This document shows positions 1-64,000 of a stretch of 64,000 nucleotides of DNA, one piece after another. Numbering within the stretch: the stretch's first letter is position 1; each line of letters opens with the position of its first letter. The notes under the pieces were generated by a model. The model did no database searches and was not told where the DNA came from. It saw nothing but the letters and a program-made list of their open reading frames with translations. Location of the stretch: positions 1-64,000 of the forward strand of contig JAUNHC010000019.1 in the NCBI GenBank assembly GCA_030524175.1, given 5' to 3'. The translations under genes were made by a program, and so were the position numbers. Source of the DNA: Eubacteriales bacterium. Lineage in GTDB: Bacteria > Bacillota > Clostridia > Lachnospirales > Lachnospiraceae.

Positions 1-45
1 AGGAGATGGTTAGAACTCTTAAAGAATTATGGTGCTAAAACTTAA
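1..45 (+). CDS. C-terminal tail of an unidentified protein (partial)
   Basis: Frame 1 is open from the first base and ends at a TAA at 43-45, giving 14 residues ending in LLKNYGAKT. The helix-like ending resembles an ankyrin-repeat or immunity-protein tail, but this is far too short to assign. The gene starts upstream of the window. Confidence 0.3.
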   Translation, partial: RRWLELLKNYGAKT

Positions 46-199
46 AGACGGGATTTAATTGGACATGATGGAACAAAGTATGTATCATACTTTGTGTTGA
101 GACGGCACGGTTGAAAGATTAATCAGTCAGCAAAACGTATTTGCAATTGAAAAATGGATTGATTTTTTGCCGGAAACAGCATATAATATAAATACAGAT

Positions 200-442
200 A
201 GAGATATCTGTCGTGCGGAGGCACGATAAAGCTGAGCTGGATGTGGAACAGGGTAAACTCCACAGCATGTAGACATTTGACAGAATGTCGGGCTTGGCAT
301 CTCGGATTGAGATGTAGTCCATATCGGGGACTTAACGATACCGATAGCGATTGTGATATTCGACAGAATATCGGGGCTGGCAGCCAGCAGAAAACACTCA
401 ACTACAAACGTAAAACGGGTGGAGATAATCCACTCGTTTTTT
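200..442 (+). ncRNA. Candidate structured RNA: serial hairpins ending in a terminator
   Basis: Successive perfect short stems can be read: 211-216/221-226 (TCGTGC/GCACGA), 242-247/259-264 (TGTGGA/TCCACA), 272-277/284-289 (GACATT/AATGTC), 298-303/309-314 (CATCTC/GAGATG), 317-320/328-331, 355-360/367-372 (GATATT/AATATC) and 376-380/384-388 (GCTGG/CCAGC), followed by an intrinsic terminator at 412-442. Two stems (272-289 and 355-372) share the same loop YGACAG and similar 3' flanks while their stem sequences differ by paired changes, which looks like a duplicated structural unit. The family is not recognised; it could be a free RNA or the leader of the next gene. No convincing promoter was identified. 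Confidence 0.45.
412..442 (+). terminator. Rho-independent terminator before the PBECR4 gene
   Basis: Stem 412-423 pairs with 429-440 (12 pairs, one G-T) around the loop GATAA and runs into T437-T442. It ends only 10 bases before the next start codon, so it either terminates the RNA candidate or attenuates the following gene. Confidence 0.7.
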
Positions 443-452
443 AGGTATAAAT

Positions 453-1112
453 ATGACAAAGAGAGAAAAGCGAGAGCAAATAGTTGACAAGATAGTAAAT
501 GCTGCCAGGGAATATAAAAAGTATTTGTTAGGTAGAACATTTATGTTTGTATTTGATAAAAAATATATTGAGGTTTCCTTCAGAAAAGAAGAATTTGCAC
601 ATCTCACTGGTGTTGATAGAAAGATGTCGGCTAAAGAATTTTATAAAGAAGCAGTAAGAGGAACGCTCAGACAAAATCAAATCTATTTTTCTTCCAGATA
701 CCCGTTTGATTTATGCGAAAAGAAGATGAAGGAGTTGGACAAGCTTCCGCAAGCATTGCATCAGGATGGCTTTATTTTGGAGGAAATCTCTGCACATTCA
801 GTATGTTATAAATTTGGTTTTAGCGAATTGAATTTTACTTTATGTTTTGGACAAGATTTGGACGGAACTGGGAATAAGAGAAGTGAATACTATTTAGCTA
901 AATCTTTCAGAATTGGTGATTGTTTTGAAAGAAGCAGCAATGTATATGATATTGAGTACATATTCAGCAAGCGCAATAATCAAAGGTTGTACAATGAAAT
1001 TTTGCTTGATAATAAAGGACTAGGTGAGTTGCCGTTAGAAGCAAGAAAATTATTAGATGAAACATTAATCTTTGAGAAATTCTTAAAAACGCTTGATGTA
1101 AATGGCCAATAG
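453..1112 (+). CDS. PBECR4-domain predicted nuclease
   Basis: A 219-residue soluble protein. Residues about 33-90 (beta strands, then FAHLTGV at 48-54, KEFYKEAV and a conserved YPFDLCEKK stretch) match my recollection of the PBECR4 domain, a barnase/EndoU/colicin-E5/RelE-like predicted nuclease family found in phages and mobile elements of Firmicutes. The C-terminal half (LNFTLCFG, YYLAKSFR) fits the same family. The start has a weak ribosome binding site (AGGT) and sits right after the terminator at 412-442, so translation may be low or controlled by the upstream structure. No antitoxin-like partner gene follows. The activity is inferred, not shown. Confidence 0.55.
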   Translation: MTKREKREQIVDKIVNAAREYKKYLLGRTFMFVFDKKYIEVSFRKEEFAHLTGVDRKMSAKEFYKEAVRGTLRQNQIYFSSRYPFDLCEKKMKELDKLPQALHQDGFILEEISAHSVCYKFGFSELNFTLCFGQDLDGTGNKRSEYYLAKSFRIGDCFERSSNVYDIEYIFSKRNNQRLYNEILLDNKGLGELPLEARKLLDETLIFEKFLKTLDVNGQ

Positions 1113-1142
1113 ATGTATAATTAAACCTGTAAAAAAGAAAAT

Positions 1143-1274
1143 TTCTTCGGGGCAGGGTGACTGATGCAGAGATGCAGAAAGAATTCCCTACCGGCGGTTA
1201 TAGTCCGCGACCCGCGTAAGCGGCTGATTTGGTGAAATTCCAAAACCGACAGTATAGTCTGGATGAGAGAAGAA
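1143..1274 (+). promoter_or_regulatory. FMN riboswitch (RFN element)
   Basis: Shows the RFN hallmarks: closing stem TTCTTC (1143-1148) with GAAGAA (1269-1274), GGGGCAGGGTGA, ATTCCCTACCGGCGGT, ATAGTCCGCGACCC, GGCTGATTTGGTGAAATTCC and CCGACAGTATAGTCTGGATG. It precedes ribU and is followed by an intrinsic terminator, so FMN is expected to switch transcription of the riboflavin importer off. Confidence 0.97.
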
Positions 1275-1299
1275 CACGATTATTTCATACGTGCTCAGT

Positions 1300-1328
1300 G
1301 CCCCGGGAGGATATTTCCGGGGCTTTTT
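1300..1328 (+). terminator. Expression-platform terminator of the FMN riboswitch
   Basis: GCCCCGG (1300-1306) pairs with CCGGGGC (1317-1323), extended by one or two weaker pairs, and is followed by TTTTT (1324-1328). It lies between the aptamer and ribU as expected for a transcription-terminating FMN switch. Confidence 0.9.
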
Positions 1329-1476
1329 GTGTCGGAAATGCCAAAGGTTGTCTATGCCTTATCCGTGTGTTTACACGCCTGCCGGTGCGAAGCTTGCAGA
1401 AATTTTCTTTTGCGGACGGACGCAGAAATTTGAGACCTGGGTCTGTAAAGAAAAATTGCAAAAAGGAGAGAACAGT

Positions 1477-2112
1477 ATGAGTGAACAGGTATTAAGAAAT
1501 GGAAATGTAGCAGCGAGGACCCGGACAAGGACGATCACCCAGGTGGCAATGCTTGGTGCTTTGGCGGGTATTTTGATGAATTTTGAGTTTCCTCTTCCCT
1601 TCCTGGCACCAGCGTTCTATCAGCTTGATTTTTCAGAGATTCCTGTTTTAGTCGGATCCTTTGCCATGGGGCCGGTTGCAGGTGTGCTGATTGAGCTGAT
1701 AAAGGTTATGGTGCATCTTGTGACAAAGGGTACCATTACAGCAGGTGTGGGGGATTTGGCAAACTTTTTAATGGGGTGTGCTTTTGTTGTGCCGGCCGGC
1801 CTGATTTACCGGTATCATTTTGTAAAAAGCAGAAAACATGCTGTAGTAGGAATGGCTGTAGGCACTGTGGTCACCACTGTTCTGGCATGTTTCATGAACG
1901 CCTTTGTTCTGCTTCCGGCTTACGGAAAGGCTTTTGGTATGCCTATTGAATCGTTCATAGAAATGGGCGGTGCAGTCCATGGTTCAGTGAACAGCTTGCT
2001 CAGCTTTGTGGCATTGATCATTGTACCTTTTAATTTGTTTAAGTATATAGTCACTTCTGTGATCGTATTCCTGGTATACAAGAGAATCCGCGTGGTTCTT
2101 AAAGGGGATTGA
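1477..2112 (+). CDS. ribU: ECF transporter riboflavin-binding S component RibU
   Basis: A 211-residue hydrophobic protein with about six membrane segments. The stretch around YQLDFSEIPVLVGSFAMGP and GVLIELIKVMVHL is the RibU signature. RibU binds riboflavin in the membrane and works with the shared energising module EcfAA'T, which is not in this window. The start ATG at 1477 has AAAGGAGAG at 1463-1470; an upstream in-frame extension to 1291 overlaps the riboswitch terminator and is rejected. The FMN riboswitch upstream confirms the assignment. It appears monocistronic, ending in an AU-rich hairpin. Confidence 0.95.
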   Translation: MSEQVLRNGNVAARTRTRTITQVAMLGALAGILMNFEFPLPFLAPAFYQLDFSEIPVLVGSFAMGPVAGVLIELIKVMVHLVTKGTITAGVGDLANFLMGCAFVVPAGLIYRYHFVKSRKHAVVGMAVGTVVTTVLACFMNAFVLLPAYGKAFGMPIESFIEMGGAVHGSVNSLLSFVALIIVPFNLFKYIVTSVIVFLVYKRIRVVLKGD

Positions 2113-2133
2113 TGCATAAAAATATGCATTTTT
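2112..2133 (+). terminator. Weak AU-rich stem-loop after ribU
   Basis: ATGCAT (2112-2117) pairs with ATGCAT (2124-2129), followed by a T-run to 2133. The stem is short but positioned directly at the ribU stop codon. Confidence 0.45.
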
Positions 2134-2179
2134 CAGGAGGACTTCTGATCAGACCCGAGGGTAAAGCGGGCTGAAGCCC

Positions 2180-2226
2180 AGTACAGCGTTACGTTCATTA
2201 CTGCAATATTAATAAAATGCTGTACT
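2180..2226. repeat. Short inverted-repeat unit with AGTACAGC ends
   Basis: AGTACAGC (2180-2187) and its complement GCTGTACT (2219-2226) bound a 31-base AT-rich spacer. It abuts the larger palindromic element at 2227-2387, which has the same ends, so the two look like related or nested units. Confidence 0.55.
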
Positions 2227-2387
2227 AGTACAGCGTCTATTAAATAACTACCCACTTCACTGGCCTGATTTTCCGATCGCACACACGCAAAAGCCTCAGC
2301 GTAGCCCGCTACGCCTGCGTTTTTGCATCTGTACGCTCAAAAAATCATTCTCAGTGAATCGTGCAGTTATTTAATTTACGCTGTACT
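2227..2387. repeat. 161-bp imperfect palindrome (MITE/REP-like element)
   Basis: The ends AGTACAGCGT (2227-2236) and ACGCTGTACT (2378-2387) are inverted repeats. They are followed inward by ATTAAATAACT/AGTTATTTAAT, TTCACTG/CAGTGAA, GATTTT/AAAATC, GCAAAAGC/GCGTTTTTGC and a central AGCGTAG/CTACGC stem. As RNA nearly the whole element would fold into one long hairpin. It has no coding capacity. It may be a non-autonomous mobile element or a dispersed intergenic repeat; no target-site duplication could be settled because the same end motif is also present next door. Confidence 0.65.
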
Positions 2388-2445
2388 GGTAAATGTAGTA
2401 TGTGACAGGGACATCTGCCAGGACCGGACAGAGGAACTTGTTCAC

Positions 2446-2485
2446 GGGACCTTTCGTGTGAGAAATTGCGCGGGAGGTCTTTTTT
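2446..2485 (+). terminator. Terminator-like hairpin with T-run
   Basis: GGGACCT (2446-2452) can pair with AGGTCTT (2475-2481, two G-T pairs) across a 22-base loop and is followed by T2480-T2485. No gene is seen just upstream, so it may end read-through from ribU and the repeat region, or a small unrecognised transcript. Confidence 0.4.
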
Positions 2486-2550
2486 GTATACTAAGATAGC
2501 ACTCTATTTTGTTCTGACCAGAAGGTTATAACTTTTCTGGTATACAAAAA
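2481..2550. repeat. Inverted repeat TTTTTGTATAC...GTATACAAAAA
   Basis: An 11-bp perfect inverted repeat (2481-2491 and 2540-2550) encloses a second imperfect palindrome, CCAGAA...TTCTGG (2518-2523/2535-2540). The remaining bases to the promoter at 2701 are AT-rich with no recognisable gene. Confidence 0.4.
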
Positions 2551-2700
2551 CCCTCCGGGGGATACCACAATGTGCATAGGAAGGCTATTGATATGGGAGC
2601 AGCAAAACACAAACTGCCATTTTTTAACAAAAATATTAGTAAAGTTTACTAAAGTAATGAGATAATTTTCTGTATTATTAGACGAAAAGTAAATACTGTG

Positions 2701-2729
2701 TTGACAATACATATAGGGAGTGTTATATT
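2701..2729 (+). promoter_or_regulatory. Sigma-A-type promoter for the cluster A LacI regulator
   Basis: TTGACA (2701-2706), a 17-bp spacer and TATATT (2724-2729). The predicted transcription start near 2736 lies about 20 bp before the operator palindrome at 2757-2772. Confidence 0.8.
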
Positions 2730-2756
2730 GAAACAAAGAAATGAGACCGTTATCAA

Positions 2757-2772
2757 TTGAGAACGTTCTCAA
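2757..2772. promoter_or_regulatory. LacI-type operator, perfect 16-bp palindrome
   Basis: TTGAGAACGTTCTCAA is a perfect palindrome with the central CG step typical of LacI/GalR operators. It lies between the promoter and the regulator start codon, so the following LacI protein probably represses its own operon. Confidence 0.75.
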
Positions 2773-2791
2773 CCGGAGAAGGGATTTTAAT

Positions 2792-3838
2792 ATGATAAAA
2801 GAAGAAGCCACCAGACTGGTAACGATCAAAGATATTGCTGAATTGGCAGGGGTTTCTACCGCTACGGTGGGGAGAGTGATGGGGAATTACGGAAGCTTTT
2901 CCGACAGGACAAGAAAAAAGGTTATGGATGCTGCTGAACAGCTTAACTATATACCAAATGCCATTGCAAAAGGGATGCGCAATCAGAGCATAAAAACTAT
3001 TGCAGTGCTTATTGGAAGTATTAAAAACAATTTTTTCAGCGAAATTACATATTCCATTGAAAAAGAAGCCATGTCAAAGGGGTACAATGTTTTAATCTGC
3101 AATACTCACGAGGACGTGGGGCAGGAAATGAAACAGTTACGAAATATGTACAGCAAAAGAATAGACGGAATTATAATTGCTCCTGCTTATACAAAGGACC
3201 AAAAGATAAGAAAAGAACATTTAGGCCTTTATAAGGGAGAAATACCAACAGTATTTATTGACAGAGAAGTAAATGGGATTGGCGGTGATCTTAATCTCAT
3301 CCGTTCAAATAATATTGACGGGGCTTATGCATGTACGAAATATCTGATTGGATTGGGACATAAACAAATCGCCGTTATAGGTACGAAAAGATACAGTACA
3401 GTATTTGAACGAATACAAGGATATGAAAAAGCACTTCTTGAAAGTAATATACCATTTAATCCTAAGTTAATTGCATATTGCAGTTGTCTGGAAAAAGAAG
3501 AAATTATGAGCACAACTAAAAAGCTTTTGGATACACAGAAGGAGGTAACGGCTGTCCTGGTTCTGAATAACAGCTTGATAGCCAGAGTATTGATGGAGGT
3601 GCAAAAGCGGAATATGTTATTCCCTGAGGATTTGTCTGTGATTGCCTGGGACGATGATGATATTAATGAACTTCTGGGGATAACTTCTGTAAAACAGTCT
3701 GTGGACACAATGGGGACCTTAGCTGCAAGGCGGCTGTTTCAGATGATTGAAGACCCGGAGACGAGAGAGAAAAGTGAGAGAATAGCTCTGGAAACAGAGT
3801 TTATTATAAGAAATTCCTGCGGTGTCCCAAGGACGTAA
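2792..3838 (+). CDS. LacI-family transcriptional regulator (cluster A)
   Basis: A 348-residue protein. The N-terminal helix-turn-helix TIKDIAELAGVSTATVGRVM lies at about residues 11-30, followed by the hinge (NAIAKGMR) and a periplasmic-binding-protein-like sensor domain (TIAVLIGSIKNNFFSEI onward). ATG 2792 is chosen because GGAGAAGGG lies 8 bases upstream; the longer in-frame start at 2741 would place the operator palindrome inside the coding region. It heads the run with the AnmK-like kinase 24 bp downstream and the ribose-type importer, so it is the likely local repressor responding to the imported sugar or its phosphate. Confidence 0.92.
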   Translation: MIKEEATRLVTIKDIAELAGVSTATVGRVMGNYGSFSDRTRKKVMDAAEQLNYIPNAIAKGMRNQSIKTIAVLIGSIKNNFFSEITYSIEKEAMSKGYNVLICNTHEDVGQEMKQLRNMYSKRIDGIIIAPAYTKDQKIRKEHLGLYKGEIPTVFIDREVNGIGGDLNLIRSNNIDGAYACTKYLIGLGHKQIAVIGTKRYSTVFERIQGYEKALLESNIPFNPKLIAYCSCLEKEEIMSTTKKLLDTQKEVTAVLVLNNSLIARVLMEVQKRNMLFPEDLSVIAWDDDDINELLGITSVKQSVDTMGTLAARRLFQMIEDPETREKSERIALETEFIIRNSCGVPRT

Positions 3839-3862
3839 AGCAGGGGAAAAGGAGGAAAGTTT

Positions 3863-5095
3863 ATGGATTTGATTATGGGAATGAACAGCGGTTCTTCATT
3901 TGACGGAATTGACGTGATTTTGGCTGAGATTTCTATGGATGAAGACGGATTCCCCACAGCACCTAAATTTTTGAAAGGAGGATCATATCAGTGGCCGGAT
4001 ACAGTGAAGAAAATTGTCCTGGATGCCTTTGAGAACAAGGTGGATATGGTTGGGCTTAACCGCCTGAACTATATTGCAGGTGCTGTCTTCGCAGAAGCAG
4101 CTGTTAAATTTATGAAAGAAAACGATATTGATTCCCGGGATATTAAGGTTTTGGGTCTGGATACCCAGACCATTTACCAGGAACAGCCAGACCATGCAGC
4201 TATCTGTGAAATGACAGAAGAGGAAAAGGCCAACTGGCCGGACAGATGGCTTTCCGGCAAATATCCTGCGGGATATCAGGTGGGAGATACTTCAGTTATC
4301 GCCAACCTGACAAACATTGATACCGTTACCCATTTCCGTCAGGCAGACCATACCTGGGGAGGCAGTGCCGCACCGTTAATGCAGTATTTGGATTTCATTT
4401 TATTCCGGAAAAAAGAAAATCCAACCATGACATTAAACATCGGTGGTATTGCAAATCTCCACCTTGCCTGCAGCGACAGAAAAAAGATGTTTGGGTTTGA
4501 CACAGGACCAGGAAATGTGATTTCCGACTATTTTGTAAAGAAGCTATTTGACAGGGAATACGATAAAAATGGTGAAATTGCATCCAGTGGAAAAGTCAGT
4601 GAAGAGCTTTTGGCGTACTTTATGAATCATCCGTTCTTTCAAAGACCTGTTCCGCGCTCTGGCTGGAGAATGGATTATAGTCCGGAATATTTGGATCATG
4701 TAATCGAAAAGTTCAGTTATCTTCCAAAGGAAGACCTGCTGGCAACAGCTTGTGCATTTACAGGTGCGGCTGTGGCGAAATCAATGACAGACAATATACC
4801 GGAAGAATTAATTCAGAATACAACAGTCCTTTATGCAAGCGGAGGCGGAGTTAAAAATCCACAGATTTTAAAAGAAATCCAGAATCGGATTCCTGAAAAT
4901 ATTAAGGTTAAGGCCAGCTCTGAAATAGGTATTCCGCCGGAATTTAAAGAGGCAATAAAGTTTGCGACCATTGCCTACTCTACCATTCACTGCATTCCTG
5001 GAAACATTCCAGCCGCTGGCCACGCATCACAATATGCAATTCTGGGAAAAATTGCATTGGCTCCACGAAACATCAAAGGCGGAGCACAATTCTAA
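3863..5095 (+). CDS. AnmK-family (anhydro-sugar kinase-like) protein
   Basis: 410 residues. Family motifs are visible: an N-terminal phosphate loop MNSGSSFDGID (7-17; the usual form is MSGTSLDGID), LNIGGIAN (191-198), FDTGPGN (212-218, with the presumed catalytic Asp213) and SGGGVKN (326-332). AnmK and the related levoglucosan kinases open and phosphorylate 1,6-anhydro sugars with ATP and water. This copy is divergent: the usual HGQT strand reads LDTQT and about 20 extra residues follow it (about 110-138). Its neighbours are sugar-catabolic (LacI, ribose-type importer, sugar dehydrogenases) rather than cell-wall recycling genes, so a dietary anhydro sugar is as likely a substrate as anhydro-MurNAc. 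It has a strong AAAGGAGGAAA site. Confidence 0.85.
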   Translation: MDLIMGMNSGSSFDGIDVILAEISMDEDGFPTAPKFLKGGSYQWPDTVKKIVLDAFENKVDMVGLNRLNYIAGAVFAEAAVKFMKENDIDSRDIKVLGLDTQTIYQEQPDHAAICEMTEEEKANWPDRWLSGKYPAGYQVGDTSVIANLTNIDTVTHFRQADHTWGGSAAPLMQYLDFILFRKKENPTMTLNIGGIANLHLACSDRKKMFGFDTGPGNVISDYFVKKLFDREYDKNGEIASSGKVSEELLAYFMNHPFFQRPVPRSGWRMDYSPEYLDHVIEKFSYLPKEDLLATACAFTGAAVAKSMTDNIPEELIQNTTVLYASGGGVKNPQILKEIQNRIPENIKVKASSEIGIPPEFKEAIKFATIAYSTIHCIPGNIPAAGHASQYAILGKIALAPRNIKGGAQF

Positions 5096-5129
5096 ATGTG
5101 ATATTAGTCAGTATACCATAATTTGAAAA

Positions 5130-5145
5130 AAACTCAACAGAGTTT
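5130..5145. promoter_or_regulatory. Inverted repeat AAACTC-AACA-GAGTTT upstream of the sugar-binding protein gene
   Basis: A 6-bp perfect inverted repeat with a 4-base spacer in the 159-bp gap before the binding-protein gene, 15 bp upstream of a TATAAT-like hexamer at 5160-5165. It could be an operator or a small hairpin. No well-spaced -35 was found. Confidence 0.3.
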
Positions 5146-5254
5146 CAGAAATAGAAAACTATAATATATTAGGGATATTACTTTTCGTTTTGTGGCCGGC
5201 GGCCGGCCTTTGGGAATATTACCATTGAACAGTAATTATTGGGAGGACAATGAT

Positions 5255-6394
5255 ATGAAGAGAACCATGGGAAAATTAACAGCACTTATCATGGCAGGAA
5301 TACTGGCACTTGGAAGTACGGGAATGGTTTCCGTCATGGCGTCAGATGAAGGAGAAAAAGCAGCGCCGGAATTAGATGTGAAGGAAATTTACGGTAAGAG
5401 TCCGGATGGAGAAGCTGCTACCCTTGCCACAGAGTTAAAACTTACAGATGAAGAAATGCAGAAGATTAAAGACGGTAACTTTAAAGTGGCAATATGTATG
5501 CACCAAATGGACAACAATGTAAATACCGCCAAGGTAGACTTGATCAAATCTATGATGGAAGAAAACGGTGTGGAAGTCATAGCGGTTACAGATGGCCAGA
5601 GCAAAGTAGAGACAATGATCAGCAATCTTGAGACAACCATAGCGATGAAACCGGATCTGATCATTTCAATAGCCTACGATGTAAATGCAATGGTGCCGGT
5701 ATTTGAGGCTGTACGTGATGCAGGGATAAAAATGGTATTTTTCGAGTGTGCACCATCAGGTTTTAAGGCGGGTGAAGATTACGCTGCCCTGGTGAGTACG
5801 GATTATTACGGGAATGGCCGTTTCGCTGCTGAGTATATGGCATATCTTCTGGATTACAAAGGTCAGGTTGGCATTGCCTATTATGATGCAGACGTGTGGA
5901 CATGTAACCAGAGAGACCAGGCATTCCGTGATGTGATGGAAAAGTATCCTGATATTGAAGTAGTAGCAGACCAGGGCTACGCAGAGATTACTGACGCCGG
6001 AATTGTAGCAGATGCTATTTTAGCGCAGAATCCGGAAATTGATGGGATTTATGCCACCTGGGATACTCCGTCGGAGGAAGTTATGGCATCAGCACAGGCA
6101 GCAGGAAGAGATGACCTGATCATCACAACGGTAGACCTGGGAGAAAATTCTTCTCGTATTCTGGCTGAAAACGGAATGATCAAGGCAATCGGTTCCCCTC
6201 GTTCCTATGAAGATGGAAAGGCTATTGCGATGGCAGCTTTGTACGCATTGATTGATAAAGATATGGGTGCCGGTTTTATTGCAACTCCAACCATGGGTGT
6301 AACCGGGGAAAATGTATTGGAAGCTTATAAAACAATTTACAACACAGAGCCGTCAGAAGAGATTAAGAAAATTTGGGAAGAGAATCATAAGTAA
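5255..6394 (+). CDS. Ribose-type ABC importer, substrate-binding protein
   Basis: 379 residues with a signal peptide (MKRTMGKLTALIMAGILALG, likely cut after VMA near residue 29; no lipobox cysteine). The mature part is a type-I periplasmic-binding fold of the RbsB/PBP4 family (FKVAICMHQMDNNVN, KPDLIISIAYDVNA, DGIYATWDTPSEEVM). It should capture a sugar outside the cell for the ATPase and permease that follow. ATG 5255 has GGGAGGACA upstream; an earlier GTG at 5192 runs through a GC palindrome and lacks a binding site. A strong stem-loop lies between this gene and the ATPase gene. Confidence 0.92.
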   Translation: MKRTMGKLTALIMAGILALGSTGMVSVMASDEGEKAAPELDVKEIYGKSPDGEAATLATELKLTDEEMQKIKDGNFKVAICMHQMDNNVNTAKVDLIKSMMEENGVEVIAVTDGQSKVETMISNLETTIAMKPDLIISIAYDVNAMVPVFEAVRDAGIKMVFFECAPSGFKAGEDYAALVSTDYYGNGRFAAEYMAYLLDYKGQVGIAYYDADVWTCNQRDQAFRDVMEKYPDIEVVADQGYAEITDAGIVADAILAQNPEIDGIYATWDTPSEEVMASAQAAGRDDLIITTVDLGENSSRILAENGMIKAIGSPRSYEDGKAIAMAALYALIDKDMGAGFIATPTMGVTGENVLEAYKTIYNTEPSEEIKKIWEENHK

Positions 6395-6405
6395 TATTAT
6401 CTTAT

Positions 6406-6433
6406 CTGGCCGGATTCTGTGGAATCCGGCCAG
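6406..6433 (+). terminator. Intercistronic 12-bp stem-loop after the binding-protein gene
   Basis: CTGGCCGGATTC, loop TGTG, then GAATCCGGCCAG: a perfect 12-bp stem without a following T-run. It probably stabilises the abundant binding-protein mRNA or partly attenuates the downstream ATPase and permease genes rather than ending transcription. Confidence 0.75.
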
Positions 6434-6477
6434 TATTCTCAAAGAAACAACACCGGATACAAAAGAAAGGGGAGCTT

Positions 6478-7977
6478 ATGGAAAAGACAGATTATGCAAT
6501 ATCCATGACAGGGATTTGTAAAAGCTTCGGCGGTGTGCAGGTTCTTGACAACATAGATTTTAACCTTGAAAAAGGCGAAATCCATGCATTGGTGGGAGGA
6601 AACGGAGCAGGGAAATCTACATTGATGAAAATTATGACAGGGGTATATAGCTGCGATGAAGGAAGCGTCTATGTAAATGGAAAAGAGACAAAAATAGCTA
6701 CTCCCAATGACGCAAAGAAGAACGGTATCCGTATGATTTTTCAAGAACTGAGCCTGATCCCGACCTTAACTGTGGCAGAGAACATCTTTCTTAATCATGA
6801 ATTAGTTAAGAACATGCATACAGACAAAAAGGAAATGATACGTTGTGCACAAAATCTTCTGAACGACCTGGAAATCGAAGTGGATGTAAATGCCAGGATA
6901 CAGGATTTGGACGTGGGAATCTGCCAGCTGGTGGAAATTGCCAAGGCTTTGTCTGTGGACGCATCGGTATTGATCATGGATGAACCCACAGCCTCCTTGA
7001 CAGAAGAAGAAACAGAACTGCTTTTCAAAATTATGAGAAGCCTTAAGAAAAAGGGAGTTTCTATTGTATATATTTCACATAGGTTAAAAGAGATTTTAAA
7101 TATTGCAGATGTAATATCAGTTTTAAAAGACGGCCACATTGTCATCACTGACAAGAAGGAAGTCTTTGATATGCAGTCTGTTGTCAGATACATGATAGGA
7201 GAAAAGGCAGTCAATCAGTTCATTTACAAAGAAAGAAACGTGGCAGTGAGCGATGAAATTCTCCTGGATGTGCAGAACCTGTCCTGGGAGGGAAATAAGA
7301 ATCAGATTTCCTTGCAGGTGAGAAAAGGGGAGGTTGTTGGATTGATCGGACTCTTGGGCAGCGGTCGGACTGAGACTATGGAGGTTTTGTTCGGCCTGCG
7401 CAGACAAGGGAACGCGACAATATATGTGGAAGGGAAAAAGGTTGATATAAAATGCCCGTCTGATGCCATAAAAGCAGGTATTACACTGATCCCGGAAGAC
7501 AGAAGACGGCAGGGAGCAGTATTGCAGCATTCCTTGCTTGAAAATATCATACTGCCCAATTTGAAAACTGTGTCAGTAAAAGGAAGGATGCAGCACAAGA
7601 AAAGCAGAGCGCTGTCTCAGCATTGTGTAGAAGAGTTTAATGTAAAAACAGACGGGATCGATATTCCTGTTTCCAGCCTGTCAGGCGGGAACCAACAGAA
7701 AATTGTAATTGCCAAATGGTTCAAAACTAACCCTAAAATCCTGCTGATGGATGAGCCTACTGCAGGGGTGGACATTGGCGCTAAGGGGGAAATTGTCAGA
7801 TTAATAAGGGAATTCGCGGAGAGTCAAGGGGGAGTGATTTTTGTTTCCTCAGAATTATCTGAAGTTATGGCTATCTGTGACCGCATTCTAGTTTTAAAAG
7901 ACGGACAGATCATTGACGAAATCCAAAGAAAGGATATCACTGAGGAGGAGGTACTTCAGAATGCAATACAGCAGTAA
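6478..7977 (+). CDS. Ribose-type ABC importer ATP-binding protein (RbsA/MglA-like)
   Basis: 499 residues with two fused ATPase halves as in RbsA/MglA. The first half has Walker A GGNGAGKST at 40-48 and VLIMDEPTASL; its signature motif is degenerate (LDVGICQLVEIAKAL). The second half has a degenerate Walker A (LLGSGRTE), LSGGNQQKIVIAKW and ILLMDEPTAGVDIGAK, the usual asymmetry in this family. It energises uptake through the permease encoded 17 bp inside its 3' end. AAGGGGAG lies upstream of the ATG. Confidence 0.95.
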   Translation: MEKTDYAISMTGICKSFGGVQVLDNIDFNLEKGEIHALVGGNGAGKSTLMKIMTGVYSCDEGSVYVNGKETKIATPNDAKKNGIRMIFQELSLIPTLTVAENIFLNHELVKNMHTDKKEMIRCAQNLLNDLEIEVDVNARIQDLDVGICQLVEIAKALSVDASVLIMDEPTASLTEEETELLFKIMRSLKKKGVSIVYISHRLKEILNIADVISVLKDGHIVITDKKEVFDMQSVVRYMIGEKAVNQFIYKERNVAVSDEILLDVQNLSWEGNKNQISLQVRKGEVVGLIGLLGSGRTETMEVLFGLRRQGNATIYVEGKKVDIKCPSDAIKAGITLIPEDRRRQGAVLQHSLLENIILPNLKTVSVKGRMQHKKSRALSQHCVEEFNVKTDGIDIPVSSLSGGNQQKIVIAKWFKTNPKILLMDEPTAGVDIGAKGEIVRLIREFAESQGGVIFVSSELSEVMAICDRILVLKDGQIIDEIQRKDITEEEVLQNAIQQ

Positions 7978-8929
7978 AAGTATGAAAAATAAAAAATTTG
8001 ATATTACAAAATATATGGTTTATATAATTTTTGTGGCTGCGATCATCATATTCGGAATCTGGCTGGGCGGAACATTCTTTTCTGTCACTAATATCCTGAA
8101 TATTGTAAGACAGACAGCAATGATTTCCATTATGGCTGTAGGTATGACTTTTGTAATTGCAACAGGAGGAATCGACCTGACGGTCAGTGGTATTGTCCCG
8201 ATGGCAGGTCTGCTGGCAGCTATCATTCTTCAGCATACAGGTAATTTATTTCTGGCAGTTCTGGCCCCTATCCTTTTAGGCGCTGCAGTCGGATCGGCAA
8301 ACGGTATTTTGATCACCAGTTTAAGTATACCGCCATTCTTGGTTACCTTAGGCATGCAGGGCATTTTTAAAGGTATGGCTATGTGGATCAGCAATACGAA
8401 ATCCATGCCCATTTATGACAGCACCTTCTGTACTGTTTTTGGATTCGGCAGTATCGGGCCAATACCAATCCTGTTGATTTGGACCATTGTGTTTATGTTG
8501 ATCGGGTATTATATGCTGAACCATTGCACCTATGGACGTAAGGTTCTGGCAATTGGGGGGAATTCCCAAGCGGCCCAATATTCAGGTATTAAGGTAAACC
8601 GGGTTATTATCAGTACGTATATGTTATCTGCTATGCTGGCGGCGGTGGCAGGACTCCTTTATGCAGGCCGGACAAAATCAGCAAAATATACATATGGAGA
8701 AAATGATGAAATGACAATCATAGCCGCAGTGGTCCTGGGCGGTACCGCCATGTCAGGAGGCACGGGCAGTGTTATAGGTGCAATTGTCGGGTCCCTTTTG
8801 ATGGGAATGATCAACAACGGCTTAGTAATGGGGGGACTTACGGTCAGTCAGCAGCAGATGGTACGGGGATTTATCATTATTTTTGCGGTGGCGATCAGCA
8901 ATTTGGGAAATAAGAAAAAGAAAGTATAA
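7961..8929 (+). CDS. Ribose-type ABC importer permease (RbsC-like)
   Basis: 322 residues, about nine to ten membrane helices. Family motifs include VGMTFVIATGGIDLTVSGIVPMAG, GRKVLAIGGNSQAAQYSGI and VVLGGTAMSGGTGSVIGAIVGSLLMGMINNGL. ATG 7961 is preceded by GAGGAGGAG at 7942-7950 and overlaps the ATPase gene by 17 bp, so translation is probably coupled. An earlier in-frame start (7913) lies deep in the ATPase gene and is unlikely. Confidence 0.93.
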   Translation: MQYSSKSMKNKKFDITKYMVYIIFVAAIIIFGIWLGGTFFSVTNILNIVRQTAMISIMAVGMTFVIATGGIDLTVSGIVPMAGLLAAIILQHTGNLFLAVLAPILLGAAVGSANGILITSLSIPPFLVTLGMQGIFKGMAMWISNTKSMPIYDSTFCTVFGFGSIGPIPILLIWTIVFMLIGYYMLNHCTYGRKVLAIGGNSQAAQYSGIKVNRVIISTYMLSAMLAAVAGLLYAGRTKSAKYTYGENDEMTIIAAVVLGGTAMSGGTGSVIGAIVGSLLMGMINNGLVMGGLTVSQQQMVRGFIIIFAVAISNLGNKKKKV

Positions 8930-8987
8930 AAGTAACTGTGAAGATAGATTGGCCTATTTGTTTATATGGGTTAGCCCGTGTGATATC

Positions 8988-9023
8988 CATGAGTCTCTGC
9001 ATGCAAGCATGCGTCATCTCATG
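8988..9023 (+). other. Imperfect stem-loop before the dehydrogenase gene
   Basis: CATGAG (8988-8993) pairs with CTCATG (9018-9023), with an inner GCATGC/GCATGC (8999-9004/9007-9012). No T-run follows. It lies in the 140-bp gap between the permease and the oxidoreductase and may be an mRNA processing or stability element. Confidence 0.35.
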
Positions 9024-9069
9024 GTTGTCGTTGGGGACTTTTATAGTAAATCATAAGGGAGGTAATACA

Positions 9070-10242
9070 ATGAAAAATATAGGAATCAGTATGATCGGCG
9101 GAGGGTTTATGGGGAAACTTCATACCCTGGCAATCCAGAGTTATCCGGTATATTATTATCCGCCTAAAGCCAAAGTTACAAGAGAATGTGTGGTGGATAT
9201 AGATGAAGAAATTGCACGGATAAGCCGGGATAGATTTGGATTTGACAGATATGATACGGATTGGAAGACTTTGCTCAGGGATGAAAAAACGACAGCAGTT
9301 GTGATCGCCACACCTAATTTTCTGCATAAGCCTATTGTTATGGAGGCTGTAAAAGCCGGAAAGCATGTGTTCTGTGAGAAACCACTGGCTATGACTGGGC
9401 AGGATGCTTGGGAGATGTATCAGGCAGCGGAAAGAGCCGGAGTGGTACATGCAGTAGGTCATAATAACAGGGCGCTTTCCGGAATCAGGCTAATGAAACA
9501 GTTGATAGACAGAGGGGAGCTTGGACAGATTTACAGTATCCAGATGCGTTATGTCCAGGCATGGGGAATGGATCCGGAAGCTCCTATGCAATGGCGGTTC
9601 GATGCCAGCAAGGCAGGAACTGGCACCCTGGGGGATACAGGTTCTCATGCATTAGATATTGGAAGATATCTTCTCGGGGATTATAAAAGGGTCACTGCAT
9701 TGTCAAAAACCTTTGTACAGGAGCGCAATGTGGCTGCAGGTGCATTGCTTTCTAAAGTACCGGATAAGGAGCAGATTACAGGACGCCGGAAAGTAGATGT
9801 GGATGATGATATAAAAGCTTTGGTGGAATTTGAATGTGGTGCCAGCGGAAGCCTGTGGTCCAGCAGATTTTGCATGGGACATGAGGATACTCTTGATATA
9901 GAGATTTACGGCAGTGCAGGCTCGGCAAGATTTTCAAGAGAGCGGCCTAATGAACTGGAATTCTACAGTGGTAAGGATGAAGACAAAATAAGAGGCTTCC
10001 GAAAAATTAAAATGGGACCACAGCATCCCAACGGTGAGCTTTGGCCTATGGCTGACTTAGGGGTAGGGTATGTTGAACAAAAGTGTGTGGAATATAAGGA
10101 TTTTTTCGAAGGGATTGCGGATGATGCACCGGGCAAAGTCGCTACCAGCTTTTACGACGGATTTAAAGTGTGCCAGGTAATCGATGCTATGGCAGAATCT
10201 GCGAAAACAAGGCAATGGGTTGAGATAGATAATACTTTGTAG
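9070..10242 (+). CDS. Gfo/Idh/MocA-family oxidoreductase (cluster A)
   Basis: 390 residues. Rossmann NAD(P) motif GGGFMG at 10-15 and the family EKP motif at 103-105 (CEKPLA), then a C-terminal beta-sheet substrate domain (GDTGSHALDIGRYLLG). Such enzymes oxidise or reduce one hydroxyl/keto group on sugars, inositols or glycosides; known members include levoglucosan 3-dehydrogenase and scyllo-inositol dehydrogenase. Start chosen at 9070 with AAGGGAGG upstream; the longer frame from 8938 is unlikely. It follows the ribose-type importer and precedes the zinc dehydrogenase by 12 bp, so the two redox enzymes probably act on the imported sugar in turn. Confidence 0.9.
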   Translation: MKNIGISMIGGGFMGKLHTLAIQSYPVYYYPPKAKVTRECVVDIDEEIARISRDRFGFDRYDTDWKTLLRDEKTTAVVIATPNFLHKPIVMEAVKAGKHVFCEKPLAMTGQDAWEMYQAAERAGVVHAVGHNNRALSGIRLMKQLIDRGELGQIYSIQMRYVQAWGMDPEAPMQWRFDASKAGTGTLGDTGSHALDIGRYLLGDYKRVTALSKTFVQERNVAAGALLSKVPDKEQITGRRKVDVDDDIKALVEFECGASGSLWSSRFCMGHEDTLDIEIYGSAGSARFSRERPNELEFYSGKDEDKIRGFRKIKMGPQHPNGELWPMADLGVGYVEQKCVEYKDFFEGIADDAPGKVATSFYDGFKVCQVIDAMAESAKTRQWVEIDNTL

Positions 10243-10254
10243 GAGGAAAAGAAT

Positions 10255-11283
10255 ATGCGTGCAGTTAAGATACCAAGAGAGAAGACAGTAGAGCTCCATG
10301 ATGTACCGATTCCTGAGCCGGAGAAAGGCTGGGTGCGGGTGAGGATGAAAGCGTCCGCTTTGTGTAGAAGTGATCTGTTCCGGTATCATGGTGACAAAGT
10401 TTTTGATGACACCGGAGATGAGAGTTATATCACTCCGGGTCATGAACCCTGCGGTATTGTGGAGAAGCTTGGGGAGAATGTGTCTAAAGTCAAAGAAGGG
10501 GACAGAGTGGCAATTTATCTGGCTTTAGGCTGCGGTGTATGCGAACATTGTCTGTCAGGAAATACAGTCTTGTGCAGCAAATTCAAATGCATAGGCTTTG
10601 CTCTGGATGGTGCACATGCTGATTACATAGTTGTTCCGGAGGAATGCTGTCTGCCTCTTCCTGATGAGATGGATTATATTACAGGAGCACTGTCCACTGA
10701 TGTGGGAGGAACTTTGTACACGGCATGTAAGCGTATAGGCATAACTGCCGCCAGGACAGTGGCTGTTTTTGGAGTGGGCCCTATGGGAATGGGAGGAGTA
10801 CTGATGGCTAAGGCTTTTGGCGCTAAAGTGATTGCGGTAGATGTAAATGAGGAGCGTCTTGCGCTGGCGGAGGAATTGGGTGCTGATCATACTGTCAATT
10901 CTGCACAGACGGATGCTGCCGGGAAGATAAAGCAGCTTACCAAAGGAGTGGGGGCAGATGCAGCCATCGTCTGCTCGGGGGTGAATGCCGCTTATAACGG
11001 GGCGCTGGACTGCACGAAGAAAGGCGGCAGTGTAGCCTGCATAGCGGAAACCCACAATATAACAATCGATCCAAGCAGACAGCTGATCAATAAAAGGCTG
11101 AATGTGATGGGATGCTGGTATTTTAATAACTGTGACTGGAAGGAACTGACACAGTTTATACTTGAAAAAAAGATTCCCCTAAGCAGAATATCAACCAGAA
11201 CCTATGATCTAGAAGAAGCGGAGGAAGCTTTCAGGCGCTTTGATTCAGGTATGGAGCAGAAGGTGGTATTTGTCTGGCAATGA
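10255..11283 (+). CDS. Zinc-dependent MDR alcohol/polyol dehydrogenase
   Basis: 342 residues of the sorbitol/threonine-dehydrogenase-like MDR family. Catalytic zinc region ALCRSD and GHEPCG; structural zinc cysteines in GCGVCEHCLSGNTVLC; nucleotide-binding GVGPMGMGGVLMAKAFGAKVIAVDV. Probably oxidises a sugar alcohol or reduces a keto sugar with NAD(H). It has a strong AGGAGGAAAAG site and ends cluster A; the next gene converges from the other strand only 23 bp away. Confidence 0.9.
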   Translation: MRAVKIPREKTVELHDVPIPEPEKGWVRVRMKASALCRSDLFRYHGDKVFDDTGDESYITPGHEPCGIVEKLGENVSKVKEGDRVAIYLALGCGVCEHCLSGNTVLCSKFKCIGFALDGAHADYIVVPEECCLPLPDEMDYITGALSTDVGGTLYTACKRIGITAARTVAVFGVGPMGMGGVLMAKAFGAKVIAVDVNEERLALAEELGADHTVNSAQTDAAGKIKQLTKGVGADAAIVCSGVNAAYNGALDCTKKGGSVACIAETHNITIDPSRQLINKRLNVMGCWYFNNCDWKELTQFILEKKIPLSRISTRTYDLEEAEEAFRRFDSGMEQKVVFVWQ

Positions 11284-11306
11284 GGAATTCTTATCCCCCC
11301 CATATT

Positions 11307-12065
11307 TCACATACCATGTGTCTCTAAAAATTTCTCAAACTTCTTCTCACTGAGTATTTCGTTCGTCACGAAATCCCCGTCATAAAAGAAGCTGTATGTT
11401 GTAAAAGGAGTAGGTGCATTCTGTGCCTGCTCTTTTGTTTGGATCTTATGCAGGGAAACTGTCTGACCATAGCGCTGTGCAACAGCCTCCAGGACAGGTG
11501 CATATTTATCTGTGTGGGGACATTGGTTTGTGTAATAAAGAACCATACCTTTTTCGTCTATTTTTCCATGCTTTGCACATTCCTTGAATTTGGGGACAGG
11601 TGCGTTATCTGAAAAGGGCAGGTAATACAGAACAAAAAAAGGTGAAGCCTCATCTGCAGCTTTGAACCCCTTATATTTCATATAATCCGGGTCAGAAAGA
11701 AAGCCGCGTTTCTTTTCCGAGGCAATGATGGTGACGCCGGACATTCCTTTTGCTTTTGCATCCCCGATACAGTAGGAGAGAAGTTCGTTGGCATACCCAT
11801 GGCCTTTGTACTGTCCTGACACCCAGAAACAGTTGATATGCATATATCCGTCGGCTTCAATGGGATACCAGGCATTTTCCGCAGGTATATATTCGATGAA
11901 AACTTTTCCCCTGGTGTCGGTACGCCGGAATACAAGGCCGTCTGCAAAACGCTCCTTCATCCATGATTTTTTTGATGACACGCAGGTTTCACCTTTTTTG
12001 TCTGTAATGCAGCAGCAGATGTGTTCTTTGTCAATATTATCCTGATTTACTGTAATAAAATCCAT
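11307..12065 (-). CDS. GNAT N-acetyltransferase with YoaP domain
   Basis: 252 residues. The N-terminal half is a GNAT fold with the acetyl-CoA loop in SGQYKGHGYANELLSYC; the C-terminal part (VLYYTNQCPHTDKYAPVLEA onward) is a YoaP/thioredoxin-like domain. The substrate is unknown; this architecture is common in Firmicutes as a stand-alone protein. Start at 12065 has AAGGAGACTTC upstream; an alternative ATG at 12155 would add 30 residues and has GGAGGCG too close to it. It follows the LacI gene on the same strand after a 274-bp gap that holds two hairpins, and looks unrelated to cluster B sugar use. Confidence 0.82.
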   Translation of the reverse strand: MDFITVNQDNIDKEHICCCITDKKGETCVSSKKSWMKERFADGLVFRRTDTRGKVFIEYIPAENAWYPIEADGYMHINCFWVSGQYKGHGYANELLSYCIGDAKAKGMSGVTIIASEKKRGFLSDPDYMKYKGFKAADEASPFFVLYYLPFSDNAPVPKFKECAKHGKIDEKGMVLYYTNQCPHTDKYAPVLEAVAQRYGQTVSLHKIQTKEQAQNAPTPFTTYSFFYDGDFVTNEILSEKKFEKFLETHGM

Positions 12066-12178
12066 AATTGAAGTCTCCTTAATCTGGTCAGCTCTCCAGT
12101 GTGCTGAATTTGATCCCGTCAGTCCCGTTGTCATCAGTCGACGATGCCACTGCATCGCCTCCTTTCTCCGCCTTGCAG

Positions 12179-12205
12179 AGTGACAAAATATTCAGCATTG
12201 TCACT
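12179..12205 (-). other. Inverted repeat AGTGACA...TGTCACT
   Basis: A 7-bp perfect inverted repeat with a 13-base spacer, upstream of the GNAT/YoaP gene. The gap 12066-12339 otherwise holds a second similar hairpin at 12286-12310 and no recognisable gene or clear promoter. Confidence 0.35.
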
Positions 12206-12285
12206 ATGAGTTCTGACTGGATAGAGTAATAGGTTATTCTTCTGTAAGCATGTGCTTTATTCTAACGACTACAGTATATCACTGA

Positions 12286-12310
12286 TAACATGACACCTAA
12301 TGTCAGGTTA
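12286..12310 (-). other. Stem-loop just after the cluster B LacI gene
   Basis: TAAC-A-TGACA pairs with TGTCA-G-GTTA around the loop CCTAA. There is no T-run on the minus strand. It lies 30 bp beyond the LacI stop codon, so it may be a weak terminator or processing hairpin. Confidence 0.35.
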
Positions 12311-12339
12311 TGCGATTGGGCTAAAATTTTATGAGCCGG

Positions 12340-13362
12340 TCACTTTAGCAAACTGCGTACACTTTTTCTGATGACAAGCTGCGGCTCAAATAATATAGTC
12401 TGCTTTTGAGCGTCCGGGTTTTCGATTTCATATATGACACGCCGTGCAGTTTCCAGGCCGATTTCATAGGTTGGCTGGCTGATGGTGGTCAAGGGTACCT
12501 CAAGCATGTCCGAAAAGCTGATATCATCAAATCCGATGATTGAAATATCATCAGGAACAGATAATCCTTGTTTGCGGACCTGATGATATGCGCCGATAGC
12601 CATGACATCATTAAAGGCAAAGATAGCTGTGGCATCGGTAGTTCTCAGGATTTCTTCAGCCGCAGAGATACCTCCGGACATGAGATAATCGCCGTGGAAA
12701 ATGTACTTTTTCGGAAGTGTAAGGTTAGCTGCTTCATAAGCCCAATTGATACCGTCCAGACGTTCCTGTGTACTGGCGGAGTTAAGGGGGCCGGTGATAA
12801 ATGCAATATTTTTATGTCCCAGGGACAGGAGATGGCTTACTGCAAGGTAGGCCCCTTTTTTATTGTTCAGCATAAGAGAGCTGCAGTTTAGGGCCGGATT
12901 ACAGCGGTCAACTGCAACAATAGGGATGGGAGAGTTCTTTATAGCTTCAGCATAGGCGGAGAAAAGCTTCGGCGGAGTGTTGGAGGCCATGGCTAAAATA
13001 ATGGCATCAACACCTCTGGAATGCAGGATCTGGAGATTTTCCAGATCACGGGCAGGAGAATCATTTGTGTTGACTAAAATAATGTTGCGCTCATGTTTGA
13101 TCATTTCTGCGTCGATCCCTAAAGCCAGGGTGGAAAAGAACTGATTACTGATATCAGGAATAATAAGGCCAACAGTTTTGGTTTGACGTTTTACCAGCCC
13201 TACTGCCAACTGATTAGGCCTGTAATTCAGCCTCTGGGCCGTATCGAAAATGAGCTGTTTTGTAGGCTCTGAAATCCTGCACTCTTTATGGTTCAAAACA
13301 AGGGAAACAGTGGTAATAGAGAGGTTTGTCTCCGATGCAATGTCTTTTAATGTAGTAGGCAT
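12340..13362 (-). CDS. LacI-family repressor of cluster B
   Basis: 340 residues. Canonical helix-turn-helix TLKDIASETNLSITTVSLVL at residues 4-23, hinge NQLAVGLV, then a sensor domain (TVGLIIPDISNQFFSTLALG). Divergently transcribed from the isomerase-led operon with two TAAAGCGTTTTA operators between the genes, so it is the likely repressor of cluster B. The start at 13362 has AGGAGGAAGC upstream. Confidence 0.93.
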   Translation of the reverse strand: MPTTLKDIASETNLSITTVSLVLNHKECRISEPTKQLIFDTAQRLNYRPNQLAVGLVKRQTKTVGLIIPDISNQFFSTLALGIDAEMIKHERNIILVNTNDSPARDLENLQILHSRGVDAIILAMASNTPPKLFSAYAEAIKNSPIPIVAVDRCNPALNCSSLMLNNKKGAYLAVSHLLSLGHKNIAFITGPLNSASTQERLDGINWAYEAANLTLPKKYIFHGDYLMSGGISAAEEILRTTDATAIFAFNDVMAIGAYHQVRKQGLSVPDDISIIGFDDISFSDMLEVPLTTISQPTYEIGLETARRVIYEIENPDAQKQTILFEPQLVIRKSVRSLLK

Positions 13363-13491
13363 AACTATATTGCTTCCTCCTCATGTTGTGCAAATTAGGA
13401 AAGTGATCTGAGGACACCTGATTTGTACAAGTTGTTAATATGGCACATTTTAACATAATCATAGAAGAAATTCAATAAAAACACACAAAAA

Positions 13492-13505
13492 GATAAAGCG
13501 TTTTA
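13492..13505. promoter_or_regulatory. LacI-type operator 1 (GATAAAGCGTTTTA)
   Basis: An imperfect palindrome TAAAGCGTTTTA with a central CG step. It is identical to operator 2 exactly 120 bp downstream and shares ATACAAG/CTACAAG-like flanks, and lies upstream of the plus-strand promoter. Confidence 0.7.
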
Positions 13506-13567
13506 ATTAAATACAAGAATAATATAGGAAAAGTGTATAAAAAAATGTGCTAAAGATGCGAAAACTA

Positions 13568-13595
13568 TTGACAATTGCCAAATGGATGATATAAT
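13568..13595 (+). promoter_or_regulatory. Promoter of the cluster B operon
   Basis: TTGACA (13568-13573), a 16-bp spacer and TATAAT (13590-13595), a near-consensus sigma-A promoter. Operator 2 overlaps the region just after the expected start point, a classic repression geometry. Confidence 0.85.
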
Positions 13596-13611
13596 GTAAA
13601 CAAATAAAATT

Positions 13612-13625
13612 GATAAAGCGTTTTA
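13612..13625. promoter_or_regulatory. LacI-type operator 2 (GATAAAGCGTTTTA)
   Basis: Identical 14-mer to operator 1. It sits about 17 bp after the -10 box and 30 bp before the first start codon. A pair 120 bp apart allows looping by a tetrameric repressor. Confidence 0.75.
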
Positions 13626-13655
13626 GCAAACTACAAGCAAAAGGAGGAGAAGGTA

Positions 13656-14471
13656 ATGAAACTTGGGTACACGATCTGGGAATGGGGCCTGGAAAACGAA
13701 GAGGATTTAAAAAAAGCTATGCAGGATATGAAAGACTTGGGGTGTCACTATTTTGAGAACTTTATCGGCATGGCAGATATGTATATGGGTCGGGAAGAAG
13801 AGTTTAACCAGCTGGTGAAACAATATGATTTGGAATTCATAGCTTTATATCATTATATCAATGACCTGACCATAGACAATGTGGCCGAAGCAGAGAAGTA
13901 CATAGAATTTTGCAAAAAGACTGGAGCTGCTGTCATGAATATCCAAGCCCCTGACAGACATGGGGATCCGTCAGAGGAAGAACTTGGGGAATTGGCCAGA
14001 CAGCTCAATGGGATTGGTAAACTGGCGTATGAAAACGGGATAACGCTGTGTCTCCATCCGCATTTCCAGATGATGGTAGAGAAGGAAAAGGAAATTGACT
14101 ACATGGCAGAGCACATGGATGAGGAATATGTGAAATTCTGTTTTGACACGGCTCATACAGTTCTGGGAGAAATGAAGAATTCCGCATTGCTCAGAAAATA
14201 TGGCAGCCGAATTGGCTATATTCATTTTAAGGATCAGGATTTAAATGTGGATGTGAATGAATATAGAAGACTGTGGATTGAAGAATGGGACCAGCACCAG
14301 AGATTCTTTGAGCTGGGAACCAAGAGTGTTGATTTTAAAGAAGTTCTTCAGGTTCTTAAAGAAGTGGGATATAACGGATATGTGGTGATAGAGAACGATA
14401 CCCCCACGGTTGGCAATTTTGAGGGAGCAAAGCACAATATTGAGTATTGCCGCAATGTGCTGAATCTGTAG
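13656..14471 (+). CDS. Xylose-isomerase-like TIM-barrel sugar isomerase/epimerase
   Basis: 271 residues of the AP-endonuclease-2/IolE fold. Metal and active-site-like segments are visible: GYTIWEWGL at the start, LCLHPHFQ, FCFDTAHTVLGE, YIHFKDQD and YVVIENDTP, the usual Glu/Asp/His pattern of this superfamily. Members isomerise keto sugars, dehydrate inosose or cleave keto-glycosides by elimination. First gene of cluster B, 10 bp before rbsD and under the twin-operator promoter. AAAGGAGGAGAAGG precedes the start. The exact reaction cannot be read from the sequence. Confidence 0.85.
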   Translation: MKLGYTIWEWGLENEEDLKKAMQDMKDLGCHYFENFIGMADMYMGREEEFNQLVKQYDLEFIALYHYINDLTIDNVAEAEKYIEFCKKTGAAVMNIQAPDRHGDPSEEELGELARQLNGIGKLAYENGITLCLHPHFQMMVEKEKEIDYMAEHMDEEYVKFCFDTAHTVLGEMKNSALLRKYGSRIGYIHFKDQDLNVDVNEYRRLWIEEWDQHQRFFELGTKSVDFKEVLQVLKEVGYNGYVVIENDTPTVGNFEGAKHNIEYCRNVLNL

Positions 14472-14481
14472 AGGTGAAGGG

Positions 14482-14877
14482 ATGAGAAAGACAGGAATTT
14501 TAAATATTGCCATATGCGAAGCGATCGCCTCACTGGGACATACGGAATATCTGGTGATCGCAGACGCAGGGCTTCCGGTTCCCAAGGATGTACAGGTGAT
14601 AGATATTTCGCTGGTTACCGGTATTCCTGGATTCAGGGAAGTTTTGGATGCAGTGGCGGGTGAATTTGTCATAGATTCTTATATTTATGCAAATGAAATG
14701 GATGGGATAAATCCTGAGCTTGCCGCCTATGTCCATGAGAAACTGGATGGGATTCCGAAAAAAAGTGTTTCCCATGAGGAATTGAAAAAAATGCTGAAGG
14801 ATGTCAGGTATGTGATCCGCACCGGGGAGTGCACGTCGTATGCAAATGTTATGCTGGAAGGCGGAGTTAGCTTTTAG
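14482..14877 (+). CDS. rbsD: D-ribose pyranase (RbsD/FucU family)
   Basis: 131 residues, the normal RbsD length. Starts MRKTGILN, has GHTEYLVIADAGLPVP (with the catalytic His near residue 20) and ends RTGECTSYANVMLEGGV, all family signatures. RbsD-type mutarotases speed interconversion of pyranose and furanose forms in the cytoplasm. No ribokinase is nearby, so it may act on another reducing sugar imported by the downstream CUT1 system. The binding site GAGGTGAAGG is close to the start. Confidence 0.9.
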   Translation: MRKTGILNIAICEAIASLGHTEYLVIADAGLPVPKDVQVIDISLVTGIPGFREVLDAVAGEFVIDSYIYANEMDGINPELAAYVHEKLDGIPKKSVSHEELKKMLKDVRYVIRTGECTSYANVMLEGGVSF

Positions 14878-15066
14878 CATAAGAAACGTGATATGCAGTA
14901 TGACACTGGAGAAGTTGGGGTAAAAATGAGCCGGTGCAGACAGTTTCAGTGAAAGCGCAGCGTATTTTACACAAAAAAAGAAAGGAGGAAGGAAAGTCTG
15001 GGAACAGCAGCTGCGTGTATATAATGTAACTAAAAAAACAAAAGATTAATGTTAAGGGAGGATACT

Positions 15067-16401
15067 ATGAAGTTTAAACGAATTTTAGCTGCATCTCTTG
15101 CAGCAACAATGGTGTTGTCAATGTCTGTTGGTGTTTCTGCAAGCGGGACTTTTACAGATGAGATCGAGAAGGATGCTGAGCTGACCTATTGGGAAATGCA
15201 GTGGGCAAGCGGCGATTATAAAGACTATGTACAGGCAATGGTGGACAAGTTTAACGAAGAAAACGAATATGGGATCACCGTAAACCTGGAAATGATTCCG
15301 TGGGACGGCTATTATGAGACATTCCTGACTGCAGTTACCAGCGGAACAGCACCGGACGTATACACAGGTGCAAGCACAGCCCCCACACAGTACGCTGAGA
15401 TGGGAGAGAGCCTTGATCTGGATCCTATTATTGAGGCTTGGAAGGCTGAAGAAAATCCAATACTTGATGACATTGCAGAACAGTATTGGGGATTCTTTAA
15501 ATATGACGGCGTTACATACGGACTGCCTTATGGTGTTGACCCTAAACAGGTTACCTACAGGACAGACTATTTTGAAGAAGCAGGGATAGAAACACTTCCT
15601 ACCACATATGACGAATTTCTGGATGCGTGCGCTAAGCTGAAGGAGACTTTCCCGGACAAGATCCCGTGCCTGCTTACAGCAGGAGGAAATGAACCATCCT
15701 CCAACCATATGGTAGAAGTGCTGAACGGCCTGAATTCATCAGGTATGTTCGATGCTGACAAGAACGCAACAGTTGTGACAGATAAGCAGAAAGAAAATTA
15801 TGAGTTCATTAAGACAATGATGGACAACGGATATATTTCTGAAGGTTCAGGCGGTTACGGGGATGCTGACGTGGAGAAAATCTGGCTGTCAGGCGGAGCA
15901 TGTATCCTGTTTGGCCGTTCAGGCAATATTGCCGTAAATACAGACATTGAGGAAAATGTACGTGTACTTCCTCCGTTTGCAGGCCCAAGCGCAGACGAAG
16001 CTAAATATTGTGCCAATGTAAATGGTGTTGCCGGATTCAGCCAGACAGAATATCCCAATGCCGCACGGTATTTCCTGAAATGGTGGATGGAAAATAATCT
16101 GCAGATATTGGCAGGTACCGGAAACGGAAACCTTCCCCTTCGTGAAAGCTATTATGAAGACCCGGCATATGCAGAGCATATCTGGTATCAGGATACACTT
16201 GATTATTGTGTAAAAACAGGTGTTACTCAGGCATATCCGCTGGATTCCATGTTCCCGGAATTCGCTACATTGGAAGGCGAAAAGGTATTAGCTGTTGCAC
16301 TTTCTGAGGTTATGGAAGGTACAGATGTTGATACAGCACTTCAGGATTGTAATGATGCGATCCAGAGAGTATTCGATGACGCGAGGGAAGCTGCCGAATA
16401 A
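15067..16401 (+). CDS. CUT1-type sugar ABC transporter, extracellular binding protein
   Basis: 444 residues; signal peptide MKFKRILAASLAATMVLSMS with likely cleavage after VSA near residue 27; no lipobox cysteine, so membrane anchoring is not by lipid. The mature part is a family-1 solute-binding protein (ELTYWEMQWASGDYKDY, TSGTAPDVYTGAS, GLPYGVDPKQVTYRTDYF). It binds an oligo- or monosaccharide for the two permeases that follow. Start 15067 has AAGGGAGGATACT. It lies 189 bp after rbsD; that gap holds GAAAGGAGGAAGG but no gene. Confidence 0.92.
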   Translation: MKFKRILAASLAATMVLSMSVGVSASGTFTDEIEKDAELTYWEMQWASGDYKDYVQAMVDKFNEENEYGITVNLEMIPWDGYYETFLTAVTSGTAPDVYTGASTAPTQYAEMGESLDLDPIIEAWKAEENPILDDIAEQYWGFFKYDGVTYGLPYGVDPKQVTYRTDYFEEAGIETLPTTYDEFLDACAKLKETFPDKIPCLLTAGGNEPSSNHMVEVLNGLNSSGMFDADKNATVVTDKQKENYEFIKTMMDNGYISEGSGGYGDADVEKIWLSGGACILFGRSGNIAVNTDIEENVRVLPPFAGPSADEAKYCANVNGVAGFSQTEYPNAARYFLKWWMENNLQILAGTGNGNLPLRESYYEDPAYAEHIWYQDTLDYCVKTGVTQAYPLDSMFPEFATLEGEKVLAVALSEVMEGTDVDTALQDCNDAIQRVFDDAREAAE

Positions 16402-16413
16402 ATTGAATTCATG

Positions 16414-16440
16414 GGGCAGTCTTCGTCAGGGAGGCTGCCC
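16414..16440 (+). terminator. Stem-loop after the CUT1 binding-protein gene
   Basis: GGGCAGTC (16414-16421) pairs with GGCTGCCC (16433-16440; one G-T pair), followed by TTGTTT. It probably gives partial termination or 3'-end protection between the binding protein and the permeases. Confidence 0.55.
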
Positions 16441-16508
16441 TTGTTTGGTCGGCAGAGGGGATAATTATGAACTGCTGAGGCAGAAAATATACCGTGTGAG
16501 GTGCCTTT

Positions 16509-17399
16509 ATGAATAAGAAAAGGAAAATTGAAAGCAGTCGTCTTGGATATTTAATGACAATTCCGGCAACTCTGCTGATTCTGTTGGTGGATATATACCC
16601 ATTGATGAATGGTGTTACATTAAGCCTTCAAAAATATAATCTTCAGCATCCGGATAAAAGAAGGTTCATAGGATTGGAAAATTATGCGGACCTGTTTCAT
16701 GATTCAGAGTTTTTGGGCGTGCTTGGTTATACATTCTTCTATACATTTGTTACAGTTATAACAGCATATCTGTTCGGATTGGTTTTGGCCCTTATTATGA
16801 ACCGGAAGATGCCGGGGCGGGGAATCTACCGAACACTTGCCCTGCTTCCGTGGGCAGTGGCCCCTTCTGTGGCCAATGTGTGCTGGCGGTTATTATTTAA
16901 TGACAGAGTAGGACTTGTAAATATATTTTTGATGAAGATTGGTGCGATCCAGGAACCTATTTTGTTTCTGGCAAAAGGGGAAATCGCGAAGCTTACTGTT
17001 ATCTTTACGGATTTCTGGAGGGACTTCCCCTTCATGATGATCGTTTTGCTGGCTGCTATGAGTTCTATTCCCCGGGATCTGTATGAATCCGCATATATTG
17101 ACGGTGCAGGATTCTGGAGTTCTTTCCGTTATATAACAATGCCAATGATTAAGGGAGTCAGTGCGATCAGTACGATTCTCATGTTTATCTGGGTCTTCAA
17201 CCGGTTTGACAATATATATCTGCTCACCGGAGGCGGGCCGAATAAAGCAACCTATACCTTGCCGATAATGTCGTACTTTACAGCTTTTATGCGGGGTGAT
17301 ATGGGTAAAGCATCCGCTATGGCAGTCGTCATGCTGATCGTTATGACCATTGTGGCGATCATATATCTTCGTGTGATGAAAAGCGAGGTGGACGAATGA
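16509..17399 (+). CDS. CUT1 sugar ABC permease 1 (MalF/UgpA-like)
   Basis: 296 residues with about six membrane helices, starting with an N-terminal GYLMTIPATLLILLVDIYP helix. The EAA loop that docks the ATPase reads SAYIDGAGFWSSFRYITMPM. It forms the pore with the next permease. No ATPase gene is present in cluster B, as is common for Firmicute CUT1 systems that share a distant MsmX/UgpC-type ATPase. The binding site GTGAGGTG is modest. Confidence 0.93.
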   Translation: MNKKRKIESSRLGYLMTIPATLLILLVDIYPLMNGVTLSLQKYNLQHPDKRRFIGLENYADLFHDSEFLGVLGYTFFYTFVTVITAYLFGLVLALIMNRKMPGRGIYRTLALLPWAVAPSVANVCWRLLFNDRVGLVNIFLMKIGAIQEPILFLAKGEIAKLTVIFTDFWRDFPFMMIVLLAAMSSIPRDLYESAYIDGAGFWSSFRYITMPMIKGVSAISTILMFIWVFNRFDNIYLLTGGGPNKATYTLPIMSYFTAFMRGDMGKASAMAVVMLIVMTIVAIIYLRVMKSEVDE

Positions 17400-18244
17400 A
17401 GGATAACAGAATAATTTATAAAATAAACAATGTGGTTATTTATATTGTGTTTGCCGTTATTCTCCTTGTGCTTCTTCTGCCGCTGATATCCATGTTCGGC
17501 ACGGCTATTAAAACACATGATGCAGCACTTATGACGGTATCACTTTTTCCCGAAAAGCTGGCTGATCTCAGCTTTGAGAATTTCGGCTATGTAATGCTTA
17601 AGGTCGGATTCGGAAAAAATATGCTCAACAGCGTAATCGTAAGTATTGTAGTCACACTGGCCTGCATTTTCTGTGCAGCTCCGGCAGGTTACGCGATTTC
17701 CAGGTACCACGGCCCCTATTTTCGGATTTATTCTGTATTCCTGCTGCTATTGCAGATGTTTCCGATCATGCTTATGCTCATGCCCCAGTATCTGATCTTT
17801 ACAAAAATGCATATAACAAATTCTTTGTTGTCTGTTATTATCAGCTACACCACGAGTAATCTGGCATTTTCCATCTGGCTGCTGAAAGGATTCTATGATT
17901 CCATACCTATAGAGCTGGAGCAGGCGGCCATGGTGGACGGCTGTTCCAAATTCAGAGCATATGTTCAGGTGGTATTCCCCCTGACCTTGCCGGGAATCGC
18001 AACAGTATCTGTATTTACCATGCTTAATGCATGGAATGAATATACAGTGGCCAGTGTATTTTTGAAAAAAGAAAAGGTTATGACAATGACCCTTGGGCTT
18101 CAGAAATTTGTGCAGCAAAACGGCGCAGACTGGCCGTCCCTGATGGCTGCAGCCTGCATTGCAACTATTCCGGCAATCCTCTTTGTCCTCTTCTCACAGA
18201 AGTATCTCATCGAGGGAATGACTGCCGGCGCAGTAAAAGGATGA
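17396..18244 (+). CDS. CUT1 sugar ABC permease 2 (MalG/UgpE-like)
   Basis: 282 residues, six membrane helices. EAA loop AAMVDGCSKFRAYVQVVFPL, and a typical C-terminus KYLIEGMTAGAVKG. Overlaps permease 1 by ATGA (4 bp), indicating translational coupling and a heterodimeric pore. Confidence 0.94.
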   Translation: MKDNRIIYKINNVVIYIVFAVILLVLLLPLISMFGTAIKTHDAALMTVSLFPEKLADLSFENFGYVMLKVGFGKNMLNSVIVSIVVTLACIFCAAPAGYAISRYHGPYFRIYSVFLLLLQMFPIMLMLMPQYLIFTKMHITNSLLSVIISYTTSNLAFSIWLLKGFYDSIPIELEQAAMVDGCSKFRAYVQVVFPLTLPGIATVSVFTMLNAWNEYTVASVFLKKEKVMTMTLGLQKFVQQNGADWPSLMAAACIATIPAILFVLFSQKYLIEGMTAGAVKG

Positions 18245-18295
18245 TAAACACACAAAAACAATTAAATCCAATGAAAAAACATAAGGAGGAAGATC

Positions 18296-19279
18296 ATGAA
18301 GACAGAGGCAATATGGGTAACAAGACCATTTCACGTTGAGGTGCAGCCATTGGAAATCCCGGATGAACCGTTAGCCGATGAGGTGCAGATAGAGACAAAG
18401 GCTTGCGGACTGTGTGCCTGGGATTCTGCAATGTACCAGGGGATCACAGGCCCGGGGGACCCGCCGTATGCCATTGGCCATGAGGCTGTGGGCGTTGTGA
18501 CAAAGGTGGGGTCATTGGTAAAGGATTATAAAGTTGGGGATAAGGTGGCTGTATGTTCCGCGACTTATAATGTCCAGATGGCAAAGGTTGTAAACAATAA
18601 AGCAACAGGCGTATGCCACCTGCCGGATGATCTGGAAAACTGGGCAGATGCAGTTTATGAGCCGACCTGCTGTGTTGTCAATCTCCTGGCTTTAGGCGAC
18701 ATTGAGCCTGGAGACCGTGTAGCGGTAGTAGGCTGCGGCTACATGGGTGCATTGACCATCATGGGGCTGGTGAACGGAAACCATGCCGGTGAGATCATTG
18801 TTTTTGAGACCCGGGAAGACCGCTGCGAACTGGCGAAAGAACTGGGCGTTAAAAAGGTTTATGGTTTAAGGCCGGATGGAGAATTTTATGGATATGAAGA
18901 ACTCAAAGCCAGCGGCGGCGCAGATGTTGTAATTGATTTTACCACCGGTGAAGCAGGATTCGCATTTGCACAGAAGTGTCTGCGTCCACAGTCCGGAAAG
19001 TTCCTTATTGGAAGCTGGCACCGCCAGAAACTTACCATCGATGCCACAGACTGGCATTTAGGCGGGATCACCATAAAGAATCTTTCACCTATGAGTAATC
19101 CGCATTATCATGATATGATTCCAAGAACAGCAGCTCTTATAGAAAAAGGCGTGTATCACCCCGGAAAATTAGTTTCCCATGTAGTCAACTATAAGGATGC
19201 AGATTTAAATCACATTTTTGAAATTTCCATTTCAAAAAAGGATAATTATATGAAGGGTGTCATCACATTTGACGATTGA
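18296..19279 (+). CDS. MDR-family zinc-type dehydrogenase lacking the structural zinc site
   Basis: 327 residues. Catalytic zinc region ACGLCAWDS, GHEAVGVV and YEPTCC; nucleotide-binding VGCGYMGALTIMGLV. The four-cysteine structural zinc lobe of typical members is absent (the corresponding region reads ATYNVQMAKVV). Probably oxidises or reduces a sugar-derived alcohol or ketone. It sits between the CUT1 importer and two Gfo/Idh/MocA genes, overlapping nothing, with AAGGAGGAAGATC upstream. Confidence 0.85.
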   Translation: MKTEAIWVTRPFHVEVQPLEIPDEPLADEVQIETKACGLCAWDSAMYQGITGPGDPPYAIGHEAVGVVTKVGSLVKDYKVGDKVAVCSATYNVQMAKVVNNKATGVCHLPDDLENWADAVYEPTCCVVNLLALGDIEPGDRVAVVGCGYMGALTIMGLVNGNHAGEIIVFETREDRCELAKELGVKKVYGLRPDGEFYGYEELKASGGADVVIDFTTGEAGFAFAQKCLRPQSGKFLIGSWHRQKLTIDATDWHLGGITIKNLSPMSNPHYHDMIPRTAALIEKGVYHPGKLVSHVVNYKDADLNHIFEISISKKDNYMKGVITFDD

Positions 19280-19296
19280 TTTTGCAGGAGAAAAAT

Positions 19297-20286
19297 ATGG
19301 ATAAACTGAGGATCGGCGTGCTTGGCAGTGGGGACATTGCCACAAGGATTTCAAATACCATATTAAATATGGAAGAAGTGGAAATGTATGCGGTTGCGTC
19401 CAGAAATTATGATCATGCAAGGTCATTCGGCGAAAAATTCGGATACAAAAAGATTTATAAAACCTATGATGAGGTGATGATGGATCCGGATGTGGATCTT
19501 GTGTACATAGCCCTTCATCATACTCAGCATTATGAATATGCAAAAAAGTGTATTCAGTATAAAAAACCGGTTTTGTGCGAAAAGCCGTTTACGATCAATC
19601 ATTACCAGGCAGAAGATTTGATCAGGGAATTTACAAAAGAAGGTCTCTTTTTAAACGAGGCACTCTGGACAAGATTTATTCCTGCCCGGACAAGAATTAC
19701 AAAACTTCTTGAGGACGGTGTGATCGGAACTCCTAAAATGATCGATGTCAATATGATATGCCGGATCTGCGGCAACATAAGAATGACGGATATCCATATG
19801 GGTGGAGGTGCCTTGCTGGATCTTGGGGTGTATGCTCTTAATTTTGCTTCTATGTTTTTCGGCAGTGAAGTGGAAGAGGTGAAAACCATGGCTTCCTTCT
19901 GGGAGACAGGAGTGGATGAACAGGAAGTGTTTGCCCTGAAATATCCTCAGGGGAAGATTGCTGTGTGCAAGGTATCTATGGTTGGAAACGGTAGTGTACA
20001 GGGAATCATATATGGCACAGAGGGGCGCATTGAAGTCAGCGATGTGATGAATCTCGGTCATGTAACAGTTTACAATATCCAAAATGAGGTTGTGGAAGAG
20101 TTTTCAGCAGAAGAAGGAACCACCGGATATGAATATGAATTTCTGGCCTGTAAGCAGGCGCTGGAGAACGGAAAGCTGGAATGCTTGGAAATGCCTCATT
20201 CTGAGACAATGCTCCTGATGGAGCAGTATGACAGACTCAGGGCTGCATGGGGACTTGACTATCCTTGTGAGAGAGGACTGGAATAA
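19297..20286 (+). CDS. Gfo/Idh/MocA-family oxidoreductase (dihydrodiol-dehydrogenase-like), cluster B first copy
   Basis: 329 residues. NAD(P) motif GVLGSGDIATRI at the N-terminus, EKP motif in VLCEKPFTIN, and NEALWTRFIPA plus GGGALLDLGVYALNF, features of the trans-dihydrodiol/xylose dehydrogenase-like branch. Start taken at 19297 (GCAGGAGAAAAAT upstream); an in-frame start at 19276 would overlap the previous gene. Followed after 2 bp by a second, more distant family member, so the pair may act as oxidase and reductase at different steps or on two positions of the sugar. Confidence 0.88.
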   Translation: MDKLRIGVLGSGDIATRISNTILNMEEVEMYAVASRNYDHARSFGEKFGYKKIYKTYDEVMMDPDVDLVYIALHHTQHYEYAKKCIQYKKPVLCEKPFTINHYQAEDLIREFTKEGLFLNEALWTRFIPARTRITKLLEDGVIGTPKMIDVNMICRICGNIRMTDIHMGGGALLDLGVYALNFASMFFGSEVEEVKTMASFWETGVDEQEVFALKYPQGKIAVCKVSMVGNGSVQGIIYGTEGRIEVSDVMNLGHVTVYNIQNEVVEEFSAEEGTTGYEYEFLACKQALENGKLECLEMPHSETMLLMEQYDRLRAAWGLDYPCERGLE

Positions 20287-20288
20287 AT

Positions 20289-21425
20289 ATGAAATTGGAA
20301 AAGATAAATGCAGCCATTATTGGCTGCGGTGTGATCAGTGATATTTATATGGATTCCCTTAAGAACCGTTTCAGGATCATTAACCTTACCGCATGTTCCG
20401 ATCTAAATGAAGAACGATGCCGGAAACAGGCTGAAAAGTATGGCATTGAGGCGAGAAGTACAGAGGATATCATGGAAGATCCTGATGTGGATATGGTGAT
20501 CAATCTTACTACTCCTAACGCCCACTATCCTATTATTAAAGAGGCACTCAACCATGGCAAACATGTTTTTTCAGAGAAAATGATCGCCGTGGAGCTTGAA
20601 CAGGGAAAAGAATTGCTGGAGATTGCAAAAGCAAAAAATCTGAGGCTTGGAGTTGCCCCGGATACTTTTCTGGGAGCGGGCATTCAGACTGCAAAGTATA
20701 TTCTGGAGCACGGATTGATCGGTATTCCCACATCTGCACTTGTGTCTCTGAACCGGAATTTCGGAGTTTATGGAGATTTGCTGCCCCATTTGCTGAAACA
20801 AGGGGGGAACCTTCCTTTTGATACAGGATGTTATTACCTCACAGCCTTGGCAGCCCTTCTGGGGCCGGTTGAATATGTTAACGGATTCAGCCGGACTTAC
20901 CGTCCTGAACGTGTGGGGGAGCATCTGGATAAACCATGGTTTGGTGAACCCATGAAAGCAGAGGCGGAGAATATTCTTACCGGTTCCATGCAGTATAGGA
21001 ATGGGGTACTGTGTTCTGTGCATTTTAACTCGGAATCAATAGTCAATGAATTGCCGGAGCTTAAGATTTTCGGCACAGAGGGTGTCCTGATGATAGGAGA
21101 TCCCAATACCTTCGGCAGTCCTGTATTTCTGAAAAAGCCTATGTCAGAAGCGGTGAATTTCCCCTTTACTCACGGATATGAGGATAACAGCAGAGGAATA
21201 GGCTGTGCGGAAATGGCCTGGGCTATGCGTGCCGGAAGGCCGCACCGTGCATCAATGGAGATGGCCTATCATGTGTTTGAGCAGATTCACGGAATGCTCA
21301 TCAGCGCAAGAAACGGGTGCAGATATGAGATGGAATCAACCTTTGACCTGCCGCAGGCATTGCCTTCAGGATATATTGACAACGGCTTTTGGGGACCTAC
21401 AGAAGAAAGTGCTCTGATAAAGTAA
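20289..21425 (+). CDS. Gfo/Idh/MocA-family oxidoreductase, cluster B second copy
   Basis: 378 residues. NAD(P) motif AAIIGCGVISDIYMDSL; the family EKP motif is altered to SEKMIAVE (Met for Pro), so the hydride-transfer neighbourhood may differ. The C-terminal domain contains GGNLPFDTGCYYLTALAALLG, like UDP-sugar/scyllo-inositol-type members. The start is 2 bp after the previous stop with the binding site inside that gene, so translation is coupled. Role inferred as sugar or glycoside oxidation or reduction. Confidence 0.87.
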   Translation: MKLEKINAAIIGCGVISDIYMDSLKNRFRIINLTACSDLNEERCRKQAEKYGIEARSTEDIMEDPDVDMVINLTTPNAHYPIIKEALNHGKHVFSEKMIAVELEQGKELLEIAKAKNLRLGVAPDTFLGAGIQTAKYILEHGLIGIPTSALVSLNRNFGVYGDLLPHLLKQGGNLPFDTGCYYLTALAALLGPVEYVNGFSRTYRPERVGEHLDKPWFGEPMKAEAENILTGSMQYRNGVLCSVHFNSESIVNELPELKIFGTEGVLMIGDPNTFGSPVFLKKPMSEAVNFPFTHGYEDNSRGIGCAEMAWAMRAGRPHRASMEMAYHVFEQIHGMLISARNGCRYEMESTFDLPQALPSGYIDNGFWGPTEESALIK

Positions 21426-21488
21426 AGGGATTTGTAACTCTTCATGGTTCTGAACAGTTACAGGGATTTAAGAAAGGGAGGATCAAAT

Positions 21489-21968
21489 ATGATAAAGGAA
21501 ATCGGACATGTCTCCTTTAAAGTAAGAGATATGAAAGTGTCACAAGAGTTTTATATTAAAAACCTTGGATTTCGTAAATGCTTTGAGATCAAGAGAAATC
21601 CTGACGGCGGTGAGCCTACATCGGAAGAGGTGGTGAAGGACAGCGGAACCTATGACAACGATAAGCTGTGGATCACTTACATACAGGCAGCAGAAAGACA
21701 GTTTATAGAATTGTTTACCATGGATGAAGGTGACAGTGATGAGCTGCCGAAACAGAATGGTGTTGGTTACCTCCACCTTGCGATGATCGTTGAGGACGTA
21801 CATGCTTTCCGGGATGGGCTGGTATCAAGAGGAACGGAAATAGATATCGAGCCCAGAATGGGTATGGATGGAACTTGGCAGATGTGGATCCATGATCCTG
21901 ACGGAAACAAAATTGAATGTATGCAGTACACGGATAAGAGTGCACAATTGCTGTATACAGCAAAATAG
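21489..21968 (+). CDS. VOC-superfamily (glyoxalase-like) enzyme, cluster B
   Basis: 159 residues with one vicinal-oxygen-chelate domain: GHVSFKVRDMKVSQEFYIKNLGF, QFIELFT, YLHLAMIVEDV and MWIHDPDGNKIECMQ give the His/Glu metal-ligand pattern. Such proteins isomerise, epimerise or cleave carbonyl compounds. It resembles the VOC protein of cluster C (33888), which has the same gene neighbours (CUT1 importer, dehydrogenase), suggesting a shared keto-sugar step. Start 21489 has AAGGGAGGATC. Confidence 0.87.
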   Translation: MIKEIGHVSFKVRDMKVSQEFYIKNLGFRKCFEIKRNPDGGEPTSEEVVKDSGTYDNDKLWITYIQAAERQFIELFTMDEGDSDELPKQNGVGYLHLAMIVEDVHAFRDGLVSRGTEIDIEPRMGMDGTWQMWIHDPDGNKIECMQYTDKSAQLLYTAK

Positions 21969-22026
21969 AAGCAACGCTCCCGGCAGGAATGCCGGAGTGC
22001 AGTTGAATCTGAAGGAAAGGGAAAAA

Positions 22027-22785
22027 ATGAAATATTCTGTTTGTATAGATGCTGTCTACAGAGGGATGGATTTCATGGAGTCTCTCATACGCTGCCGCGA
22101 CGCGGGAATGAAGTGTGTGGAATTCTGGAGCTGGTGGGATAAGGATATTGATGCTATATCAGATTTTGTCCGTGAAAATAACATGACTGTCAGTACATTT
22201 TGTACAAAATTCATATCACTGGTAGATCCGGGGCAGCGGGAGGCATTTCTGGAAGCTCTGGCAGAAGGAATTGCAGCAGCAGAAAAGCTGGGGTGCCGTC
22301 AGATGATCGTGCAGACAGGCGCTGACACAGGCGAACCTCGTGACATACAGATGAAGTCCCTCCGGGACGGGCTTTTGGCAAGCCAGGGGCTGCTGGAGGA
22401 ACACAACTTTACACTTCTTCTGGAGCCTTTAAACACTAAGATAGACCATCAGGGGTATTTTATGAAAAGTTCTGACGGAATGGCAGAGCTTCTGGAGGAG
22501 TTGAATGCCCCCTGTTTTCAGATGCTGTTTGATATTTATCACCAACAGATTTCTGAAGGCGATCTTCTGCGCCATATAGAGAAGCATTTTTCTAAAATAC
22601 GCCATATCCACGCTGCCGGAAATCCGGGAAGACACGAGCTGTATCGTTCGGAGATCAATTATTATTATATATTCCGGGAACTGGACAGGATGGGATATGA
22701 AGGATATGTGGGACTGGAATATTTTCCGGTTGATGAGCCTGAGAAAGGCCTTCAGATGTTAGCCCAGGGTCAAAATATTTTTTGA
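22027..22785 (+). CDS. Hydroxypyruvate-isomerase-like TIM-barrel protein (Hyi/OtnI family)
   Basis: 252 residues. The Hyi pattern is clear: LLLEPLN, LFDIYHQQISEGDL, HIHAAGNPGRHEL, EINYYYIFREL and GYVGLEYFP, with the metal ligands of the xylose-isomerase fold. Hyi/OtnI proteins interconvert aldehyde and ketone forms of small oxo-acids or tetronates. Last gene of cluster B, before a terminator. Start 22027 follows GGAAAGGGAAAAA. The substrate is inferred only by family. Confidence 0.85.
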   Translation: MKYSVCIDAVYRGMDFMESLIRCRDAGMKCVEFWSWWDKDIDAISDFVRENNMTVSTFCTKFISLVDPGQREAFLEALAEGIAAAEKLGCRQMIVQTGADTGEPRDIQMKSLRDGLLASQGLLEEHNFTLLLEPLNTKIDHQGYFMKSSDGMAELLEELNAPCFQMLFDIYHQQISEGDLLRHIEKHFSKIRHIHAAGNPGRHELYRSEINYYYIFRELDRMGYEGYVGLEYFPVDEPEKGLQMLAQGQNIF

Positions 22786-22911
22786 CCTTGGTACCTGAGG
22801 ATTTCTCCCCACTTGGTGCTCCCGGAATCCAGCCATCACATAATCCGGGCACCACATAATTTAATAGAAAACATTTCCTGATTACAGAAGAATGTTTCCG
22901 GTTCAGCAAAG

Positions 22912-22940
22912 GACATTTCCGCAATGCGGGAGTGTCTTTT
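22912..22940 (+). terminator. Terminator at the end of cluster B
   Basis: GACATTTCCGC (22912-22922), loop AAT... and GCGGGAGTGTC (22926-22936; two G-T pairs) are followed by TTTT. It lies between the Hyi-like gene and the convergent WYL regulator. Confidence 0.75.
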
Positions 22941-22952
22941 GTGGGTAATTCC

Positions 22953-23876
22953 CTATGTGTTTTTTTCAGGACTGTCAACATAATGATGATAAATATTTTT
23001 AATTGTTTGTTCAAATCTGTTTTTTATATATTCCGGTTCCAGCACCTCCACATGGCCGCAGAAGGACAACAGGAAGCTGTACAGCCATGCATCCTCCGGT
23101 ATATGGACAGACACGGTTAAATCACCGCTGTCTGTCTGCTGTATCTCTGACGGGTCAAATTCATCGTAGACCCTGTAGGCGGTTTTTTGAGAGAATCTTA
23201 ATTTGATGAGAGGATAGGCGGTTTCCGCCTGAGGCTGTTGGGGTTCCAATGGCGGCAGTGTCAAGGTATCCTCGAAGCTTTGGTCTGACAGTTTCAAGTT
23301 ATGGATCCTGTTAATTTTAAATATTCTATAATCCTCTTTATCTGTACAGTATGCCTGCAGATACCATGCATTTGATTTATAATGAAGTCTCCCTGGCTTT
23401 ACGATACGATAAGCACTTTTGCCATAGGAGTTAAAATATTGAAATTCCAGCAGTTTCTTATGGAGTATGGCGGTCTTCACAAGCTGGAATTTTCTCTGGT
23501 CGGTATCTGTTTTTCCCCAGCGGGAAAAATCCACCTGGATCCAATCAGGATTATCCTGGCGGAATAAAGCGCTGAGCTTACGGAGCAATCCCTCTGTATC
23601 ACCGGATACCTGAGAAAGATTCTGAAGGGCAGTTATGATCTGCTGCTGTTCCTCCTTGGAGATCACAGTTTTATCAAGAACAAAATTTTCCAGCAGGAAA
23701 ATACCGCCGCCTTTTCCCTGGGCGGCATAAACAGGTATTCCGCCGCTGCTTAAAGCGTCAATATCACGATAAATAGTCCGTACGGACACCTCAAATTTTT
23801 CAGCCAGCTCCGGCGCTGTAGCTCTTCCGTTTTCAAGAAGATAATACATGATTTTAAATAAACGGCTTTCCTGCAA
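22953..23876 (-). CDS. YafY-type HTH/WYL-domain transcriptional regulator
   Basis: 307 residues. N-terminal winged helix-turn-helix (ATAPELAEKFEVSVRTIYRD, about residues 19-38), then a WYL effector domain (KLLEFQYFNS, KPGRLHYKSNAWYLQAYC) and a C-terminal WYL extension. WYL regulators sense ligands such as nucleotides or single-stranded DNA; this subfamily usually controls nearby or metabolic genes. It lies just downstream of the two-component/ABC operon on the same strand, 51 bp from the kinase gene, but it may be transcribed alone. Confidence 0.9.
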   Translation of the reverse strand: MQESRLFKIMYYLLENGRATAPELAEKFEVSVRTIYRDIDALSSGGIPVYAAQGKGGGIFLLENFVLDKTVISKEEQQQIITALQNLSQVSGDTEGLLRKLSALFRQDNPDWIQVDFSRWGKTDTDQRKFQLVKTAILHKKLLEFQYFNSYGKSAYRIVKPGRLHYKSNAWYLQAYCTDKEDYRIFKINRIHNLKLSDQSFEDTLTLPPLEPQQPQAETAYPLIKLRFSQKTAYRVYDEFDPSEIQQTDSGDLTVSVHIPEDAWLYSFLLSFCGHVEVLEPEYIKNRFEQTIKNIYHHYVDSPEKNT

Positions 23877-23927
23877 TTTTTCTGCCCCCCTTTTTACTTT
23901 CTATTATACACACAAAACATGACAACA

Positions 23928-24854
23928 CTATGTCAGTTTAGATTCTTTTTCCTGTGTGGATATTATTGGTGGGCAGTCAATCTCAATGACCAAACACTCA
24001 TTCTCATAAGAAGCCCGAATCTCCCCGCCCATCTGCTCTGTCAATGCTTTGGCAATAGACAGTCCCAGTCCCGTGGCATTTTTCCCCGTTTCCACTGTAT
24101 AAAACCGGTCGAAAAGGCGTTCCGCCAAAACCTGATTCATTTCTTTGGTATGGTTTTTGAATACAATATGTCCGTTCTCTAAAAGTGTGATTTCCAAATC
24201 CCCATTGCTATATTTCACTGCATTTCCTATCACATTAGCAAGTATTCGGGAAAGGGCAGCCTTATTCAGCTGCCGCGTAACCTTTTTCTTGGGAATAAGG
24301 ATTCTCGGAGTGATCCCTGCCTCTTTTAAAGCGCCATAATAAGCCGCAATACTTTCCTCCAGCGCTCTGTTCAGATCCACAGACTCTCTCTCTTCATATT
24401 GATTCGCTGAAACTACCAAAGAATACCGGAACAATTCTTCTGTAAGCTGCTTTAAAGTATCGATCCGCTCCTGTACCACTGACAGGTATCTCTGCACTTT
24501 TTCCGGCAGCTCTTCCTGTTCAAGCAGTTCCATATACCCGCAGATTGCCGTAAGCGGCGTGCGCAGGTCGTGGGAAATATTGGTGACTGCTTCCTTTAGT
24601 TCCCTGTCCCCCTGTAAATAACGGATATGCTCTTTCCGCAGCCTTCGCATCTGCCTGTCAATTTCAGCGGCTAGACGGCGCATCTTATCATCGGAAATAG
24701 TAATGTCAATTCCCACATTCGTATCTTTACCCAGCCTGGTGTCAATTTCAGCGCATATTTCATCTGCAGCTCTTCGCATTCCTGCAATCTTTATAAGTAA
24801 AATCCCGTTAAACACAACAAGAACTGCACATAAAACACCAAGCAGATATAGCAT
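23928..24854 (-). CDS. Sensor histidine kinase of an ABC-transporter-linked two-component system
   Basis: 308 residues. One N-terminal membrane helix (2-24), a short linker, DHp domain with NISHDLRTPLTAI (phospho-accepting His95), and ATPase motifs NVIGNAVKYS and TGLGLSIAKAL. Almost no extracellular part, typical of kinases that sense through an associated ABC transporter (peptide-antibiotic-resistance type). Fourth gene of the minus-strand operon response regulator - ATPase - permease - kinase. Confidence 0.93.
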   Translation of the reverse strand: MLYLLGVLCAVLVVFNGILLIKIAGMRRAADEICAEIDTRLGKDTNVGIDITISDDKMRRLAAEIDRQMRRLRKEHIRYLQGDRELKEAVTNISHDLRTPLTAICGYMELLEQEELPEKVQRYLSVVQERIDTLKQLTEELFRYSLVVSANQYEERESVDLNRALEESIAAYYGALKEAGITPRILIPKKKVTRQLNKAALSRILANVIGNAVKYSNGDLEITLLENGHIVFKNHTKEMNQVLAERLFDRFYTVETGKNATGLGLSIAKALTEQMGGEIRASYENECLVIEIDCPPIISTQEKESKLT

Positions 24855-24864
24855 AATTCTCTCC

Positions 24865-25704
24865 TTATTTCAAATCTTTTCTGTTAAAACCCCAAATCCC
24901 TGCCAGATTGGCCGCTGCCGTTATCCCTGCAGAATAAAGACCTGCTGCACATGGATGTGTGACTGCCCCTGCTGAAATCTGTATCCCCTGTCCGGTAGGA
25001 ATAAAATCATATAAAAATTGATAAAAGCTTCTCTGTGAAGGGCTGAGATACATAGGGTTAGGAATTTTCTCAATGGTCTGTGTGACAGTATCTCCCACTG
25101 TTTTTGACATCGTAACCCCGTCAAAAAATTCCGGTTCTCCCAATTTCATGGTAATGTATAAAGTAAAAAACAAAAGAGCAAAGATCCCGGCCATACTGAT
25201 AATGGCCACTAATGTTTTATTCTGATTCATCATAGACAGCATGGAAAAAAACGCCGCAAGAGCAATGACCATAAGCAGACCGTCCAGTACATATATAACT
25301 ACAGTCTGCCATTCCATCTCAAAAAAACCAAAGAGGGGTATTCCCACAATACAGGCAGTGAACATATAGATAAAACTCATTAACGCTCCTGCTGCCGCAC
25401 AGGTAATAAAGTTTGACAGATAAATGTCTCTTCTGCTGCACCCTACCATCAGTTTATTGCGGATGGTTCCATCGCTGTATTCCGTACCCACAAAAAGACT
25501 GCAGAACGCTGCGATCAGCATACCGATGATAACATGAGACCCAAAGAATACGGAGTCAAATGTAACACTCGTTTCATAGACTTTTAAATTCCGGTATTGT
25601 CCAACACAGCTGATCACGCCGTACAGGATCATGGCTATCATACCAATCCAAAAATATTTATCCTTTCCCAGGCGCAGAAAGTTTGCATGAAGCAATTTAC
25701 TCAT
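24865..25704 (-). CDS. ABC-2-type permease (peptide antibiotic resistance-like)
   Basis: 279 residues, about six membrane helices; the N-terminal part LHANFLRLGKDKYFWIGM and GTEYSDGTIRNKLMVGCSRRDIYLSNF are typical of the ABC-2/BcrB-LanE-like permeases. Start taken at ATG 25704 with GGAGGTG upstream; this overlaps the ATPase stop by 8 bp. With that ATPase it probably exports or displaces a membrane-active compound; nothing in the sequence names it. Confidence 0.88.
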   Translation of the reverse strand: MSKLLHANFLRLGKDKYFWIGMIAMILYGVISCVGQYRNLKVYETSVTFDSVFFGSHVIIGMLIAAFCSLFVGTEYSDGTIRNKLMVGCSRRDIYLSNFITCAAAGALMSFIYMFTACIVGIPLFGFFEMEWQTVVIYVLDGLLMVIALAAFFSMLSMMNQNKTLVAIISMAGIFALLFFTLYITMKLGEPEFFDGVTMSKTVGDTVTQTIEKIPNPMYLSPSQRSFYQFLYDFIPTGQGIQISAGAVTHPCAAGLYSAGITAAANLAGIWGFNRKDLK

Positions 25705-26611
25705 GGCTGACACCTCCGATCAGATTGATATAATAGCTTTCTAGGCTTTCATCCCTTTCGGCGATTTTATAAACTGTACAGCCCTGCTCTGCCAAAGTCT
25801 GCACAAGGTCCGTCACATTCCACTCACCAAAGACATCAGCTTCCCATTCTGAAGCAATGGCATATTCTATCTTTCTTTCATCCAGTACACGGCTGAGGGC
25901 CTGTACATCTGATACTGTCATGTGCATCCCCTTACGGCACACAGACTCCAGTTCTTTTGCGGTCATTTCCTTTACGATTCTTCCGCTGTCAATAAATCCG
26001 TAATGTGTGGCAAGCCGGGAAAGCTCATCCAAAATATGGCTGGAAATCAGAACCGTGATCCTGTATTCCCGGTTCAGCTTCAGGATCAGTTCCCGTATCT
26101 CGATGATCCCCTGGGGATCCAGGCCATTGATTGGTTCATCCAGCACCAGAAAGTCCGGATCACCGGCAAGTGCTATGGCAATTCCCAGACGCTGGCGCAT
26201 TCCCAGAGAAAAATTCTTTACTTTTTTCTTTCCTGTATCTCCAAGGCCTACTAATTCCAGTAATTCTTTGATTCCATCATAGGATGGACGCCCAAGGACT
26301 GCATATTGCTCCCGCAGATTATCCTCCGCTGTCAGATCCAGATAAATAGATGGTGTCTCTACCACGGCCCCCATTCTCCGACGCACTTTGAGAATGTTTG
26401 GCGAGGTATACTTTTCTCCATAAATTGTGTATTCCCCGGAAGTGGGATGTTGCAGCCCGCAGATCAGACGGATAAGAGTTGTCTTTCCGGCCCCGTTCTT
26501 ACCTATAAATCCATAAATTGCCCCTTTTTCCACATGCATGGAAAGTCTGTTTAAAGCTTTGAAACTCTTATATTGCTTTGAAAGGTTCTCTGTAGTCAAA
26601 ACATAATCCAT
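25697..26611 (-). CDS. ABC transporter ATP-binding protein (BcrA/LanF-like)
   Basis: 304 residues. Walker A GKNGAGKTT, signature NFSLGMRQRLGIAIAL, Walker B FLVLDEPINGLDP and the switch His in ISSHIL. The C-terminal 80 residues are the extension seen in bacitracin/lantibiotic transporters. ATG 26611 has AAAGGAGGCACTG; the longer frame to 26641 is unlikely. Three TCTTAAC direct repeats upstream suggest induction by the response regulator. Confidence 0.93.
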   Translation of the reverse strand: MDYVLTTENLSKQYKSFKALNRLSMHVEKGAIYGFIGKNGAGKTTLIRLICGLQHPTSGEYTIYGEKYTSPNILKVRRRMGAVVETPSIYLDLTAEDNLREQYAVLGRPSYDGIKELLELVGLGDTGKKKVKNFSLGMRQRLGIAIALAGDPDFLVLDEPINGLDPQGIIEIRELILKLNREYRITVLISSHILDELSRLATHYGFIDSGRIVKEMTAKELESVCRKGMHMTVSDVQALSRVLDERKIEYAIASEWEADVFGEWNVTDLVQTLAEQGCTVYKIAERDESLESYYINLIGGVSHE

Positions 26612-26639
26612 ATCAGTGCCTCCTTTATTTGATACAGCC

Positions 26640-26686
26640 ATGATAGCACTGCATGGTTAAGAGAACGGTTAAGAAAAGAGTTAAGA
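26640..26686 (-). promoter_or_regulatory. Response-regulator direct repeats and -10 box before the ABC genes
   Basis: On the minus strand TCTTAAC occurs three times at exact 12-bp spacing (plus-strand GTTAAGA at 26656-26662, 26668-26674 and 26680-26686), ending about 10 bp before a TATCAT -10 hexamer (26640-26645). This is the layout expected for an OmpR-family activator bound beside or over the -35 region, giving the ABC genes and kinase their own inducible promoter. Confidence 0.65.
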
Positions 26687-26707
26687 AACCGTAAAGACAC
26701 TGTCAGA

Positions 26708-27373
26708 TCATTGTTGGCGCATTTTAAATCCGATTCCCCATACAGCTTCAATATAATCTTTTCCTGTTATCTCCCGGAGCTTTCTCCGCAGATTACTCAC
26801 ATGTACTTTTAGGGAACTTTCCATGCAGTCCGGTGTATCTTCGCTGATCAAATCCAGTATCCGTGTCTTTGTAATCACCTGGGAAGGGTTCTGCATCAGC
26901 AGTTTTAAAACAGCAAACTCCGTTTTTGTCAGACGGACAGCCGTGCCATCTGCCGTAACCTGATATGTTTCTGTATTGAGGCACAGATCCTCAAACGTCA
27001 ATTCTGTGTTTTTGACCGAGTCACACCTGTTTCTGAGCTGCACAGTTATCCTGGCTAACAATTCTTTTGTTTCAAAAGGCTTTGTGATATAGTCGGAAGC
27101 ACCTTTCAACAGAAGATTCACCTTATCGTCTAAACCAGCCTTGGCGCTGACCACAATAACAGGAATCCCGGAAAGCCTGGGAAGGATTTCTTCCCCGCTA
27201 AGCCCCGGAAGCATTAAATCCAGCAGTATCAGATCAGGATGCTTCTGAGACAGAAGGAGCAGTGCCTCTGTCCCTGAATATGCTCGGAGTACTCCGTATC
27301 CTTCCTTTTTCAAAATAGCCTCTACCATATCACCGATGGGAATGTCGTCTTCTATAATTGCGATATATTTCAT
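26708..27373 (-). CDS. OmpR-family response regulator
   Basis: 221 residues. Receiver domain with acidic pair EDD (8-10), phosphorylation Asp52 (LLDLMLPG) and Lys in YITKPF; C-terminal winged helix (LTKTEFAVLKLLMQNP, VHVSNLRRKLREI). Start chosen at MKYIAIIEDD (27373), since the upstream extension to 27460 lacks the conserved domain start. It probably activates the adjacent ABC genes through the TCTTAAC repeats. Confidence 0.94.
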   Translation of the reverse strand: MKYIAIIEDDIPIGDMVEAILKKEGYGVLRAYSGTEALLLLSQKHPDLILLDLMLPGLSGEEILPRLSGIPVIVVSAKAGLDDKVNLLLKGASDYITKPFETKELLARITVQLRNRCDSVKNTELTFEDLCLNTETYQVTADGTAVRLTKTEFAVLKLLMQNPSQVITKTRILDLISEDTPDCMESSLKVHVSNLRRKLREITGKDYIEAVWGIGFKMRQQ

Positions 27374-27681
27374 AAAATGCCGTCTCCCTTTCTGCCGCCT
27401 AAGAGTGTACTGGGCTTTATTCCGGCTCTCTATACTTTCCGTTCTTGTGTACTGGGGCAAACACGCTTTAACACATATTGTAACAAAAAGGCGGATATTA
27501 TGCTATAGGCTATTGCTTCCTATGGTAAGAAACATTCCGGATCCTGAAGTTTTTAGAAAACATAGTGAAAACATTGTATCTGGGGCTAGCCGTCCTGTCA
27601 GCGACTTGGTACAATGGAGGAATAATGAGATCAAGGACAGGAAGTCCGTAAAAAGTGATTGATTAAGAAAGGAAAATAAAT

Positions 27682-28290
27682 ATGGGACAGATTCATAGCG
27701 TGGACAAACTTACAGATAACAAATATGTAAATTTATATAATGTGAAGGCTACCAGTGTACATGATACAACGGTTTCTTATTTTGTAGCCTCCAGAGCGAA
27801 GAGTGTAGAAGAACTGAAGCTAAAGACAAGGAAAAATACCCCGGATGGTGTGATCATCTATAGTATTTACGGGGAGAAGAGAGACAGGGTAGTTTTGGTG
27901 CGCCAGTACAGGTATACCCTGGATGATTATATTTATGAATTTCCGGCCGGTCTGGTGGAGCCGGGAGAGGATTTTCACCAGGGTGCAGTGCGGGAGATGT
28001 ATGAGGAAACGGGGTTGAGCCTTGAACCTCTCAAGGTGGCAGAAGCTTATGAAAGACCTTATTTTACTACAATTGGGATGACAGATGAATCCTGTGCCAC
28101 AGTCTACGGCTATGCCAGCGGCGTGATCAGCACCCAGGCGCAGGAAGACAGCGAAGAGATTGAGGTGGTATTGGCGGATAAGGAAGAAGTAAGACGGATT
28201 CTCAGGGAGGAAAACGTTGCTATTATGTGTGCGTATATGTTGATGCATTTTTTGGAGGATGAGGAGGCGTTTTCTTTTTTGGAAAGATAA
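27682..28290 (+). CDS. NUDIX hydrolase (ADP-ribose pyrophosphatase-like)
   Basis: 202 residues. A perfect Nudix box from Gly90 (GLVEPGEDFHQ, then REMYEETGL at 104-112, with Glu96, Arg104, Glu105, Glu108, Glu109 and Gly111) follows the RQYRYTLDDYIYEFPAG strand typical of ADP-ribose pyrophosphatases. Such enzymes hydrolyse nucleoside-diphosphate-X compounds. It stands alone between divergent and convergent genes; AAAGGAAAATAAAT precedes the ATG. The 27374-27681 gap upstream shows no further gene and no clear promoter. Confidence 0.9.
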   Translation: MGQIHSVDKLTDNKYVNLYNVKATSVHDTTVSYFVASRAKSVEELKLKTRKNTPDGVIIYSIYGEKRDRVVLVRQYRYTLDDYIYEFPAGLVEPGEDFHQGAVREMYEETGLSLEPLKVAEAYERPYFTTIGMTDESCATVYGYASGVISTQAQEDSEEIEVVLADKEEVRRILREENVAIMCAYMLMHFLEDEEAFSFLER

Positions 28291-28317
28291 AATGGTGAGT
28301 CCGGCACATCAACAGGT

Positions 28318-28354
28318 GATGTTCCGCTGAGAACAGGCAGTTTAATGGAACATC
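28318..28354 (+). terminator. Stem-loop after the NUDIX gene
   Basis: GATGTTCC (28318-28325) pairs with GGAACATC (28347-28354) over a 21-base loop, with no T-run. It may be a weak terminator for the NUDIX gene. Confidence 0.35.
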
Positions 28355-28383
28355 CCAAGGGTTCTGCTGATTTTGTGCATATT

Positions 28384-28416
28384 AAAAAAGGGAGATACCA
28401 GACGGATATCCCCCTT
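28384..28416 (-). terminator. Terminator of the Ig-like-repeat protein gene
   Basis: AAGGGAGATA (28388-28397) pairs with TATCCCCCTT (28407-28416; one mismatch). On the minus strand the stem is followed by a T-run (complement of A28384-A28389), so it ends the minus-strand gene starting at 30251. Confidence 0.8.
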
Positions 28417-28472
28417 CCATACCTTTTGACGTGTGAATCCTCCAATGATTAGAAAAAGTATAGTAAGTTGTT

Positions 28473-30251
28473 TTAACGGTTGTAGGTCAGTACGCCTTCC
28501 GCTATTTCAATATTTCTTTCTGTGGTGGTGCCGGCTTTTAGTGTTCTGCCCCGCCCCACGGCTTGATAACCGCCGCTGGCAGTGATTCTGCCTCCTCTGA
28601 TGTGGATATGCTCACAGCTGGCTCCGCCGCCTGCGCCGATTACAGCGCTGTCGTCATTCCCCCGGTATGTTTTCGCCCGTATAACGCCGCCCTTAATATA
28701 AATACAGGATGCAGGCTGATAAGCAGAACTTCCGATGGCGGCACAATGGGGCCCGCCTGTGACATCCAGGGTTCCTTCACCGTCTATCCACAGATAGCCA
28801 TATTCTCCGTTCTTCTGAATACCGGCCCAAAAGGACACAAGTGTATTAACGGTACCTTTCATAAGTTCCAGAGTTACATCGGCATTGCTGTCATCTTCTA
28901 TTAAAAATGCGGATTTTCCGGAATCGATATTTACACCGGCTAATACAATTTTGGTTCCTACGTCTTTTTTGACAGTGATTCCTTCCTGGACCGGAGCAGA
29001 GCTGCTCTGAACCACATAAAGTCCTTCAGTAAAATCATCAAAAGTATGCTTCTGCCCGTTCTGTACCGCAACGCCACGGGAGGTGATCGTGATTGGTCCT
29101 TTAGATAAATCAAGCCATTCTCCGCCCAGTACCATTACTTTGCAAGTGGCAGTATGGCCGTTAGCGCTGGCTGTGATCACGGCGGTACCTGGTCTTTGGC
29201 TTTCCAGGACCCCTTTCTTGTTTATCTGAGCCACAGATTCGTCAGATGAACTCCAAACCACTTCATCGGTGGCGTTGGCCGGAGTTATCTTAGCAGTTAA
29301 GGTTTCCGTCTGCCACCGTTTAATATAGAGGGAGGTTTTAGATATGGTAACTGATTTGGCAGAAACCCGCCCTGGAACAGTAATATTGCAGACAGCTTTC
29401 TTCCCTGAAGGGAGTTTTGCGGTTATGACTGCACTGCCTGTGCTTATTCCTGTAACCAGACCCTTAGAAGTAACGGAAGCTACTTTCTTATTACTGCTCG
29501 ACCAAGTAACCTTGGCTTCGCCTCCTTTTGGTGTCAAAGTATAAGTCAGCTTCAAGGTCTGCCCCCTTTCCACGGTTGCTTTCTTCCTGGAAAGTTTGAT
29601 ACCTGTAGCATTGACCTTTGTCACCTTTACAGTGCAGGCTGCTTTTTTTCCGTTTGAAGCCGTGACGGTTATCACTGTTGTACCTGCTTTTTTTGCAGTT
29701 ATCAGCCCGCTTTGGCTCACTGAAGCTACTGCGGGATTAGATGAGGTCCACTTCACCTTTTTATTGCTGCCCGCTGGTTTAACTGTGCATTTGAGCTGTA
29801 AGGTGCCAGTGCGTTTCAATGTGGCATTCTTTTTATTCAGGATGACCGAACTTACCGGGGGTGCCGGAGGTGCAACCCTGATATTATAGCTCAAGGTGTT
29901 GTTGGCTGTGTGGGTAATATATCTCCCTACACCGAAATCATAATACGTATACGAGGTACGGATATTACAGGTCAATGTACAGGTCCCCCGGGCAACCCCA
30001 CGAACGTCGCAGGTTTTATACGTATTGCCCACAATTCTTGCAACACTGGTGTCGCTGATGGTCCACACAGAACTGTCTATGCGATGTTTCGAATAGCCTA
30101 CATCACTCCACGAAAAAGTTTTCGTGCCGCCGGGGGCAATCACTACCTCTGATGCCGCGCTTGCCGTTATACTCCCCGCCACAGTGAGCACTACTGCCAA
30201 AACAACTGCTAAAAAACGTAATCTTCCAAGCTTGTACCTGGACTTTTTCAT
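28473..30251 (-). CDS. Secreted protein with three BIG2 Ig-like repeats and a beta-helix-like C-terminal domain
   Basis: 592 residues. Signal peptide (MKKSRYKLGRLRFLAVVLAV..., cut after ASA near residue 33), then a beta-rich domain, then three bacterial Ig-like BIG2 repeats (about 133-215, 216-295, 296-375), each with the pattern WSSSN/D..VA.V...G.(V/I)T....G.A.ITA. Residues about 400-592 form a repetitive Gly-rich part (GTLDVTGG, IYIKGG, IHIRGG, NIEIAEG) that looks like a parallel beta-helix. No LPXTG, S-layer or choline-binding anchor is seen, so attachment is unclear. Function not recognised; adhesion or surface binding is a guess. GGGGAGGTGC precedes the start. Confidence 0.85.
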   Translation of the reverse strand: MKKSRYKLGRLRFLAVVLAVVLTVAGSITASAASEVVIAPGGTKTFSWSDVGYSKHRIDSSVWTISDTSVARIVGNTYKTCDVRGVARGTCTLTCNIRTSYTYYDFGVGRYITHTANNTLSYNIRVAPPAPPVSSVILNKKNATLKRTGTLQLKCTVKPAGSNKKVKWTSSNPAVASVSQSGLITAKKAGTTVITVTASNGKKAACTVKVTKVNATGIKLSRKKATVERGQTLKLTYTLTPKGGEAKVTWSSSNKKVASVTSKGLVTGISTGSAVITAKLPSGKKAVCNITVPGRVSAKSVTISKTSLYIKRWQTETLTAKITPANATDEVVWSSSDESVAQINKKGVLESQRPGTAVITASANGHTATCKVMVLGGEWLDLSKGPITITSRGVAVQNGQKHTFDDFTEGLYVVQSSSAPVQEGITVKKDVGTKIVLAGVNIDSGKSAFLIEDDSNADVTLELMKGTVNTLVSFWAGIQKNGEYGYLWIDGEGTLDVTGGPHCAAIGSSAYQPASCIYIKGGVIRAKTYRGNDDSAVIGAGGGASCEHIHIRGGRITASGGYQAVGRGRTLKAGTTTERNIEIAEGVLTYNR

Positions 30252-30558
30252 ACTGCACCTCCCCTTCCAAAAGAGTTAGCATTTACATGGTTGGTTTTTT
30301 GCCGCGCTTAACTGATATATTTATAATAACACCGGTCATGGGAGGCGTCCAGTTCATAATCTGTAGAAGTAACAGATTTACAGCGGTATCTTGTACAGCA
30401 GCATATCAGTTTCTTTTATGCTCAGGTTGTCGCAAATTTGGCTGCTTTAGATTCGGTATCCTTAATTTTGGGAATAAATAAATCAAAGTTCTTAACACTA
30501 CTCCAGTGCTTAATAATACCCCTCGTCTGATTCAGACATAAATCCCAAACCTACCATT

Positions 30559-30586
30559 TTTACAGAAAATATAAAAAATGTATAAC
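30559..30586 (+). promoter_or_regulatory. Candidate promoter of the cluster C operon
   Basis: TTTACA (30559-30564), a 16-bp spacer and TATAAC (30581-30586). It would give an untranslated leader of about 130 bases. The rest of the 475-bp gap (30252-30726) is AT-rich and holds no recognisable gene. Confidence 0.45.
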
Positions 30587-30648
30587 GATTTATAGAAAAA
30601 GTGAAGTGGACAGTCCAAAGCTGCCGATGTTAGAATTAAGTTAGCTTA

Positions 30649-30662
30649 GATAAGGCCTTATC
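30649..30662. promoter_or_regulatory. Perfect palindrome GATAAGGCCTTATC in the cluster C leader
   Basis: A 14-bp perfect palindrome 65 bp before the binding-protein start, downstream of the candidate promoter. It could be an operator. The local regulator is the AraC-type response regulator, which normally binds direct repeats, so the protein recognising this site is unknown. Confidence 0.4.
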
Positions 30663-30726
30663 AACGAGAAGCAAATGGGAATTGTTGCAATACATATAAA
30701 ACAGACATGTATGGAGGTTTTGGGAA

Positions 30727-32025
30727 ATGAAAAAGTATTTGAAAAGAGTGGCACCATTGATGATGTCGGCAGTCATGCTCGGCTCTTTACCTGCGACTAA
30801 TGTAATGGCAGAAGACGGCTATGGGTCTGCGCCAAGCGGAGAAGTGACCATTTGGGGATGGGATGAAACGGAAATTCTGAAGGATCACCTGGCTGAGATT
30901 TATCCTGATGTGACGGTGAATTATGTGACCATCGCACAAGCGGATCTGCCGAAGAAGATTCAGACCACATTGGCATCAGGAGCACAGATGCCGGATATTG
31001 TTCAGCTGGAATCTACCACACGGGGAAAGATGTATTCTCTGGATTGCTGGGAGGACCTGTCCGGAGAACCCTACAATGTGGACAAGGACATTTTTACAGT
31101 GGATCAGCTCCTTGTATCTGTAAATGAAGACGGTAATCTTTTGGGACTGCCAATGGGCTCTGTGCCATCTGCAATGGCGTACAAACGCTCCCTGGCAAAA
31201 GAGTATTTCGGCACGGATGATCCGGAAGAATTATCTGCAATGTTTACAACCTGGGAGGATTATATTGAGAAAGGACAGGAAGTAACTGAGAAATCCAATG
31301 GTTCAGTTAAGATGTTTGCAGGACTTTCTGACCTGTACAATGTATTAAGCGGACAGACGATCATTCCTTTTACAGAGGGTGACAAGCTGAATGTGGAAGC
31401 AAGCTTAACTCCTATTCTTGAAGAATTGGTCAAGATAAAAAAAGCAGGGATTGTTGATACGCTGGAAGAAAGTTCTCCTGCATTGATGGCTTCTTATGCA
31501 GATGATACACATATTTTCTATCCATGTGCCCAGTGGTCCCCAAGGTGGATCCTGAAGCCAAATGACAGCCGTGACGGAGAGTGGGGACTTATGGAACTTG
31601 CCGGCGGTGCAGTTAACTGGGGCGGAGGAGTTTATTCCATACCTAATACAGCCCAAAACAAAGAGGCAGCTTTTGCAATTATTAAATGGCTTACCGTGGA
31701 TCCGGAATCCGCTGTTCCGAGAAGAGATGAGTTGGAAGTATTTACAGCCATCAAGTCAGTTTATGAGGATCCTGAATTCTATTCCAGGACAGATTCTTTC
31801 TTCGGAGGACAGGATATAGATAAATTATTTGCATACACCATCATCCCTAAAATGGATGAGACTAATGTACGCCCATTAAATAAATATGATGTAGAGGTTA
31901 AGGATGCGGTGAGCAGTGCACTGAAAACAATCAATGCCTCAGCAGACGGAAATGTAGACGTAAGTGAACTGATTGACCAGATTGAGACGGATATTCTGAG
32001 CAGATGCCCGGAATTAAGTAAATAG
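30727..32025 (+). CDS. CUT1-type sugar ABC transporter, extracellular binding protein (cluster C)
   Basis: 432 residues. Signal peptide MKKYLKRVAPLMMSAVMLGS with cleavage near VMA (about residue 28), no lipobox. The mature part is a family-1 solute-binding protein (EVTIWGWDETEILKDHL, LASGAQMPDIVQLESTTRG). Given the two beta-xylosidase genes in this cluster, xylo-oligosaccharides or xylosides are the likely ligand. ATGGAGGTTTTGGGAA upstream. A hairpin separates it from the permeases. Confidence 0.92.
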   Translation: MKKYLKRVAPLMMSAVMLGSLPATNVMAEDGYGSAPSGEVTIWGWDETEILKDHLAEIYPDVTVNYVTIAQADLPKKIQTTLASGAQMPDIVQLESTTRGKMYSLDCWEDLSGEPYNVDKDIFTVDQLLVSVNEDGNLLGLPMGSVPSAMAYKRSLAKEYFGTDDPEELSAMFTTWEDYIEKGQEVTEKSNGSVKMFAGLSDLYNVLSGQTIIPFTEGDKLNVEASLTPILEELVKIKKAGIVDTLEESSPALMASYADDTHIFYPCAQWSPRWILKPNDSRDGEWGLMELAGGAVNWGGGVYSIPNTAQNKEAAFAIIKWLTVDPESAVPRRDELEVFTAIKSVYEDPEFYSRTDSFFGGQDIDKLFAYTIIPKMDETNVRPLNKYDVEVKDAVSSALKTINASADGNVDVSELIDQIETDILSRCPELSK

Positions 32026-32049
32026 CCGGAAATTGTACTTGGTTTGGGA

Positions 32050-32089
32050 GGCCCTATGACAGCAATCTTCGCATAGGGTCTCTTTCTTT
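32050..32089 (+). terminator. Stem-loop after the cluster C binding-protein gene
   Basis: CCCTATG (32052-32058) pairs with CATAGGG (32072-32078), extended by weaker outer pairs, and is followed by TCTCTTTCTTT. Probably partial termination or 3'-end protection before the permease genes. Confidence 0.6.
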
Positions 32090-32138
32090 AAGCAAAACAG
32101 CAATTTTTATGTGCGAATTTTCGGGGGAGGAATGAATT

Positions 32139-33047
32139 GTGCGAAACAAAAAGAAAAGTTTCAATATGGCACCATATTACTTTATCATGCCCTTTTTCAT
32201 TGGTTACCTGCTATTTTCCGTCTTTCCGTTTGCATTTTCTTTTTTTATCAGTTTTACAGACTGGAATGGGGTAGGGGCGTCTGCATTTGTAGGACTTAGC
32301 AATTATATCCGTATTTTTACACAGGATGCGGCTGCTCAAAAGGCATTTATGAACACCTTCCTTTTTCTGGTCATTGCCATTCCCATAGAGATCATACTTG
32401 GTCTGCTGACAGCAATGATCATTAAGGATTTTGTTCCAAAGGCTAAGGGCGCTTTGCAGCTTCTGAACTTTCTGCCTTACCTTACGGCACCGGTTGCAGT
32501 CGGGTTGATTTTCCAGTTTTTGTTTGATTGGGATTACGGTACTGTAAATCAGATATTGACGCAGATAGGGGCTTCCAACAACCATATATACTGGCTGGGG
32601 ACAGAAGGGTACGCCCGTTTTGTGGTCATATTGGTCATTGTCTGGAGAATGTTTGGTTATTCCATGATCATTTTGTCAGCAGGCTTGTCAACCATATCTC
32701 CGGATCTGTATGAGGCAGCAGAACTGGATGGAGCAAACTGGTTTCAGAAGCAGATCCGGATTACTCTGCCTTTGTTAAAACCCATTCTGGGGTTTGTGTG
32801 TGTGATTTCATTGATCAATGGATTCCAGTTGTTTGACGATCCTTATATGTTGTTTGCTTCTCAGGCCGGCCAGCCATACGGAGGTCCGGGAAATTCTGTA
32901 TTAACAGTTATGATGCATATGTTCCAGGCGTCCTTCATGAACTTCCAGATGGGATATGGTGCATCCATTGCTTATACTTTGTTTTTTATTATCTTCATTC
33001 TTTCTATGATTTTGACTAAATTCATGAAACAGGAGGATGACATATGA
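32139..33047 (+). CDS. CUT1 sugar ABC permease 1 (cluster C)
   Basis: 302 residues, six predicted helices, EAA loop EAAELDGANWFQKQIRITLPLL. Starts with GTG at 32139, 8 bases after GGGGGAGG; no better ATG exists in frame. MalF/UgpA-type subunit pairing with the next gene. No ATPase is encoded in the cluster. Confidence 0.93.
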   Translation: MRNKKKSFNMAPYYFIMPFFIGYLLFSVFPFAFSFFISFTDWNGVGASAFVGLSNYIRIFTQDAAAQKAFMNTFLFLVIAIPIEIILGLLTAMIIKDFVPKAKGALQLLNFLPYLTAPVAVGLIFQFLFDWDYGTVNQILTQIGASNNHIYWLGTEGYARFVVILVIVWRMFGYSMIILSAGLSTISPDLYEAAELDGANWFQKQIRITLPLLKPILGFVCVISLINGFQLFDDPYMLFASQAGQPYGGPGNSVLTVMMHMFQASFMNFQMGYGASIAYTLFFIIFILSMILTKFMKQEDDI

Positions 33048-33874
33048 AAACAAAATTTACAAGCAGACTGATGCGGATTCCAGCCTATGTGTTACTGTTG
33101 TTTACTACAATCATTTCCCTGACGCCATTTTATATTATGTTTATCATGGGAACATACAAGAATGAGGACATATTTAAAGGGTTAAAATTTTTTCCGGGTA
33201 CCTATATTCTGGAAAACTTTAAAACTATCTTACAAGGAAATGTAATAAGGCCGTATTTTAACAGTCTGTTTATCTCGGTCTGCAGCATGGCTGTCTGTGT
33301 ATTTGTCAGCGCTATGATTGGTTATGGAATGGCAAAGTTTCAATTTAAAGGGAAGAAACTATTAATGACGATCTTGTTGGCAACATTAGTGATGCCTTAT
33401 CAGATTAGCCTGGCCGGGTATATGATGGAGATGAGATGGGCACATCTCAACGGCACATTGCTTCCCATGATCCTGGTGTTTGTGGCTAACCCATTCGGCG
33501 CCTTTTGGATGACACAGTATATTGGGGCTTCCGTGCCGGATTCCATTGTGGAAAGTGCACGGATTGACGGGTGCGGGGAATTCCGCCTGTTTATTAATAT
33601 TGTGCTTCCTGTGATCAAACCGGCTACCATCACTCTTGCCTTACTGGTTTTTTTGTGGTCGTGGAATAACTTTCTTATCCCTTTGGTATTTGTTACAGAT
33701 CCCGCACAATATACCTTGCCTTTGTTCATCAGTACCCTGGGGGGATCCTATAGAGTAGATTATGCAGCAAAAATGTTGAACTTAACAATAGCAACCATTC
33801 CGGTGCTTATCTTTTTCTCAATATTTTCTAAATATTTGATAAAAGGTATGACCATTGGAGCAGTAAAGGAGTAG
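33044..33874 (+). CDS. CUT1 sugar ABC permease 2 (cluster C)
   Basis: 276 residues, MalG/UgpE-type, EAA loop ESARIDGCGEFRLFINIVLPV and terminal KYLIKGMTIGAVKE. Overlaps permease 1 by ATGA, with AGGAGGATG just upstream. Confidence 0.94.
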   Translation: MKTKFTSRLMRIPAYVLLLFTTIISLTPFYIMFIMGTYKNEDIFKGLKFFPGTYILENFKTILQGNVIRPYFNSLFISVCSMAVCVFVSAMIGYGMAKFQFKGKKLLMTILLATLVMPYQISLAGYMMEMRWAHLNGTLLPMILVFVANPFGAFWMTQYIGASVPDSIVESARIDGCGEFRLFINIVLPVIKPATITLALLVFLWSWNNFLIPLVFVTDPAQYTLPLFISTLGGSYRVDYAAKMLNLTIATIPVLIFFSIFSKYLIKGMTIGAVKE

Positions 33875-33887
33875 AGGAGACGATATC

Positions 33888-34301
33888 ATGGTAAAAATAC
33901 TTACACATGTGGCAATTACCACGAAAAATATGGAAGAAACATTAAAGTTTTACAAAGAGGTCCTTGGTTTTGAGAAGGTTTTTGAATTGGCAAATCCGGA
34001 TACGAAAGAACCCTGGATCGTATATGTGCAGGTTTGCGCCGGACAGTTCCTGGAACTTTTCTATGGGGGAAGCCGGAATCACACTCAGGCAGAGGGCGAG
34101 ATTGGAGTAAATCATCTATGTTTTGAAGTAGATGATGTGGAAAAGACAGCAAAACATATCACAGATCTTGGCTATCAATTGGACATTCTGCCTTGTGTGG
34201 GATGCGATAATAATTTACAGACATGGGTTCGTGATCCCAATGGAATCCGCATTGAGCTTATGCAGGTATCACCTGATTCCCCTCATGCTGCATTTATGTA
34301 G
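33888..34301 (+). CDS. VOC-superfamily (glyoxalase-like) enzyme, cluster C
   Basis: 137 residues, one VOC domain: THVAITTKNMEETLKFYKEV, QFLELFY, NHLCFEVDDV and TWVRDPNGIRIELMQ give the metal-ligand pattern. Similar in order and motifs to the cluster B VOC protein. It sits between the CUT1 permeases and an SDR enzyme, so it probably transforms a keto-sugar or sugar acid; the reaction is unknown. Confidence 0.88.
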   Translation: MVKILTHVAITTKNMEETLKFYKEVLGFEKVFELANPDTKEPWIVYVQVCAGQFLELFYGGSRNHTQAEGEIGVNHLCFEVDDVEKTAKHITDLGYQLDILPCVGCDNNLQTWVRDPNGIRIELMQVSPDSPHAAFM

Positions 34302-34311
34302 GAGAGCGGCT

Positions 34312-34998
34312 ATGAAGATTTTAATAACAGGGGCGGGAAGAGGAATAGGCTTTCAGATAGCGGCAGCAATGGCGGAAAGAGGTCATCAGGTTTTTGCAAC
34401 ATACCGCAATTGTTCTAAACAACTTATGGAATTAAAAGAAACATATGAACAAGTAATTCTTTGGGAAATGGATGTTACAAGTGAAGCTGCTGTACAAAAG
34501 GCTGCAGACCAGGTGAAAAAAACATGGGGCACTTTGGACGGCGTTGTGTCAAATGCAGGTTGTCTTCCGGACGGGGACAGAGAAAATCAGATTTTTGACA
34601 TGAGACCGGAGGATTTGGAGGAAATGCTTAAGGTGAATGTTATTGGTCCGGCCAGAGTCATTCGTTGCTTTTCTCCTTTGATGGAGAAGGGCGGTGTGTT
34701 TATAACCATTACTTCAGAAGCAGGATCCATTTCCAATGCCTTCTGTGATTTACCGGGATATTCCATTTCCAAAGCTGCAGCAAATAAATTGGTATCTATC
34801 CAACACTGCACCACAAAAGATTACAGGGTGTTAGCTGTACATCCCGGAAGGGCGGACACGGATATGGGCTATGTGAGCGCCCAGATTACTCCAAAGGAAT
34901 CTGCCAAGGGGATTTGTGATATACTGACAGGAGTGAAGAAGATACCGGAAAGTTATGGCTGGTTCATTAACTATCGGGGAGAGCAGATGCCGTTATAA
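34312..34998 (+). CDS. Short-chain dehydrogenase/reductase (SDR)
   Basis: 228 residues. Cofactor motif TGAGRGIG (6-13), NAG (81-83) and catalytic Ser135, Tyr150 and Lys154 (YSISK). A classical SDR acting on a hydroxyl or keto group with NAD(P). ATG 34312 has GGAGAGCGGCT; the longer frame from 34132 runs antiphase inside the VOC gene and is rejected. Probably part of the xyloside pathway. Confidence 0.9.
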   Translation: MKILITGAGRGIGFQIAAAMAERGHQVFATYRNCSKQLMELKETYEQVILWEMDVTSEAAVQKAADQVKKTWGTLDGVVSNAGCLPDGDRENQIFDMRPEDLEEMLKVNVIGPARVIRCFSPLMEKGGVFITITSEAGSISNAFCDLPGYSISKAAANKLVSIQHCTTKDYRVLAVHPGRADTDMGYVSAQITPKESAKGICDILTGVKKIPESYGWFINYRGEQMPL

Positions 34999-35016
34999 AA
35001 GGAAAGGAATAATGCA

Positions 35017-36639
35017 ATGGAAAAATATTTTCATAATCCAATCTTAAGTGGTTTCCATTCAGATCCAAGTATCTGTAGAGTGGGGGAAGATTATTATCTG
35101 GTTACATCTACTTTTGTATATTTTCCAGGCCTTCCGGTTTTTCATAGTAAGGATTTGATTCATTGGGAGCATATTGGAAATGCCATAGAGCGAAGTGATC
35201 AGATAGACTTTTCCAAAAGCGCATTTTCAGAGGGTTTATGGGCTCCCACCATACGGTGGAATGACGGGATCTTCTATATTGTGAATACTCTTGTGCAAGA
35301 GGGCCGTGAGGCCATAAGGCTGAACTTTATTGTTACAGCCAAGGATCCTGCAGGACCATGGTCCGACCCCATTGTCATACAAGGAGCGGACGGAATTGAT
35401 TCTTCCCTGTTCTTTGATGATGACGGAAGGCTTTGGTACTGTGGGAATTTCATCGGAGAAGAGGTGAAGTATGAAGGGCATCAGGGAATCTATCTCAACG
35501 AAATGGATCCGGAAACGCTTCAGTTTATAGGGAAACGAAAGGTTATTCTGGATGGCGCCTCCATCAGGGGGAAATGGACAGAATCCCCTCACATTTATAA
35601 GAAGGACGGCTATTACTATTTAATGATCTCAGAGGGAGGGACATTTACCAACCACTGTGTGATGATGTTCCGGAGTAAGACCATAGATGGGGAGTATGAA
35701 GTATGTCTGAGGAATCCCATCTTGTCTCACAGACATCTTCCATTGTCCTATCCAATTGTTGCAACCGGACATTCTGATCTGGTAGTAACTCAAAATGGGG
35801 AATGGTGGATGGTTCTTCTGGGGGTAAGGCCATACTCAGGATTTAATTATAACCTGGGCCGGGAAACATTTTTGGTTCCTTTGCGATGGGAAGAAGATGG
35901 GTTTCCCCTTGTGGACACTCCGGACGGATTAGTGGATGAATGGATACCATGCCCGGATCTTCCTCCGGCTTATCCCCCGCCCAAGAGTCCGGCGGAACAT
36001 TTCGAGAGAAAAAATCTTTCTCCGGATTGGTGTGGGATACGCAGCATGAAGAGAGATTTTTATTCCTTGGAAGAGCGGCCGGGATGCCTTCGTATCAGGA
36101 CCGGGAAAGAAAAACTGAGTGATTTCCGGGTTACACCTTGCTTCCTTGGAAAGCGGCAGGAGCATATGTATTTTGGGACAGGCACTTTCATGGAGTTTTG
36201 TCCACAGGAGAATGAAGAGGCGGGAATAGCTTTGGTTCAAAGCGATGAATTCCATTATATCTATACGGTGACCAGAAAACAGGGCAGAATCCTGCTTCAG
36301 CTATATCAGAATGAAAATGCCGCGGCTGCAGTAAATTATGATTTTGACGGACGTATGATCAAGCGAACAGATGTTGCTGTAATGGAATTGCCCGCATATG
36401 AGGAATATATCTATTTGTACGTACAGGGAACAAAGGATCAGTATCATTTTTACTATGGATTTACGGAAGGAGAGTACATTCTTTTTGCAAAGGATGTAGA
36501 CGGAACCTTGTTATCCACTACCCGCGCAGGCGGATTTGTAGGAACATTTGTAGGTGTATATGCATCTGCCAACGGGGAAGTATCAGAGAATCATGCAGAC
36601 TATCATTGGTTTGAAAATTATCCCACCGGGACAAAATAA
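35017..36639 (+). CDS. GH43 beta-xylosidase / alpha-arabinofuranosidase-type glycoside hydrolase
   Basis: 540 residues. Five-bladed propeller of family GH43 with the three acidic residues visible: Asp16 (GFHSDPSI), Asp128 (GIDSSLFFDDDGR) and Glu189 (WTESPHIYKK). Residues about 330-535 form the concanavalin-like GH43 C-terminal domain typical of beta-xylosidases (FGTGTFMEF, EAGIALVQSDEFHY). No signal peptide, so it acts in the cytoplasm on imported oligosaccharides. AAAGGAAAGGAAT upstream. Family certain, exact specificity inferred. Confidence 0.93.
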   Translation: MEKYFHNPILSGFHSDPSICRVGEDYYLVTSTFVYFPGLPVFHSKDLIHWEHIGNAIERSDQIDFSKSAFSEGLWAPTIRWNDGIFYIVNTLVQEGREAIRLNFIVTAKDPAGPWSDPIVIQGADGIDSSLFFDDDGRLWYCGNFIGEEVKYEGHQGIYLNEMDPETLQFIGKRKVILDGASIRGKWTESPHIYKKDGYYYLMISEGGTFTNHCVMMFRSKTIDGEYEVCLRNPILSHRHLPLSYPIVATGHSDLVVTQNGEWWMVLLGVRPYSGFNYNLGRETFLVPLRWEEDGFPLVDTPDGLVDEWIPCPDLPPAYPPPKSPAEHFERKNLSPDWCGIRSMKRDFYSLEERPGCLRIRTGKEKLSDFRVTPCFLGKRQEHMYFGTGTFMEFCPQENEEAGIALVQSDEFHYIYTVTRKQGRILLQLYQNENAAAAVNYDFDGRMIKRTDVAVMELPAYEEYIYLYVQGTKDQYHFYYGFTEGEYILFAKDVDGTLLSTTRAGGFVGTFVGVYASANGEVSENHADYHWFENYPTGTK

Positions 36640-36652
36640 AAGGAGAAGTACT

Positions 36653-37687
36653 ATGAAAGCATTATTAATTGGCGGTACAGGAACCATCAGCACAGCAATT
36701 ACTAGACGCCTGGCACAAAATCCAGATTGGGAATTATATTTATTTAACCGCGGAAATCATAAGGATGTAATTCCGGAAAATGTGAAGGTCATTGAAGGGG
36801 ACATCCAGGATGAAGAGAAAGCAGCTAAATTGTTGGAGGGCATGGAGTTTGACTGCGTTGGAGAGTTTACAGGCTTCACGCCGGATCAGGTAGAAAGAGA
36901 TATCCGTTTGTTTGCCGGAAAAACCAAACAATTTATTTATATCAGTTCAGCGGCGGCCTATAATACACCTCCGGCCAGGCCTTTTATTACAGAGGGGATG
37001 CTGTTGAAGAATCCTTACTGGCAGTATGCCAGAGATAAAATTGCCTGTGAGGAGGTTTTGCTGGAGGCGTTCCGCAAACAGGATTTCCCTGTTACCATTG
37101 TACGTCCAAGCCATACATATGGGGAGCGTTTCATTCCGTTTTGCCTGGAATCTCCAAAAGGAAGCTGGCCTGTGATCAAACGTATGATGGAGGGGAAACC
37201 TATTATTGTGCCCGGTGACGGATCTTCCCTTTGGACCATCACGTTTAATGAGGACTTCGCAAAAGGTTACGAAGGGCTCATGGGTAATGTACATGCAATA
37301 GGAGAAGCGGTCCATATTACAACAGATGAGGTGCTGACCTGGGATCAGATGGCACAGGCAGTGGCAGATGCCCTTAATGTGGAATACCGCCCATATTACA
37401 TTCCCACAGATGTGCTGGCTGCTTTGAATCCGGAATTGAGCGGAGGGTTAAATGGAGATAAACGTCATTCAGTTATTTATGACAATTCAAAACTGAAGAC
37501 TTTGGTTCCGGGATATTGTGCAGATATTCCTTGGCGTGTGGGTGTACAAAGAGCATTACATACCATATTAAACACACCAACGTGCAGGCCGGAGGATCCG
37601 GAGTTTGACAAATGGTGTGATGATGTGATCGCCGTGTATGATGAAGCATTGGAAAAAGCAAAGGAGATCTGTGGTTTAAATCAATAG
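36653..37687 (+). CDS. NAD-dependent epimerase/dehydratase (extended SDR)
   Basis: 344 residues. Cofactor motif GGTGTIS (7-13) and the catalytic Tyr125-x-x-x-Lys129 (YARDK). The rest resembles CSP41/isoflavone-reductase-like atypical epimerases rather than GalE. ATG 36653 follows AAAGGAGAAGTACT. Located between GH43 and the two-component genes; it may epimerise or reduce a sugar from the same pathway. Confidence 0.87.
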   Translation: MKALLIGGTGTISTAITRRLAQNPDWELYLFNRGNHKDVIPENVKVIEGDIQDEEKAAKLLEGMEFDCVGEFTGFTPDQVERDIRLFAGKTKQFIYISSAAAYNTPPARPFITEGMLLKNPYWQYARDKIACEEVLLEAFRKQDFPVTIVRPSHTYGERFIPFCLESPKGSWPVIKRMMEGKPIIVPGDGSSLWTITFNEDFAKGYEGLMGNVHAIGEAVHITTDEVLTWDQMAQAVADALNVEYRPYYIPTDVLAALNPELSGGLNGDKRHSVIYDNSKLKTLVPGYCADIPWRVGVQRALHTILNTPTCRPEDPEFDKWCDDVIAVYDEALEKAKEICGLNQ

Positions 37688-37700
37688 AAAATATAACATG

Positions 37701-37740
37701 CAGGAATATGCGGGTAATAAGTATATTCCTGTGTGTTTTG
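37701..37740 (+). terminator. Stem-loop between the cluster C enzyme genes and the regulators
   Basis: CAGGAATAT (37701-37709) pairs with ATATTCCTG (37723-37731), followed by TGTGTTTTG. A weak terminator or attenuator. Confidence 0.5.
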
Positions 37741-37773
37741 CGTTGGTTTTGTTCGTAACTGGAGGGTGAACAG

Positions 37774-39327
37774 GTGGTTAGAAAAGAATTAAATGTCATG
37801 ATCGTAGATGATGAAGCCATTGCACGAAGAGACATAAAAATGTTGTTTGACTGGGAGACCCATAATTTTCATATTGTTGCAGAAGCTGTGAATGGTCAGG
37901 ATGCTTTGGAGAAATTCAGGCGTTATCCAATTGACATTATGATAGTTGATATTGAAATGCCGGTTATGAACGGCCTGGAATTAGCTGAAAAAGTTCTGGA
38001 TGAGTCCAAAAATGTAAAGTTTATCTTTCTCACTGCACACAGCAGCTTTGAATTTGCCAGGGCATCTATGCGTTTAGGGGTGGACTCCTATATTTTAAAA
38101 CATGAAATTGATGAAGGAATATTAATGGAAGAATTAGAGCGTCTCCGTGCAGAAATGCAGGAGACTGCCCAACAGTATTTTTACCGCAAAAAAGAAAGTA
38201 TAGCGGTTTTGTTGGAAAGCTTCCATACACAGGAAGAGTGTATTGCCATCATGGAAAGGGAACAGATCAAATTCTGCCCGGGAGCAGCCTATATAGTATT
38301 GATTGAACTTCGTAAGGAATTGCTGCAGCAGATGGAAAGGCGGATGATAGAAACCACGATTTTGCATGAAAGCAATCACAGCGGCTTTGCCGGATATGAA
38401 ACGTTTTCACTGGAAGAAAATCATATTGGAGTATTGATTGCAGTGGATCAAACTGTAGTGCAGGATATTGAGTTGGCGGCAGTGGATTTTGCCAACCGGA
38501 TTCAAGAGCAGTTAGGGGACTTATTAAACAAAAATCTGTTTGTTTTTGTCAGCAGAAGAATCATGAAAGAGCAGGAGCTTCCTGCAATATATCTGGAAAT
38601 GAAAGAATTTACCCAGAGCAGCTGGTTTTACAGGGATCCTGCTGTGCTTAGGTATTGTGATCCTTACATGGAAAAAGAAGAGCATGAAAAAGAAGCGGCC
38701 CAGTTGTACGAAAGTATAACCAACCACCAATACGGAGAAGCAAAACAGTGCCTGGATCAGCTTTTCTATGAGGAATTTCCACGAAAAAAAGATAAGAGAT
38801 CAGTGGATCAGTTTCTGGCTAAGGTAACAGAATGCCTGGCTAAAGCATGGAACAATATGTACAAAGGAGAAGCTTACATACCTGCCGTTGAATTACACAG
38901 AGACATTTTAAATACTCCTAATATATTTGCTGCCGGGAAAAAACTGGAAGACTTTGTCACTGAGCTGCAAAAGATTGATTCTGAAAAAAGTAAGGAGAGG
39001 ATTAATCTTATAAAAAATTATGTAGATAAACATTATACTGAAGATATTTCATTAGAAGCCCTGGGAAAACTCATCGGTGTGTCAGAAGCCTATATGAGTC
39101 AGTTTTTCAAACAGCAGACAGGGATTACGTTTAAAGCATACATAAGGAATCTGCGAATGGAAAAGGCAAAAGAAATGCTCTTGTCAGGATCTGTTAAGAT
39201 TCATGATATAGGCACAAAACTGGGATATAGTTCAACACCATACTTCTGCTTAGTATTTAAGCATTATTTTGGAGAGACGCCAACGGAATTTATCAGGAGG
39301 CACACAGATGAAGGCAAAAACCAATAG
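37774..39327 (+). CDS. YesN-type response regulator with AraC DNA-binding domain
   Basis: 517 residues. N-terminal receiver with VDDE, phosphorylation Asp59 (MIVDIEMP) and LKHE; a middle linker domain; C-terminal AraC helix-turn-helix pair (SLEALGKLIGVSEAYMSQFF, then KIHDIGTKLGYSSTPYFCLV). Starts with GTG at 37774 after GGAGGGTGAA. Together with the overlapping YesM-type kinase it probably activates cluster C in response to extracellular xylo-oligosaccharides. Confidence 0.93.
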   Translation: MVRKELNVMIVDDEAIARRDIKMLFDWETHNFHIVAEAVNGQDALEKFRRYPIDIMIVDIEMPVMNGLELAEKVLDESKNVKFIFLTAHSSFEFARASMRLGVDSYILKHEIDEGILMEELERLRAEMQETAQQYFYRKKESIAVLLESFHTQEECIAIMEREQIKFCPGAAYIVLIELRKELLQQMERRMIETTILHESNHSGFAGYETFSLEENHIGVLIAVDQTVVQDIELAAVDFANRIQEQLGDLLNKNLFVFVSRRIMKEQELPAIYLEMKEFTQSSWFYRDPAVLRYCDPYMEKEEHEKEAAQLYESITNHQYGEAKQCLDQLFYEEFPRKKDKRSVDQFLAKVTECLAKAWNNMYKGEAYIPAVELHRDILNTPNIFAAGKKLEDFVTELQKIDSEKSKERINLIKNYVDKHYTEDISLEALGKLIGVSEAYMSQFFKQQTGITFKAYIRNLRMEKAKEMLLSGSVKIHDIGTKLGYSSTPYFCLVFKHYFGETPTEFIRRHTDEGKNQ

Positions 39328-41041
39328 CATACAGAATCGATTAAAACGGACCTTCTGCATAGTGGTTGCCATTGCGCTGTTGGTTTCCAACCTGTCCATA
39401 TATGTTTATCTGCATTGGATATACACGAAGGATTATATTGAAAATAATAAGAACATTGGTGTGAACCTGACAGAGCGGCTGGACAAGGATTTGGCCAATA
39501 TTGAAAACGTAGCAAAACTGGTCTGCTTTGATTCCAATCTGCAGGAATTGATGCGCAACCATAAAAAATACGAAGGATATGTGTACTATCGAACATTAAG
39601 GGAAATTTCTTCTATTTTAATGCAGTATGTTGCTCTGCGGGATGATATAATAGACGATATCTACATCATTGATGATGAAGACCAGGTTATTTCCGGAAGT
39701 GCGTATTACGATGATACTTTAGAAAGTGATTGGTATCTGGAATTTAAAGATTTAAAACAAAATACCTACTTTACCGGGCTGCATGATGTAAATCGGAGGG
39801 AAAGCAATTCACTTACAGACAAAAAACAGGTGGTCAGCTGTATCGTCAGTATGTATGATCTGAACAGACCTGCTAAAGAAGCAGGGAAAATGGGGCATAT
39901 TATTGTGAATATCAAATTAGATGTGCTCATGAGTGAAATTGAAAACTTCAAAGATTTTCATTGCAGAATATTCGGTCAGGACGACAAAGCCATTGGAGGA
40001 ACAGATGACACTATTGAGATAAAAAACATCGGGGACTGCAGAACTAAATCAAGTATATCTACAGGAGGAAAGTATTATTTTATGTCCGATATCCCCACTG
40101 CCGGATGGTTATTGACCGCCTCTGTAGATACCTCAGTAGTAAATATCCAAATGCTGCACATCATGCTGCTGTCACTGGTAATGATGCTTATTATCATGCT
40201 GATTTCAGGCAAGGCCATTGCAATTCTGGCAGCGAATATTACAGGCCCTCTTCATACACTTTCCTCAGGTATACGGCATTTTTCAGAGGGACAGTATGAT
40301 ACTCATGTGGAAGTACATAGTGGTGATGAAGTGGAAAAAATAGCCGTGGTGTTTAACCAAATGGTTGACAATATTAATCGTCAAATGGAAGAAAATCATC
40401 AAAAGGAGAAAGAAAAGCGTAAGAGCCAAATGCGGTTTTTAATGGCACAGATCAAACCGCACTTTATTTATAACAGCCTGAACTGCATCATTTATCTTGC
40501 CAGGAGCAAAAAGACAGATGACATTATTTTATTCACGAAAGCCTTGATTTCCCTGCTTCAAGTCTCAGTGAAAACAGGGCCTCAGCAGAAAACATCTTTA
40601 TCCATGGAGATCAATTACCTGAAAAACTATATAACGTTGATCAAATATCGGTATGACAATCCATTGGAATTTGAAATCCACATTGAGGATGGATGCTATG
40701 GGATAGAGATTCCCGGTCTTATTCTCCAGCCCCTCATTGAAAACAGTATTTTTCATGGCATATTACCCTCAAATAAACCGGGAAAAGTGTGCCTGTCTGT
40801 GGAAAAAGAGGGAGATACCGTGAAGGTACAGATAGAAGATAATGGCTGCGGAATTGCAGAAGGAAAGATTAAGGATGTTCGGGAGAAGCTGAATATAAGT
40901 CAGTCGGAACTAGATATAAATGACAATATTGGGCTGGAAAACGTGAATAACCGGCTTAAGCTTTGCTTTGGGGAAAGGAGTGGTCTGCATATAGAGAGTA
41001 AGGAAAATGCAGGGACGAAAGTTTGGTTTTTTATATACTAA
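39308..41041 (+). CDS. YesM-type sensor histidine kinase
   Basis: 577 residues. Two membrane helices flank an extracellular sensor region (about 40-275), followed by HAMP (ANITGPLHTLSSGIRHF), the His_kinase domain with QIKPHFIYNSLN (His385) and ATPase motifs LILQPLIENSIFHGI and IEDNGCGI. ATG 39308 overlaps the response-regulator gene by 20 bp with CAGGAGG upstream, so the pair is translated together. Confidence 0.93.
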   Translation: MKAKTNSIQNRLKRTFCIVVAIALLVSNLSIYVYLHWIYTKDYIENNKNIGVNLTERLDKDLANIENVAKLVCFDSNLQELMRNHKKYEGYVYYRTLREISSILMQYVALRDDIIDDIYIIDDEDQVISGSAYYDDTLESDWYLEFKDLKQNTYFTGLHDVNRRESNSLTDKKQVVSCIVSMYDLNRPAKEAGKMGHIIVNIKLDVLMSEIENFKDFHCRIFGQDDKAIGGTDDTIEIKNIGDCRTKSSISTGGKYYFMSDIPTAGWLLTASVDTSVVNIQMLHIMLLSLVMMLIIMLISGKAIAILAANITGPLHTLSSGIRHFSEGQYDTHVEVHSGDEVEKIAVVFNQMVDNINRQMEENHQKEKEKRKSQMRFLMAQIKPHFIYNSLNCIIYLARSKKTDDIILFTKALISLLQVSVKTGPQQKTSLSMEINYLKNYITLIKYRYDNPLEFEIHIEDGCYGIEIPGLILQPLIENSIFHGILPSNKPGKVCLSVEKEGDTVKVQIEDNGCGIAEGKIKDVREKLNISQSELDINDNIGLENVNNRLKLCFGERSGLHIESKENAGTKVWFFIY

Positions 41042-41093
41042 GGAAGTTTTGTTATTGAAACATAGAATATGGAATAAGAAATGGAGGAATAAC

Positions 41094-43112
41094 ATGATTT
41101 ATTACGTGGATCAAAAGGCAGGCCGGGGCGGAAACGGTTCTAAGGAAAGGCCCTTCCAATATCTCTCTGAAGCGGCAGAGATCGCACAGCCAGGGGATGA
41201 GGTCTTGGCGGCACCTGGAATTTACAGGGAGTATGTAAATCCCAAGAGGGGAGGTACACCGGAAAAACCAATTGTGTACCGTTCAGTGCAGCCCTTGGGC
41301 GCGGTGATCACAGGCGCGGAACAGGTGAAGAATTGGGTACATTATGAAGGCAGTGTGTGGATGGTTAAGATTTCAAATGGTCTTTTTGGCTCATATAATC
41401 CCTATAAAACCATTATAGCAGGGGACTGGTACCGGGCATTGGATGATTATCATACAGGTGAAGTATATTTAAACGGCAAATCCTTGTATGAGGCGCCATC
41501 CCTTGATATGGTATTGCATCCTGAGATTGACAGACGGTCCTGGGATCCGGATTTTACCATTTACAAGTGGTTTACCCGGCAGGATGGAGACTATACGGTT
41601 ATTTACGCAAACTTCCAGGGGGCAGATCCCAATAAGGAGAATGTGGAGATCAATGTGCGCAGGAACTGCTTTTATCCGGATAAGACAGGGGTAGGCTATA
41701 TTACGTTAAGCGGGTTTGCGGTAAAGCAGGCAGCAACCACCTGGGCGCCGCCTACAGCCTATCAGGAAGGCATGGTAGGTCCGCACTGGTCAAAGGGCTG
41801 GGTGATCGAAGACTGTGAAATTTCACATTCCAAATGTTCCGGCATTTCTCTGGGAAAATATCTGCAGCCGGAAAATGAGAACAAATGGTCAACAAAACTT
41901 GTAAAGGACGGTACGCAGACAGAAAGAGATGCCATCTGCCAGGCACAGAGAGAGGGATGGACAAAAGAAACCATAGGTTCCCATATTGTGCGCAGATGTA
42001 ATATCCATGATTGCGGACAGACGGGAATTGTAGGGCATCTTGGGGGTGTGTTCTCTGTAATAGAAGATAACCATATTCATCATATCAACAACAAACAAAA
42101 CCTGGCAGGGGCAGAGATTGGCGGTATAAAAATGCATGCGGCCATTGATGTGGTCATCCGCAGAAACCATTTCCACCATTGCACCAGAGGACTATGGCTT
42201 GACTGGCAGGCTCAGGGAACCCGTGTTACACAGAATTTGTTTCATGATAATGTGCCCCCGAAAGGAACAGAAATTGCAGACAGTCTTGCGCTGGCAGAGG
42301 ATATTTTCATAGAAGTGTCCCATGGCCCCACGCTGATCGATAATAATATTATGCTCTCCCAATGCGCCTGCCGGGTAAGCACACAGGGAATCGCATTTGT
42401 ACATAATTTGATCGCAGGCTCCTTTACCTGGGTAGGAGCGGGTACGGATAACGGCGGAGTGGATTTTGCCACACCAAGGTATACCCCCTACCATGTACCT
42501 CACAGGACAGAGATTGCCGGGTTCATGACCATTCTTCATGGAGATGCCAGGTTTTATAATAATATCTTCATTCAGCAGGAGGCACGGAAGGATCTGGAAG
42601 ATTATGCAGAGTCTGTGGGAATGGGAAAAGAAGTTCAGTTTGTCTGCGGAACAAAACCATATGACGGATACCCGGATGCAGATACGTATTTTGCACAATT
42701 CACTCCGGAAGCTGCCATTGATCATGCAGGCAAAGGACGTGATATTTTCTATGATCATCTGCCAATATACACAGGAGGCAACGCATATTTTAATGGCGCA
42801 GAGCCCTGTGACACCGAGCAGAATTTTCAGATGGACAAGGAACATGAGATATTTGTAAAACTGGAACAGAAGGGAGAGGAATATTATCTGAGTACGAATG
42901 TATATGAGTATCTTGAGAAATCCTCTTGCGGTTTTGTGTGTACGGAAACTTTGGGAGAGGCCTTTGAACCGGAGCAAAGATTTGAATCAGCAGATGGTAC
43001 TCCTATATTATTTGATAAAGATTATTATGGAAGAAAACATACCCTTTCACCAATTGCTGGTCCGTTTGCAGAAGAGAGTATTGTATTGCCGTTGGAGGTA
43101 TCGAGGGTGTGA
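41094..43112 (+). CDS. GH120 beta-xylosidase (right-handed beta-helix)
   Basis: 672 residues. The sequence follows the Thermoanaerobacterium XylC-type GH120 family throughout: YREYVNPK, YANFQGADPN, INVRRNCFYP, WAPPTA, GLWLDWQAQGTRV and FIEVSHGP. By analogy Asp370 (nucleophile, in LWLDWQ) and Glu407 (acid/base, in FIEVSHG) are the catalytic pair. No signal peptide, so it is cytoplasmic and removes xylose from imported xylo-oligosaccharides, complementing GH43. Start 41094 with ATGGAGGAATAAC; the in-frame start at 41007 lies inside the kinase gene. Confidence 0.92.
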   Translation: MIYYVDQKAGRGGNGSKERPFQYLSEAAEIAQPGDEVLAAPGIYREYVNPKRGGTPEKPIVYRSVQPLGAVITGAEQVKNWVHYEGSVWMVKISNGLFGSYNPYKTIIAGDWYRALDDYHTGEVYLNGKSLYEAPSLDMVLHPEIDRRSWDPDFTIYKWFTRQDGDYTVIYANFQGADPNKENVEINVRRNCFYPDKTGVGYITLSGFAVKQAATTWAPPTAYQEGMVGPHWSKGWVIEDCEISHSKCSGISLGKYLQPENENKWSTKLVKDGTQTERDAICQAQREGWTKETIGSHIVRRCNIHDCGQTGIVGHLGGVFSVIEDNHIHHINNKQNLAGAEIGGIKMHAAIDVVIRRNHFHHCTRGLWLDWQAQGTRVTQNLFHDNVPPKGTEIADSLALAEDIFIEVSHGPTLIDNNIMLSQCACRVSTQGIAFVHNLIAGSFTWVGAGTDNGGVDFATPRYTPYHVPHRTEIAGFMTILHGDARFYNNIFIQQEARKDLEDYAESVGMGKEVQFVCGTKPYDGYPDADTYFAQFTPEAAIDHAGKGRDIFYDHLPIYTGGNAYFNGAEPCDTEQNFQMDKEHEIFVKLEQKGEEYYLSTNVYEYLEKSSCGFVCTETLGEAFEPEQRFESADGTPILFDKDYYGRKHTLSPIAGPFAEESIVLPLEVSRV

Positions 43113-43191
43113 AGTTGGTTTCCTGGTATCCTGGCCAGAGTCAATTTAGAAGAATAATACAAATCAGTGAGTGAATTGCTGAAAATCAGTG

Positions 43192-43215
43192 GGGGTGACT
43201 GCGGTCATCCCTTTT
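43192..43215 (+). terminator. Terminator of cluster C
   Basis: GGGGTGAC (43192-43199), loop TGCG, GTCATCCC (43204-43211; one G-T), then TTTT. It lies 80 bp after the GH120 stop codon. Confidence 0.8.
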
Positions 43216-43416
43216 AAATTCTATAAAGGATTAGAGCGTGTTTTCATGATGAAAATATCTAGGCAGGAGGTACTTGCGGAGCCGGCAGAAATCATCAATC
43301 TGGTTCATGGAAAAGGCATGGAGAAATAGGGAGGACTGCCCTATGTGGTTAATTTTTAATTTTGGAGAAGCGCTCGTTATAATCTGCGAGATAGAAATGT
43401 ATTTTTTGTGGTAAAT

Positions 43417-43457
43417 AATTTATAAATTTAGATGAAAGAAATGAAATATATTTCATT
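43417..43457. promoter_or_regulatory. Two perfect palindromes in the 43113-43660 gap
   Basis: AATTTATAAATT (43417-43428) and AATGAAATATATTTCATT (43440-43457) are perfect 12-bp and 18-bp palindromes. The first matches the AAATTTATAAR motif repeated in cluster D promoters. They lie about 90-130 bp upstream of the candidate promoter of the Gfo/Idh/MocA gene at 43661. The 548-bp gap otherwise holds the cluster C terminator and a 27-codon ORF (43246-43329) without support. Confidence 0.45.
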
Positions 43458-43546
43458 AATTATGAAAGACAATGGCAATAATAGTATAAAATGTCATAGA
43501 ATATATCGTATAAAACATAGAAAACAGGGAAAATAGACAAAAAACG

Positions 43547-43608
43547 TTGAAAGAAAATGAAAAGAATGCTACTATTATTCCATAAATAAAAGAGAAATTT
43601 TATAAAAT
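43547..43608 (+). promoter_or_regulatory. Candidate promoter and overlapping palindrome for the cluster D Gfo/LacI pair
   Basis: TTGAAA (43547-43552), a 17-bp spacer and TACTAT (43570-43575). A palindrome ATTTTATAAAAT (43597-43608) lies just after the expected start point and resembles the cluster D motif. Confidence 0.55.
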
Positions 43609-43660
43609 AAAAAGAATAGAAATATGTAAGCGTAAAAGACAGGAAAAGAAGGTAAGGACG

Positions 43661-44710
43661 ATGGTGAAAGTAGGAGTAATTGGATGCGGGAAAATTGCAC
43701 AGGTACGCCATATACCAGAGTATATGGATAATCCCTGTGCACAGCTTGTAGGACTTTACGATTTGAATAAGGAGAGGGCAAAAGAATTAGCCGAAAAATT
43801 TCATTGTAAAGCATATACGAGCGTTGAGGCCATGTTAGCAGATTCGAGTATAGATGCAGTTAGTATTTGTGTAGCCAACAGTGCTCATGCGGAGATTACA
43901 CTCCAGGCATTAGAGGCCGGAAAGCATGTACTTTGCGAAAAACCTATGGCAACTAATCTGGAAGACTGTGAGATGATGGTCCGTGCGGCCAAAGAAAATG
44001 GAAAAAAACTAATGGTGGGACAGAACCAGCGCTTTGCAAAAGCGCATATGGAAGCCAAAAGCCTGATCAAACAAGGAGCGATCGGAGAAATAATCACCTT
44101 TCGTACCATATTTGGCCACAGCGGGCCCGAGAACTGGAGTGTGAGTGCTGGTTCTCAGAACTGGTTTTTTGACAAAAAGAAAGCGGCCATGGGGGCTATG
44201 GCAGACTTGGGGGTACATAAGACGGATTTGATCCAATACCTTTTGGACGATGTTGTGGTGGAGACCACTGCAAAGATTACAACCCTGGACAAACGTGATT
44301 CATCCGGGAATCTTGTTGAGGTGGATGATAATGCGGTTTGTATTTATAAGATGAAAAAAGGCGCTATAGGGACTATGACCGCAAGCTGGACTTATTATGG
44401 GGAGGAAGATAATTCTACAGTGCTTTATGGTACAAAGGGAATAATGAAGATTTATGACAACCCTGATTATTGCATTGAACTGATACGCAAAGACGGAGGA
44501 AAGGTATTCTATGATATTGACCAGATTCAAACAAATCAAAACCAGACAAAATCAGGAATCGTCGATGATTTTATAGAGGCTATCCAAGAAGACGGGGAAC
44601 CGGCGGTGAATGGAATCAGTGTGCTTAGTGCTATGCGTGCAATATTCGGCAGTCTGCAGTCCAGTGAGACTGGCAGAACAGTGGTGGTCCATGAGGACAT
44701 GGTACTGTGA
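43661..44710 (+). CDS. Gfo/Idh/MocA-family oxidoreductase (cluster D, with LacI partner)
   Basis: 349 residues. NAD(P) motif GVIGCGKIAQ, EKP motif HVLCEKPMATN, then GQNQRFAKAHMEAKSLI and GAMADLGVHKTDLIQYLL in the substrate domain. A sugar, inositol or glycoside dehydrogenase by family. It is cotranscribed with the LacI regulator 33 bp downstream. No importer lies in this short operon, so it may work with the genes on either side. Confidence 0.9.
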   Translation: MVKVGVIGCGKIAQVRHIPEYMDNPCAQLVGLYDLNKERAKELAEKFHCKAYTSVEAMLADSSIDAVSICVANSAHAEITLQALEAGKHVLCEKPMATNLEDCEMMVRAAKENGKKLMVGQNQRFAKAHMEAKSLIKQGAIGEIITFRTIFGHSGPENWSVSAGSQNWFFDKKKAAMGAMADLGVHKTDLIQYLLDDVVVETTAKITTLDKRDSSGNLVEVDDNAVCIYKMKKGAIGTMTASWTYYGEEDNSTVLYGTKGIMKIYDNPDYCIELIRKDGGKVFYDIDQIQTNQNQTKSGIVDDFIEAIQEDGEPAVNGISVLSAMRAIFGSLQSSETGRTVVVHEDMVL

Positions 44711-44743
44711 AGCTGACACAAGAAATCTGGAAAGAGGAAGAGT

Positions 44744-45736
44744 ATGAACAATAAAGTCACTGCGGCACAAATTGCCGAAAAAGCGCAAGTATCTCCGGCA
44801 ACAGTATCCAGAGTTTTGAATCACAGAGAACTGGTAAAGGAATTTACAATTCAGAAAGTTGAAAAGGCAATGAAGGAACTTGGATATGTGCTGAGCACTT
44901 CTGAGACAATTTCGGTGAAAGATCAGCCTATCATTGTATTGAATATTCCGGGGATTGAAAATACATTTTATCAGGATGTGATACGTGGGGTACAGATTTC
45001 TGCAAAGGACCATGGGTGTTATCTGCTGATTCATGAATCTCCGTTGAAAAGGAGTACTATGGAAGAGTTCTGCAGTCTGCTGCTTCGGGTTAAGGCGTCA
45101 GGTACGATAATCCTTAATAAAATACCAGAAGAGTTCTTGCGTAAAATAAATAGCATTGTACCATTAGTGCAATGCTGTGAATATAATGAGTCAGCTGATT
45201 TCCCATATGTAAGTGTAAATGATATACAAGCTGCAGAAATGGCTACGGAGTATTTACTTTCCCGAGGCAGAAATAAAATAGCTATTATTAATGGCCCCAG
45301 TAGTTTCAAGTATTCGATGGAACGTCAAATGGGATTTCTGAATGCTATGGAAAATGCTCAGATCACTGTACCTAAACAGTGGATTGTGCAGCTTCCTGAA
45401 GTGAATTATGAAATGGCATATGCGGCTATTTGCCGTTTGCTAAATGCGGACGTAAGGCCAAACGCTTTTTTTACCATTTCAGATATATTTGCGTCTGCGG
45501 TTATCCGGGGAGCGAAACGATTTTCACTGCGGGTGCCTGAGGATATTATGGTTGTGGGATTTGATAATATAGAAATTTCTATGATGACTACACCATCTAT
45601 TACCACAGTGAATCAACCTAAGCTGCAAATGGGGTATACAGCCTGTGAGATTCTTATGGAACTAATGGAGAATCCTCAGGAGGAAGTGAAATCCATACTG
45701 CTGGATACAGAGCTTGTGATAAGGGAATCTGCATAA
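44744..45736 (+). CDS. LacI-family transcriptional regulator (cluster D, 44.7 kb)
   Basis: 330 residues. Helix-turn-helix TAAQIAEKAQVSPATVSRVL at residues 6-25; the hinge helix region is atypical (GYVLSTSETISVKD in place of the usual N..A..L). Sensor domain of the periplasmic-binding type (PIIVLNIPGIENTFYQDVIRG, VVGFDNIEISMMTTPSITTV). It may control its own operon and the surrounding genes through the AT-rich palindromes. GAAAGAGGAAGAGT upstream. Confidence 0.92.
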   Translation: MNNKVTAAQIAEKAQVSPATVSRVLNHRELVKEFTIQKVEKAMKELGYVLSTSETISVKDQPIIVLNIPGIENTFYQDVIRGVQISAKDHGCYLLIHESPLKRSTMEEFCSLLLRVKASGTIILNKIPEEFLRKINSIVPLVQCCEYNESADFPYVSVNDIQAAEMATEYLLSRGRNKIAIINGPSSFKYSMERQMGFLNAMENAQITVPKQWIVQLPEVNYEMAYAAICRLLNADVRPNAFFTISDIFASAVIRGAKRFSLRVPEDIMVVGFDNIEISMMTTPSITTVNQPKLQMGYTACEILMELMENPQEEVKSILLDTELVIRESA

Positions 45737-45776
45737 AGGGATGATGGCAGCAGTTTGGCGGGTATATTAAAAACAG

Positions 45777-45805
45777 AGGCAGAAGCTGTGAAAAAGCTTC
45801 TGCCT
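45777..45805 (-). terminator. Terminator between convergent LacI and pepD genes
   Basis: AGGCAGAAGCT (45777-45787) pairs perfectly with AGCTTCTGCCT (45795-45805). On the minus strand it is followed by CTGTTTTT, so it mainly ends the minus-strand operon; it may also serve the plus strand. Confidence 0.85.
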
Positions 45806-45825
45806 AACGTAATTAATGATGTATC

Positions 45826-47277
45826 TTATATCAGTTCTTTCAGAATTTCTTTAATATGATCCCATACCATCTGTACGGATGTCCAATCTAAGCGCTCCTT
45901 TGGTGTATGAACATCATAAGCCTTTGGCCCAAGTGAAATACACTCAAGTCCAGGTATCTTTGCACAGAACAGACCTAACTCAAGAGAAGAGTGGGAGATT
46001 TCCACATTAGGATCTTTTCCATACAGGTTTTTGAATGCTTTTTTAGCAGTTGCCAGAAGTTTGGAATCAGGATTATACGGCCATTCCGGACAATCAGCAA
46101 AAATGCTTACTTCTGCACCTAATACTTCTGCCAGATCATATACTTTCTGAAGGATGTTATACCTTCTTGAGGTGACAGCGCTTGGAATTGTCATCAGGAT
46201 AGAAACTACATTTTCTGCTGTATTGATCATTGCAAGGGTATTAGAGCTTTCTACAAGACCCTCGATTTCCAGGCTCATGCTCTGTACGCCGCATGGCAGT
46301 AAACGGATAGCTTTGCAGATCTTTCTGGTTTCATCATAGGAGAACATTTTCTCGGGCAGCTTAGCTGCAGTCAAAGAAACCTTAATATCCGGATCCGCAA
46401 TTTTATATTCATTCTTCAGCTCTGCACCAACTGCTTCTACAATAGCATTAACGTTTTCAAAATCAGCCTTTTGGATAACAATTACATTTGACATGTCACC
46501 TGGAATAACGTATCTGTTAATGCCGGCAGTCATGTCAGTGAAATGAATTTCATGCTGTAAGGAAATCTTATTTGCAATGCGGGCAAAAGTCTGGATTGCG
46601 TTGATTCGCTCTAAATGAATATCGAATTCAGAATGACCGCCGACACCGCCTGTTACAAATAAGGTGTACGCTGCCATGCTGTCATCTGGAGTCTCATATG
46701 TAACAGGGATTTTGAAATATGCGGAAATGTCACCTGCACATCCGGCAAAAATAGTATCAGGCTTGTGCCAGTTAAAGTCCATCAGTCTCTTTCCTGTAAC
46801 ATTTGCAGGGTTAAACTCGATGGCTCCCTTTTTCCCCACCTCTTCCTGAACAGAAATGCAGCACTCAATTGGCGGGTGCGGAAGCTGGGGATCATCGATG
46901 ATGCACATCATGAATGCAACTCCAACACCATTGTCTGCGCCGAGAGTAGTTCCCTTTGCTTTGATGTAATCGCCGTCAATATACAAATCTAAGCCTTCTT
47001 TAAGCATATCTTTTTCTACGCCTGGTTCCTTGTCCAGAACCATGTCCATATGACCATGGAAGAGTACTGGTTCTGCGTTTTCATAACCCTTTGAAGCGGG
47101 TACCTTGATCAGAAGATTGAAAAATGGATCTTGGAATACAGTACATCCTCTGTCTTCAGCAAATTTTTTCAGATGATTACTGATGGCCTCTTCATGATAA
47201 GAGCCTCTCGGAATATTGCTTATCTCTTCAAAGTAATGGAAAAATTCAGTTGGTTTTAATTCTGATAAAACGCCCAT
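45826..47277 (-). CDS. pepD: Aminoacyl-histidine dipeptidase (PepD, M20 family)
   Basis: 483 residues. Two-zinc M20 peptidase motifs: LFHGHMDMV (His76, Asp78), LGADNGVGV (Asp115), SVQEEVG (Glu145, Glu146) and the C-terminal LGPKAYDVHTPKERL. PepD/cytosol non-specific dipeptidases cleave Xaa-His and other dipeptides. Start 47277 has AAGGAGGACAAA. It is the last gene of the minus-strand operon of sugar-isomerase-like genes, an unusual companion; it may be a bystander or act on an amide-linked substrate. Confidence 0.92.
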   Translation of the reverse strand: MGVLSELKPTEFFHYFEEISNIPRGSYHEEAISNHLKKFAEDRGCTVFQDPFFNLLIKVPASKGYENAEPVLFHGHMDMVLDKEPGVEKDMLKEGLDLYIDGDYIKAKGTTLGADNGVGVAFMMCIIDDPQLPHPPIECCISVQEEVGKKGAIEFNPANVTGKRLMDFNWHKPDTIFAGCAGDISAYFKIPVTYETPDDSMAAYTLFVTGGVGGHSEFDIHLERINAIQTFARIANKISLQHEIHFTDMTAGINRYVIPGDMSNVIVIQKADFENVNAIVEAVGAELKNEYKIADPDIKVSLTAAKLPEKMFSYDETRKICKAIRLLPCGVQSMSLEIEGLVESSNTLAMINTAENVVSILMTIPSAVTSRRYNILQKVYDLAEVLGAEVSIFADCPEWPYNPDSKLLATAKKAFKNLYGKDPNVEISHSSLELGLFCAKIPGLECISLGPKAYDVHTPKERLDWTSVQMVWDHIKEILKELI

Positions 47278-47296
47278 TTTGTCCTCCTTGTTTAAT

Positions 47297-47326
47297 GAGG
47301 ACATCCCGTGATCATAGAATGTCCTC
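47297..47326 (-). other. Intercistronic stem-loop before pepD
   Basis: GAGGACAT (47297-47304) pairs with ATGTCCTC (47319-47326). On the minus strand no T-run follows, so it is more likely an mRNA stability or processing element than a terminator. Confidence 0.5.
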
Positions 47327-47348
47327 AAAATTTTTTTATTAACAATAA

Positions 47349-48200
47349 TTAGTAGATAACGCCTTCGTAATTTTTAAGATTTTCAAGAGAAATCTTTACA
47401 CTTTCCATTTCAGTGTGTTTTGTGTAATCCTGCTCAAGAATAATATAGCCTGCATCTGTATAGTTGATCGCAGTGTTGATGAAATCCTGAATCGGAAGCT
47501 GGCCAGTTCCGATTTCACAGAAATCATCTTTTGATACATAATCAAAGAAGTTGGAGTGCAGCAGGGTGTGTCCCCAGCCTAATTTCTTGTTGATATCAGC
47601 CTCGCCGGCAAATGTTTTAGGAAGATCCTTCTGATGGATGGCCATGACACGGTCGGCGAACTGTTTCATTACCTCTACAGGATCTTTTCCGCTTCTCTTC
47701 ATCCAGTAGGAGTCAACTTCAAATTTCATATTTTCAGGAGCTGTGTTTCCGAACAGTACATCCAGAAGCCAGCTTCCGTCATCAAGGTATGGAGCAAGTC
47801 CAGTATGCAGACAGTGTTGAATGCCATATTTTCTGCATTCCTCACCCAGCCGGTTGTATAATTCACAGTCGCGCAGAGCGCCGTCTTTTGTCATGGAATA
47901 TGGTTTGCTCATGAGGAATTTTGTTCCCAGCTCTGCATGATATTCTAAAACTTGATGCATGTTGTCAAGAGTAAGAGGATCAATATGGGCGCTGAAAATA
48001 TCCACATCATTGTCATCTGCTACTTTTTTCAGTTCAGCAGCACTTACATTAAATCCGCACCCGAAATCATTCTCTGCATTTAAGTTTGCAAGTTCCAGAT
48101 TTTTATAGCCGATTGCAGCAACATCCTTGATCGCCTGGATCGGATCTTTTGCCATTGCTTCTTTGATGGAATATAATTGTAGTCCGATTTTTAAAGCCAT
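47349..48200 (-). CDS. Xylose-isomerase-like TIM-barrel protein (cluster D, copy 1)
   Basis: 283 residues of the AP-endonuclease-2 fold: KIGLQLYSIKEAM start, GYKNLELANLNAEN, HCLHTGLAPY, FEVDSYWMKRSG, AIHQKDLP and YIILEQDYTK. Close in layout to the next gene upstream (48236), with the same starting motif (GLQLYSI/GLQVYTV) and the same ending (EQDYTKHTEMESV/EQDHSRLDEIDSI), so the two are diverged paralogues. Members of this fold isomerise keto sugars or cleave 3-keto-glycosides. AAAGGAGAACATAAAA upstream. Confidence 0.86.
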   Translation of the reverse strand: MALKIGLQLYSIKEAMAKDPIQAIKDVAAIGYKNLELANLNAENDFGCGFNVSAAELKKVADDNDVDIFSAHIDPLTLDNMHQVLEYHAELGTKFLMSKPYSMTKDGALRDCELYNRLGEECRKYGIQHCLHTGLAPYLDDGSWLLDVLFGNTAPENMKFEVDSYWMKRSGKDPVEVMKQFADRVMAIHQKDLPKTFAGEADINKKLGWGHTLLHSNFFDYVSKDDFCEIGTGQLPIQDFINTAINYTDAGYIILEQDYTKHTEMESVKISLENLKNYEGVIY

Positions 48201-48235
48201 TTTTATGTTCTCCTTTCAAATATACCGGTGATTTA

Positions 48236-49117
48236 TCAATCCCACTCAAGGCCGCGCATCTTCTTAAAGTTTGTCATGCTGACATTGATGCTGTCGATTT
48301 CATCCAGCCTAGAGTGATCCTGCTCAACAAGAATATATGGAATATTGTATTCGTTTCCTGCATCGATAACATCCTGGATTTTAATGATTCCGTTGCCAAC
48401 CTCTGTGAAGTGTGAAGGCTTGATCGTGCTGGCAAATGCAGCATGATCAACTAATTTTGTCCTGTCAACAACTTTCCAGCTGTTCAGCTCGTCTACCATA
48501 TCTAACGGGAAGTCCTTTTCATGAAGAACGCCGATTCGATTTCCATACTGATGAATCATTTCTACCGGATTGATCAATCCGCGGAATGCCCAGTATGCGT
48601 CCAGCTCAATTCCTATATATTCAGGATCTGTATTAGCCATCAGGTGATCGAAAATAGTCTCGCCTTCCATCAGCTGATACTCATTCCAGTGGTTATGATA
48701 AAGATAGCGAAGACCATTCTCCTTGCAGAGTTCACCTAATTTGTTGTATACTTCGCAACGTCTTTTCAGCGTATCCAGATCCGGGAAAAATTCCTGTGGA
48801 TTGGAGATGAATTTAGCGCCGAGACCTACATAGAAATCAACGATTTTCTTGAAATAATCCAAATCTGAATAAATATCATGTTCTGCCTGCTGCTGGGTGG
48901 TCATAACATGAGCGCCTACAACAGTGATACCCAGATCTTTGACGATTTTCTGCATTTCTTCTAAAGAATAACCGAACCCGATTCCAGTATCTTTTTCTGC
49001 ATTGTGGTTTGCAAACTCGATGTATTTGTATCCTGAATTTACAACCTGTTCCAGTGTTTTTCTTGGATCCTCTTTAAGGTGCTTTCTTACTGTGTAAACC
49101 TGAAGTCCTACTCTCAT
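48236..49117 (-). CDS. Xylose-isomerase-like TIM-barrel protein (cluster D, copy 2)
   Basis: 293 residues. RVGLQVYTVRKHL, YLYHNHWNEYQL, GIELDAYWAFRGLI, GVLHEKDFPLDMV and YILVEQDHSRLDEI carry the His/Glu/Asp metal pattern of the fold. Paralogue of copy 1; the YHNHWNE and AYWA motifs are typical of sugar isomerase/epimerase proteins next to Gfo/Idh/MocA genes. AAAGGAGAAAGAAA upstream. Function inferred: isomerisation or elimination on an oxidised sugar. Confidence 0.87.
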   Translation of the reverse strand: MRVGLQVYTVRKHLKEDPRKTLEQVVNSGYKYIEFANHNAEKDTGIGFGYSLEEMQKIVKDLGITVVGAHVMTTQQQAEHDIYSDLDYFKKIVDFYVGLGAKFISNPQEFFPDLDTLKRRCEVYNKLGELCKENGLRYLYHNHWNEYQLMEGETIFDHLMANTDPEYIGIELDAYWAFRGLINPVEMIHQYGNRIGVLHEKDFPLDMVDELNSWKVVDRTKLVDHAAFASTIKPSHFTEVGNGIIKIQDVIDAGNEYNIPYILVEQDHSRLDEIDSINVSMTNFKKMRGLEWD

Positions 49118-49144
49118 TTTTTCTTTCTCCTTTATTATGATTTT

Positions 49145-50068
49145 TTAATCTACATATTGATTTAAATATTTTTTTGCTAATCTGATAGAGGAAAGAATAT
49201 CCTCCTCAGATCCTTCGAATGCTTTATCCTCAACTTCGATCACTGCATATCCGTTGTAGTGGATATCGTTTAGTGCGGAAACAAATGCGCTCCAGTCCAC
49301 ATCACCCAAGCCGGGTATCTTTGGGGACATGTATTCAAGCGGATAAGCAAGAATACCGCAATCAGCCAGTTTATCAGCGTAAAGCTTGATATCTTTAAAG
49401 TGTACGTGGAAAATACGGTCTTTAAATTCACTGATTGTTTTTATGTAATCCAGTCTCTGCCATACATAGTGGCTTGGATCAAAGTTGAGTCCAAAGTTCT
49501 TGGAAGGGATAATGCTAAACAGCTGTCTGAAGATTGCAGGAGTACACATTAAATTCTGTCCTCCCGGCCACTGATCTTTGCCGAACAGCATCGGACAGTT
49601 TTCAATAGCAACTTTTACATTGGACGCCTCGGCAAATGCGATGATATCCGGCCATATCTGGCTGAACAGGCGGATATTCTCGTCCACATTTTTTGTCTGA
49701 TCGCGTCCGATGAATGTGCTTACCATTCCAATTCCCAGTTTGGAAGAAGCTTTGATCACGGATTTTAAATGTGTAATATTGGAATTTCGTTTTTCTAAAT
49801 CCGGATCAAGAGTATTGGGATAGAAGGCAAGAGAAGAAATCGTTAAATTATATTTCTTCGCACAATCAAGGATCTGCTGTGTATAATCATCATCCGCGCA
49901 GATGCGTTCGCAGTCGATATGACAAACACCAGCGTAGCGTCTTTCTGCTTTGCCTCCGGGCCAGCAAGCTACTTCCAGACATTTGAAACCCATCTCCGAT
50001 GCGGTCTTGGCAACCTTTTCAAAGCTGTAGGTATCAAGGATGGCTGTTAACAAGCCTAATTTCATCAT
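49145..50068 (-). CDS. Xylose-isomerase-like TIM-barrel protein (cluster D, copy 3)
   Basis: About 307 residues and more distant from copies 1 and 2. KLGLLTAILDTYSFEKVAKTA, VAIENCPMLFGKDQWPGG, NFDPSHYVWQRLDYI, VHFKDIKLYADKL and YAVIEVEDKAFEGS fit the IolE/sugar-epimerase group. Two adjacent ATG codons (50068 and 50065) follow GGGTGAT; the first is used here. It is the second gene of the minus-strand operon, 86 bp after the HTH-less LacI-like gene. Confidence 0.86.
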   Translation of the reverse strand: MMKLGLLTAILDTYSFEKVAKTASEMGFKCLEVACWPGGKAERRYAGVCHIDCERICADDDYTQQILDCAKKYNLTISSLAFYPNTLDPDLEKRNSNITHLKSVIKASSKLGIGMVSTFIGRDQTKNVDENIRLFSQIWPDIIAFAEASNVKVAIENCPMLFGKDQWPGGQNLMCTPAIFRQLFSIIPSKNFGLNFDPSHYVWQRLDYIKTISEFKDRIFHVHFKDIKLYADKLADCGILAYPLEYMSPKIPGLGDVDWSAFVSALNDIHYNGYAVIEVEDKAFEGSEEDILSSIRLAKKYLNQYVD

Positions 50069-50106
50069 TTTTGTATCACCCACTTTCTTTAATATTAACG
50101 ATTCTG

Positions 50107-50119
50107 CCGGCCTGGCCGG
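50107..50119 (-). other. GC-rich hairpin after the HTH-less LacI-like gene
   Basis: CCGGC-CTG-GCCGG, a compact 5-bp stem flanked by GATTC/GATTCC, in the 86-bp gap between two minus-strand genes. It includes CTGGCCGGATTC, the same 12-mer that forms half of the stem at 6406-6433. Confidence 0.4.
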
Positions 50120-50154
50120 ATTCCATAAAATTTATACATCGTAAATTCAACCAG

Positions 50155-51033
50155 TCAGTTAATATCAGAAACACTGTTTCTTTCAACCAGTGTTGTAAAA
50201 AGGACTGTGTGAGAAGTACATTTTGCTGTGTTCCGAAGGTGTTTCATAAGCAGCTCAACTGCTTCGGTACCCAGATTATCTTTGTATATATGGATTGTTG
50301 TAAGGCCAGGCTCGATCATACTGCTGATCGGCAGATTGTCAAATCCGACGAATGAAAAATCTTCAGGAACGATGTGTCCTGTATCTTTGCATGCCTTGAT
50401 CGCTCCGATTGCAACGAGGTCGCAATCCGAAAGGAATGCATCAGGCAATTCTTGAGATTTACATAGAAGATTTTTCATACCTTCATAAGATTCCTGTTCG
50501 GGATATCCAATAGGAAAGAAGAATTCTTCATCACTATTAAAAAGTCCGTATTTTTTTAGAATCTTTTTTGCATAATGCTGTCGTTCTTTAAAACAATTGT
50601 AATCCAGGCTGCTTGTCAGATACCCGATTTTTTTATGACCTGACTGAATTAAATAATCAATGGCAAGTTTCATTCCCTGGTGATTGTTTTCTTGTACAGA
50701 GCTGACTGACAGATCTATAAAAGAATTTTCCAGAAGAACGAAAGGGATGTCCAAATTGTTGAAATAAATCAGTTGTTCATATGATACCTCTGGAGCAAAC
50801 AGGATAAATCCGGCACAATTATTATTGGAAAGACGGTCAAGTTCCCTTTCCAGGTTATCATTGGAGACAGTCATGAAACATAGATAGTATCCATGTGAAT
50901 GAACTGCTTTTTCGATTCCTTCTATTATAAAAGAAAAGGAATTAGTCCCATCAGAGTTTACAAGCTTACCGGAATCTACATATGTGATAAAGAAGATATT
51001 TTTCTTATCATTTGAACTTTCCAGGCTATCCAC
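50155..51033 (-). CDS. LacI-like sensor protein without a DNA-binding domain
   Basis: 292 residues. The whole protein is the LacI-type periplasmic-binding effector domain (NIFFITYVDSGK near the start, GFILFAPEVSYEQ, HKKIGYLTSSLDY, FVGFDNLPISSMIEPGLTTI near the end), but the usual 50-60 residue helix-turn-helix is absent. An in-frame stop lies three codons before the GTG start, and the bases upstream are AT-rich promoter sequence, not a frameshifted N-terminus. No signal peptide. The first half aligns with the LacI regulator at 63466 (NSF..., GIEK, GY...F, C.G...FA.E, PFVLL.N.F). It could be a ligand-responsive partner or antagonist of that regulator. First gene of the minus-strand operon. Confidence 0.8.
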   Translation of the reverse strand: MDSLESSNDKKNIFFITYVDSGKLVNSDGTNSFSFIIEGIEKAVHSHGYYLCFMTVSNDNLERELDRLSNNNCAGFILFAPEVSYEQLIYFNNLDIPFVLLENSFIDLSVSSVQENNHQGMKLAIDYLIQSGHKKIGYLTSSLDYNCFKERQHYAKKILKKYGLFNSDEEFFFPIGYPEQESYEGMKNLLCKSQELPDAFLSDCDLVAIGAIKACKDTGHIVPEDFSFVGFDNLPISSMIEPGLTTIHIYKDNLGTEAVELLMKHLRNTAKCTSHTVLFTTLVERNSVSDIN

Positions 51034-51052
51034 CTCACTTTATAAAAGCATT

Positions 51053-51109
51053 AAATTTATAAATACATAATAATATATAATACCTAGATTGTCAAATGAA
51101 ATTTATAAA
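51053..51109 (-). promoter_or_regulatory. Minus-strand promoter of the HTH-less LacI/TIM-barrel operon with motif copies
   Basis: On the minus strand, TTGACA (complement of 51090-51095), a 17-bp spacer and TATTAT (complement of 51067-51072). AAATTTATAAAT (51053-51064) covers the expected start point and AAATTTATAAA (51099-51109) lies just upstream of the -35. The leader is only about 25 bases. Confidence 0.75.
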
Positions 51110-51218
51110 AAATAGAGAAAAAATTTACGGTAATTGTAAAATTACACAATTTGCACGGAGTAAAATAGTACATAATGTACAAAATAACGGAGAAATGAAG
51201 AAAAACCAAAAAATACCA

Positions 51219-51299
51219 TTGACAAATACGTAAAAAATTTATAAAATATTGTCATAAACAAGCGCGAGTGGCAAAATAAATTTATAAGATTTATAAACG
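51219..51299 (+). promoter_or_regulatory. Plus-strand promoter of the cluster D importer operon with operator-like repeats
   Basis: TTGACA (51219-51224), a 17-bp spacer and TAAAAT (51242-51247). AAATTTATAAAA (51235-51246) overlaps the -10, and AAATTTATAAGAT plus GATTTATAAAC (51278-51298) follow the expected start point. Two back-to-back promoters with at least five copies of one AT-rich motif fill the 335-bp gap 51034-51368. Confidence 0.75.
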
Positions 51300-51368
51300 C
51301 CGAACCTAATTAACTGAATCGGAGTTCAGTAGTTAGTAAATATCTTTATAAGAAAAGGAGAAATCAAA

Positions 51369-52397
51369 ATGAACAAAAAGAGAATGATGAAATGCGTATC
51401 AACGGTAGCAACGGCAGCGATTGTGGCAGGTGCGATGACCACCACGGTATTGGCCGAGGGTAAAACATTAAAGTTAGCATATCTTGTTGACACACTTGAT
51501 GAATCCCAGCATTTCGTATCTGAGAACATGGACCTGTATTGTCAGTATCTCAGCGAGCAGAATGAAGATTACGATATCGAATACAATGTGTTCGACGCAA
51601 AAATGAGCCTGACAGAGCAGATGGCTCAGATTGAGAACTGTGTAACTATGGGATATGACGGAGTTGTTATAAACCCCATTGACCCGGATGGAATTCTTCC
51701 TACTGTAGAGTCTGCCCAGGAGGCAGGTCTGGTTATGTTAGATCTTCGTTCTTCTAATGATGCATATGATCTTCAGCTTGACTATGCAGATGAGACCAGC
51801 CGGGGAGAACAAATGAAAAAATGGTTTCTTGATTATATGGATGAGCATCCGGACGAAGTATTTTATGTAGGACTCCTTCAGGGAGATCCAAAGACACCGC
51901 AGACAATGCCGAGATGCAGTGTACTTGCCACGATCGCAGAGGAACGCCCGGATAACTTCGTTGTTCTTGATGAGCAGTACTGTACAGACTGGACAACTGA
52001 TTCTGCCATGAAGATTGTTGAGGACTGGCTGCAGGCTTATCCGCAAATGAACTGTATTTTCTCAGCAGCAGAGCAGCTGGCATATGGATCAGCCCAGGTT
52101 CTTCAGCAGGCTGGTGTGCAGGATGATTTCGTTCAGGTTACTGTAAATGGTGAGGCAATGGGGATTGAGATGGTACGAAAAGATCAGGTTATCATGGACT
52201 GCGGTACATTTACGCCGGCTACAGCAGCCGGAGCGATTCGTCTTCTGGTTGATGGGATCACCGAGGGAACCAGAGGAAGATATGATTACTCTGAATACAC
52301 ATTGTTCCTTATGACAAAAGAAAATGTAGATGAAGTTGAAAATCGTTATAATACATTCTCATGGGATGAAATGGGCGAGCCAAAGAAATTATATTAA
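51369..52397 (+). CDS. Ribose-type ABC importer, substrate-binding protein (cluster D)
   Basis: 342 residues. Signal peptide MNKKRMMKCVSTVATAAIVA with cleavage after VLA near residue 29; the Cys at position 9 is not a lipobox. Mature type-I binding fold (LKLAYLVDTLDESQHF, MGYDGVVINPIDPDGI, NCIFSAAEQLAYGSAQVL). It should deliver the cluster D substrate to the ATPase and permease that follow. AAAAGGAGAAATC upstream; a hairpin separates it from the ATPase gene. Confidence 0.92.
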   Translation: MNKKRMMKCVSTVATAAIVAGAMTTTVLAEGKTLKLAYLVDTLDESQHFVSENMDLYCQYLSEQNEDYDIEYNVFDAKMSLTEQMAQIENCVTMGYDGVVINPIDPDGILPTVESAQEAGLVMLDLRSSNDAYDLQLDYADETSRGEQMKKWFLDYMDEHPDEVFYVGLLQGDPKTPQTMPRCSVLATIAEERPDNFVVLDEQYCTDWTTDSAMKIVEDWLQAYPQMNCIFSAAEQLAYGSAQVLQQAGVQDDFVQVTVNGEAMGIEMVRKDQVIMDCGTFTPATAAGAIRLLVDGITEGTRGRYDYSEYTLFLMTKENVDEVENRYNTFSWDEMGEPKKLY

Positions 52398-52414
52398 TAT
52401 TTGATAACAATGTG

Positions 52415-52448
52415 GGATGTCTCTTCAGCAAAAGCCGGAGAGACATCC
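52415..52448 (+). terminator. Intercistronic stem-loop after the cluster D binding-protein gene
   Basis: GGATGTCTCT (52415-52424) pairs perfectly with AGAGACATCC (52439-52448) over a 14-base loop, with no T-run. Probably stabilises the binding-protein message or attenuates downstream genes. Confidence 0.65.
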
Positions 52449-52499
52449 ATAAAACTTCCTTATTCATTCTAATATACTGCACAACAGAAAGGGAAAAGA

Positions 52500-54014
52500 A
52501 TGAGCGAAAACGAAAATAAGATTATTTTAAAAGCAGAGCATGTAAAAAAATCTTTCGGTGGCGTCCATGCCCTGAAAGATGCCAGTCTTGAGCTGAGAAG
52601 AGGAGAGGTTCACGGTCTTGTGGGAGAGAATGGAGCAGGAAAATCTACATTGATGAAGATTTTGCTTGGTATCCATAAGCGGGATGCAGGGACGATCGTG
52701 TATAAGGGGGAGCCTCTGAGTTTTAAATCTCCTAAAGAAGCTCTATCAGCAGGAATCGTAATGGTTCATCAGGAAATTAATATGATCATGGAAATGAGTA
52801 TAGCAGAGAATCTTTTCTTCGGAAGAGAGGAAATGTTTATGAATGGACCAAAAATTAATATAAAAAAACGTGTGCAGAAGGCACAGGAAGTTTTTAAGGA
52901 GCTGAAAATTAACATTGATGCAACCAAAAAAGCAAAAGATTTGAGCATAGCAGAGCTTCAGCTTGTAGAAATTGCAAGGGCAGCTTCCTATGGAGCTGAA
53001 ATTATTATTATGGATGAGCCTACCTCTGCACTTGCAGACGCAGAGGTAAAAGAATTATATCGTATTATTGATGATCTTATCAGCCAAGATAAGGCAGTTG
53101 TATTTATATCACATAAACTTGATGAAATCTTAAGAGTCTGCCATAGAGTAACTGTTCTGCGTGACGGTGAATTTATTGAGACAAGAGAATCAAAAGATGT
53201 GACAAAAGATATGCTGATCAGCAGCATATGCGGACGTGAAAATGTTTCTCTTTATACAAGAGAATCTTATAATCCGGGAGAAGTGGTTCTTTCGGTAAAG
53301 GACTTTACTTCCAATAATGTTTTTGAGAAGGTTAATTTTGAGGTGAGAGCCGGGGAGGTTCTGGGATTTGCGGGCCTGATGGGAGCGGGACGTACAGAGA
53401 TAGCCCGTGCCCTGTTTGGAATTGATAAACATGATTCAGGCGAAGTGTTTATTAGTGGAAAGAAAGTACATATCAGATCACCGAAAGATGCTGTTCGAAA
53501 CAGTTTGGGAATGGTAACGGAGGACCGGTTAAGATCAGGCTGTATTTATACAATGTCTATCATTCAGAATGCGACTCTGGCTGTTTTTCCGAATATATGC
53601 AATAAGCTTGGAATTTTTAAGGTTAAGAATGAGAATTCCATATTTAAGAAAATCGTTAATATGTCAAATATCAAATTTGGACAGGATTCAGATAAAATCG
53701 GATCTCTCAGCGGCGGTAACCAGCAGAAGGTAATTATCGGAAGATGGCTGTCAACAGAGCCGAAGATATTGATTCTTGACGAACCTACAAGAGGCATTGA
53801 TGTCGGTGCAAAATCTGAGATTTACAAGTTGATCGATGAGCTGGCACAAAAGGGGATTGCAGTTATCATGATATCATCTGAAATGCCGGAGCTGTTTGCC
53901 CTGTGCGACAGAATCGTAGTAGTGAGGAATGGCATGATTTCCGGAGTGTTAAATACGAAAGAAACCAATAGTGAAGAAATAATGCATTATTGCTTTGGAA
54001 CAAATGCTTCATAA
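52500..54014 (+). CDS. Ribose-type ABC importer ATP-binding protein (cluster D)
   Basis: 504 residues, two ATPase halves. First: GENGAGKST, LSIAELQLVEIARA, IIIMDEPTSAL. Second: degenerate Walker A LMGAGRTE, LSGGNQQKVIIGRW, ILILDEPTRGIDVGAK. RbsA/MglA type, working with the permease 40 bp downstream. Confidence 0.95.
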   Translation: MSENENKIILKAEHVKKSFGGVHALKDASLELRRGEVHGLVGENGAGKSTLMKILLGIHKRDAGTIVYKGEPLSFKSPKEALSAGIVMVHQEINMIMEMSIAENLFFGREEMFMNGPKINIKKRVQKAQEVFKELKINIDATKKAKDLSIAELQLVEIARAASYGAEIIIMDEPTSALADAEVKELYRIIDDLISQDKAVVFISHKLDEILRVCHRVTVLRDGEFIETRESKDVTKDMLISSICGRENVSLYTRESYNPGEVVLSVKDFTSNNVFEKVNFEVRAGEVLGFAGLMGAGRTEIARALFGIDKHDSGEVFISGKKVHIRSPKDAVRNSLGMVTEDRLRSGCIYTMSIIQNATLAVFPNICNKLGIFKVKNENSIFKKIVNMSNIKFGQDSDKIGSLSGGNQQKVIIGRWLSTEPKILILDEPTRGIDVGAKSEIYKLIDELAQKGIAVIMISSEMPELFALCDRIVVVRNGMISGVLNTKETNSEEIMHYCFGTNAS

Positions 54015-54054
54015 TGTTTAATAATAAATTTGAAATGAAAATGGAGGAAGAATA

Positions 54055-55017
54055 ATGTCGTATACAAAAAAAGCTAGTAAAGCGATAATGACTGATTACA
54101 AAGTTGTAATAATTATTCTTGTTTTAGGAGTATTTTTGACTTTCTCGTCAGATGTGTTTCTTACAAGCCGTAACCTTATGAATGTTCTGCGTCAGGTGTG
54201 TGTAAATGCGATGGTTGCATCAGCATTTGTAATTGTTATTTCAACTGCAGGAATTGACCTTTCAGTGGGAAGTATTGTAGGTTTGGTAGGCGTTATTGTT
54301 GCAGTCTGCCTGAAAGCAAATGTTCCGATCGTATTATCCTGTCTGATCGGTATTGTAGCAGGTGCTGGTCTTGGCGCCATTAATGCATTCTTTATTACAA
54401 AATTTGATTTATTACCTTTTGTGGTCACGCTATCTACGCAGATGATTTTCAGAGGTGCTATTTATCTTATTACAAATATGTCTCCCATCACCGGCCTGCC
54501 GGATGAATTCCTTCCTTTAGGACAGGGATATGTAGGACCTGTTCCGGTACCTGTGTTTTTTATGATCATCATTGCGGTTGTTGCATGGTTTTTGGTTAAC
54601 AGAACAAAATTCGGACGTTATGCACTGGCGATCGGCGGAAATGCTACCGCAGCACGTGTGAGCGGTGTAGATGTTAAAAAATATCTTTCCGGCTGTTATA
54701 TTCTGTGCGGAGCTTTCTGCGGAATTGCCGCTCTCGTTCTGACAGCACGTACAGCATCTGCTCAGACTACAGCCGGTGTGAATATGGAGATGGATATCAT
54801 TGCGGGATGTGTTATCGGAGGAACTCCTATGACAGGCGGTATCTGCAACGTATATGGTTCCCTTCTGGGCTGTCTTTTAGTTGGCCTGGTAGGAAACGGT
54901 ATGAATATCCTTGGCGTAAATGCAAACTGGCAGACTGTTATGAAAGGTCTTTTGATCCTGATCGCAGTTTTGATTGATAAGGTATCTGCTACTATTTATG
55001 AGGCTAAGAAGGCCTGA
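54055..55017 (+). CDS. Ribose-type ABC importer permease (cluster D)
   Basis: 320 residues, about nine to ten helices: VISTAGIDLSVGSIVGLVGV, GRYALAIGGNATAARVSGV, GGTPMTGGICNVYGSLLG. ATGGAGGAAGAATA upstream. It is followed after 27 bp by the flavoenzyme gene, placing the catabolic enzymes in the importer operon. Confidence 0.94.
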   Translation: MSYTKKASKAIMTDYKVVIIILVLGVFLTFSSDVFLTSRNLMNVLRQVCVNAMVASAFVIVISTAGIDLSVGSIVGLVGVIVAVCLKANVPIVLSCLIGIVAGAGLGAINAFFITKFDLLPFVVTLSTQMIFRGAIYLITNMSPITGLPDEFLPLGQGYVGPVPVPVFFMIIIAVVAWFLVNRTKFGRYALAIGGNATAARVSGVDVKKYLSGCYILCGAFCGIAALVLTARTASAQTTAGVNMEMDIIAGCVIGGTPMTGGICNVYGSLLGCLLVGLVGNGMNILGVNANWQTVMKGLLILIAVLIDKVSATIYEAKKA

Positions 55018-55044
55018 GGTTGATTTGCAGAAAGAGGAGCGATT

Positions 55045-57012
55045 ATGAGTGAAAAACATACGTTCAAATATTTATTCTCTCCATTTAAGATAGGTAAAGT
55101 TGAAATTAAGAACAGAATGGTTTTTCAGCCGCATGTTCCTTATTATGGATCGGAGGATGGCTATCCTACAGAAACGACAAAGCGATACTATATTGAACGT
55201 GCAAAAGGCGGAGTTGGGTTGATTGTGATTGAAAGCCTTATGGTACATCCGTCAGGAGTATATGCACCTCATGGCTGCATCTGCATGTATAACGAAAATA
55301 TTGTTGATGCGTGGAAGGATTTTCCGCCCCGGATCCATGAATATGGCACGAAGGTATTCGGGCAGCTTTCTCATGCGGGAGCAGATGTACTGACGAAACC
55401 TCATCAGCTTGCCAGTGCACCTTCTCAGGTTCCGGATGATGGAGCCAGGGTTATCCCTAAGGAGCTGGATCATGATACAATTTTGGAAATTATCCAGGGG
55501 TTTGCAGAGGCAGCGTATAAACTGAAAGCAGCAGGTTTTGACGGTGTGGAATTAAAATTTGCACATGACGGATTACTGAGAGCGTTTTCATCGCCGTTTC
55601 TGAACAGGAGAACAGATGAATACGGCGGATGTTTTGAGAACAGACTTCGTTTTTTTAAGGAAATTGTTTTGAATATCCGGAAGCTTTGCGGTGAGGACTT
55701 TCCTATAGGTGTCCGTCTTTGTCTGGACCAGTTTTCGGAAGAAGGTATCACCCAGGAATATGGAATAAGGCTTGCCAAGACCTGTGAAAAATATGGAATT
55801 GACTATATCAATGGAGACTCTGGCGGCGGAACCGACGGTTCCATGCAGATATTCCCTATGTGTATGCCGCTTGGAACAGGAGTATATCTGGCTTCTGCTG
55901 TAAAAAAAGAGGTAAAGATACCGGTGATTGGTTTTGGAAGAATCAATGATCCGGTGTTGATGGACATGATCCTGGAGGAGGGACATGCTGACCTGGTTGG
56001 AAGTGCCAGACAGTTTATTTGTGATTCCCATACGGCCATAAAAGCAGAAATGGGAAATCTGGATGATATCAGACATTGTATAGCATGTAATGATGGATGT
56101 ATCTATCAGTGTATGCAGGGAAGGCCAATCCGCTGTGTACAGAACCCGGCAGCGGGACGTGAAACTGAATTGGGTGAGGGTACTCTCAAAGAAACGGAAA
56201 CTCCAAAACGGATCATGGTAATAGGCGGCGGGATAGCAGGAATGAAGTTTGCGGAAATTGCGGCGAAGAGAAAGCACAAGGTGGCCTTGTATGAGAAAGA
56301 AGATATCTTGGGCGGACAGATCAATCTGGCAGAGAAAATGCCTTTTCGGGCAGAAATTGGTGAGGTGGCCAGGTATATCCGTCTGCAGCTTCAGCAGCTG
56401 GATGTTGAAATTCATACAGGAGTTCTGGTGGACGAAAATCTGATCCAACAGGTTGATCCTGAGATTATTGTTGCTGCAACAGGTTCCAGGGCATATATTC
56501 CTTCTGTTACGATACAGGAAGGCAGTAAAGTAAAAATATTAGATGTAAGACAGGCATTGCTGCATCCTGAATTTATTGGAAAACATGTTGTTGTGCTTGA
56601 CAAGCATGGCCATATGCAGGCGGCAGGAATTACAGAATTCGCGCTTATGCTGGGGGCGAAGGTCGAATATGTGACACCATATGAAAAAATGGGAGCTGAT
56701 ATGGATCCTTTAACCATGGAAATGGTTCGTAAGAGAGTCTTTGAGTATGATGATTTTTCTTATGAAGTTTACTCGGATGTTGAAGAAATAACAGAGCATG
56801 ATGTGGTCATAAAGAATAATTACAGCCACAAAACAAGGACCATACAGGACGCAGATACATTGATTTATGCAAATTATCCTCTTTCGGATAATATGCTTTA
56901 TAAAAAAATGAAACAGCTGGGAAGAAATGTATACGATATTGGCGATTGCCGAGCACCCAGACTTATTGAACAGGTTATCTATGAGAGCGAAATGCTCGCA
57001 AGAAAAATATAA
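55045..57012 (+). CDS. OYE-like FMN / [4Fe-4S] / FAD oxidoreductase (enoate reductase / TMADH family)
   Basis: 655 residues. N-terminal old-yellow-enzyme barrel (about 1-340: SPFKIGKVEIKNRMVFQPH, GQLSHAG, RRTDEYGG, GGT...), a [4Fe-4S] site with Cys345, Cys348, Cys352 and Cys364, then FAD/NAD(P)-binding domains (GGGIAG 394-399; GDCRAP at the end). Relatives include 2,4-dienoyl-CoA reductase, BaiCD/BaiH, flavonoid or enoate reductases and trimethylamine/dimethylglycine dehydrogenases. The usual active-site HGY is AHDG (173-176) here, so the catalytic Tyr is missing. With EtfBA close by, it likely exchanges electrons with ETF. Reduction of an activated C=C bond or oxidation of an N-methyl or alcohol group both remain possible. 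Confidence 0.9.
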   Translation: MSEKHTFKYLFSPFKIGKVEIKNRMVFQPHVPYYGSEDGYPTETTKRYYIERAKGGVGLIVIESLMVHPSGVYAPHGCICMYNENIVDAWKDFPPRIHEYGTKVFGQLSHAGADVLTKPHQLASAPSQVPDDGARVIPKELDHDTILEIIQGFAEAAYKLKAAGFDGVELKFAHDGLLRAFSSPFLNRRTDEYGGCFENRLRFFKEIVLNIRKLCGEDFPIGVRLCLDQFSEEGITQEYGIRLAKTCEKYGIDYINGDSGGGTDGSMQIFPMCMPLGTGVYLASAVKKEVKIPVIGFGRINDPVLMDMILEEGHADLVGSARQFICDSHTAIKAEMGNLDDIRHCIACNDGCIYQCMQGRPIRCVQNPAAGRETELGEGTLKETETPKRIMVIGGGIAGMKFAEIAAKRKHKVALYEKEDILGGQINLAEKMPFRAEIGEVARYIRLQLQQLDVEIHTGVLVDENLIQQVDPEIIVAATGSRAYIPSVTIQEGSKVKILDVRQALLHPEFIGKHVVVLDKHGHMQAAGITEFALMLGAKVEYVTPYEKMGADMDPLTMEMVRKRVFEYDDFSYEVYSDVEEITEHDVVIKNNYSHKTRTIQDADTLIYANYPLSDNMLYKKMKQLGRNVYDIGDCRAPRLIEQVIYESEMLARKI

Positions 57013-57044
57013 TTTATATGGATAAAAAGAGGAGGATTTTTGAA

Positions 57045-58178
57045 ATGAAAGACATTCGGACAGCCGTAATCGGAACAGGTTTAATTGCAAATTCAGCACA
57101 TCTTGCTGCGATTCAGAGAATTGGAAGTGGATTTGATGTGGTAGCGTGTTATGACATGCGGGTAAGTGCAGCGAAAGAGACAGCAGAGCGTTTCAATATT
57201 CCAAATGTTTATGAAGATGTTGATAAAATGCTGGAAGAGATGAAACCAGAGCTTGTGATCGTGGCAACCTCCAATGCATCACATAAAGAAATGTCATTAA
57301 AGGCATTAAAAAGAGGTGCCAATGTTGTGTGTGAGAAGCCGGTTGCTATGAAATATGCAGATGCAGTAGAGCTGTTTGACGAGGCAGAGAAGCGGGGCCT
57401 TCATTTCTTTCCGGCTCAGACAGAGAGATTCAGACAGGAGCGTCTGGCTGCAAGAAAGCTTGTGAAAACAGGTGAACTTGGAGAGGTATATTTTGCAGAG
57501 TTCGAGAGTGTGAGAAGAAGAGGAATTCCTCAATGGGGATTCTTTCATATGAAAGAGTACAATGTAGGCGGACCATTCGCTGATCTTGGTGTTCATGAGA
57601 TTGACCATATGCTTTATACATTAGGAAATCCCAAGCCCATCACTGTAAGCGGAAGCACATGGTCAAAGATTGGGAATTCAGGAAATGAGCTGGAGATTTC
57701 CGCTGAACAAAGCGGTGCATTAGGCGGTATTGAGATTACACCTCGTCCATATGACTGGAAAGAGTTCAGCGTTGAGGATATGGCAACAGGGATTATCCGC
57801 TTAGAGGGGGATCTGACTATTAATTTCAAGTGTTCCTGGGCATTGAATGTTCCGGACCGCTTTACAAGAACTTATGCAGGTACAAAGGCGGGGATGAGAT
57901 ACGGAAATGATCATCCAATGACTATTTACAGTGATGTGGCAGGATGGCAGTCAGATAAGGTTCCATATGTATATGGAGATGCTGATTATCCTTCAGATCT
58001 TCCGTTCCCGGGACATGTTGGATTGCTTAAAAACGTATATGGTGTTCTGAGAAATGGTGAGGAGCCCATCGTTAAGAAAGAAGAGACTTTGAATGTTACA
58101 ACAGTAATCGAAGCTTTCTATAAATCAGCAGAGTTACATAAAGAAATCAACTGCCTAAAGCTCAGAGGCGAAGAGTAA
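57045..58178 (+). CDS. Gfo/Idh/MocA-family oxidoreductase (cluster D, importer operon)
   Basis: 377 residues. NAD(P) motif AVIGTGLIANSAHLAAI, EKP motif VVCEKPVAMK, then PAQTERFRQERLAARKLV and GGPFADLGVHEIDHMLYTLG. Similar in type to the glycoside/sugar dehydrogenases found in C-glycoside-cleaving gut clusters. ATG 57045 has GAGGAGGATTTTTG. Lying between the flavoenzyme and etfB, it probably oxidises the sugar part of the imported compound. Confidence 0.9.
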   Translation: MKDIRTAVIGTGLIANSAHLAAIQRIGSGFDVVACYDMRVSAAKETAERFNIPNVYEDVDKMLEEMKPELVIVATSNASHKEMSLKALKRGANVVCEKPVAMKYADAVELFDEAEKRGLHFFPAQTERFRQERLAARKLVKTGELGEVYFAEFESVRRRGIPQWGFFHMKEYNVGGPFADLGVHEIDHMLYTLGNPKPITVSGSTWSKIGNSGNELEISAEQSGALGGIEITPRPYDWKEFSVEDMATGIIRLEGDLTINFKCSWALNVPDRFTRTYAGTKAGMRYGNDHPMTIYSDVAGWQSDKVPYVYGDADYPSDLPFPGHVGLLKNVYGVLRNGEEPIVKKEETLNVTTVIEAFYKSAELHKEINCLKLRGEE

Positions 58179-58226
58179 TCATTGTAGTTTATCAATGGGA
58201 CTATTTTTTGAATAAGAGGGGTTTGA

Positions 58227-59075
58227 ATGAATATCATTGTATGTATAAAACAAGTACCTAATACAAAGGAAGTGCGCATTAATACGGAGACGAATAATAT
58301 TATTCGGGAAGGCGTGCCTAGTATTCTTAATCCGGCAGACGCTAATGCGATAGAAGCAGCCCTCTCTATTCGCGAAAAAAAAGGTGGTACTGTATGTGCG
58401 GTCTCTATGGGACCGCAGCAGTCCGCTGATGTACTGCAAGAAGCACTTGATATGGGGGCAGACAGGGGAATCCTTTTATCAGACCGGATGGTGGCAGGAT
58501 CCGATACATTGGCCACCGGTTATGCACTCTCCGCTATGATAAAAACGCTGAATGCAGATCTTGTCTTATGTGGAGCTGAGGCTATAGATGGATGTACAGG
58601 ACAAGTTGGGCCAATTATTGCCGAGAATCTTGGATGGCCCCAGTTTACCTATGTTAATTCCGTAGAAATTACAAATGGATGTCTTAAAATAAAAAGAGAC
58701 ATGAGAGATACTTTTGAATTGTATGAATGCAAACTGCCGGCTGTTGTTTGTGTATTGAAGGGAATCAATATTCCTAGAAAGAGTAAGGATTCAGATAAAA
58801 GACCGGAAATTATTTCAGTAAAAGAAATAGATGCGGAAGAGGAGTACCTTGGAATGAAAGGTTCACCTACAAGAGTTTCCAAAATTGTTTTTTCGGGAAA
58901 AAGTATGTCCAGCTTTGTATCTGTAGATGGGAGTCTGCCAGTCAGATCACGCATTCGTATTTTAATGAATGGCGGGATGTCTCCTAAGAAAATCAGTTTT
59001 GTAAGAGGAGAAGCGAAAGAGCTTGCAGACAGAATTCTTGAGGATGAAGTTCTGAGAGGGCAGATTGTAAAATAG
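58227..59075 (+). CDS. etfB: Electron transfer flavoprotein subunit beta
   Basis: 282 residues. MNIIVCIKQVPNT start, NPADANAIEAAL, GADRGILLSD and GAEAIDGCTGQVGPIIAENLGWPQ are EtfB hallmarks; the nucleotide-binding region is present. It forms a heterodimer with the next gene product. GAGGGGTTTGA upstream, 48 bp after the Gfo/Idh/MocA gene. Confidence 0.94.
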   Translation: MNIIVCIKQVPNTKEVRINTETNNIIREGVPSILNPADANAIEAALSIREKKGGTVCAVSMGPQQSADVLQEALDMGADRGILLSDRMVAGSDTLATGYALSAMIKTLNADLVLCGAEAIDGCTGQVGPIIAENLGWPQFTYVNSVEITNGCLKIKRDMRDTFELYECKLPAVVCVLKGINIPRKSKDSDKRPEIISVKEIDAEEEYLGMKGSPTRVSKIVFSGKSMSSFVSVDGSLPVRSRIRILMNGGMSPKKISFVRGEAKELADRILEDEVLRGQIVK

Positions 59076-59088
59076 GAGAGGTGATAAG

Positions 59089-60300
59089 ATGATTCATATT
59101 GATAGCGAAAGCTGTATTGGATGCGGAGTGTGCGCTGAGACATGTTTTTCGGGTGCAATATCAATACAGGACTCACGCGCTGTAGTGAATGATGCGTGTA
59201 TCCTTTGCGGCAGCTGTGAAGACGCCTGTCCTGTTTCTGCAATTACTTTTGAAAGAGACAGTGAAGCGGCAGATAAGAATGATCTGTCCGCGTATTCAGG
59301 TGTATGGGTTGTCATGGAAAATGATAATCACACATCCATGCCTAAAAAGGTGTGTTACGAACTTCTGAGTGAAGGGAGAAAGCTGGCAGATCGTCTGGGA
59401 GAACGTTTGTGTGCAGTGTATCTTTGTATTGAGATTTCGGAGCAGACAGTGGAGGATCTTCGGGCAATCGGCTGTGATATACTGATTCTGGCGGAAAACA
59501 GCGAATTTAAATGGTATAATACAGATGTTTTTTCTAAAATCATAACAGGTTTTATAGAAAAATATAAACCATCTATCGTTCTTTACCCGGGAACAGAAAA
59601 TGGAAGAGATTTGGCACCCAGAATATCAGCAAGACTTAAGGTGGGGCTTACTGCGGATTGTACAGCATTGGAAATTAATGAAAAAAAAGAGCTGGTACAA
59701 GTCAGGCCAACTTATGGCGGAAATATTGTAGCGTCTATTCTTACACCGGATCACCGGCCGCAGATGGCTTCGGTCAGACCTAATATTTTTGCAGTTGTCC
59801 GGACAGACACGCACAGAAAAATGGAGATTCTAAGAGAGCAGGTAACGATCACTTCGGAGTTATTGAGAGTAAAAAGAGCAGGCACACAAGAAAAGAAGAG
59901 TATTTATAAGGATGTTGAAGAGGCCAGGGTGGTTCTTGTGGGAGGATTCGGCGCCGGAGAAAAAGGCTTTCAGCTTATTAATGAACTGGCAGTTAAACTT
60001 GACGCTGCAGTGGGGGCTACCAGAAAGGCTGTTGACGAAGGCTGGGCGCCTTTTGAGATTCAGATCGGACAGACTGGAAAAATAATAGCTCCCGATCTGT
60101 ATATCTGTTTCGGAGTTTCCGGAGCACTGCAGCATACCATCGGAGTCCGCGGTGCGAAAAAAATGATAGCAGTGAACAATGATCCTACGGCACCTGTTTT
60201 TAATTGCTGTGATATGGCTGTGCTGGGAGATTGTGTTGAGGTTCTTGAAAATATGATCAAGCAGGTTGAAGAAAAAGGGAACGAAGTTTTTTCTATATAG
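59089..60300 (+). CDS. etfA: Electron transfer flavoprotein subunit alpha fused to a 2[4Fe-4S] ferredoxin domain
   Basis: 403 residues. Residues 1-55 form a two-cluster ferredoxin: Cys9, 12, 15, 19 and Cys37, 40, 43, 47. The rest is EtfA with the FAD-binding end FGVSGALQHTIGVRGAKKMI and VNNDPTAPVF. This fusion is known from anaerobes, for example the caffeyl-CoA reductase-Etf complex of Acetobacterium, where it takes part in flavin-based electron bifurcation. Here no acyl-CoA dehydrogenase gene is near; the only candidate partner is the OYE-type flavoenzyme. Starts 13 bp after etfB with AGGAGAGGTGATAAG. Confidence 0.95.
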   Translation: MIHIDSESCIGCGVCAETCFSGAISIQDSRAVVNDACILCGSCEDACPVSAITFERDSEAADKNDLSAYSGVWVVMENDNHTSMPKKVCYELLSEGRKLADRLGERLCAVYLCIEISEQTVEDLRAIGCDILILAENSEFKWYNTDVFSKIITGFIEKYKPSIVLYPGTENGRDLAPRISARLKVGLTADCTALEINEKKELVQVRPTYGGNIVASILTPDHRPQMASVRPNIFAVVRTDTHRKMEILREQVTITSELLRVKRAGTQEKKSIYKDVEEARVVLVGGFGAGEKGFQLINELAVKLDAAVGATRKAVDEGWAPFEIQIGQTGKIIAPDLYICFGVSGALQHTIGVRGAKKMIAVNNDPTAPVFNCCDMAVLGDCVEVLENMIKQVEEKGNEVFSI

Positions 60301-60310
60301 TAAATGACAA

Positions 60311-60353
60311 AAACTTTCCAAGGCCGGTTGACGACTTTGGGAAGCTTTTTTTT
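60311..60353 (+). terminator. Internal terminator between etfA and the cyclase gene
   Basis: CTTTCCAAG (60314-60322) pairs with CTTTGGGAAG (60335-60344), with a bulge and a G-T pair, and runs into eight T residues (60346-60353). Only 15 bases separate the T-run from the next start codon, so the last three genes are probably expressed at a lower level by read-through. Confidence 0.8.
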
Positions 60354-60368
60354 AAAGGAGATATTGTT

Positions 60369-61379
60369 TTGGAGAAGATAATAGACGAAAAAATAATGAA
60401 AGACACAGCCCGGCGTGTATGTAACTGGGGAAAATGGGGCAAAGAGGATGAAATCGGGACTTTGAATTATGTAAATGAAGAATGTATTATCCGGGCAGCA
60501 GCTCTAGTAAAAAAAGGCATGGTCTTTCAGCTTGGAATGAATCTGGATACAACAGGCCCACAAAATGGTGCATCAAATGAACGTTTTAATCCGGTTCATA
60601 CAATGTTGTGGTCTGGAGTGGATGCAGTAAGTGGAAGAGAGCTGTATCACCATGGACCGCCAAAGGATCATGATCCGGAATTGCCCTGGTATAGTACTAA
60701 TTTTTCTGATGATCTTATATCCATGCCGCTGCAGGCTGCAACACATTGGGATGCTTTGGCACATATTTTTTATCGGGACCTGGATACGGGAGAAATATTT
60801 CTGTGGAATGGAAGAAAAGCTGAAATGGTGGACTCCGCCGGGTGTTGGGCTTCCGGTATCGATAAATACGGAACAAAGATGGCCGGACGGGGAGTATTGC
60901 TGGATATAGCAAGATTTAAAAATGTGGATTACATGCTTCCCGGTGAGGGGATTACGGCAGAAGATTTAGAATGCTGTGCCAGGGCGGAAGGCGTGGAAAT
61001 ACAACGGGGAGATTTTTTGCTTATCAGAACGGGTGATGCAGACCGCAGGATCAGGGAAGGAAAGTGGGGAGAGTATGCAGATGTCAGACCAGGAGTGGAG
61101 TTCGAGACTATATGTTATTTTCATGATAAAGAGGTGGCAGCTATTGCCGCGGATACTTATGGTGTAGAGGTAAGCCCGAATCGGTCGCTGGTATTTGATA
61201 ATCCTTTTCACTGGCTTGCCCTGCCCATGTGCGGTATGCCTCTTGGTGAAAATTTCAGACTGGATGAACTGGCGAAAGATTGTGAAAAAGACGGTGTGTA
61301 TGAGTTCATGTTTGTATCTCCCCCGTTGCTTGTGACAAATGGAACAGCATCTCCGCTGAATCCATATGTAATAAAATAA
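60369..61379 (+). CDS. Cyclase-family metal hydrolase (kynurenine-formamidase-like fold)
   Basis: 336 residues. The metal motif THWDALAH (Thr125-His132; usually HxGTHxDxPxH) and HDKEVAAIAADTYGVEV, GDFLLIRTGD are cyclase-superfamily features. Members hydrolyse amides, lactones or cyclic diketones (formylkynurenine, isatin, polyketide rings). Starts with TTG at 60369, placed by AAAGGAGAT at 60354-60362. With an amidohydrolase next, it may open or hydrolyse the aglycone ring or a lactone. Exact substrate unknown. Confidence 0.88.
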   Translation: MEKIIDEKIMKDTARRVCNWGKWGKEDEIGTLNYVNEECIIRAAALVKKGMVFQLGMNLDTTGPQNGASNERFNPVHTMLWSGVDAVSGRELYHHGPPKDHDPELPWYSTNFSDDLISMPLQAATHWDALAHIFYRDLDTGEIFLWNGRKAEMVDSAGCWASGIDKYGTKMAGRGVLLDIARFKNVDYMLPGEGITAEDLECCARAEGVEIQRGDFLLIRTGDADRRIREGKWGEYADVRPGVEFETICYFHDKEVAAIAADTYGVEVSPNRSLVFDNPFHWLALPMCGMPLGENFRLDELAKDCEKDGVYEFMFVSPPLLVTNGTASPLNPYVIK

Positions 61380-61392
61380 TGGAGGAGATTAC

Positions 61393-62145
61393 ATGTATTA
61401 TATTGATGCACATGCGCATATTGGGGATTGCAGAGTTTTTGATATGAACGTAACGGAAAAGCAGTTTTTACATGAAATGGAAAAAAGCGGTGTGGATGCA
61501 GCAATTTTACAGCCTTTTCCTGGAGCTTTTGACTATCTGGCGGTTCATGATCAGATTTACAGAATGTCACGGGAAATGCCTGGAAAAATTTATGGACTTG
61601 TGAGCATTAATCCCCATAAGGATAGGAATATTCTTGAAAAGGAAGTTCGTCATTATGTAGAAGATTGTGGATTTGTAGGGATTAAGCTGCATACTCAGGG
61701 ACATGCAGTGCATCCGGGATCGAGGGATGCACATGCATTATATGAAATAGCTGCAGGATTAAAGATACCGGTTAACGTACATACAGGACTGGGAGTGCCG
61801 TTTGCCATGCCTTCTCTTTTGCTGCCAATTGGGAAACAGTATCCGGAAATAACATTTGTTGTAGCTCATTCAGGTACCTTGGTATATTCAGCAGAAGCGG
61901 TTATCTTAGCAAATGAGTGCGAGAATGTCTATTTAGACACGACAATGTGTGTGATTGAGGATCTTTTGATGTTAAAACGTGAGTTAGGTGCGGAAAAACT
62001 GATTTTTGCATCAGATTCTTTAAAGAGTATGACGCTGGAACAGATGAAATTCAGGGCGGCAGAATTTTCTGAAGAGGATTTAAAGAAGGTATTTTACAGG
62101 AATGCAGCAAAGGTATTTGGTTTAGATGTCTATAAAGATTTATGA
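61393..62145 (+). CDS. Amidohydrolase-2 family hydrolase/decarboxylase
   Basis: 250 residues. Metal-binding pattern IDAHAHIG at the N-terminus, KLHTQGHAVHPG, VNVHTG, VVAHSG and FASDSLK, typical of the amidohydrolase-2 (ACMSD/lactonase-like) group. Such enzymes hydrolyse lactones or decarboxylate aromatic acids. ATGGAGGAGATTAC upstream, 13 bp after the cyclase gene; the MFS gene follows directly. It is likely a step in breakdown of the same compound. Confidence 0.88.
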   Translation: MYYIDAHAHIGDCRVFDMNVTEKQFLHEMEKSGVDAAILQPFPGAFDYLAVHDQIYRMSREMPGKIYGLVSINPHKDRNILEKEVRHYVEDCGFVGIKLHTQGHAVHPGSRDAHALYEIAAGLKIPVNVHTGLGVPFAMPSLLLPIGKQYPEITFVVAHSGTLVYSAEAVILANECENVYLDTTMCVIEDLLMLKRELGAEKLIFASDSLKSMTLEQMKFRAAEFSEEDLKKVFYRNAAKVFGLDVYKDL

Positions 62146-62168
62146 GAAAAGGGGTGAGAGAAAGCGTT

Positions 62169-63380
62169 ATGAAAACAGATAGGAGACAACTGAATATTCT
62201 TTATTTTGTATCTCAGTGCGGGTATTGGTTTGCCAGTTGTACAATATTCAGTTTTTCAACCGTTTTTTTATTACATCGAGAACTTTCTGTTTCCTGCATT
62301 GGAGTGGTAATAGCATTAGGCAGCATATTGGGGACGGTTGCACAGCCGTTTTTTGCGGGTGCGGTAGACCAGGGATATATCCGGTTACATACACTGATGA
62401 AGGTTCTTGTGTATCTGCTGGCGGTTTGTATGGCATTATTGTTTTTTGTTAAAGGCCCGCGGGTGCTTATAATAGCAATATTTCTTATTGCTGATATCCT
62501 GCTGTGGGTAATTATGTCTCAGGAAAACAGTCTTAGTATTTATTATGTGAATAGAGGGATCTTTTTAGATTTTGGCATTGCCAGAGCAGGAGGGTCAGCG
62601 GCATTTGCGGTAGCATCTGTTATTCTGGGGTGGCTGGCACAACGTTTTTCAGCAAGTGCAGTGATGATAGGAGGGGGAGCCGGCTTGGCAGTGCTGCTGG
62701 TGTCTATATATTATCTGCCTGTACTGGATGAAACAAAACAGGAATGTGCAGATGAGAAGAGACAAAAGAGAACAGCGTCCGGCGGATTTCTGGCATTTAT
62801 AAAAAAATACAAAAAGTTTACGGCAGTTTTGATCGGTGTAGCTATGCTTTTTAATTTTCATAATATGAATGTTGCGTATTCCATTAATATTATCGAGAGG
62901 TTTGGAGGAAATGCCTCACATCTCGGTCTGGGATTTTCGCTTGCAGCTTTTGCAGAAATCCCTATGCTGTTACTTTTTTTAAGAGTTAATAAAAGAATTA
63001 GCAGTAACAGACTTTTGATCGTGGCAGGTGGGTTTTTTATAGTCAAATCATTTTGCTTTGTTTTTTGCGGCAGTATACGCCTGTTTTATCTGATCCAGAT
63101 TTTTAATATGGGGTCCAATGCATTGATTTTGCCAGCCTGTGTCAGATATGCAGATGAAATGATGGAGCCTGGAGATAAGTATAAAGGGCAGGCATTTGTA
63201 GTGGGGGCGGATGCGCTGGGCAATGTGTTAGGAACCTTGCTGGGAGGATTTATTGTTGATTACGCAGGTGTGAATGCAATGATCAGATTCGGAGTAGTGT
63301 TTGCGGTTATCGGATTTCTTCTTTTGATATTCAATGGGAAAAATCCGGAAGAAAAACAGATTGTATTAATTTCTGATTAA
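62169..63380 (+). CDS. MFS transporter (12 helices)
   Basis: 403 residues, about 12 membrane helices, with a central cytoplasmic loop rich in Lys/Glu near residues 195-220. Resembles the LacY/nucleoside-symporter-like MFS_1 group. Start chosen at ATG 62169 because GGGGTGAGAG lies 9 bases upstream; an alternative ATG at 62142 overlaps the previous stop as ATGA and would add nine residues. As a second transporter in the operon, after the ABC importer, it may import a companion substrate or export a product such as the released aglycone. Confidence 0.88.
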   Translation: MKTDRRQLNILYFVSQCGYWFASCTIFSFSTVFLLHRELSVSCIGVVIALGSILGTVAQPFFAGAVDQGYIRLHTLMKVLVYLLAVCMALLFFVKGPRVLIIAIFLIADILLWVIMSQENSLSIYYVNRGIFLDFGIARAGGSAAFAVASVILGWLAQRFSASAVMIGGGAGLAVLLVSIYYLPVLDETKQECADEKRQKRTASGGFLAFIKKYKKFTAVLIGVAMLFNFHNMNVAYSINIIERFGGNASHLGLGFSLAAFAEIPMLLLFLRVNKRISSNRLLIVAGGFFIVKSFCFVFCGSIRLFYLIQIFNMGSNALILPACVRYADEMMEPGDKYKGQAFVVGADALGNVLGTLLGGFIVDYAGVNAMIRFGVVFAVIGFLLLIFNGKNPEEKQIVLISD

Positions 63381-63405
63381 TTATTTACTAAAAATGCTTT
63401 TTTCC

Positions 63406-63431
63406 TTGACAGAAATAAAAATTTATAAAAT
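63406..63431 (+). promoter_or_regulatory. Promoter-like TTGACA with AAATTTATAAAAT motif before the last LacI gene
   Basis: TTGACA (63406-63411) followed by AAATTTATAAAAT (about 63419-63431), much as at 51219-51247. The -10 box is not clear-cut because the region is nearly all A/T (AATAAT at 17 bp). CTTTATAAGA further down (63438-63447) is another partial motif copy. Confidence 0.6.
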
Positions 63432-63465
63432 AATATTCTTTATAAGAAAGAGAGGATAAGAGCAT

Positions 63466-64000
63466 ATGTCATTAAAAGCAAAAGAGGTAGCTGAAATATT
63501 AGGTATTTCACAGGCTACTTTGTCGCTGGTGGTAAATCAGAAGCCGGGGATCAGTGATGCGACCAGGCAGAAGGTACTGTCAGACTTAAAGGAAAAAGGC
63601 TTTGAGTATCTGCTTGAAAAAAAAGGAAAAAAGAGAACGGTTGATCAGAATGCCCAAAACGGCAATAACAGCCAGATGATGACGGAACAGCATCAGGATA
63701 ATACCATCGCTTTCGTGATTTATCAGATAAAGGGTGAACTTTTGGGATTCAATTCTTTTTTTCCGATGATCATGAATGGAATAGAAAAAACTGCCCGGCA
63801 GGAAGGATACAACATCAGTTTTATTAACATCCAGAAAGAACAGATAGATGAAGGAATTGATTACATTAAAGCCTCCAGATGCTGTGGATATGTCATTTTT
63901 GCTACAGAGATGCAGGAAGAAGATATTTTGCCGTTTAAAGAAATCGGCCTGCCGTTTGTTCTCCTTGATAATAATTTTAATGATGATATCAACATTGTAA
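63466..64000 (+). CDS. LacI-family transcriptional regulator (3' end beyond the window)
   Basis: Open from ATG 63466 to the window end (178 codons). Helix-turn-helix LKAKEVAEILGISQATLSLV at residues 3-22, then GISDATRQKVLSDLKEKGF, a charged linker (about 52-80) longer than usual, and the start of the sensor domain (TIAFVIYQIKGELLGFNSFF, MNGIEKTARQEGY, CGYVIFATEMQEEDI, PFVLLDNNF). The linker replaces the normal hinge helix. It is the full-length relative of the HTH-less protein at 50155 and probably controls cluster D. AAGAGAGGATAAGAG upstream. Confidence 0.9.
   Translation, partial: MSLKAKEVAEILGISQATLSLVVNQKPGISDATRQKVLSDLKEKGFEYLLEKKGKKRTVDQNAQNGNNSQMMTEQHQDNTIAFVIYQIKGELLGFNSFFPMIMNGIEKTARQEGYNISFINIQKEQIDEGIDYIKASRCCGYVIFATEMQEEDILPFKEIGLPFVLLDNNFNDDINIV

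Follow-up and report, generated by a model that had tools for sequence, protein, structure and literature searches.

Why do genes for a flavoenzyme and an Etf pair, its probable electron carrier, lie among sugar-processing genes? This question is raised by a gene cluster at the end of a 64,000-nucleotide stretch of an Eubacteriales bacterium genome (contig JAUNHC010000019.1; hereafter the window, meaning the whole stretch). A sequence-only reading had proposed that the cluster imports a plant-type glycoside, oxidises and cleaves the sugar and then reduces and hydrolyses the aglycone.

Layout of the locus and its promoter region

All parts named in that reading, namely two Gfo/Idh/MocA dehydrogenases, three TIM-barrel proteins, an importer, an OYE, an Etf pair, a cyclase, an amidohydrolase and an MFS carrier, were found (Table 1). 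The three AP_endonuc_2-like TIM genes together span 47349-50083 on the minus strand. The gaps between the genes from the substrate-binding protein to the MFS carrier measure −4 to 102 bp, and from these small gaps a single operon is plausible. Further features of the locus are an M20 dipeptidase gene beside the TIM genes, three LacI-type regulators and the likeness of Gfo2 to DgpA, none of which the earlier reading had mentioned. Inspection by eye of the three upstream minus-strand frames revealed no HTH for LacI2.

The repeated motifs noticed in the divergent promoter region are real: the region holds 12 matches to TTTATAA/TTATAAA compared to 0.8 expected, a number that was reached in none of 2000 first-order simulations. 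Two sites (4 matches) were also detected upstream of Gfo1, which was equalled in 23 of 2000 simulations, and two more, counted without simulation, upstream of LacI3, the last LacI gene. No comparable cluster of this box was seen in the eight related OYE-Etf loci described below.

Table 1 Features of the gene cluster, with positions in the window, strand and basis of assignment.
Feature	Position	Strand	Basis
Gfo1, Gfo/Idh/MocA dehydrogenase	43661..44710	+	Pfam
LacI1 regulator	44744..45736	+	Pfam
PepD-like M20 dipeptidase, adjoins TIM genes	45826..47328	-	TIGR01893, 456.2 bits (exceeds cut-off 343.75)
TIM1, xylose-isomerase-like barrel	47349..48200	-	PF01261, 30.6 bits (slightly below cut-off 31.1); PDB 3l23, 3obe, 8tcs
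TIM2, xylose-isomerase-like barrel	48236..49117	-	PF01261
TIM3, barrel similar to 2-hydroxy-3-keto-glucal hydratase	49145..50083	-	AP_endonuc_2-like; profile and fold
LacI2, effector domain alone	50155..51033	-	Pfam
Divergent promoter region, 7 TTTATAA/TTATAAA sites	51034..51368	.	
Ribose-type substrate-binding protein	51369..52397	+	Pfam PF13407
RbsA-type ATPase	52500..54014	+	Pfam
RbsC-type permease	54055..55017	+	Pfam
OYE/4Fe-4S/FAD enzyme, Etf-linked clade	55045..57012	+	Oxidored_FMN and Pyr_redox_2
Gfo2, DgpA-like dehydrogenase, between OYE and EtfB	57018..58178	+	PDB 7xr9 (DgpA), E 6.7e-52
EtfB, bifurcating type, DGCTGQVGP replacing DGDTAQVGP	58227..59075	+	
FdEtfA, an EtfA nearest to CarE, carrying an N-terminal 2x[4Fe-4S] ferredoxin domain	59089..60300	+	6fah_A, E 4.6e-90; two CxxCxxCxxxC
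Cyclase-family hydrolase	60369..61379	+	PF04199
Amidohydrolase	61393..62145	+	PF04909
MFS carrier	62142..63380	+	
LacI3 regulator, continues beyond window end	63466..64000	+	

The OYE-EtfB-FdEtfA module and its probable electron carrier

Relatives of the OYE were collected with two short peptide patterns, derived from the window OYE and from one homologue already seen beside EtfB. At least 591 stretches matched, at least 461 of them encoding a relative, and the best 80 loci were kept, which is not a census. EtfB and FdEtfA adjoin the OYE in eight of these best 80 loci, exactly the eight with a 41-45% identical OYE, and in none of the remaining 72, where absence from loci shorter than 9 kb (eight of the 80, including one of the Etf-positive ones) covers only those short stretches. 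A six-frame tblastn recheck (E <= 1e-5) of the 80 loci returned the same eight. Three additional high-scoring OYE matches are contigs of L044, L046 and L042 and do not count as independent support. The next-best OYEs (L165-L167) retain the common HGY motif and have no match to an Etf. OYE, EtfB and FdEtfA form a discrete module, which is newly recognised here.

The window OYE and its eight relatives fall into one clade (SH-aLRT 99). All nine possess the four [4Fe-4S] cluster cysteines (CCCC) and an invariant set of K171, H174, D175, G176 and R179. The usual catalytic Tyr is replaced by Gly in all nine and retained in 67 of 69 other OYEs; likewise, the NAD(P)H GxGxxG motif is lost throughout the clade and kept, by the pattern used, in 59 of the 69. 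As seven sister OYEs with no Etf on the stretch examined (three of these loci being shorter than 9 kb) have also lost the NAD motif, the Etf-linked clade is not alone in this loss. Furthermore, the nearest Etf-free relative (L050) carries the same K..HDG change. The structure model of the window OYE is of moderate quality (mean pLDDT 76.4, several loops below 50). Gene linkage and loss of the NAD motif suggest that a dedicated carrier, EtfAB, is the probable electron partner of the flavoenzyme in this three-gene set, in place of NADH.

The five best solved matches of EtfB (E 4e-45 to 4e-55) are all bifurcating or confurcating Etfs; the human Etf (2e-23) and the partner of trimethylamine dehydrogenase (TMADH; 8.5e-17) matched far more weakly. 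For FdEtfA the best solved match is CarE, with the ferredoxin domain also covered. All nine FdEtfA proteins retain both ferredoxin cluster motifs. Seven of the nine, including that of the window, have an Arg aligned with LctC R205, the b-FAD N5 contact (L046 ends at the contig end, and L049 was missed by the pattern); a section of PMC9232219 describes this residue as touching the bifurcating FAD. The b-FAD motif DGDTAQVGP of EtfB reads DGCTGQVGP in seven of nine proteins (window included), DGSTGQVGP in one and DSGTGHIGS in another, so that the third residue is altered in every protein, and eight of them leave seven of the nine positions intact. A strict RxFxG occurs in two of nine and, by alignment, SPT in seven. 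The motif evidence is mixed: the Etf pair resembles bifurcating Etfs, yet its bifurcating-flavin motif is altered.

The Etf may instead be a simple, non-bifurcating carrier from NADH to the OYE, similar to the Etf that serves acryloyl-CoA reductase in Clostridium propionicum, a possible reading to which we give considerable weight although we do not consider it probable. The intact majority of the motif residues in eight of nine rows, the two ferredoxin cluster motifs in all nine and the Arg near b-FAD in seven argue against it, whereas it is in line with the changed b-FAD motif in every protein, with matches to the AcrA and AcrB models (157 and 256.5 bits, below the cut-offs of 475 and 600) and with a statement in part of PMC9232219 that the non-bifurcating Etfs of C. 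propionicum are close relatives of the bifurcating kind. Such a carrier would be compatible with the rest of the keto-sugar explanation given below.

Oxidation in the manner of TMADH, in which the OYE would oxidise a sugar amine, a betaine-like or a hydroxy compound and pass the electrons to EtfAB, confurcating with ferredoxin to NADH, is unlikely. TMADH Cys30 and Tyr169, presumably the site of covalent FMN attachment and the base, align with V31 and K171 of the window OYE. The window Etf is far from that of TMADH (E 8.5e-17), and an MttB match is present in only two of the eight related OYE-Etf loci.

Sugar genes in the company of the module

The linkage of keto-sugar genes to an Etf-linked OYE recurs: every one of the eight related loci encodes a ribose-type importer no more than about 10 kb from OYE-Etf, as well as a TIM-barrel match. 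Four of the eight genomes have Gfo1 homologues (56-58%) and five have TIM3 homologues (57-65%). Apart from one TIM3 gene, which is located at the edge of another contig, all of these lie at most about 11 kb from the module. Close homologues of Gfo1 or TIM3 are thereby present in six of the eight genomes and absent from those of L043 and L049. LacI1 homologues (56%) adjoin the triad in L047 and L048.

Gfo1 and TIM3, which in the window are separated by about 4.4 kb and lie on different strands, also occur together in many genomes without the module. A TIM3 homologue (54-75%) adjoins Gfo1 in eight of nine further loci examined, and none of the nine contains a match to EtfB or a full-length match to OYE or EtfA. 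Gfo1-TIM3 is a commoner keto-sugar pair, also found apart from OYE-Etf. Hence the idea that the parts of the cluster belong together stands in one direction only: the pair occurs without Etf (nine of nine loci), but the OYE-Etf module was never found without importer and TIM barrel (0/8). That importer, TIM/Gfo and Etf-OYE genes are unrelated neighbours by chance is very improbable, because, in spite of these module-free pairs, the importer and TIM barrel accompany every related module and close Gfo1 or TIM3 homologues most of them.

Keto-sugar chemistry, as proposed earlier, agrees with the closest relatives of these proteins. DgpA (7xr9) is the best match of Gfo2 among 65 distinct solved sequences, and the nearest characterised structural relative of TIM3, narrowly, is the 2-hydroxy-3-keto-glucal hydratase AtHYD (8ro4), to which it is close by sequence profile and fold alike. 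Cleavage of C-glycosides is weakened, since the DgpB/CGDB beta subunit (PF19906) has no match in the window's genome, which is 90.7% complete and could hide one in its missing part. In the same five-genome search one of the four other genomes (G046) matched twice, and 14 named control genomes gave no match. According to part of PMC11170127, DgpA is placed apart from DgpBC in Catenibacillus, so that such separation alone is not odd. An inositol pathway was rejected: TIM1-TIM3 match IolE and genes of the relatives match IolO and IolM, all far below the cut-offs. The relevant parts of an inositol review (PMC12482443) mention neither flavin, electron transfer nor Etf.

The original proposal, that an imported plant glycoside is stripped of its sugar by Gfo/TIM proteins and its aglycone then reduced and opened by OYE-Etf, cyclase and amidohydrolase, now seems rather improbable. 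Its genes from OYE to MFS carrier share one plausible small-gap operon and Gfo2 is DgpA-like, but cyclase, amidohydrolase and MFS carrier are unmatched in all eight related OYE-Etf loci, where importer and TIM barrel are matched, and Gfo2 finds only generic Gfo-level matches there (25-29%). Conversely, four examined regions with Gfo2 homologues contain no OYE, EtfB or cyclase match, and CGDB is unmatched in the genome. The cyclase family (PF04199) was detected in seven of 299 family genomes (E <= 1e-3), the best other by E-value being 32% identical, and in four of 398 phylum genomes (1e-20), the window's genome included in both counts. Breakdown of a phloroglucinol-type aglycone via the cyclase was discarded given this rarity and the lack of a match in the OYE-Etf relatives. 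Since cyclase, amidohydrolase, MFS carrier and a close relative of Gfo2 were not found in the eight related loci, a sugar-derived intermediate is a likelier substrate of the flavoenzyme than an aglycone.

Proposed pathway and comparison with known systems

We tentatively favour, at a little less than an even chance, a keto-sugar catabolic operon with an added OYE-EtfB-ferredoxin-EtfA module. Its gene content, linkage, clade and motif losses are observed, and its substrate, direction and bifurcation we infer. The ribose-type importer would take in a sugar, glycoside or cyclitol-like compound, in which Gfo1 and/or Gfo2, judged by their family, may turn a ring hydroxyl into a ketone, with NAD as oxidant. 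The likeness of TIM3 to AtHYD suggests that the TIM-barrel proteins could eliminate the leaving group and/or hydrate an enone of the 2-hydroxy-3-keto-glycal type. Given the constant company of sugar genes, the OYE substrate may be a sugar-derived enone or ketone. In the carrier, EtfB would be the site for NADH and the EtfA domain that for ferredoxin; the reaction is probably bifurcating, so that reduction of the enone would also give reduced ferredoxin. The recurrence of these three genes next to comparable sugar genes in eight further genomes may point to a reaction on sugar intermediates that has yet to be described.

If this is true, the recurring Etf-linked OYE beside keto-glycoside genes would move electrons into or out of pathway intermediates in some anaerobes, with energy perhaps conserved via ferredoxin, and an OYE-family enzyme would be coupled to an Etf of the bifurcating type. 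Such a pairing was not found in the literature searched, subscription journals excepted; in the pertinent part of PMC13174914, bifurcation is mentioned as inspiration only. It may be speculated, doubtful as this is, that the module is a new flavin-based bifurcating complex, in which an OYE with a K/H/D/R site reduces a sugar enone (e.g. 2-hydroxy-3-keto-glycal) with NADH while reducing ferredoxin. Such a complex would allow anaerobes the energy-conserving use of keto-sugar intermediates as electron sinks.

Several known systems share parts with this locus. The non-hydrolytic keto-glycoside pathway, with Gfo oxidase, 3-keto-glycoside lyase and 2-hydroxy-3-keto-glucal hydratase, has Gfo and TIM-barrel genes in common with it. 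As described in part of PMC13273386, this pathway oxidises at C3, eliminates, hydrates and reduces, is redox-neutral overall and, unlike the window locus, includes no OYE-Etf step among its four steps. The C-glycoside deglycosylation systems DgpABC and DfgABCDE share the DgpA-like Gfo oxidase, whereas their CGDB beta subunit is unmatched here. The three-domain OYE architecture is common to the window enzyme, mycofactocin-system OYE 2 (TIGR03997), BaiCD and bilirubin reductase; assignment to any of these was rejected, with scores of 569/793, 369/825 and 341/750 bits below the curated NCBIfam cut-offs. Three-domain reductases of the DCR, BaiCD and BilR type share the cluster cysteines, but the catalytic Tyr and the NAD(P)H glycine motif are missing from the Etf-linked clade. 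Trimethylamine dehydrogenase with its ETF (1o94) likewise combines an OYE-family enzyme, a non-canonical NAD site and an Etf, but the window OYE lacks the residues aligning with Cys30 and Tyr169 and the Etf is remote in sequence. Closest on the Etf side are the caffeyl-CoA reductase-Etf CarCDE and the lactate dehydrogenase-Etf LctBCD: CarE and LctC are the two best solved relatives of FdEtfA, and CarD and LctB the second and third solved matches of EtfB. In contrast to both, the partner in the window is an OYE/Fe-S/FAD enzyme and not an acyl-CoA or lactate dehydrogenase, and the b-FAD motif is changed.

Organisation of the cluster

The sequence-only reading had placed a sugar importer, Gfo/Idh/MocA dehydrogenases, TIM-barrel proteins, an OYE/4Fe-4S/FAD enzyme (OYE), EtfB, a ferredoxin-domain EtfA (FdEtfA), a cyclase-family hydrolase, an amidohydrolase and an MFS carrier around one divergent promoter region, and every member of this set was found at its position. 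For the minus-strand LacI-family protein, no helix-turn-helix was seen in the three minus-strand frames inspected upstream. The GH120-type protein may be part of the present cluster or of the preceding one. Seven TTTATAA-type sites lie in the divergent promoter region (12 overlapping matches versus 0.8 expected, a count equalled in 0 of 2000 simulations). Gfo1 is preceded by two further sites (reached in 23 of 2000), as is the LacI-family gene LacI3. As no such site cluster was found in the relatives' loci, any regulatory role would be confined to the window genome.

Coordinates of features in the window and in compared loci
Feature	Position	Strand	Remark
FMN riboswitch	1139-1278		101 bits; only Rfam match at gathering threshold in the window
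GH120-type protein	41007-43112		end ~550 bp upstream of Gfo1
Gfo1, LacI1	43661-44710, 44744-45736	plus	farther upstream
Three xylose-isomerase-like TIM proteins, M20 dipeptidase, LacI-type protein (next row)		minus	facing the plus-strand genes
LacI-family protein	50155-51033	minus	effector domain, without DNA-binding domain
Substrate-binding protein through MFS carrier	51369-63380	plus	intergenic gaps -4 to 102 bp
Gfo2	57018-58178	plus	between OYE and EtfB
Second Gfo1-TIM3 pair of the window genome (L186, G000:C71)	7005-8994		59% and 54%; without OYE-Etf
MttB-family methyltransferase, L044	16396-17808		near OYE-Etf module (2 of 8 loci, with L049)
MttB-family methyltransferase, L049	7341-8777		near OYE-Etf module
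GH4 glycosidase, L043 (Christensenella)	14994-16343		downstream of OYE-EtfB-FdEtfA

An Etf-linked clade of OYE enzymes

A search with the window OYE and one homologue, run over 84,980 species represented by one genome each, yielded at least 591 pattern matches; the best 80 loci of at least 461 relatives were retained. In this sample, whose seed homologue had earlier been observed beside EtfB, EtfB and FdEtfA homologues adjoin the OYE in exactly 8 of the best 80 loci (L042-L049), and their OYEs are the eight with 41-45% identity to the window enzyme. Neither Etf homologue was found in the other 72, where OYE identity is at most 37%, and a tblastn recheck (E <= 1e-5) detected Etf genes in the same eight loci. 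These originate from Dorea, Scatomonas, other Lachnospiraceae, Christensenella and an actinomycete MAG (by record name); since L047 and L048 are closely related, independent lineages number below eight. When a sample of 397 family genomes was searched with a clade profile, four scored above 1000 bits (next best 451), namely the window's own and three corresponding to the contigs of L042, L044 and L046.

The tree and motif counts comprised 78 of 81 entries (80 loci plus the window), leaving out L066, L092 and L103, for which no OYE frame was called. The window OYE and the eight Etf-linked relatives formed a single clade (support 99). All nine carry the segment E[LI]KxAHDGLLR, the Lys column of which is His in 63 and the Gly column Tyr in 67 of the 69 other OYEs. 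The second-Rossmann glycine motif is absent from all nine and present in 59 of the others; the ten exceptions are seven sister sequences and three near-miss variants (L070, L099, L113). As these sisters have no Etf on their available locus DNA, loss of the NAD site is broader than Etf linkage. TMADH likewise lacks the motif at the aligned position. The simplest reading of these sequences is that Etf-linked OYEs would pass electrons to or from EtfAB.

The conserved unit and its probable sugar-side substrate

All eight OYE-Etf loci contain a ribose-type importer within ~10 kb of the module as well as a TIM-barrel match, and in all eight OYE and EtfB are adjacent. The cyclase, amidohydrolase and MFS carrier have no match across these loci. 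The association noted in the sequence-only reading is real; the conserved unit is narrower and consists of OYE-EtfB-FdEtfA, a sugar importer and TIM/Gfo-type enzymes. The flavoenzyme substrate is likely on the sugar side. In the window organism, the cyclase, amidohydrolase and MFS carrier may serve to liberate or convert a specific aglycone or lactone; they do not account for the conserved flavoenzyme.

Gfo2 resembles DgpA. In four regions carrying its five closest family homologues, OYE, EtfB and cyclase had no match, and one region (L128) showed a weak match to FdEtfA, in the ferredoxin domain. For CGDB, a subunit of known C-glycosidases, the window genome yielded no match and a comparison genome (G046) two in the same search. 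GH4 enzymes, one of which is listed in the table, are known for NAD-dependent 3-keto chemistry.

The Etf pair in comparison with known systems

The five best solved relatives of EtfB are 5ol2, CarD, LctB, 4kpu and 7koe, all known as bifurcating or confurcating systems; the human Etf and the Etf partner of TMADH match far worse. FdEtfA is nearest to CarE, a likeness extending over the ferredoxin domain, and both CxxCxxCxxxC motifs are retained in all nine sequences. The Etf residues compared were those named in PMC9232219. Among the nine EtfBs, seven read DGCTGQVGP at the bifurcating-FAD (b-FAD) motif DGDTAQVGP, where L042 has DGSTGQVGP and L049 has DSGTGHIGS; a strict RxFxG occurs in two of the nine, and SPT is retained in seven. 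An Arg near b-FAD is found in seven of nine FdEtfAs (the L046 sequence is incomplete; L049 has no match). Electron bifurcation by the OYE-Etf module is possible, in view of both the partly kept b-FAD residues and the precedent, described in PMC9232219, of the C. propionicum Etfs, which are closely related to bifurcating Etfs and yet non-bifurcating.
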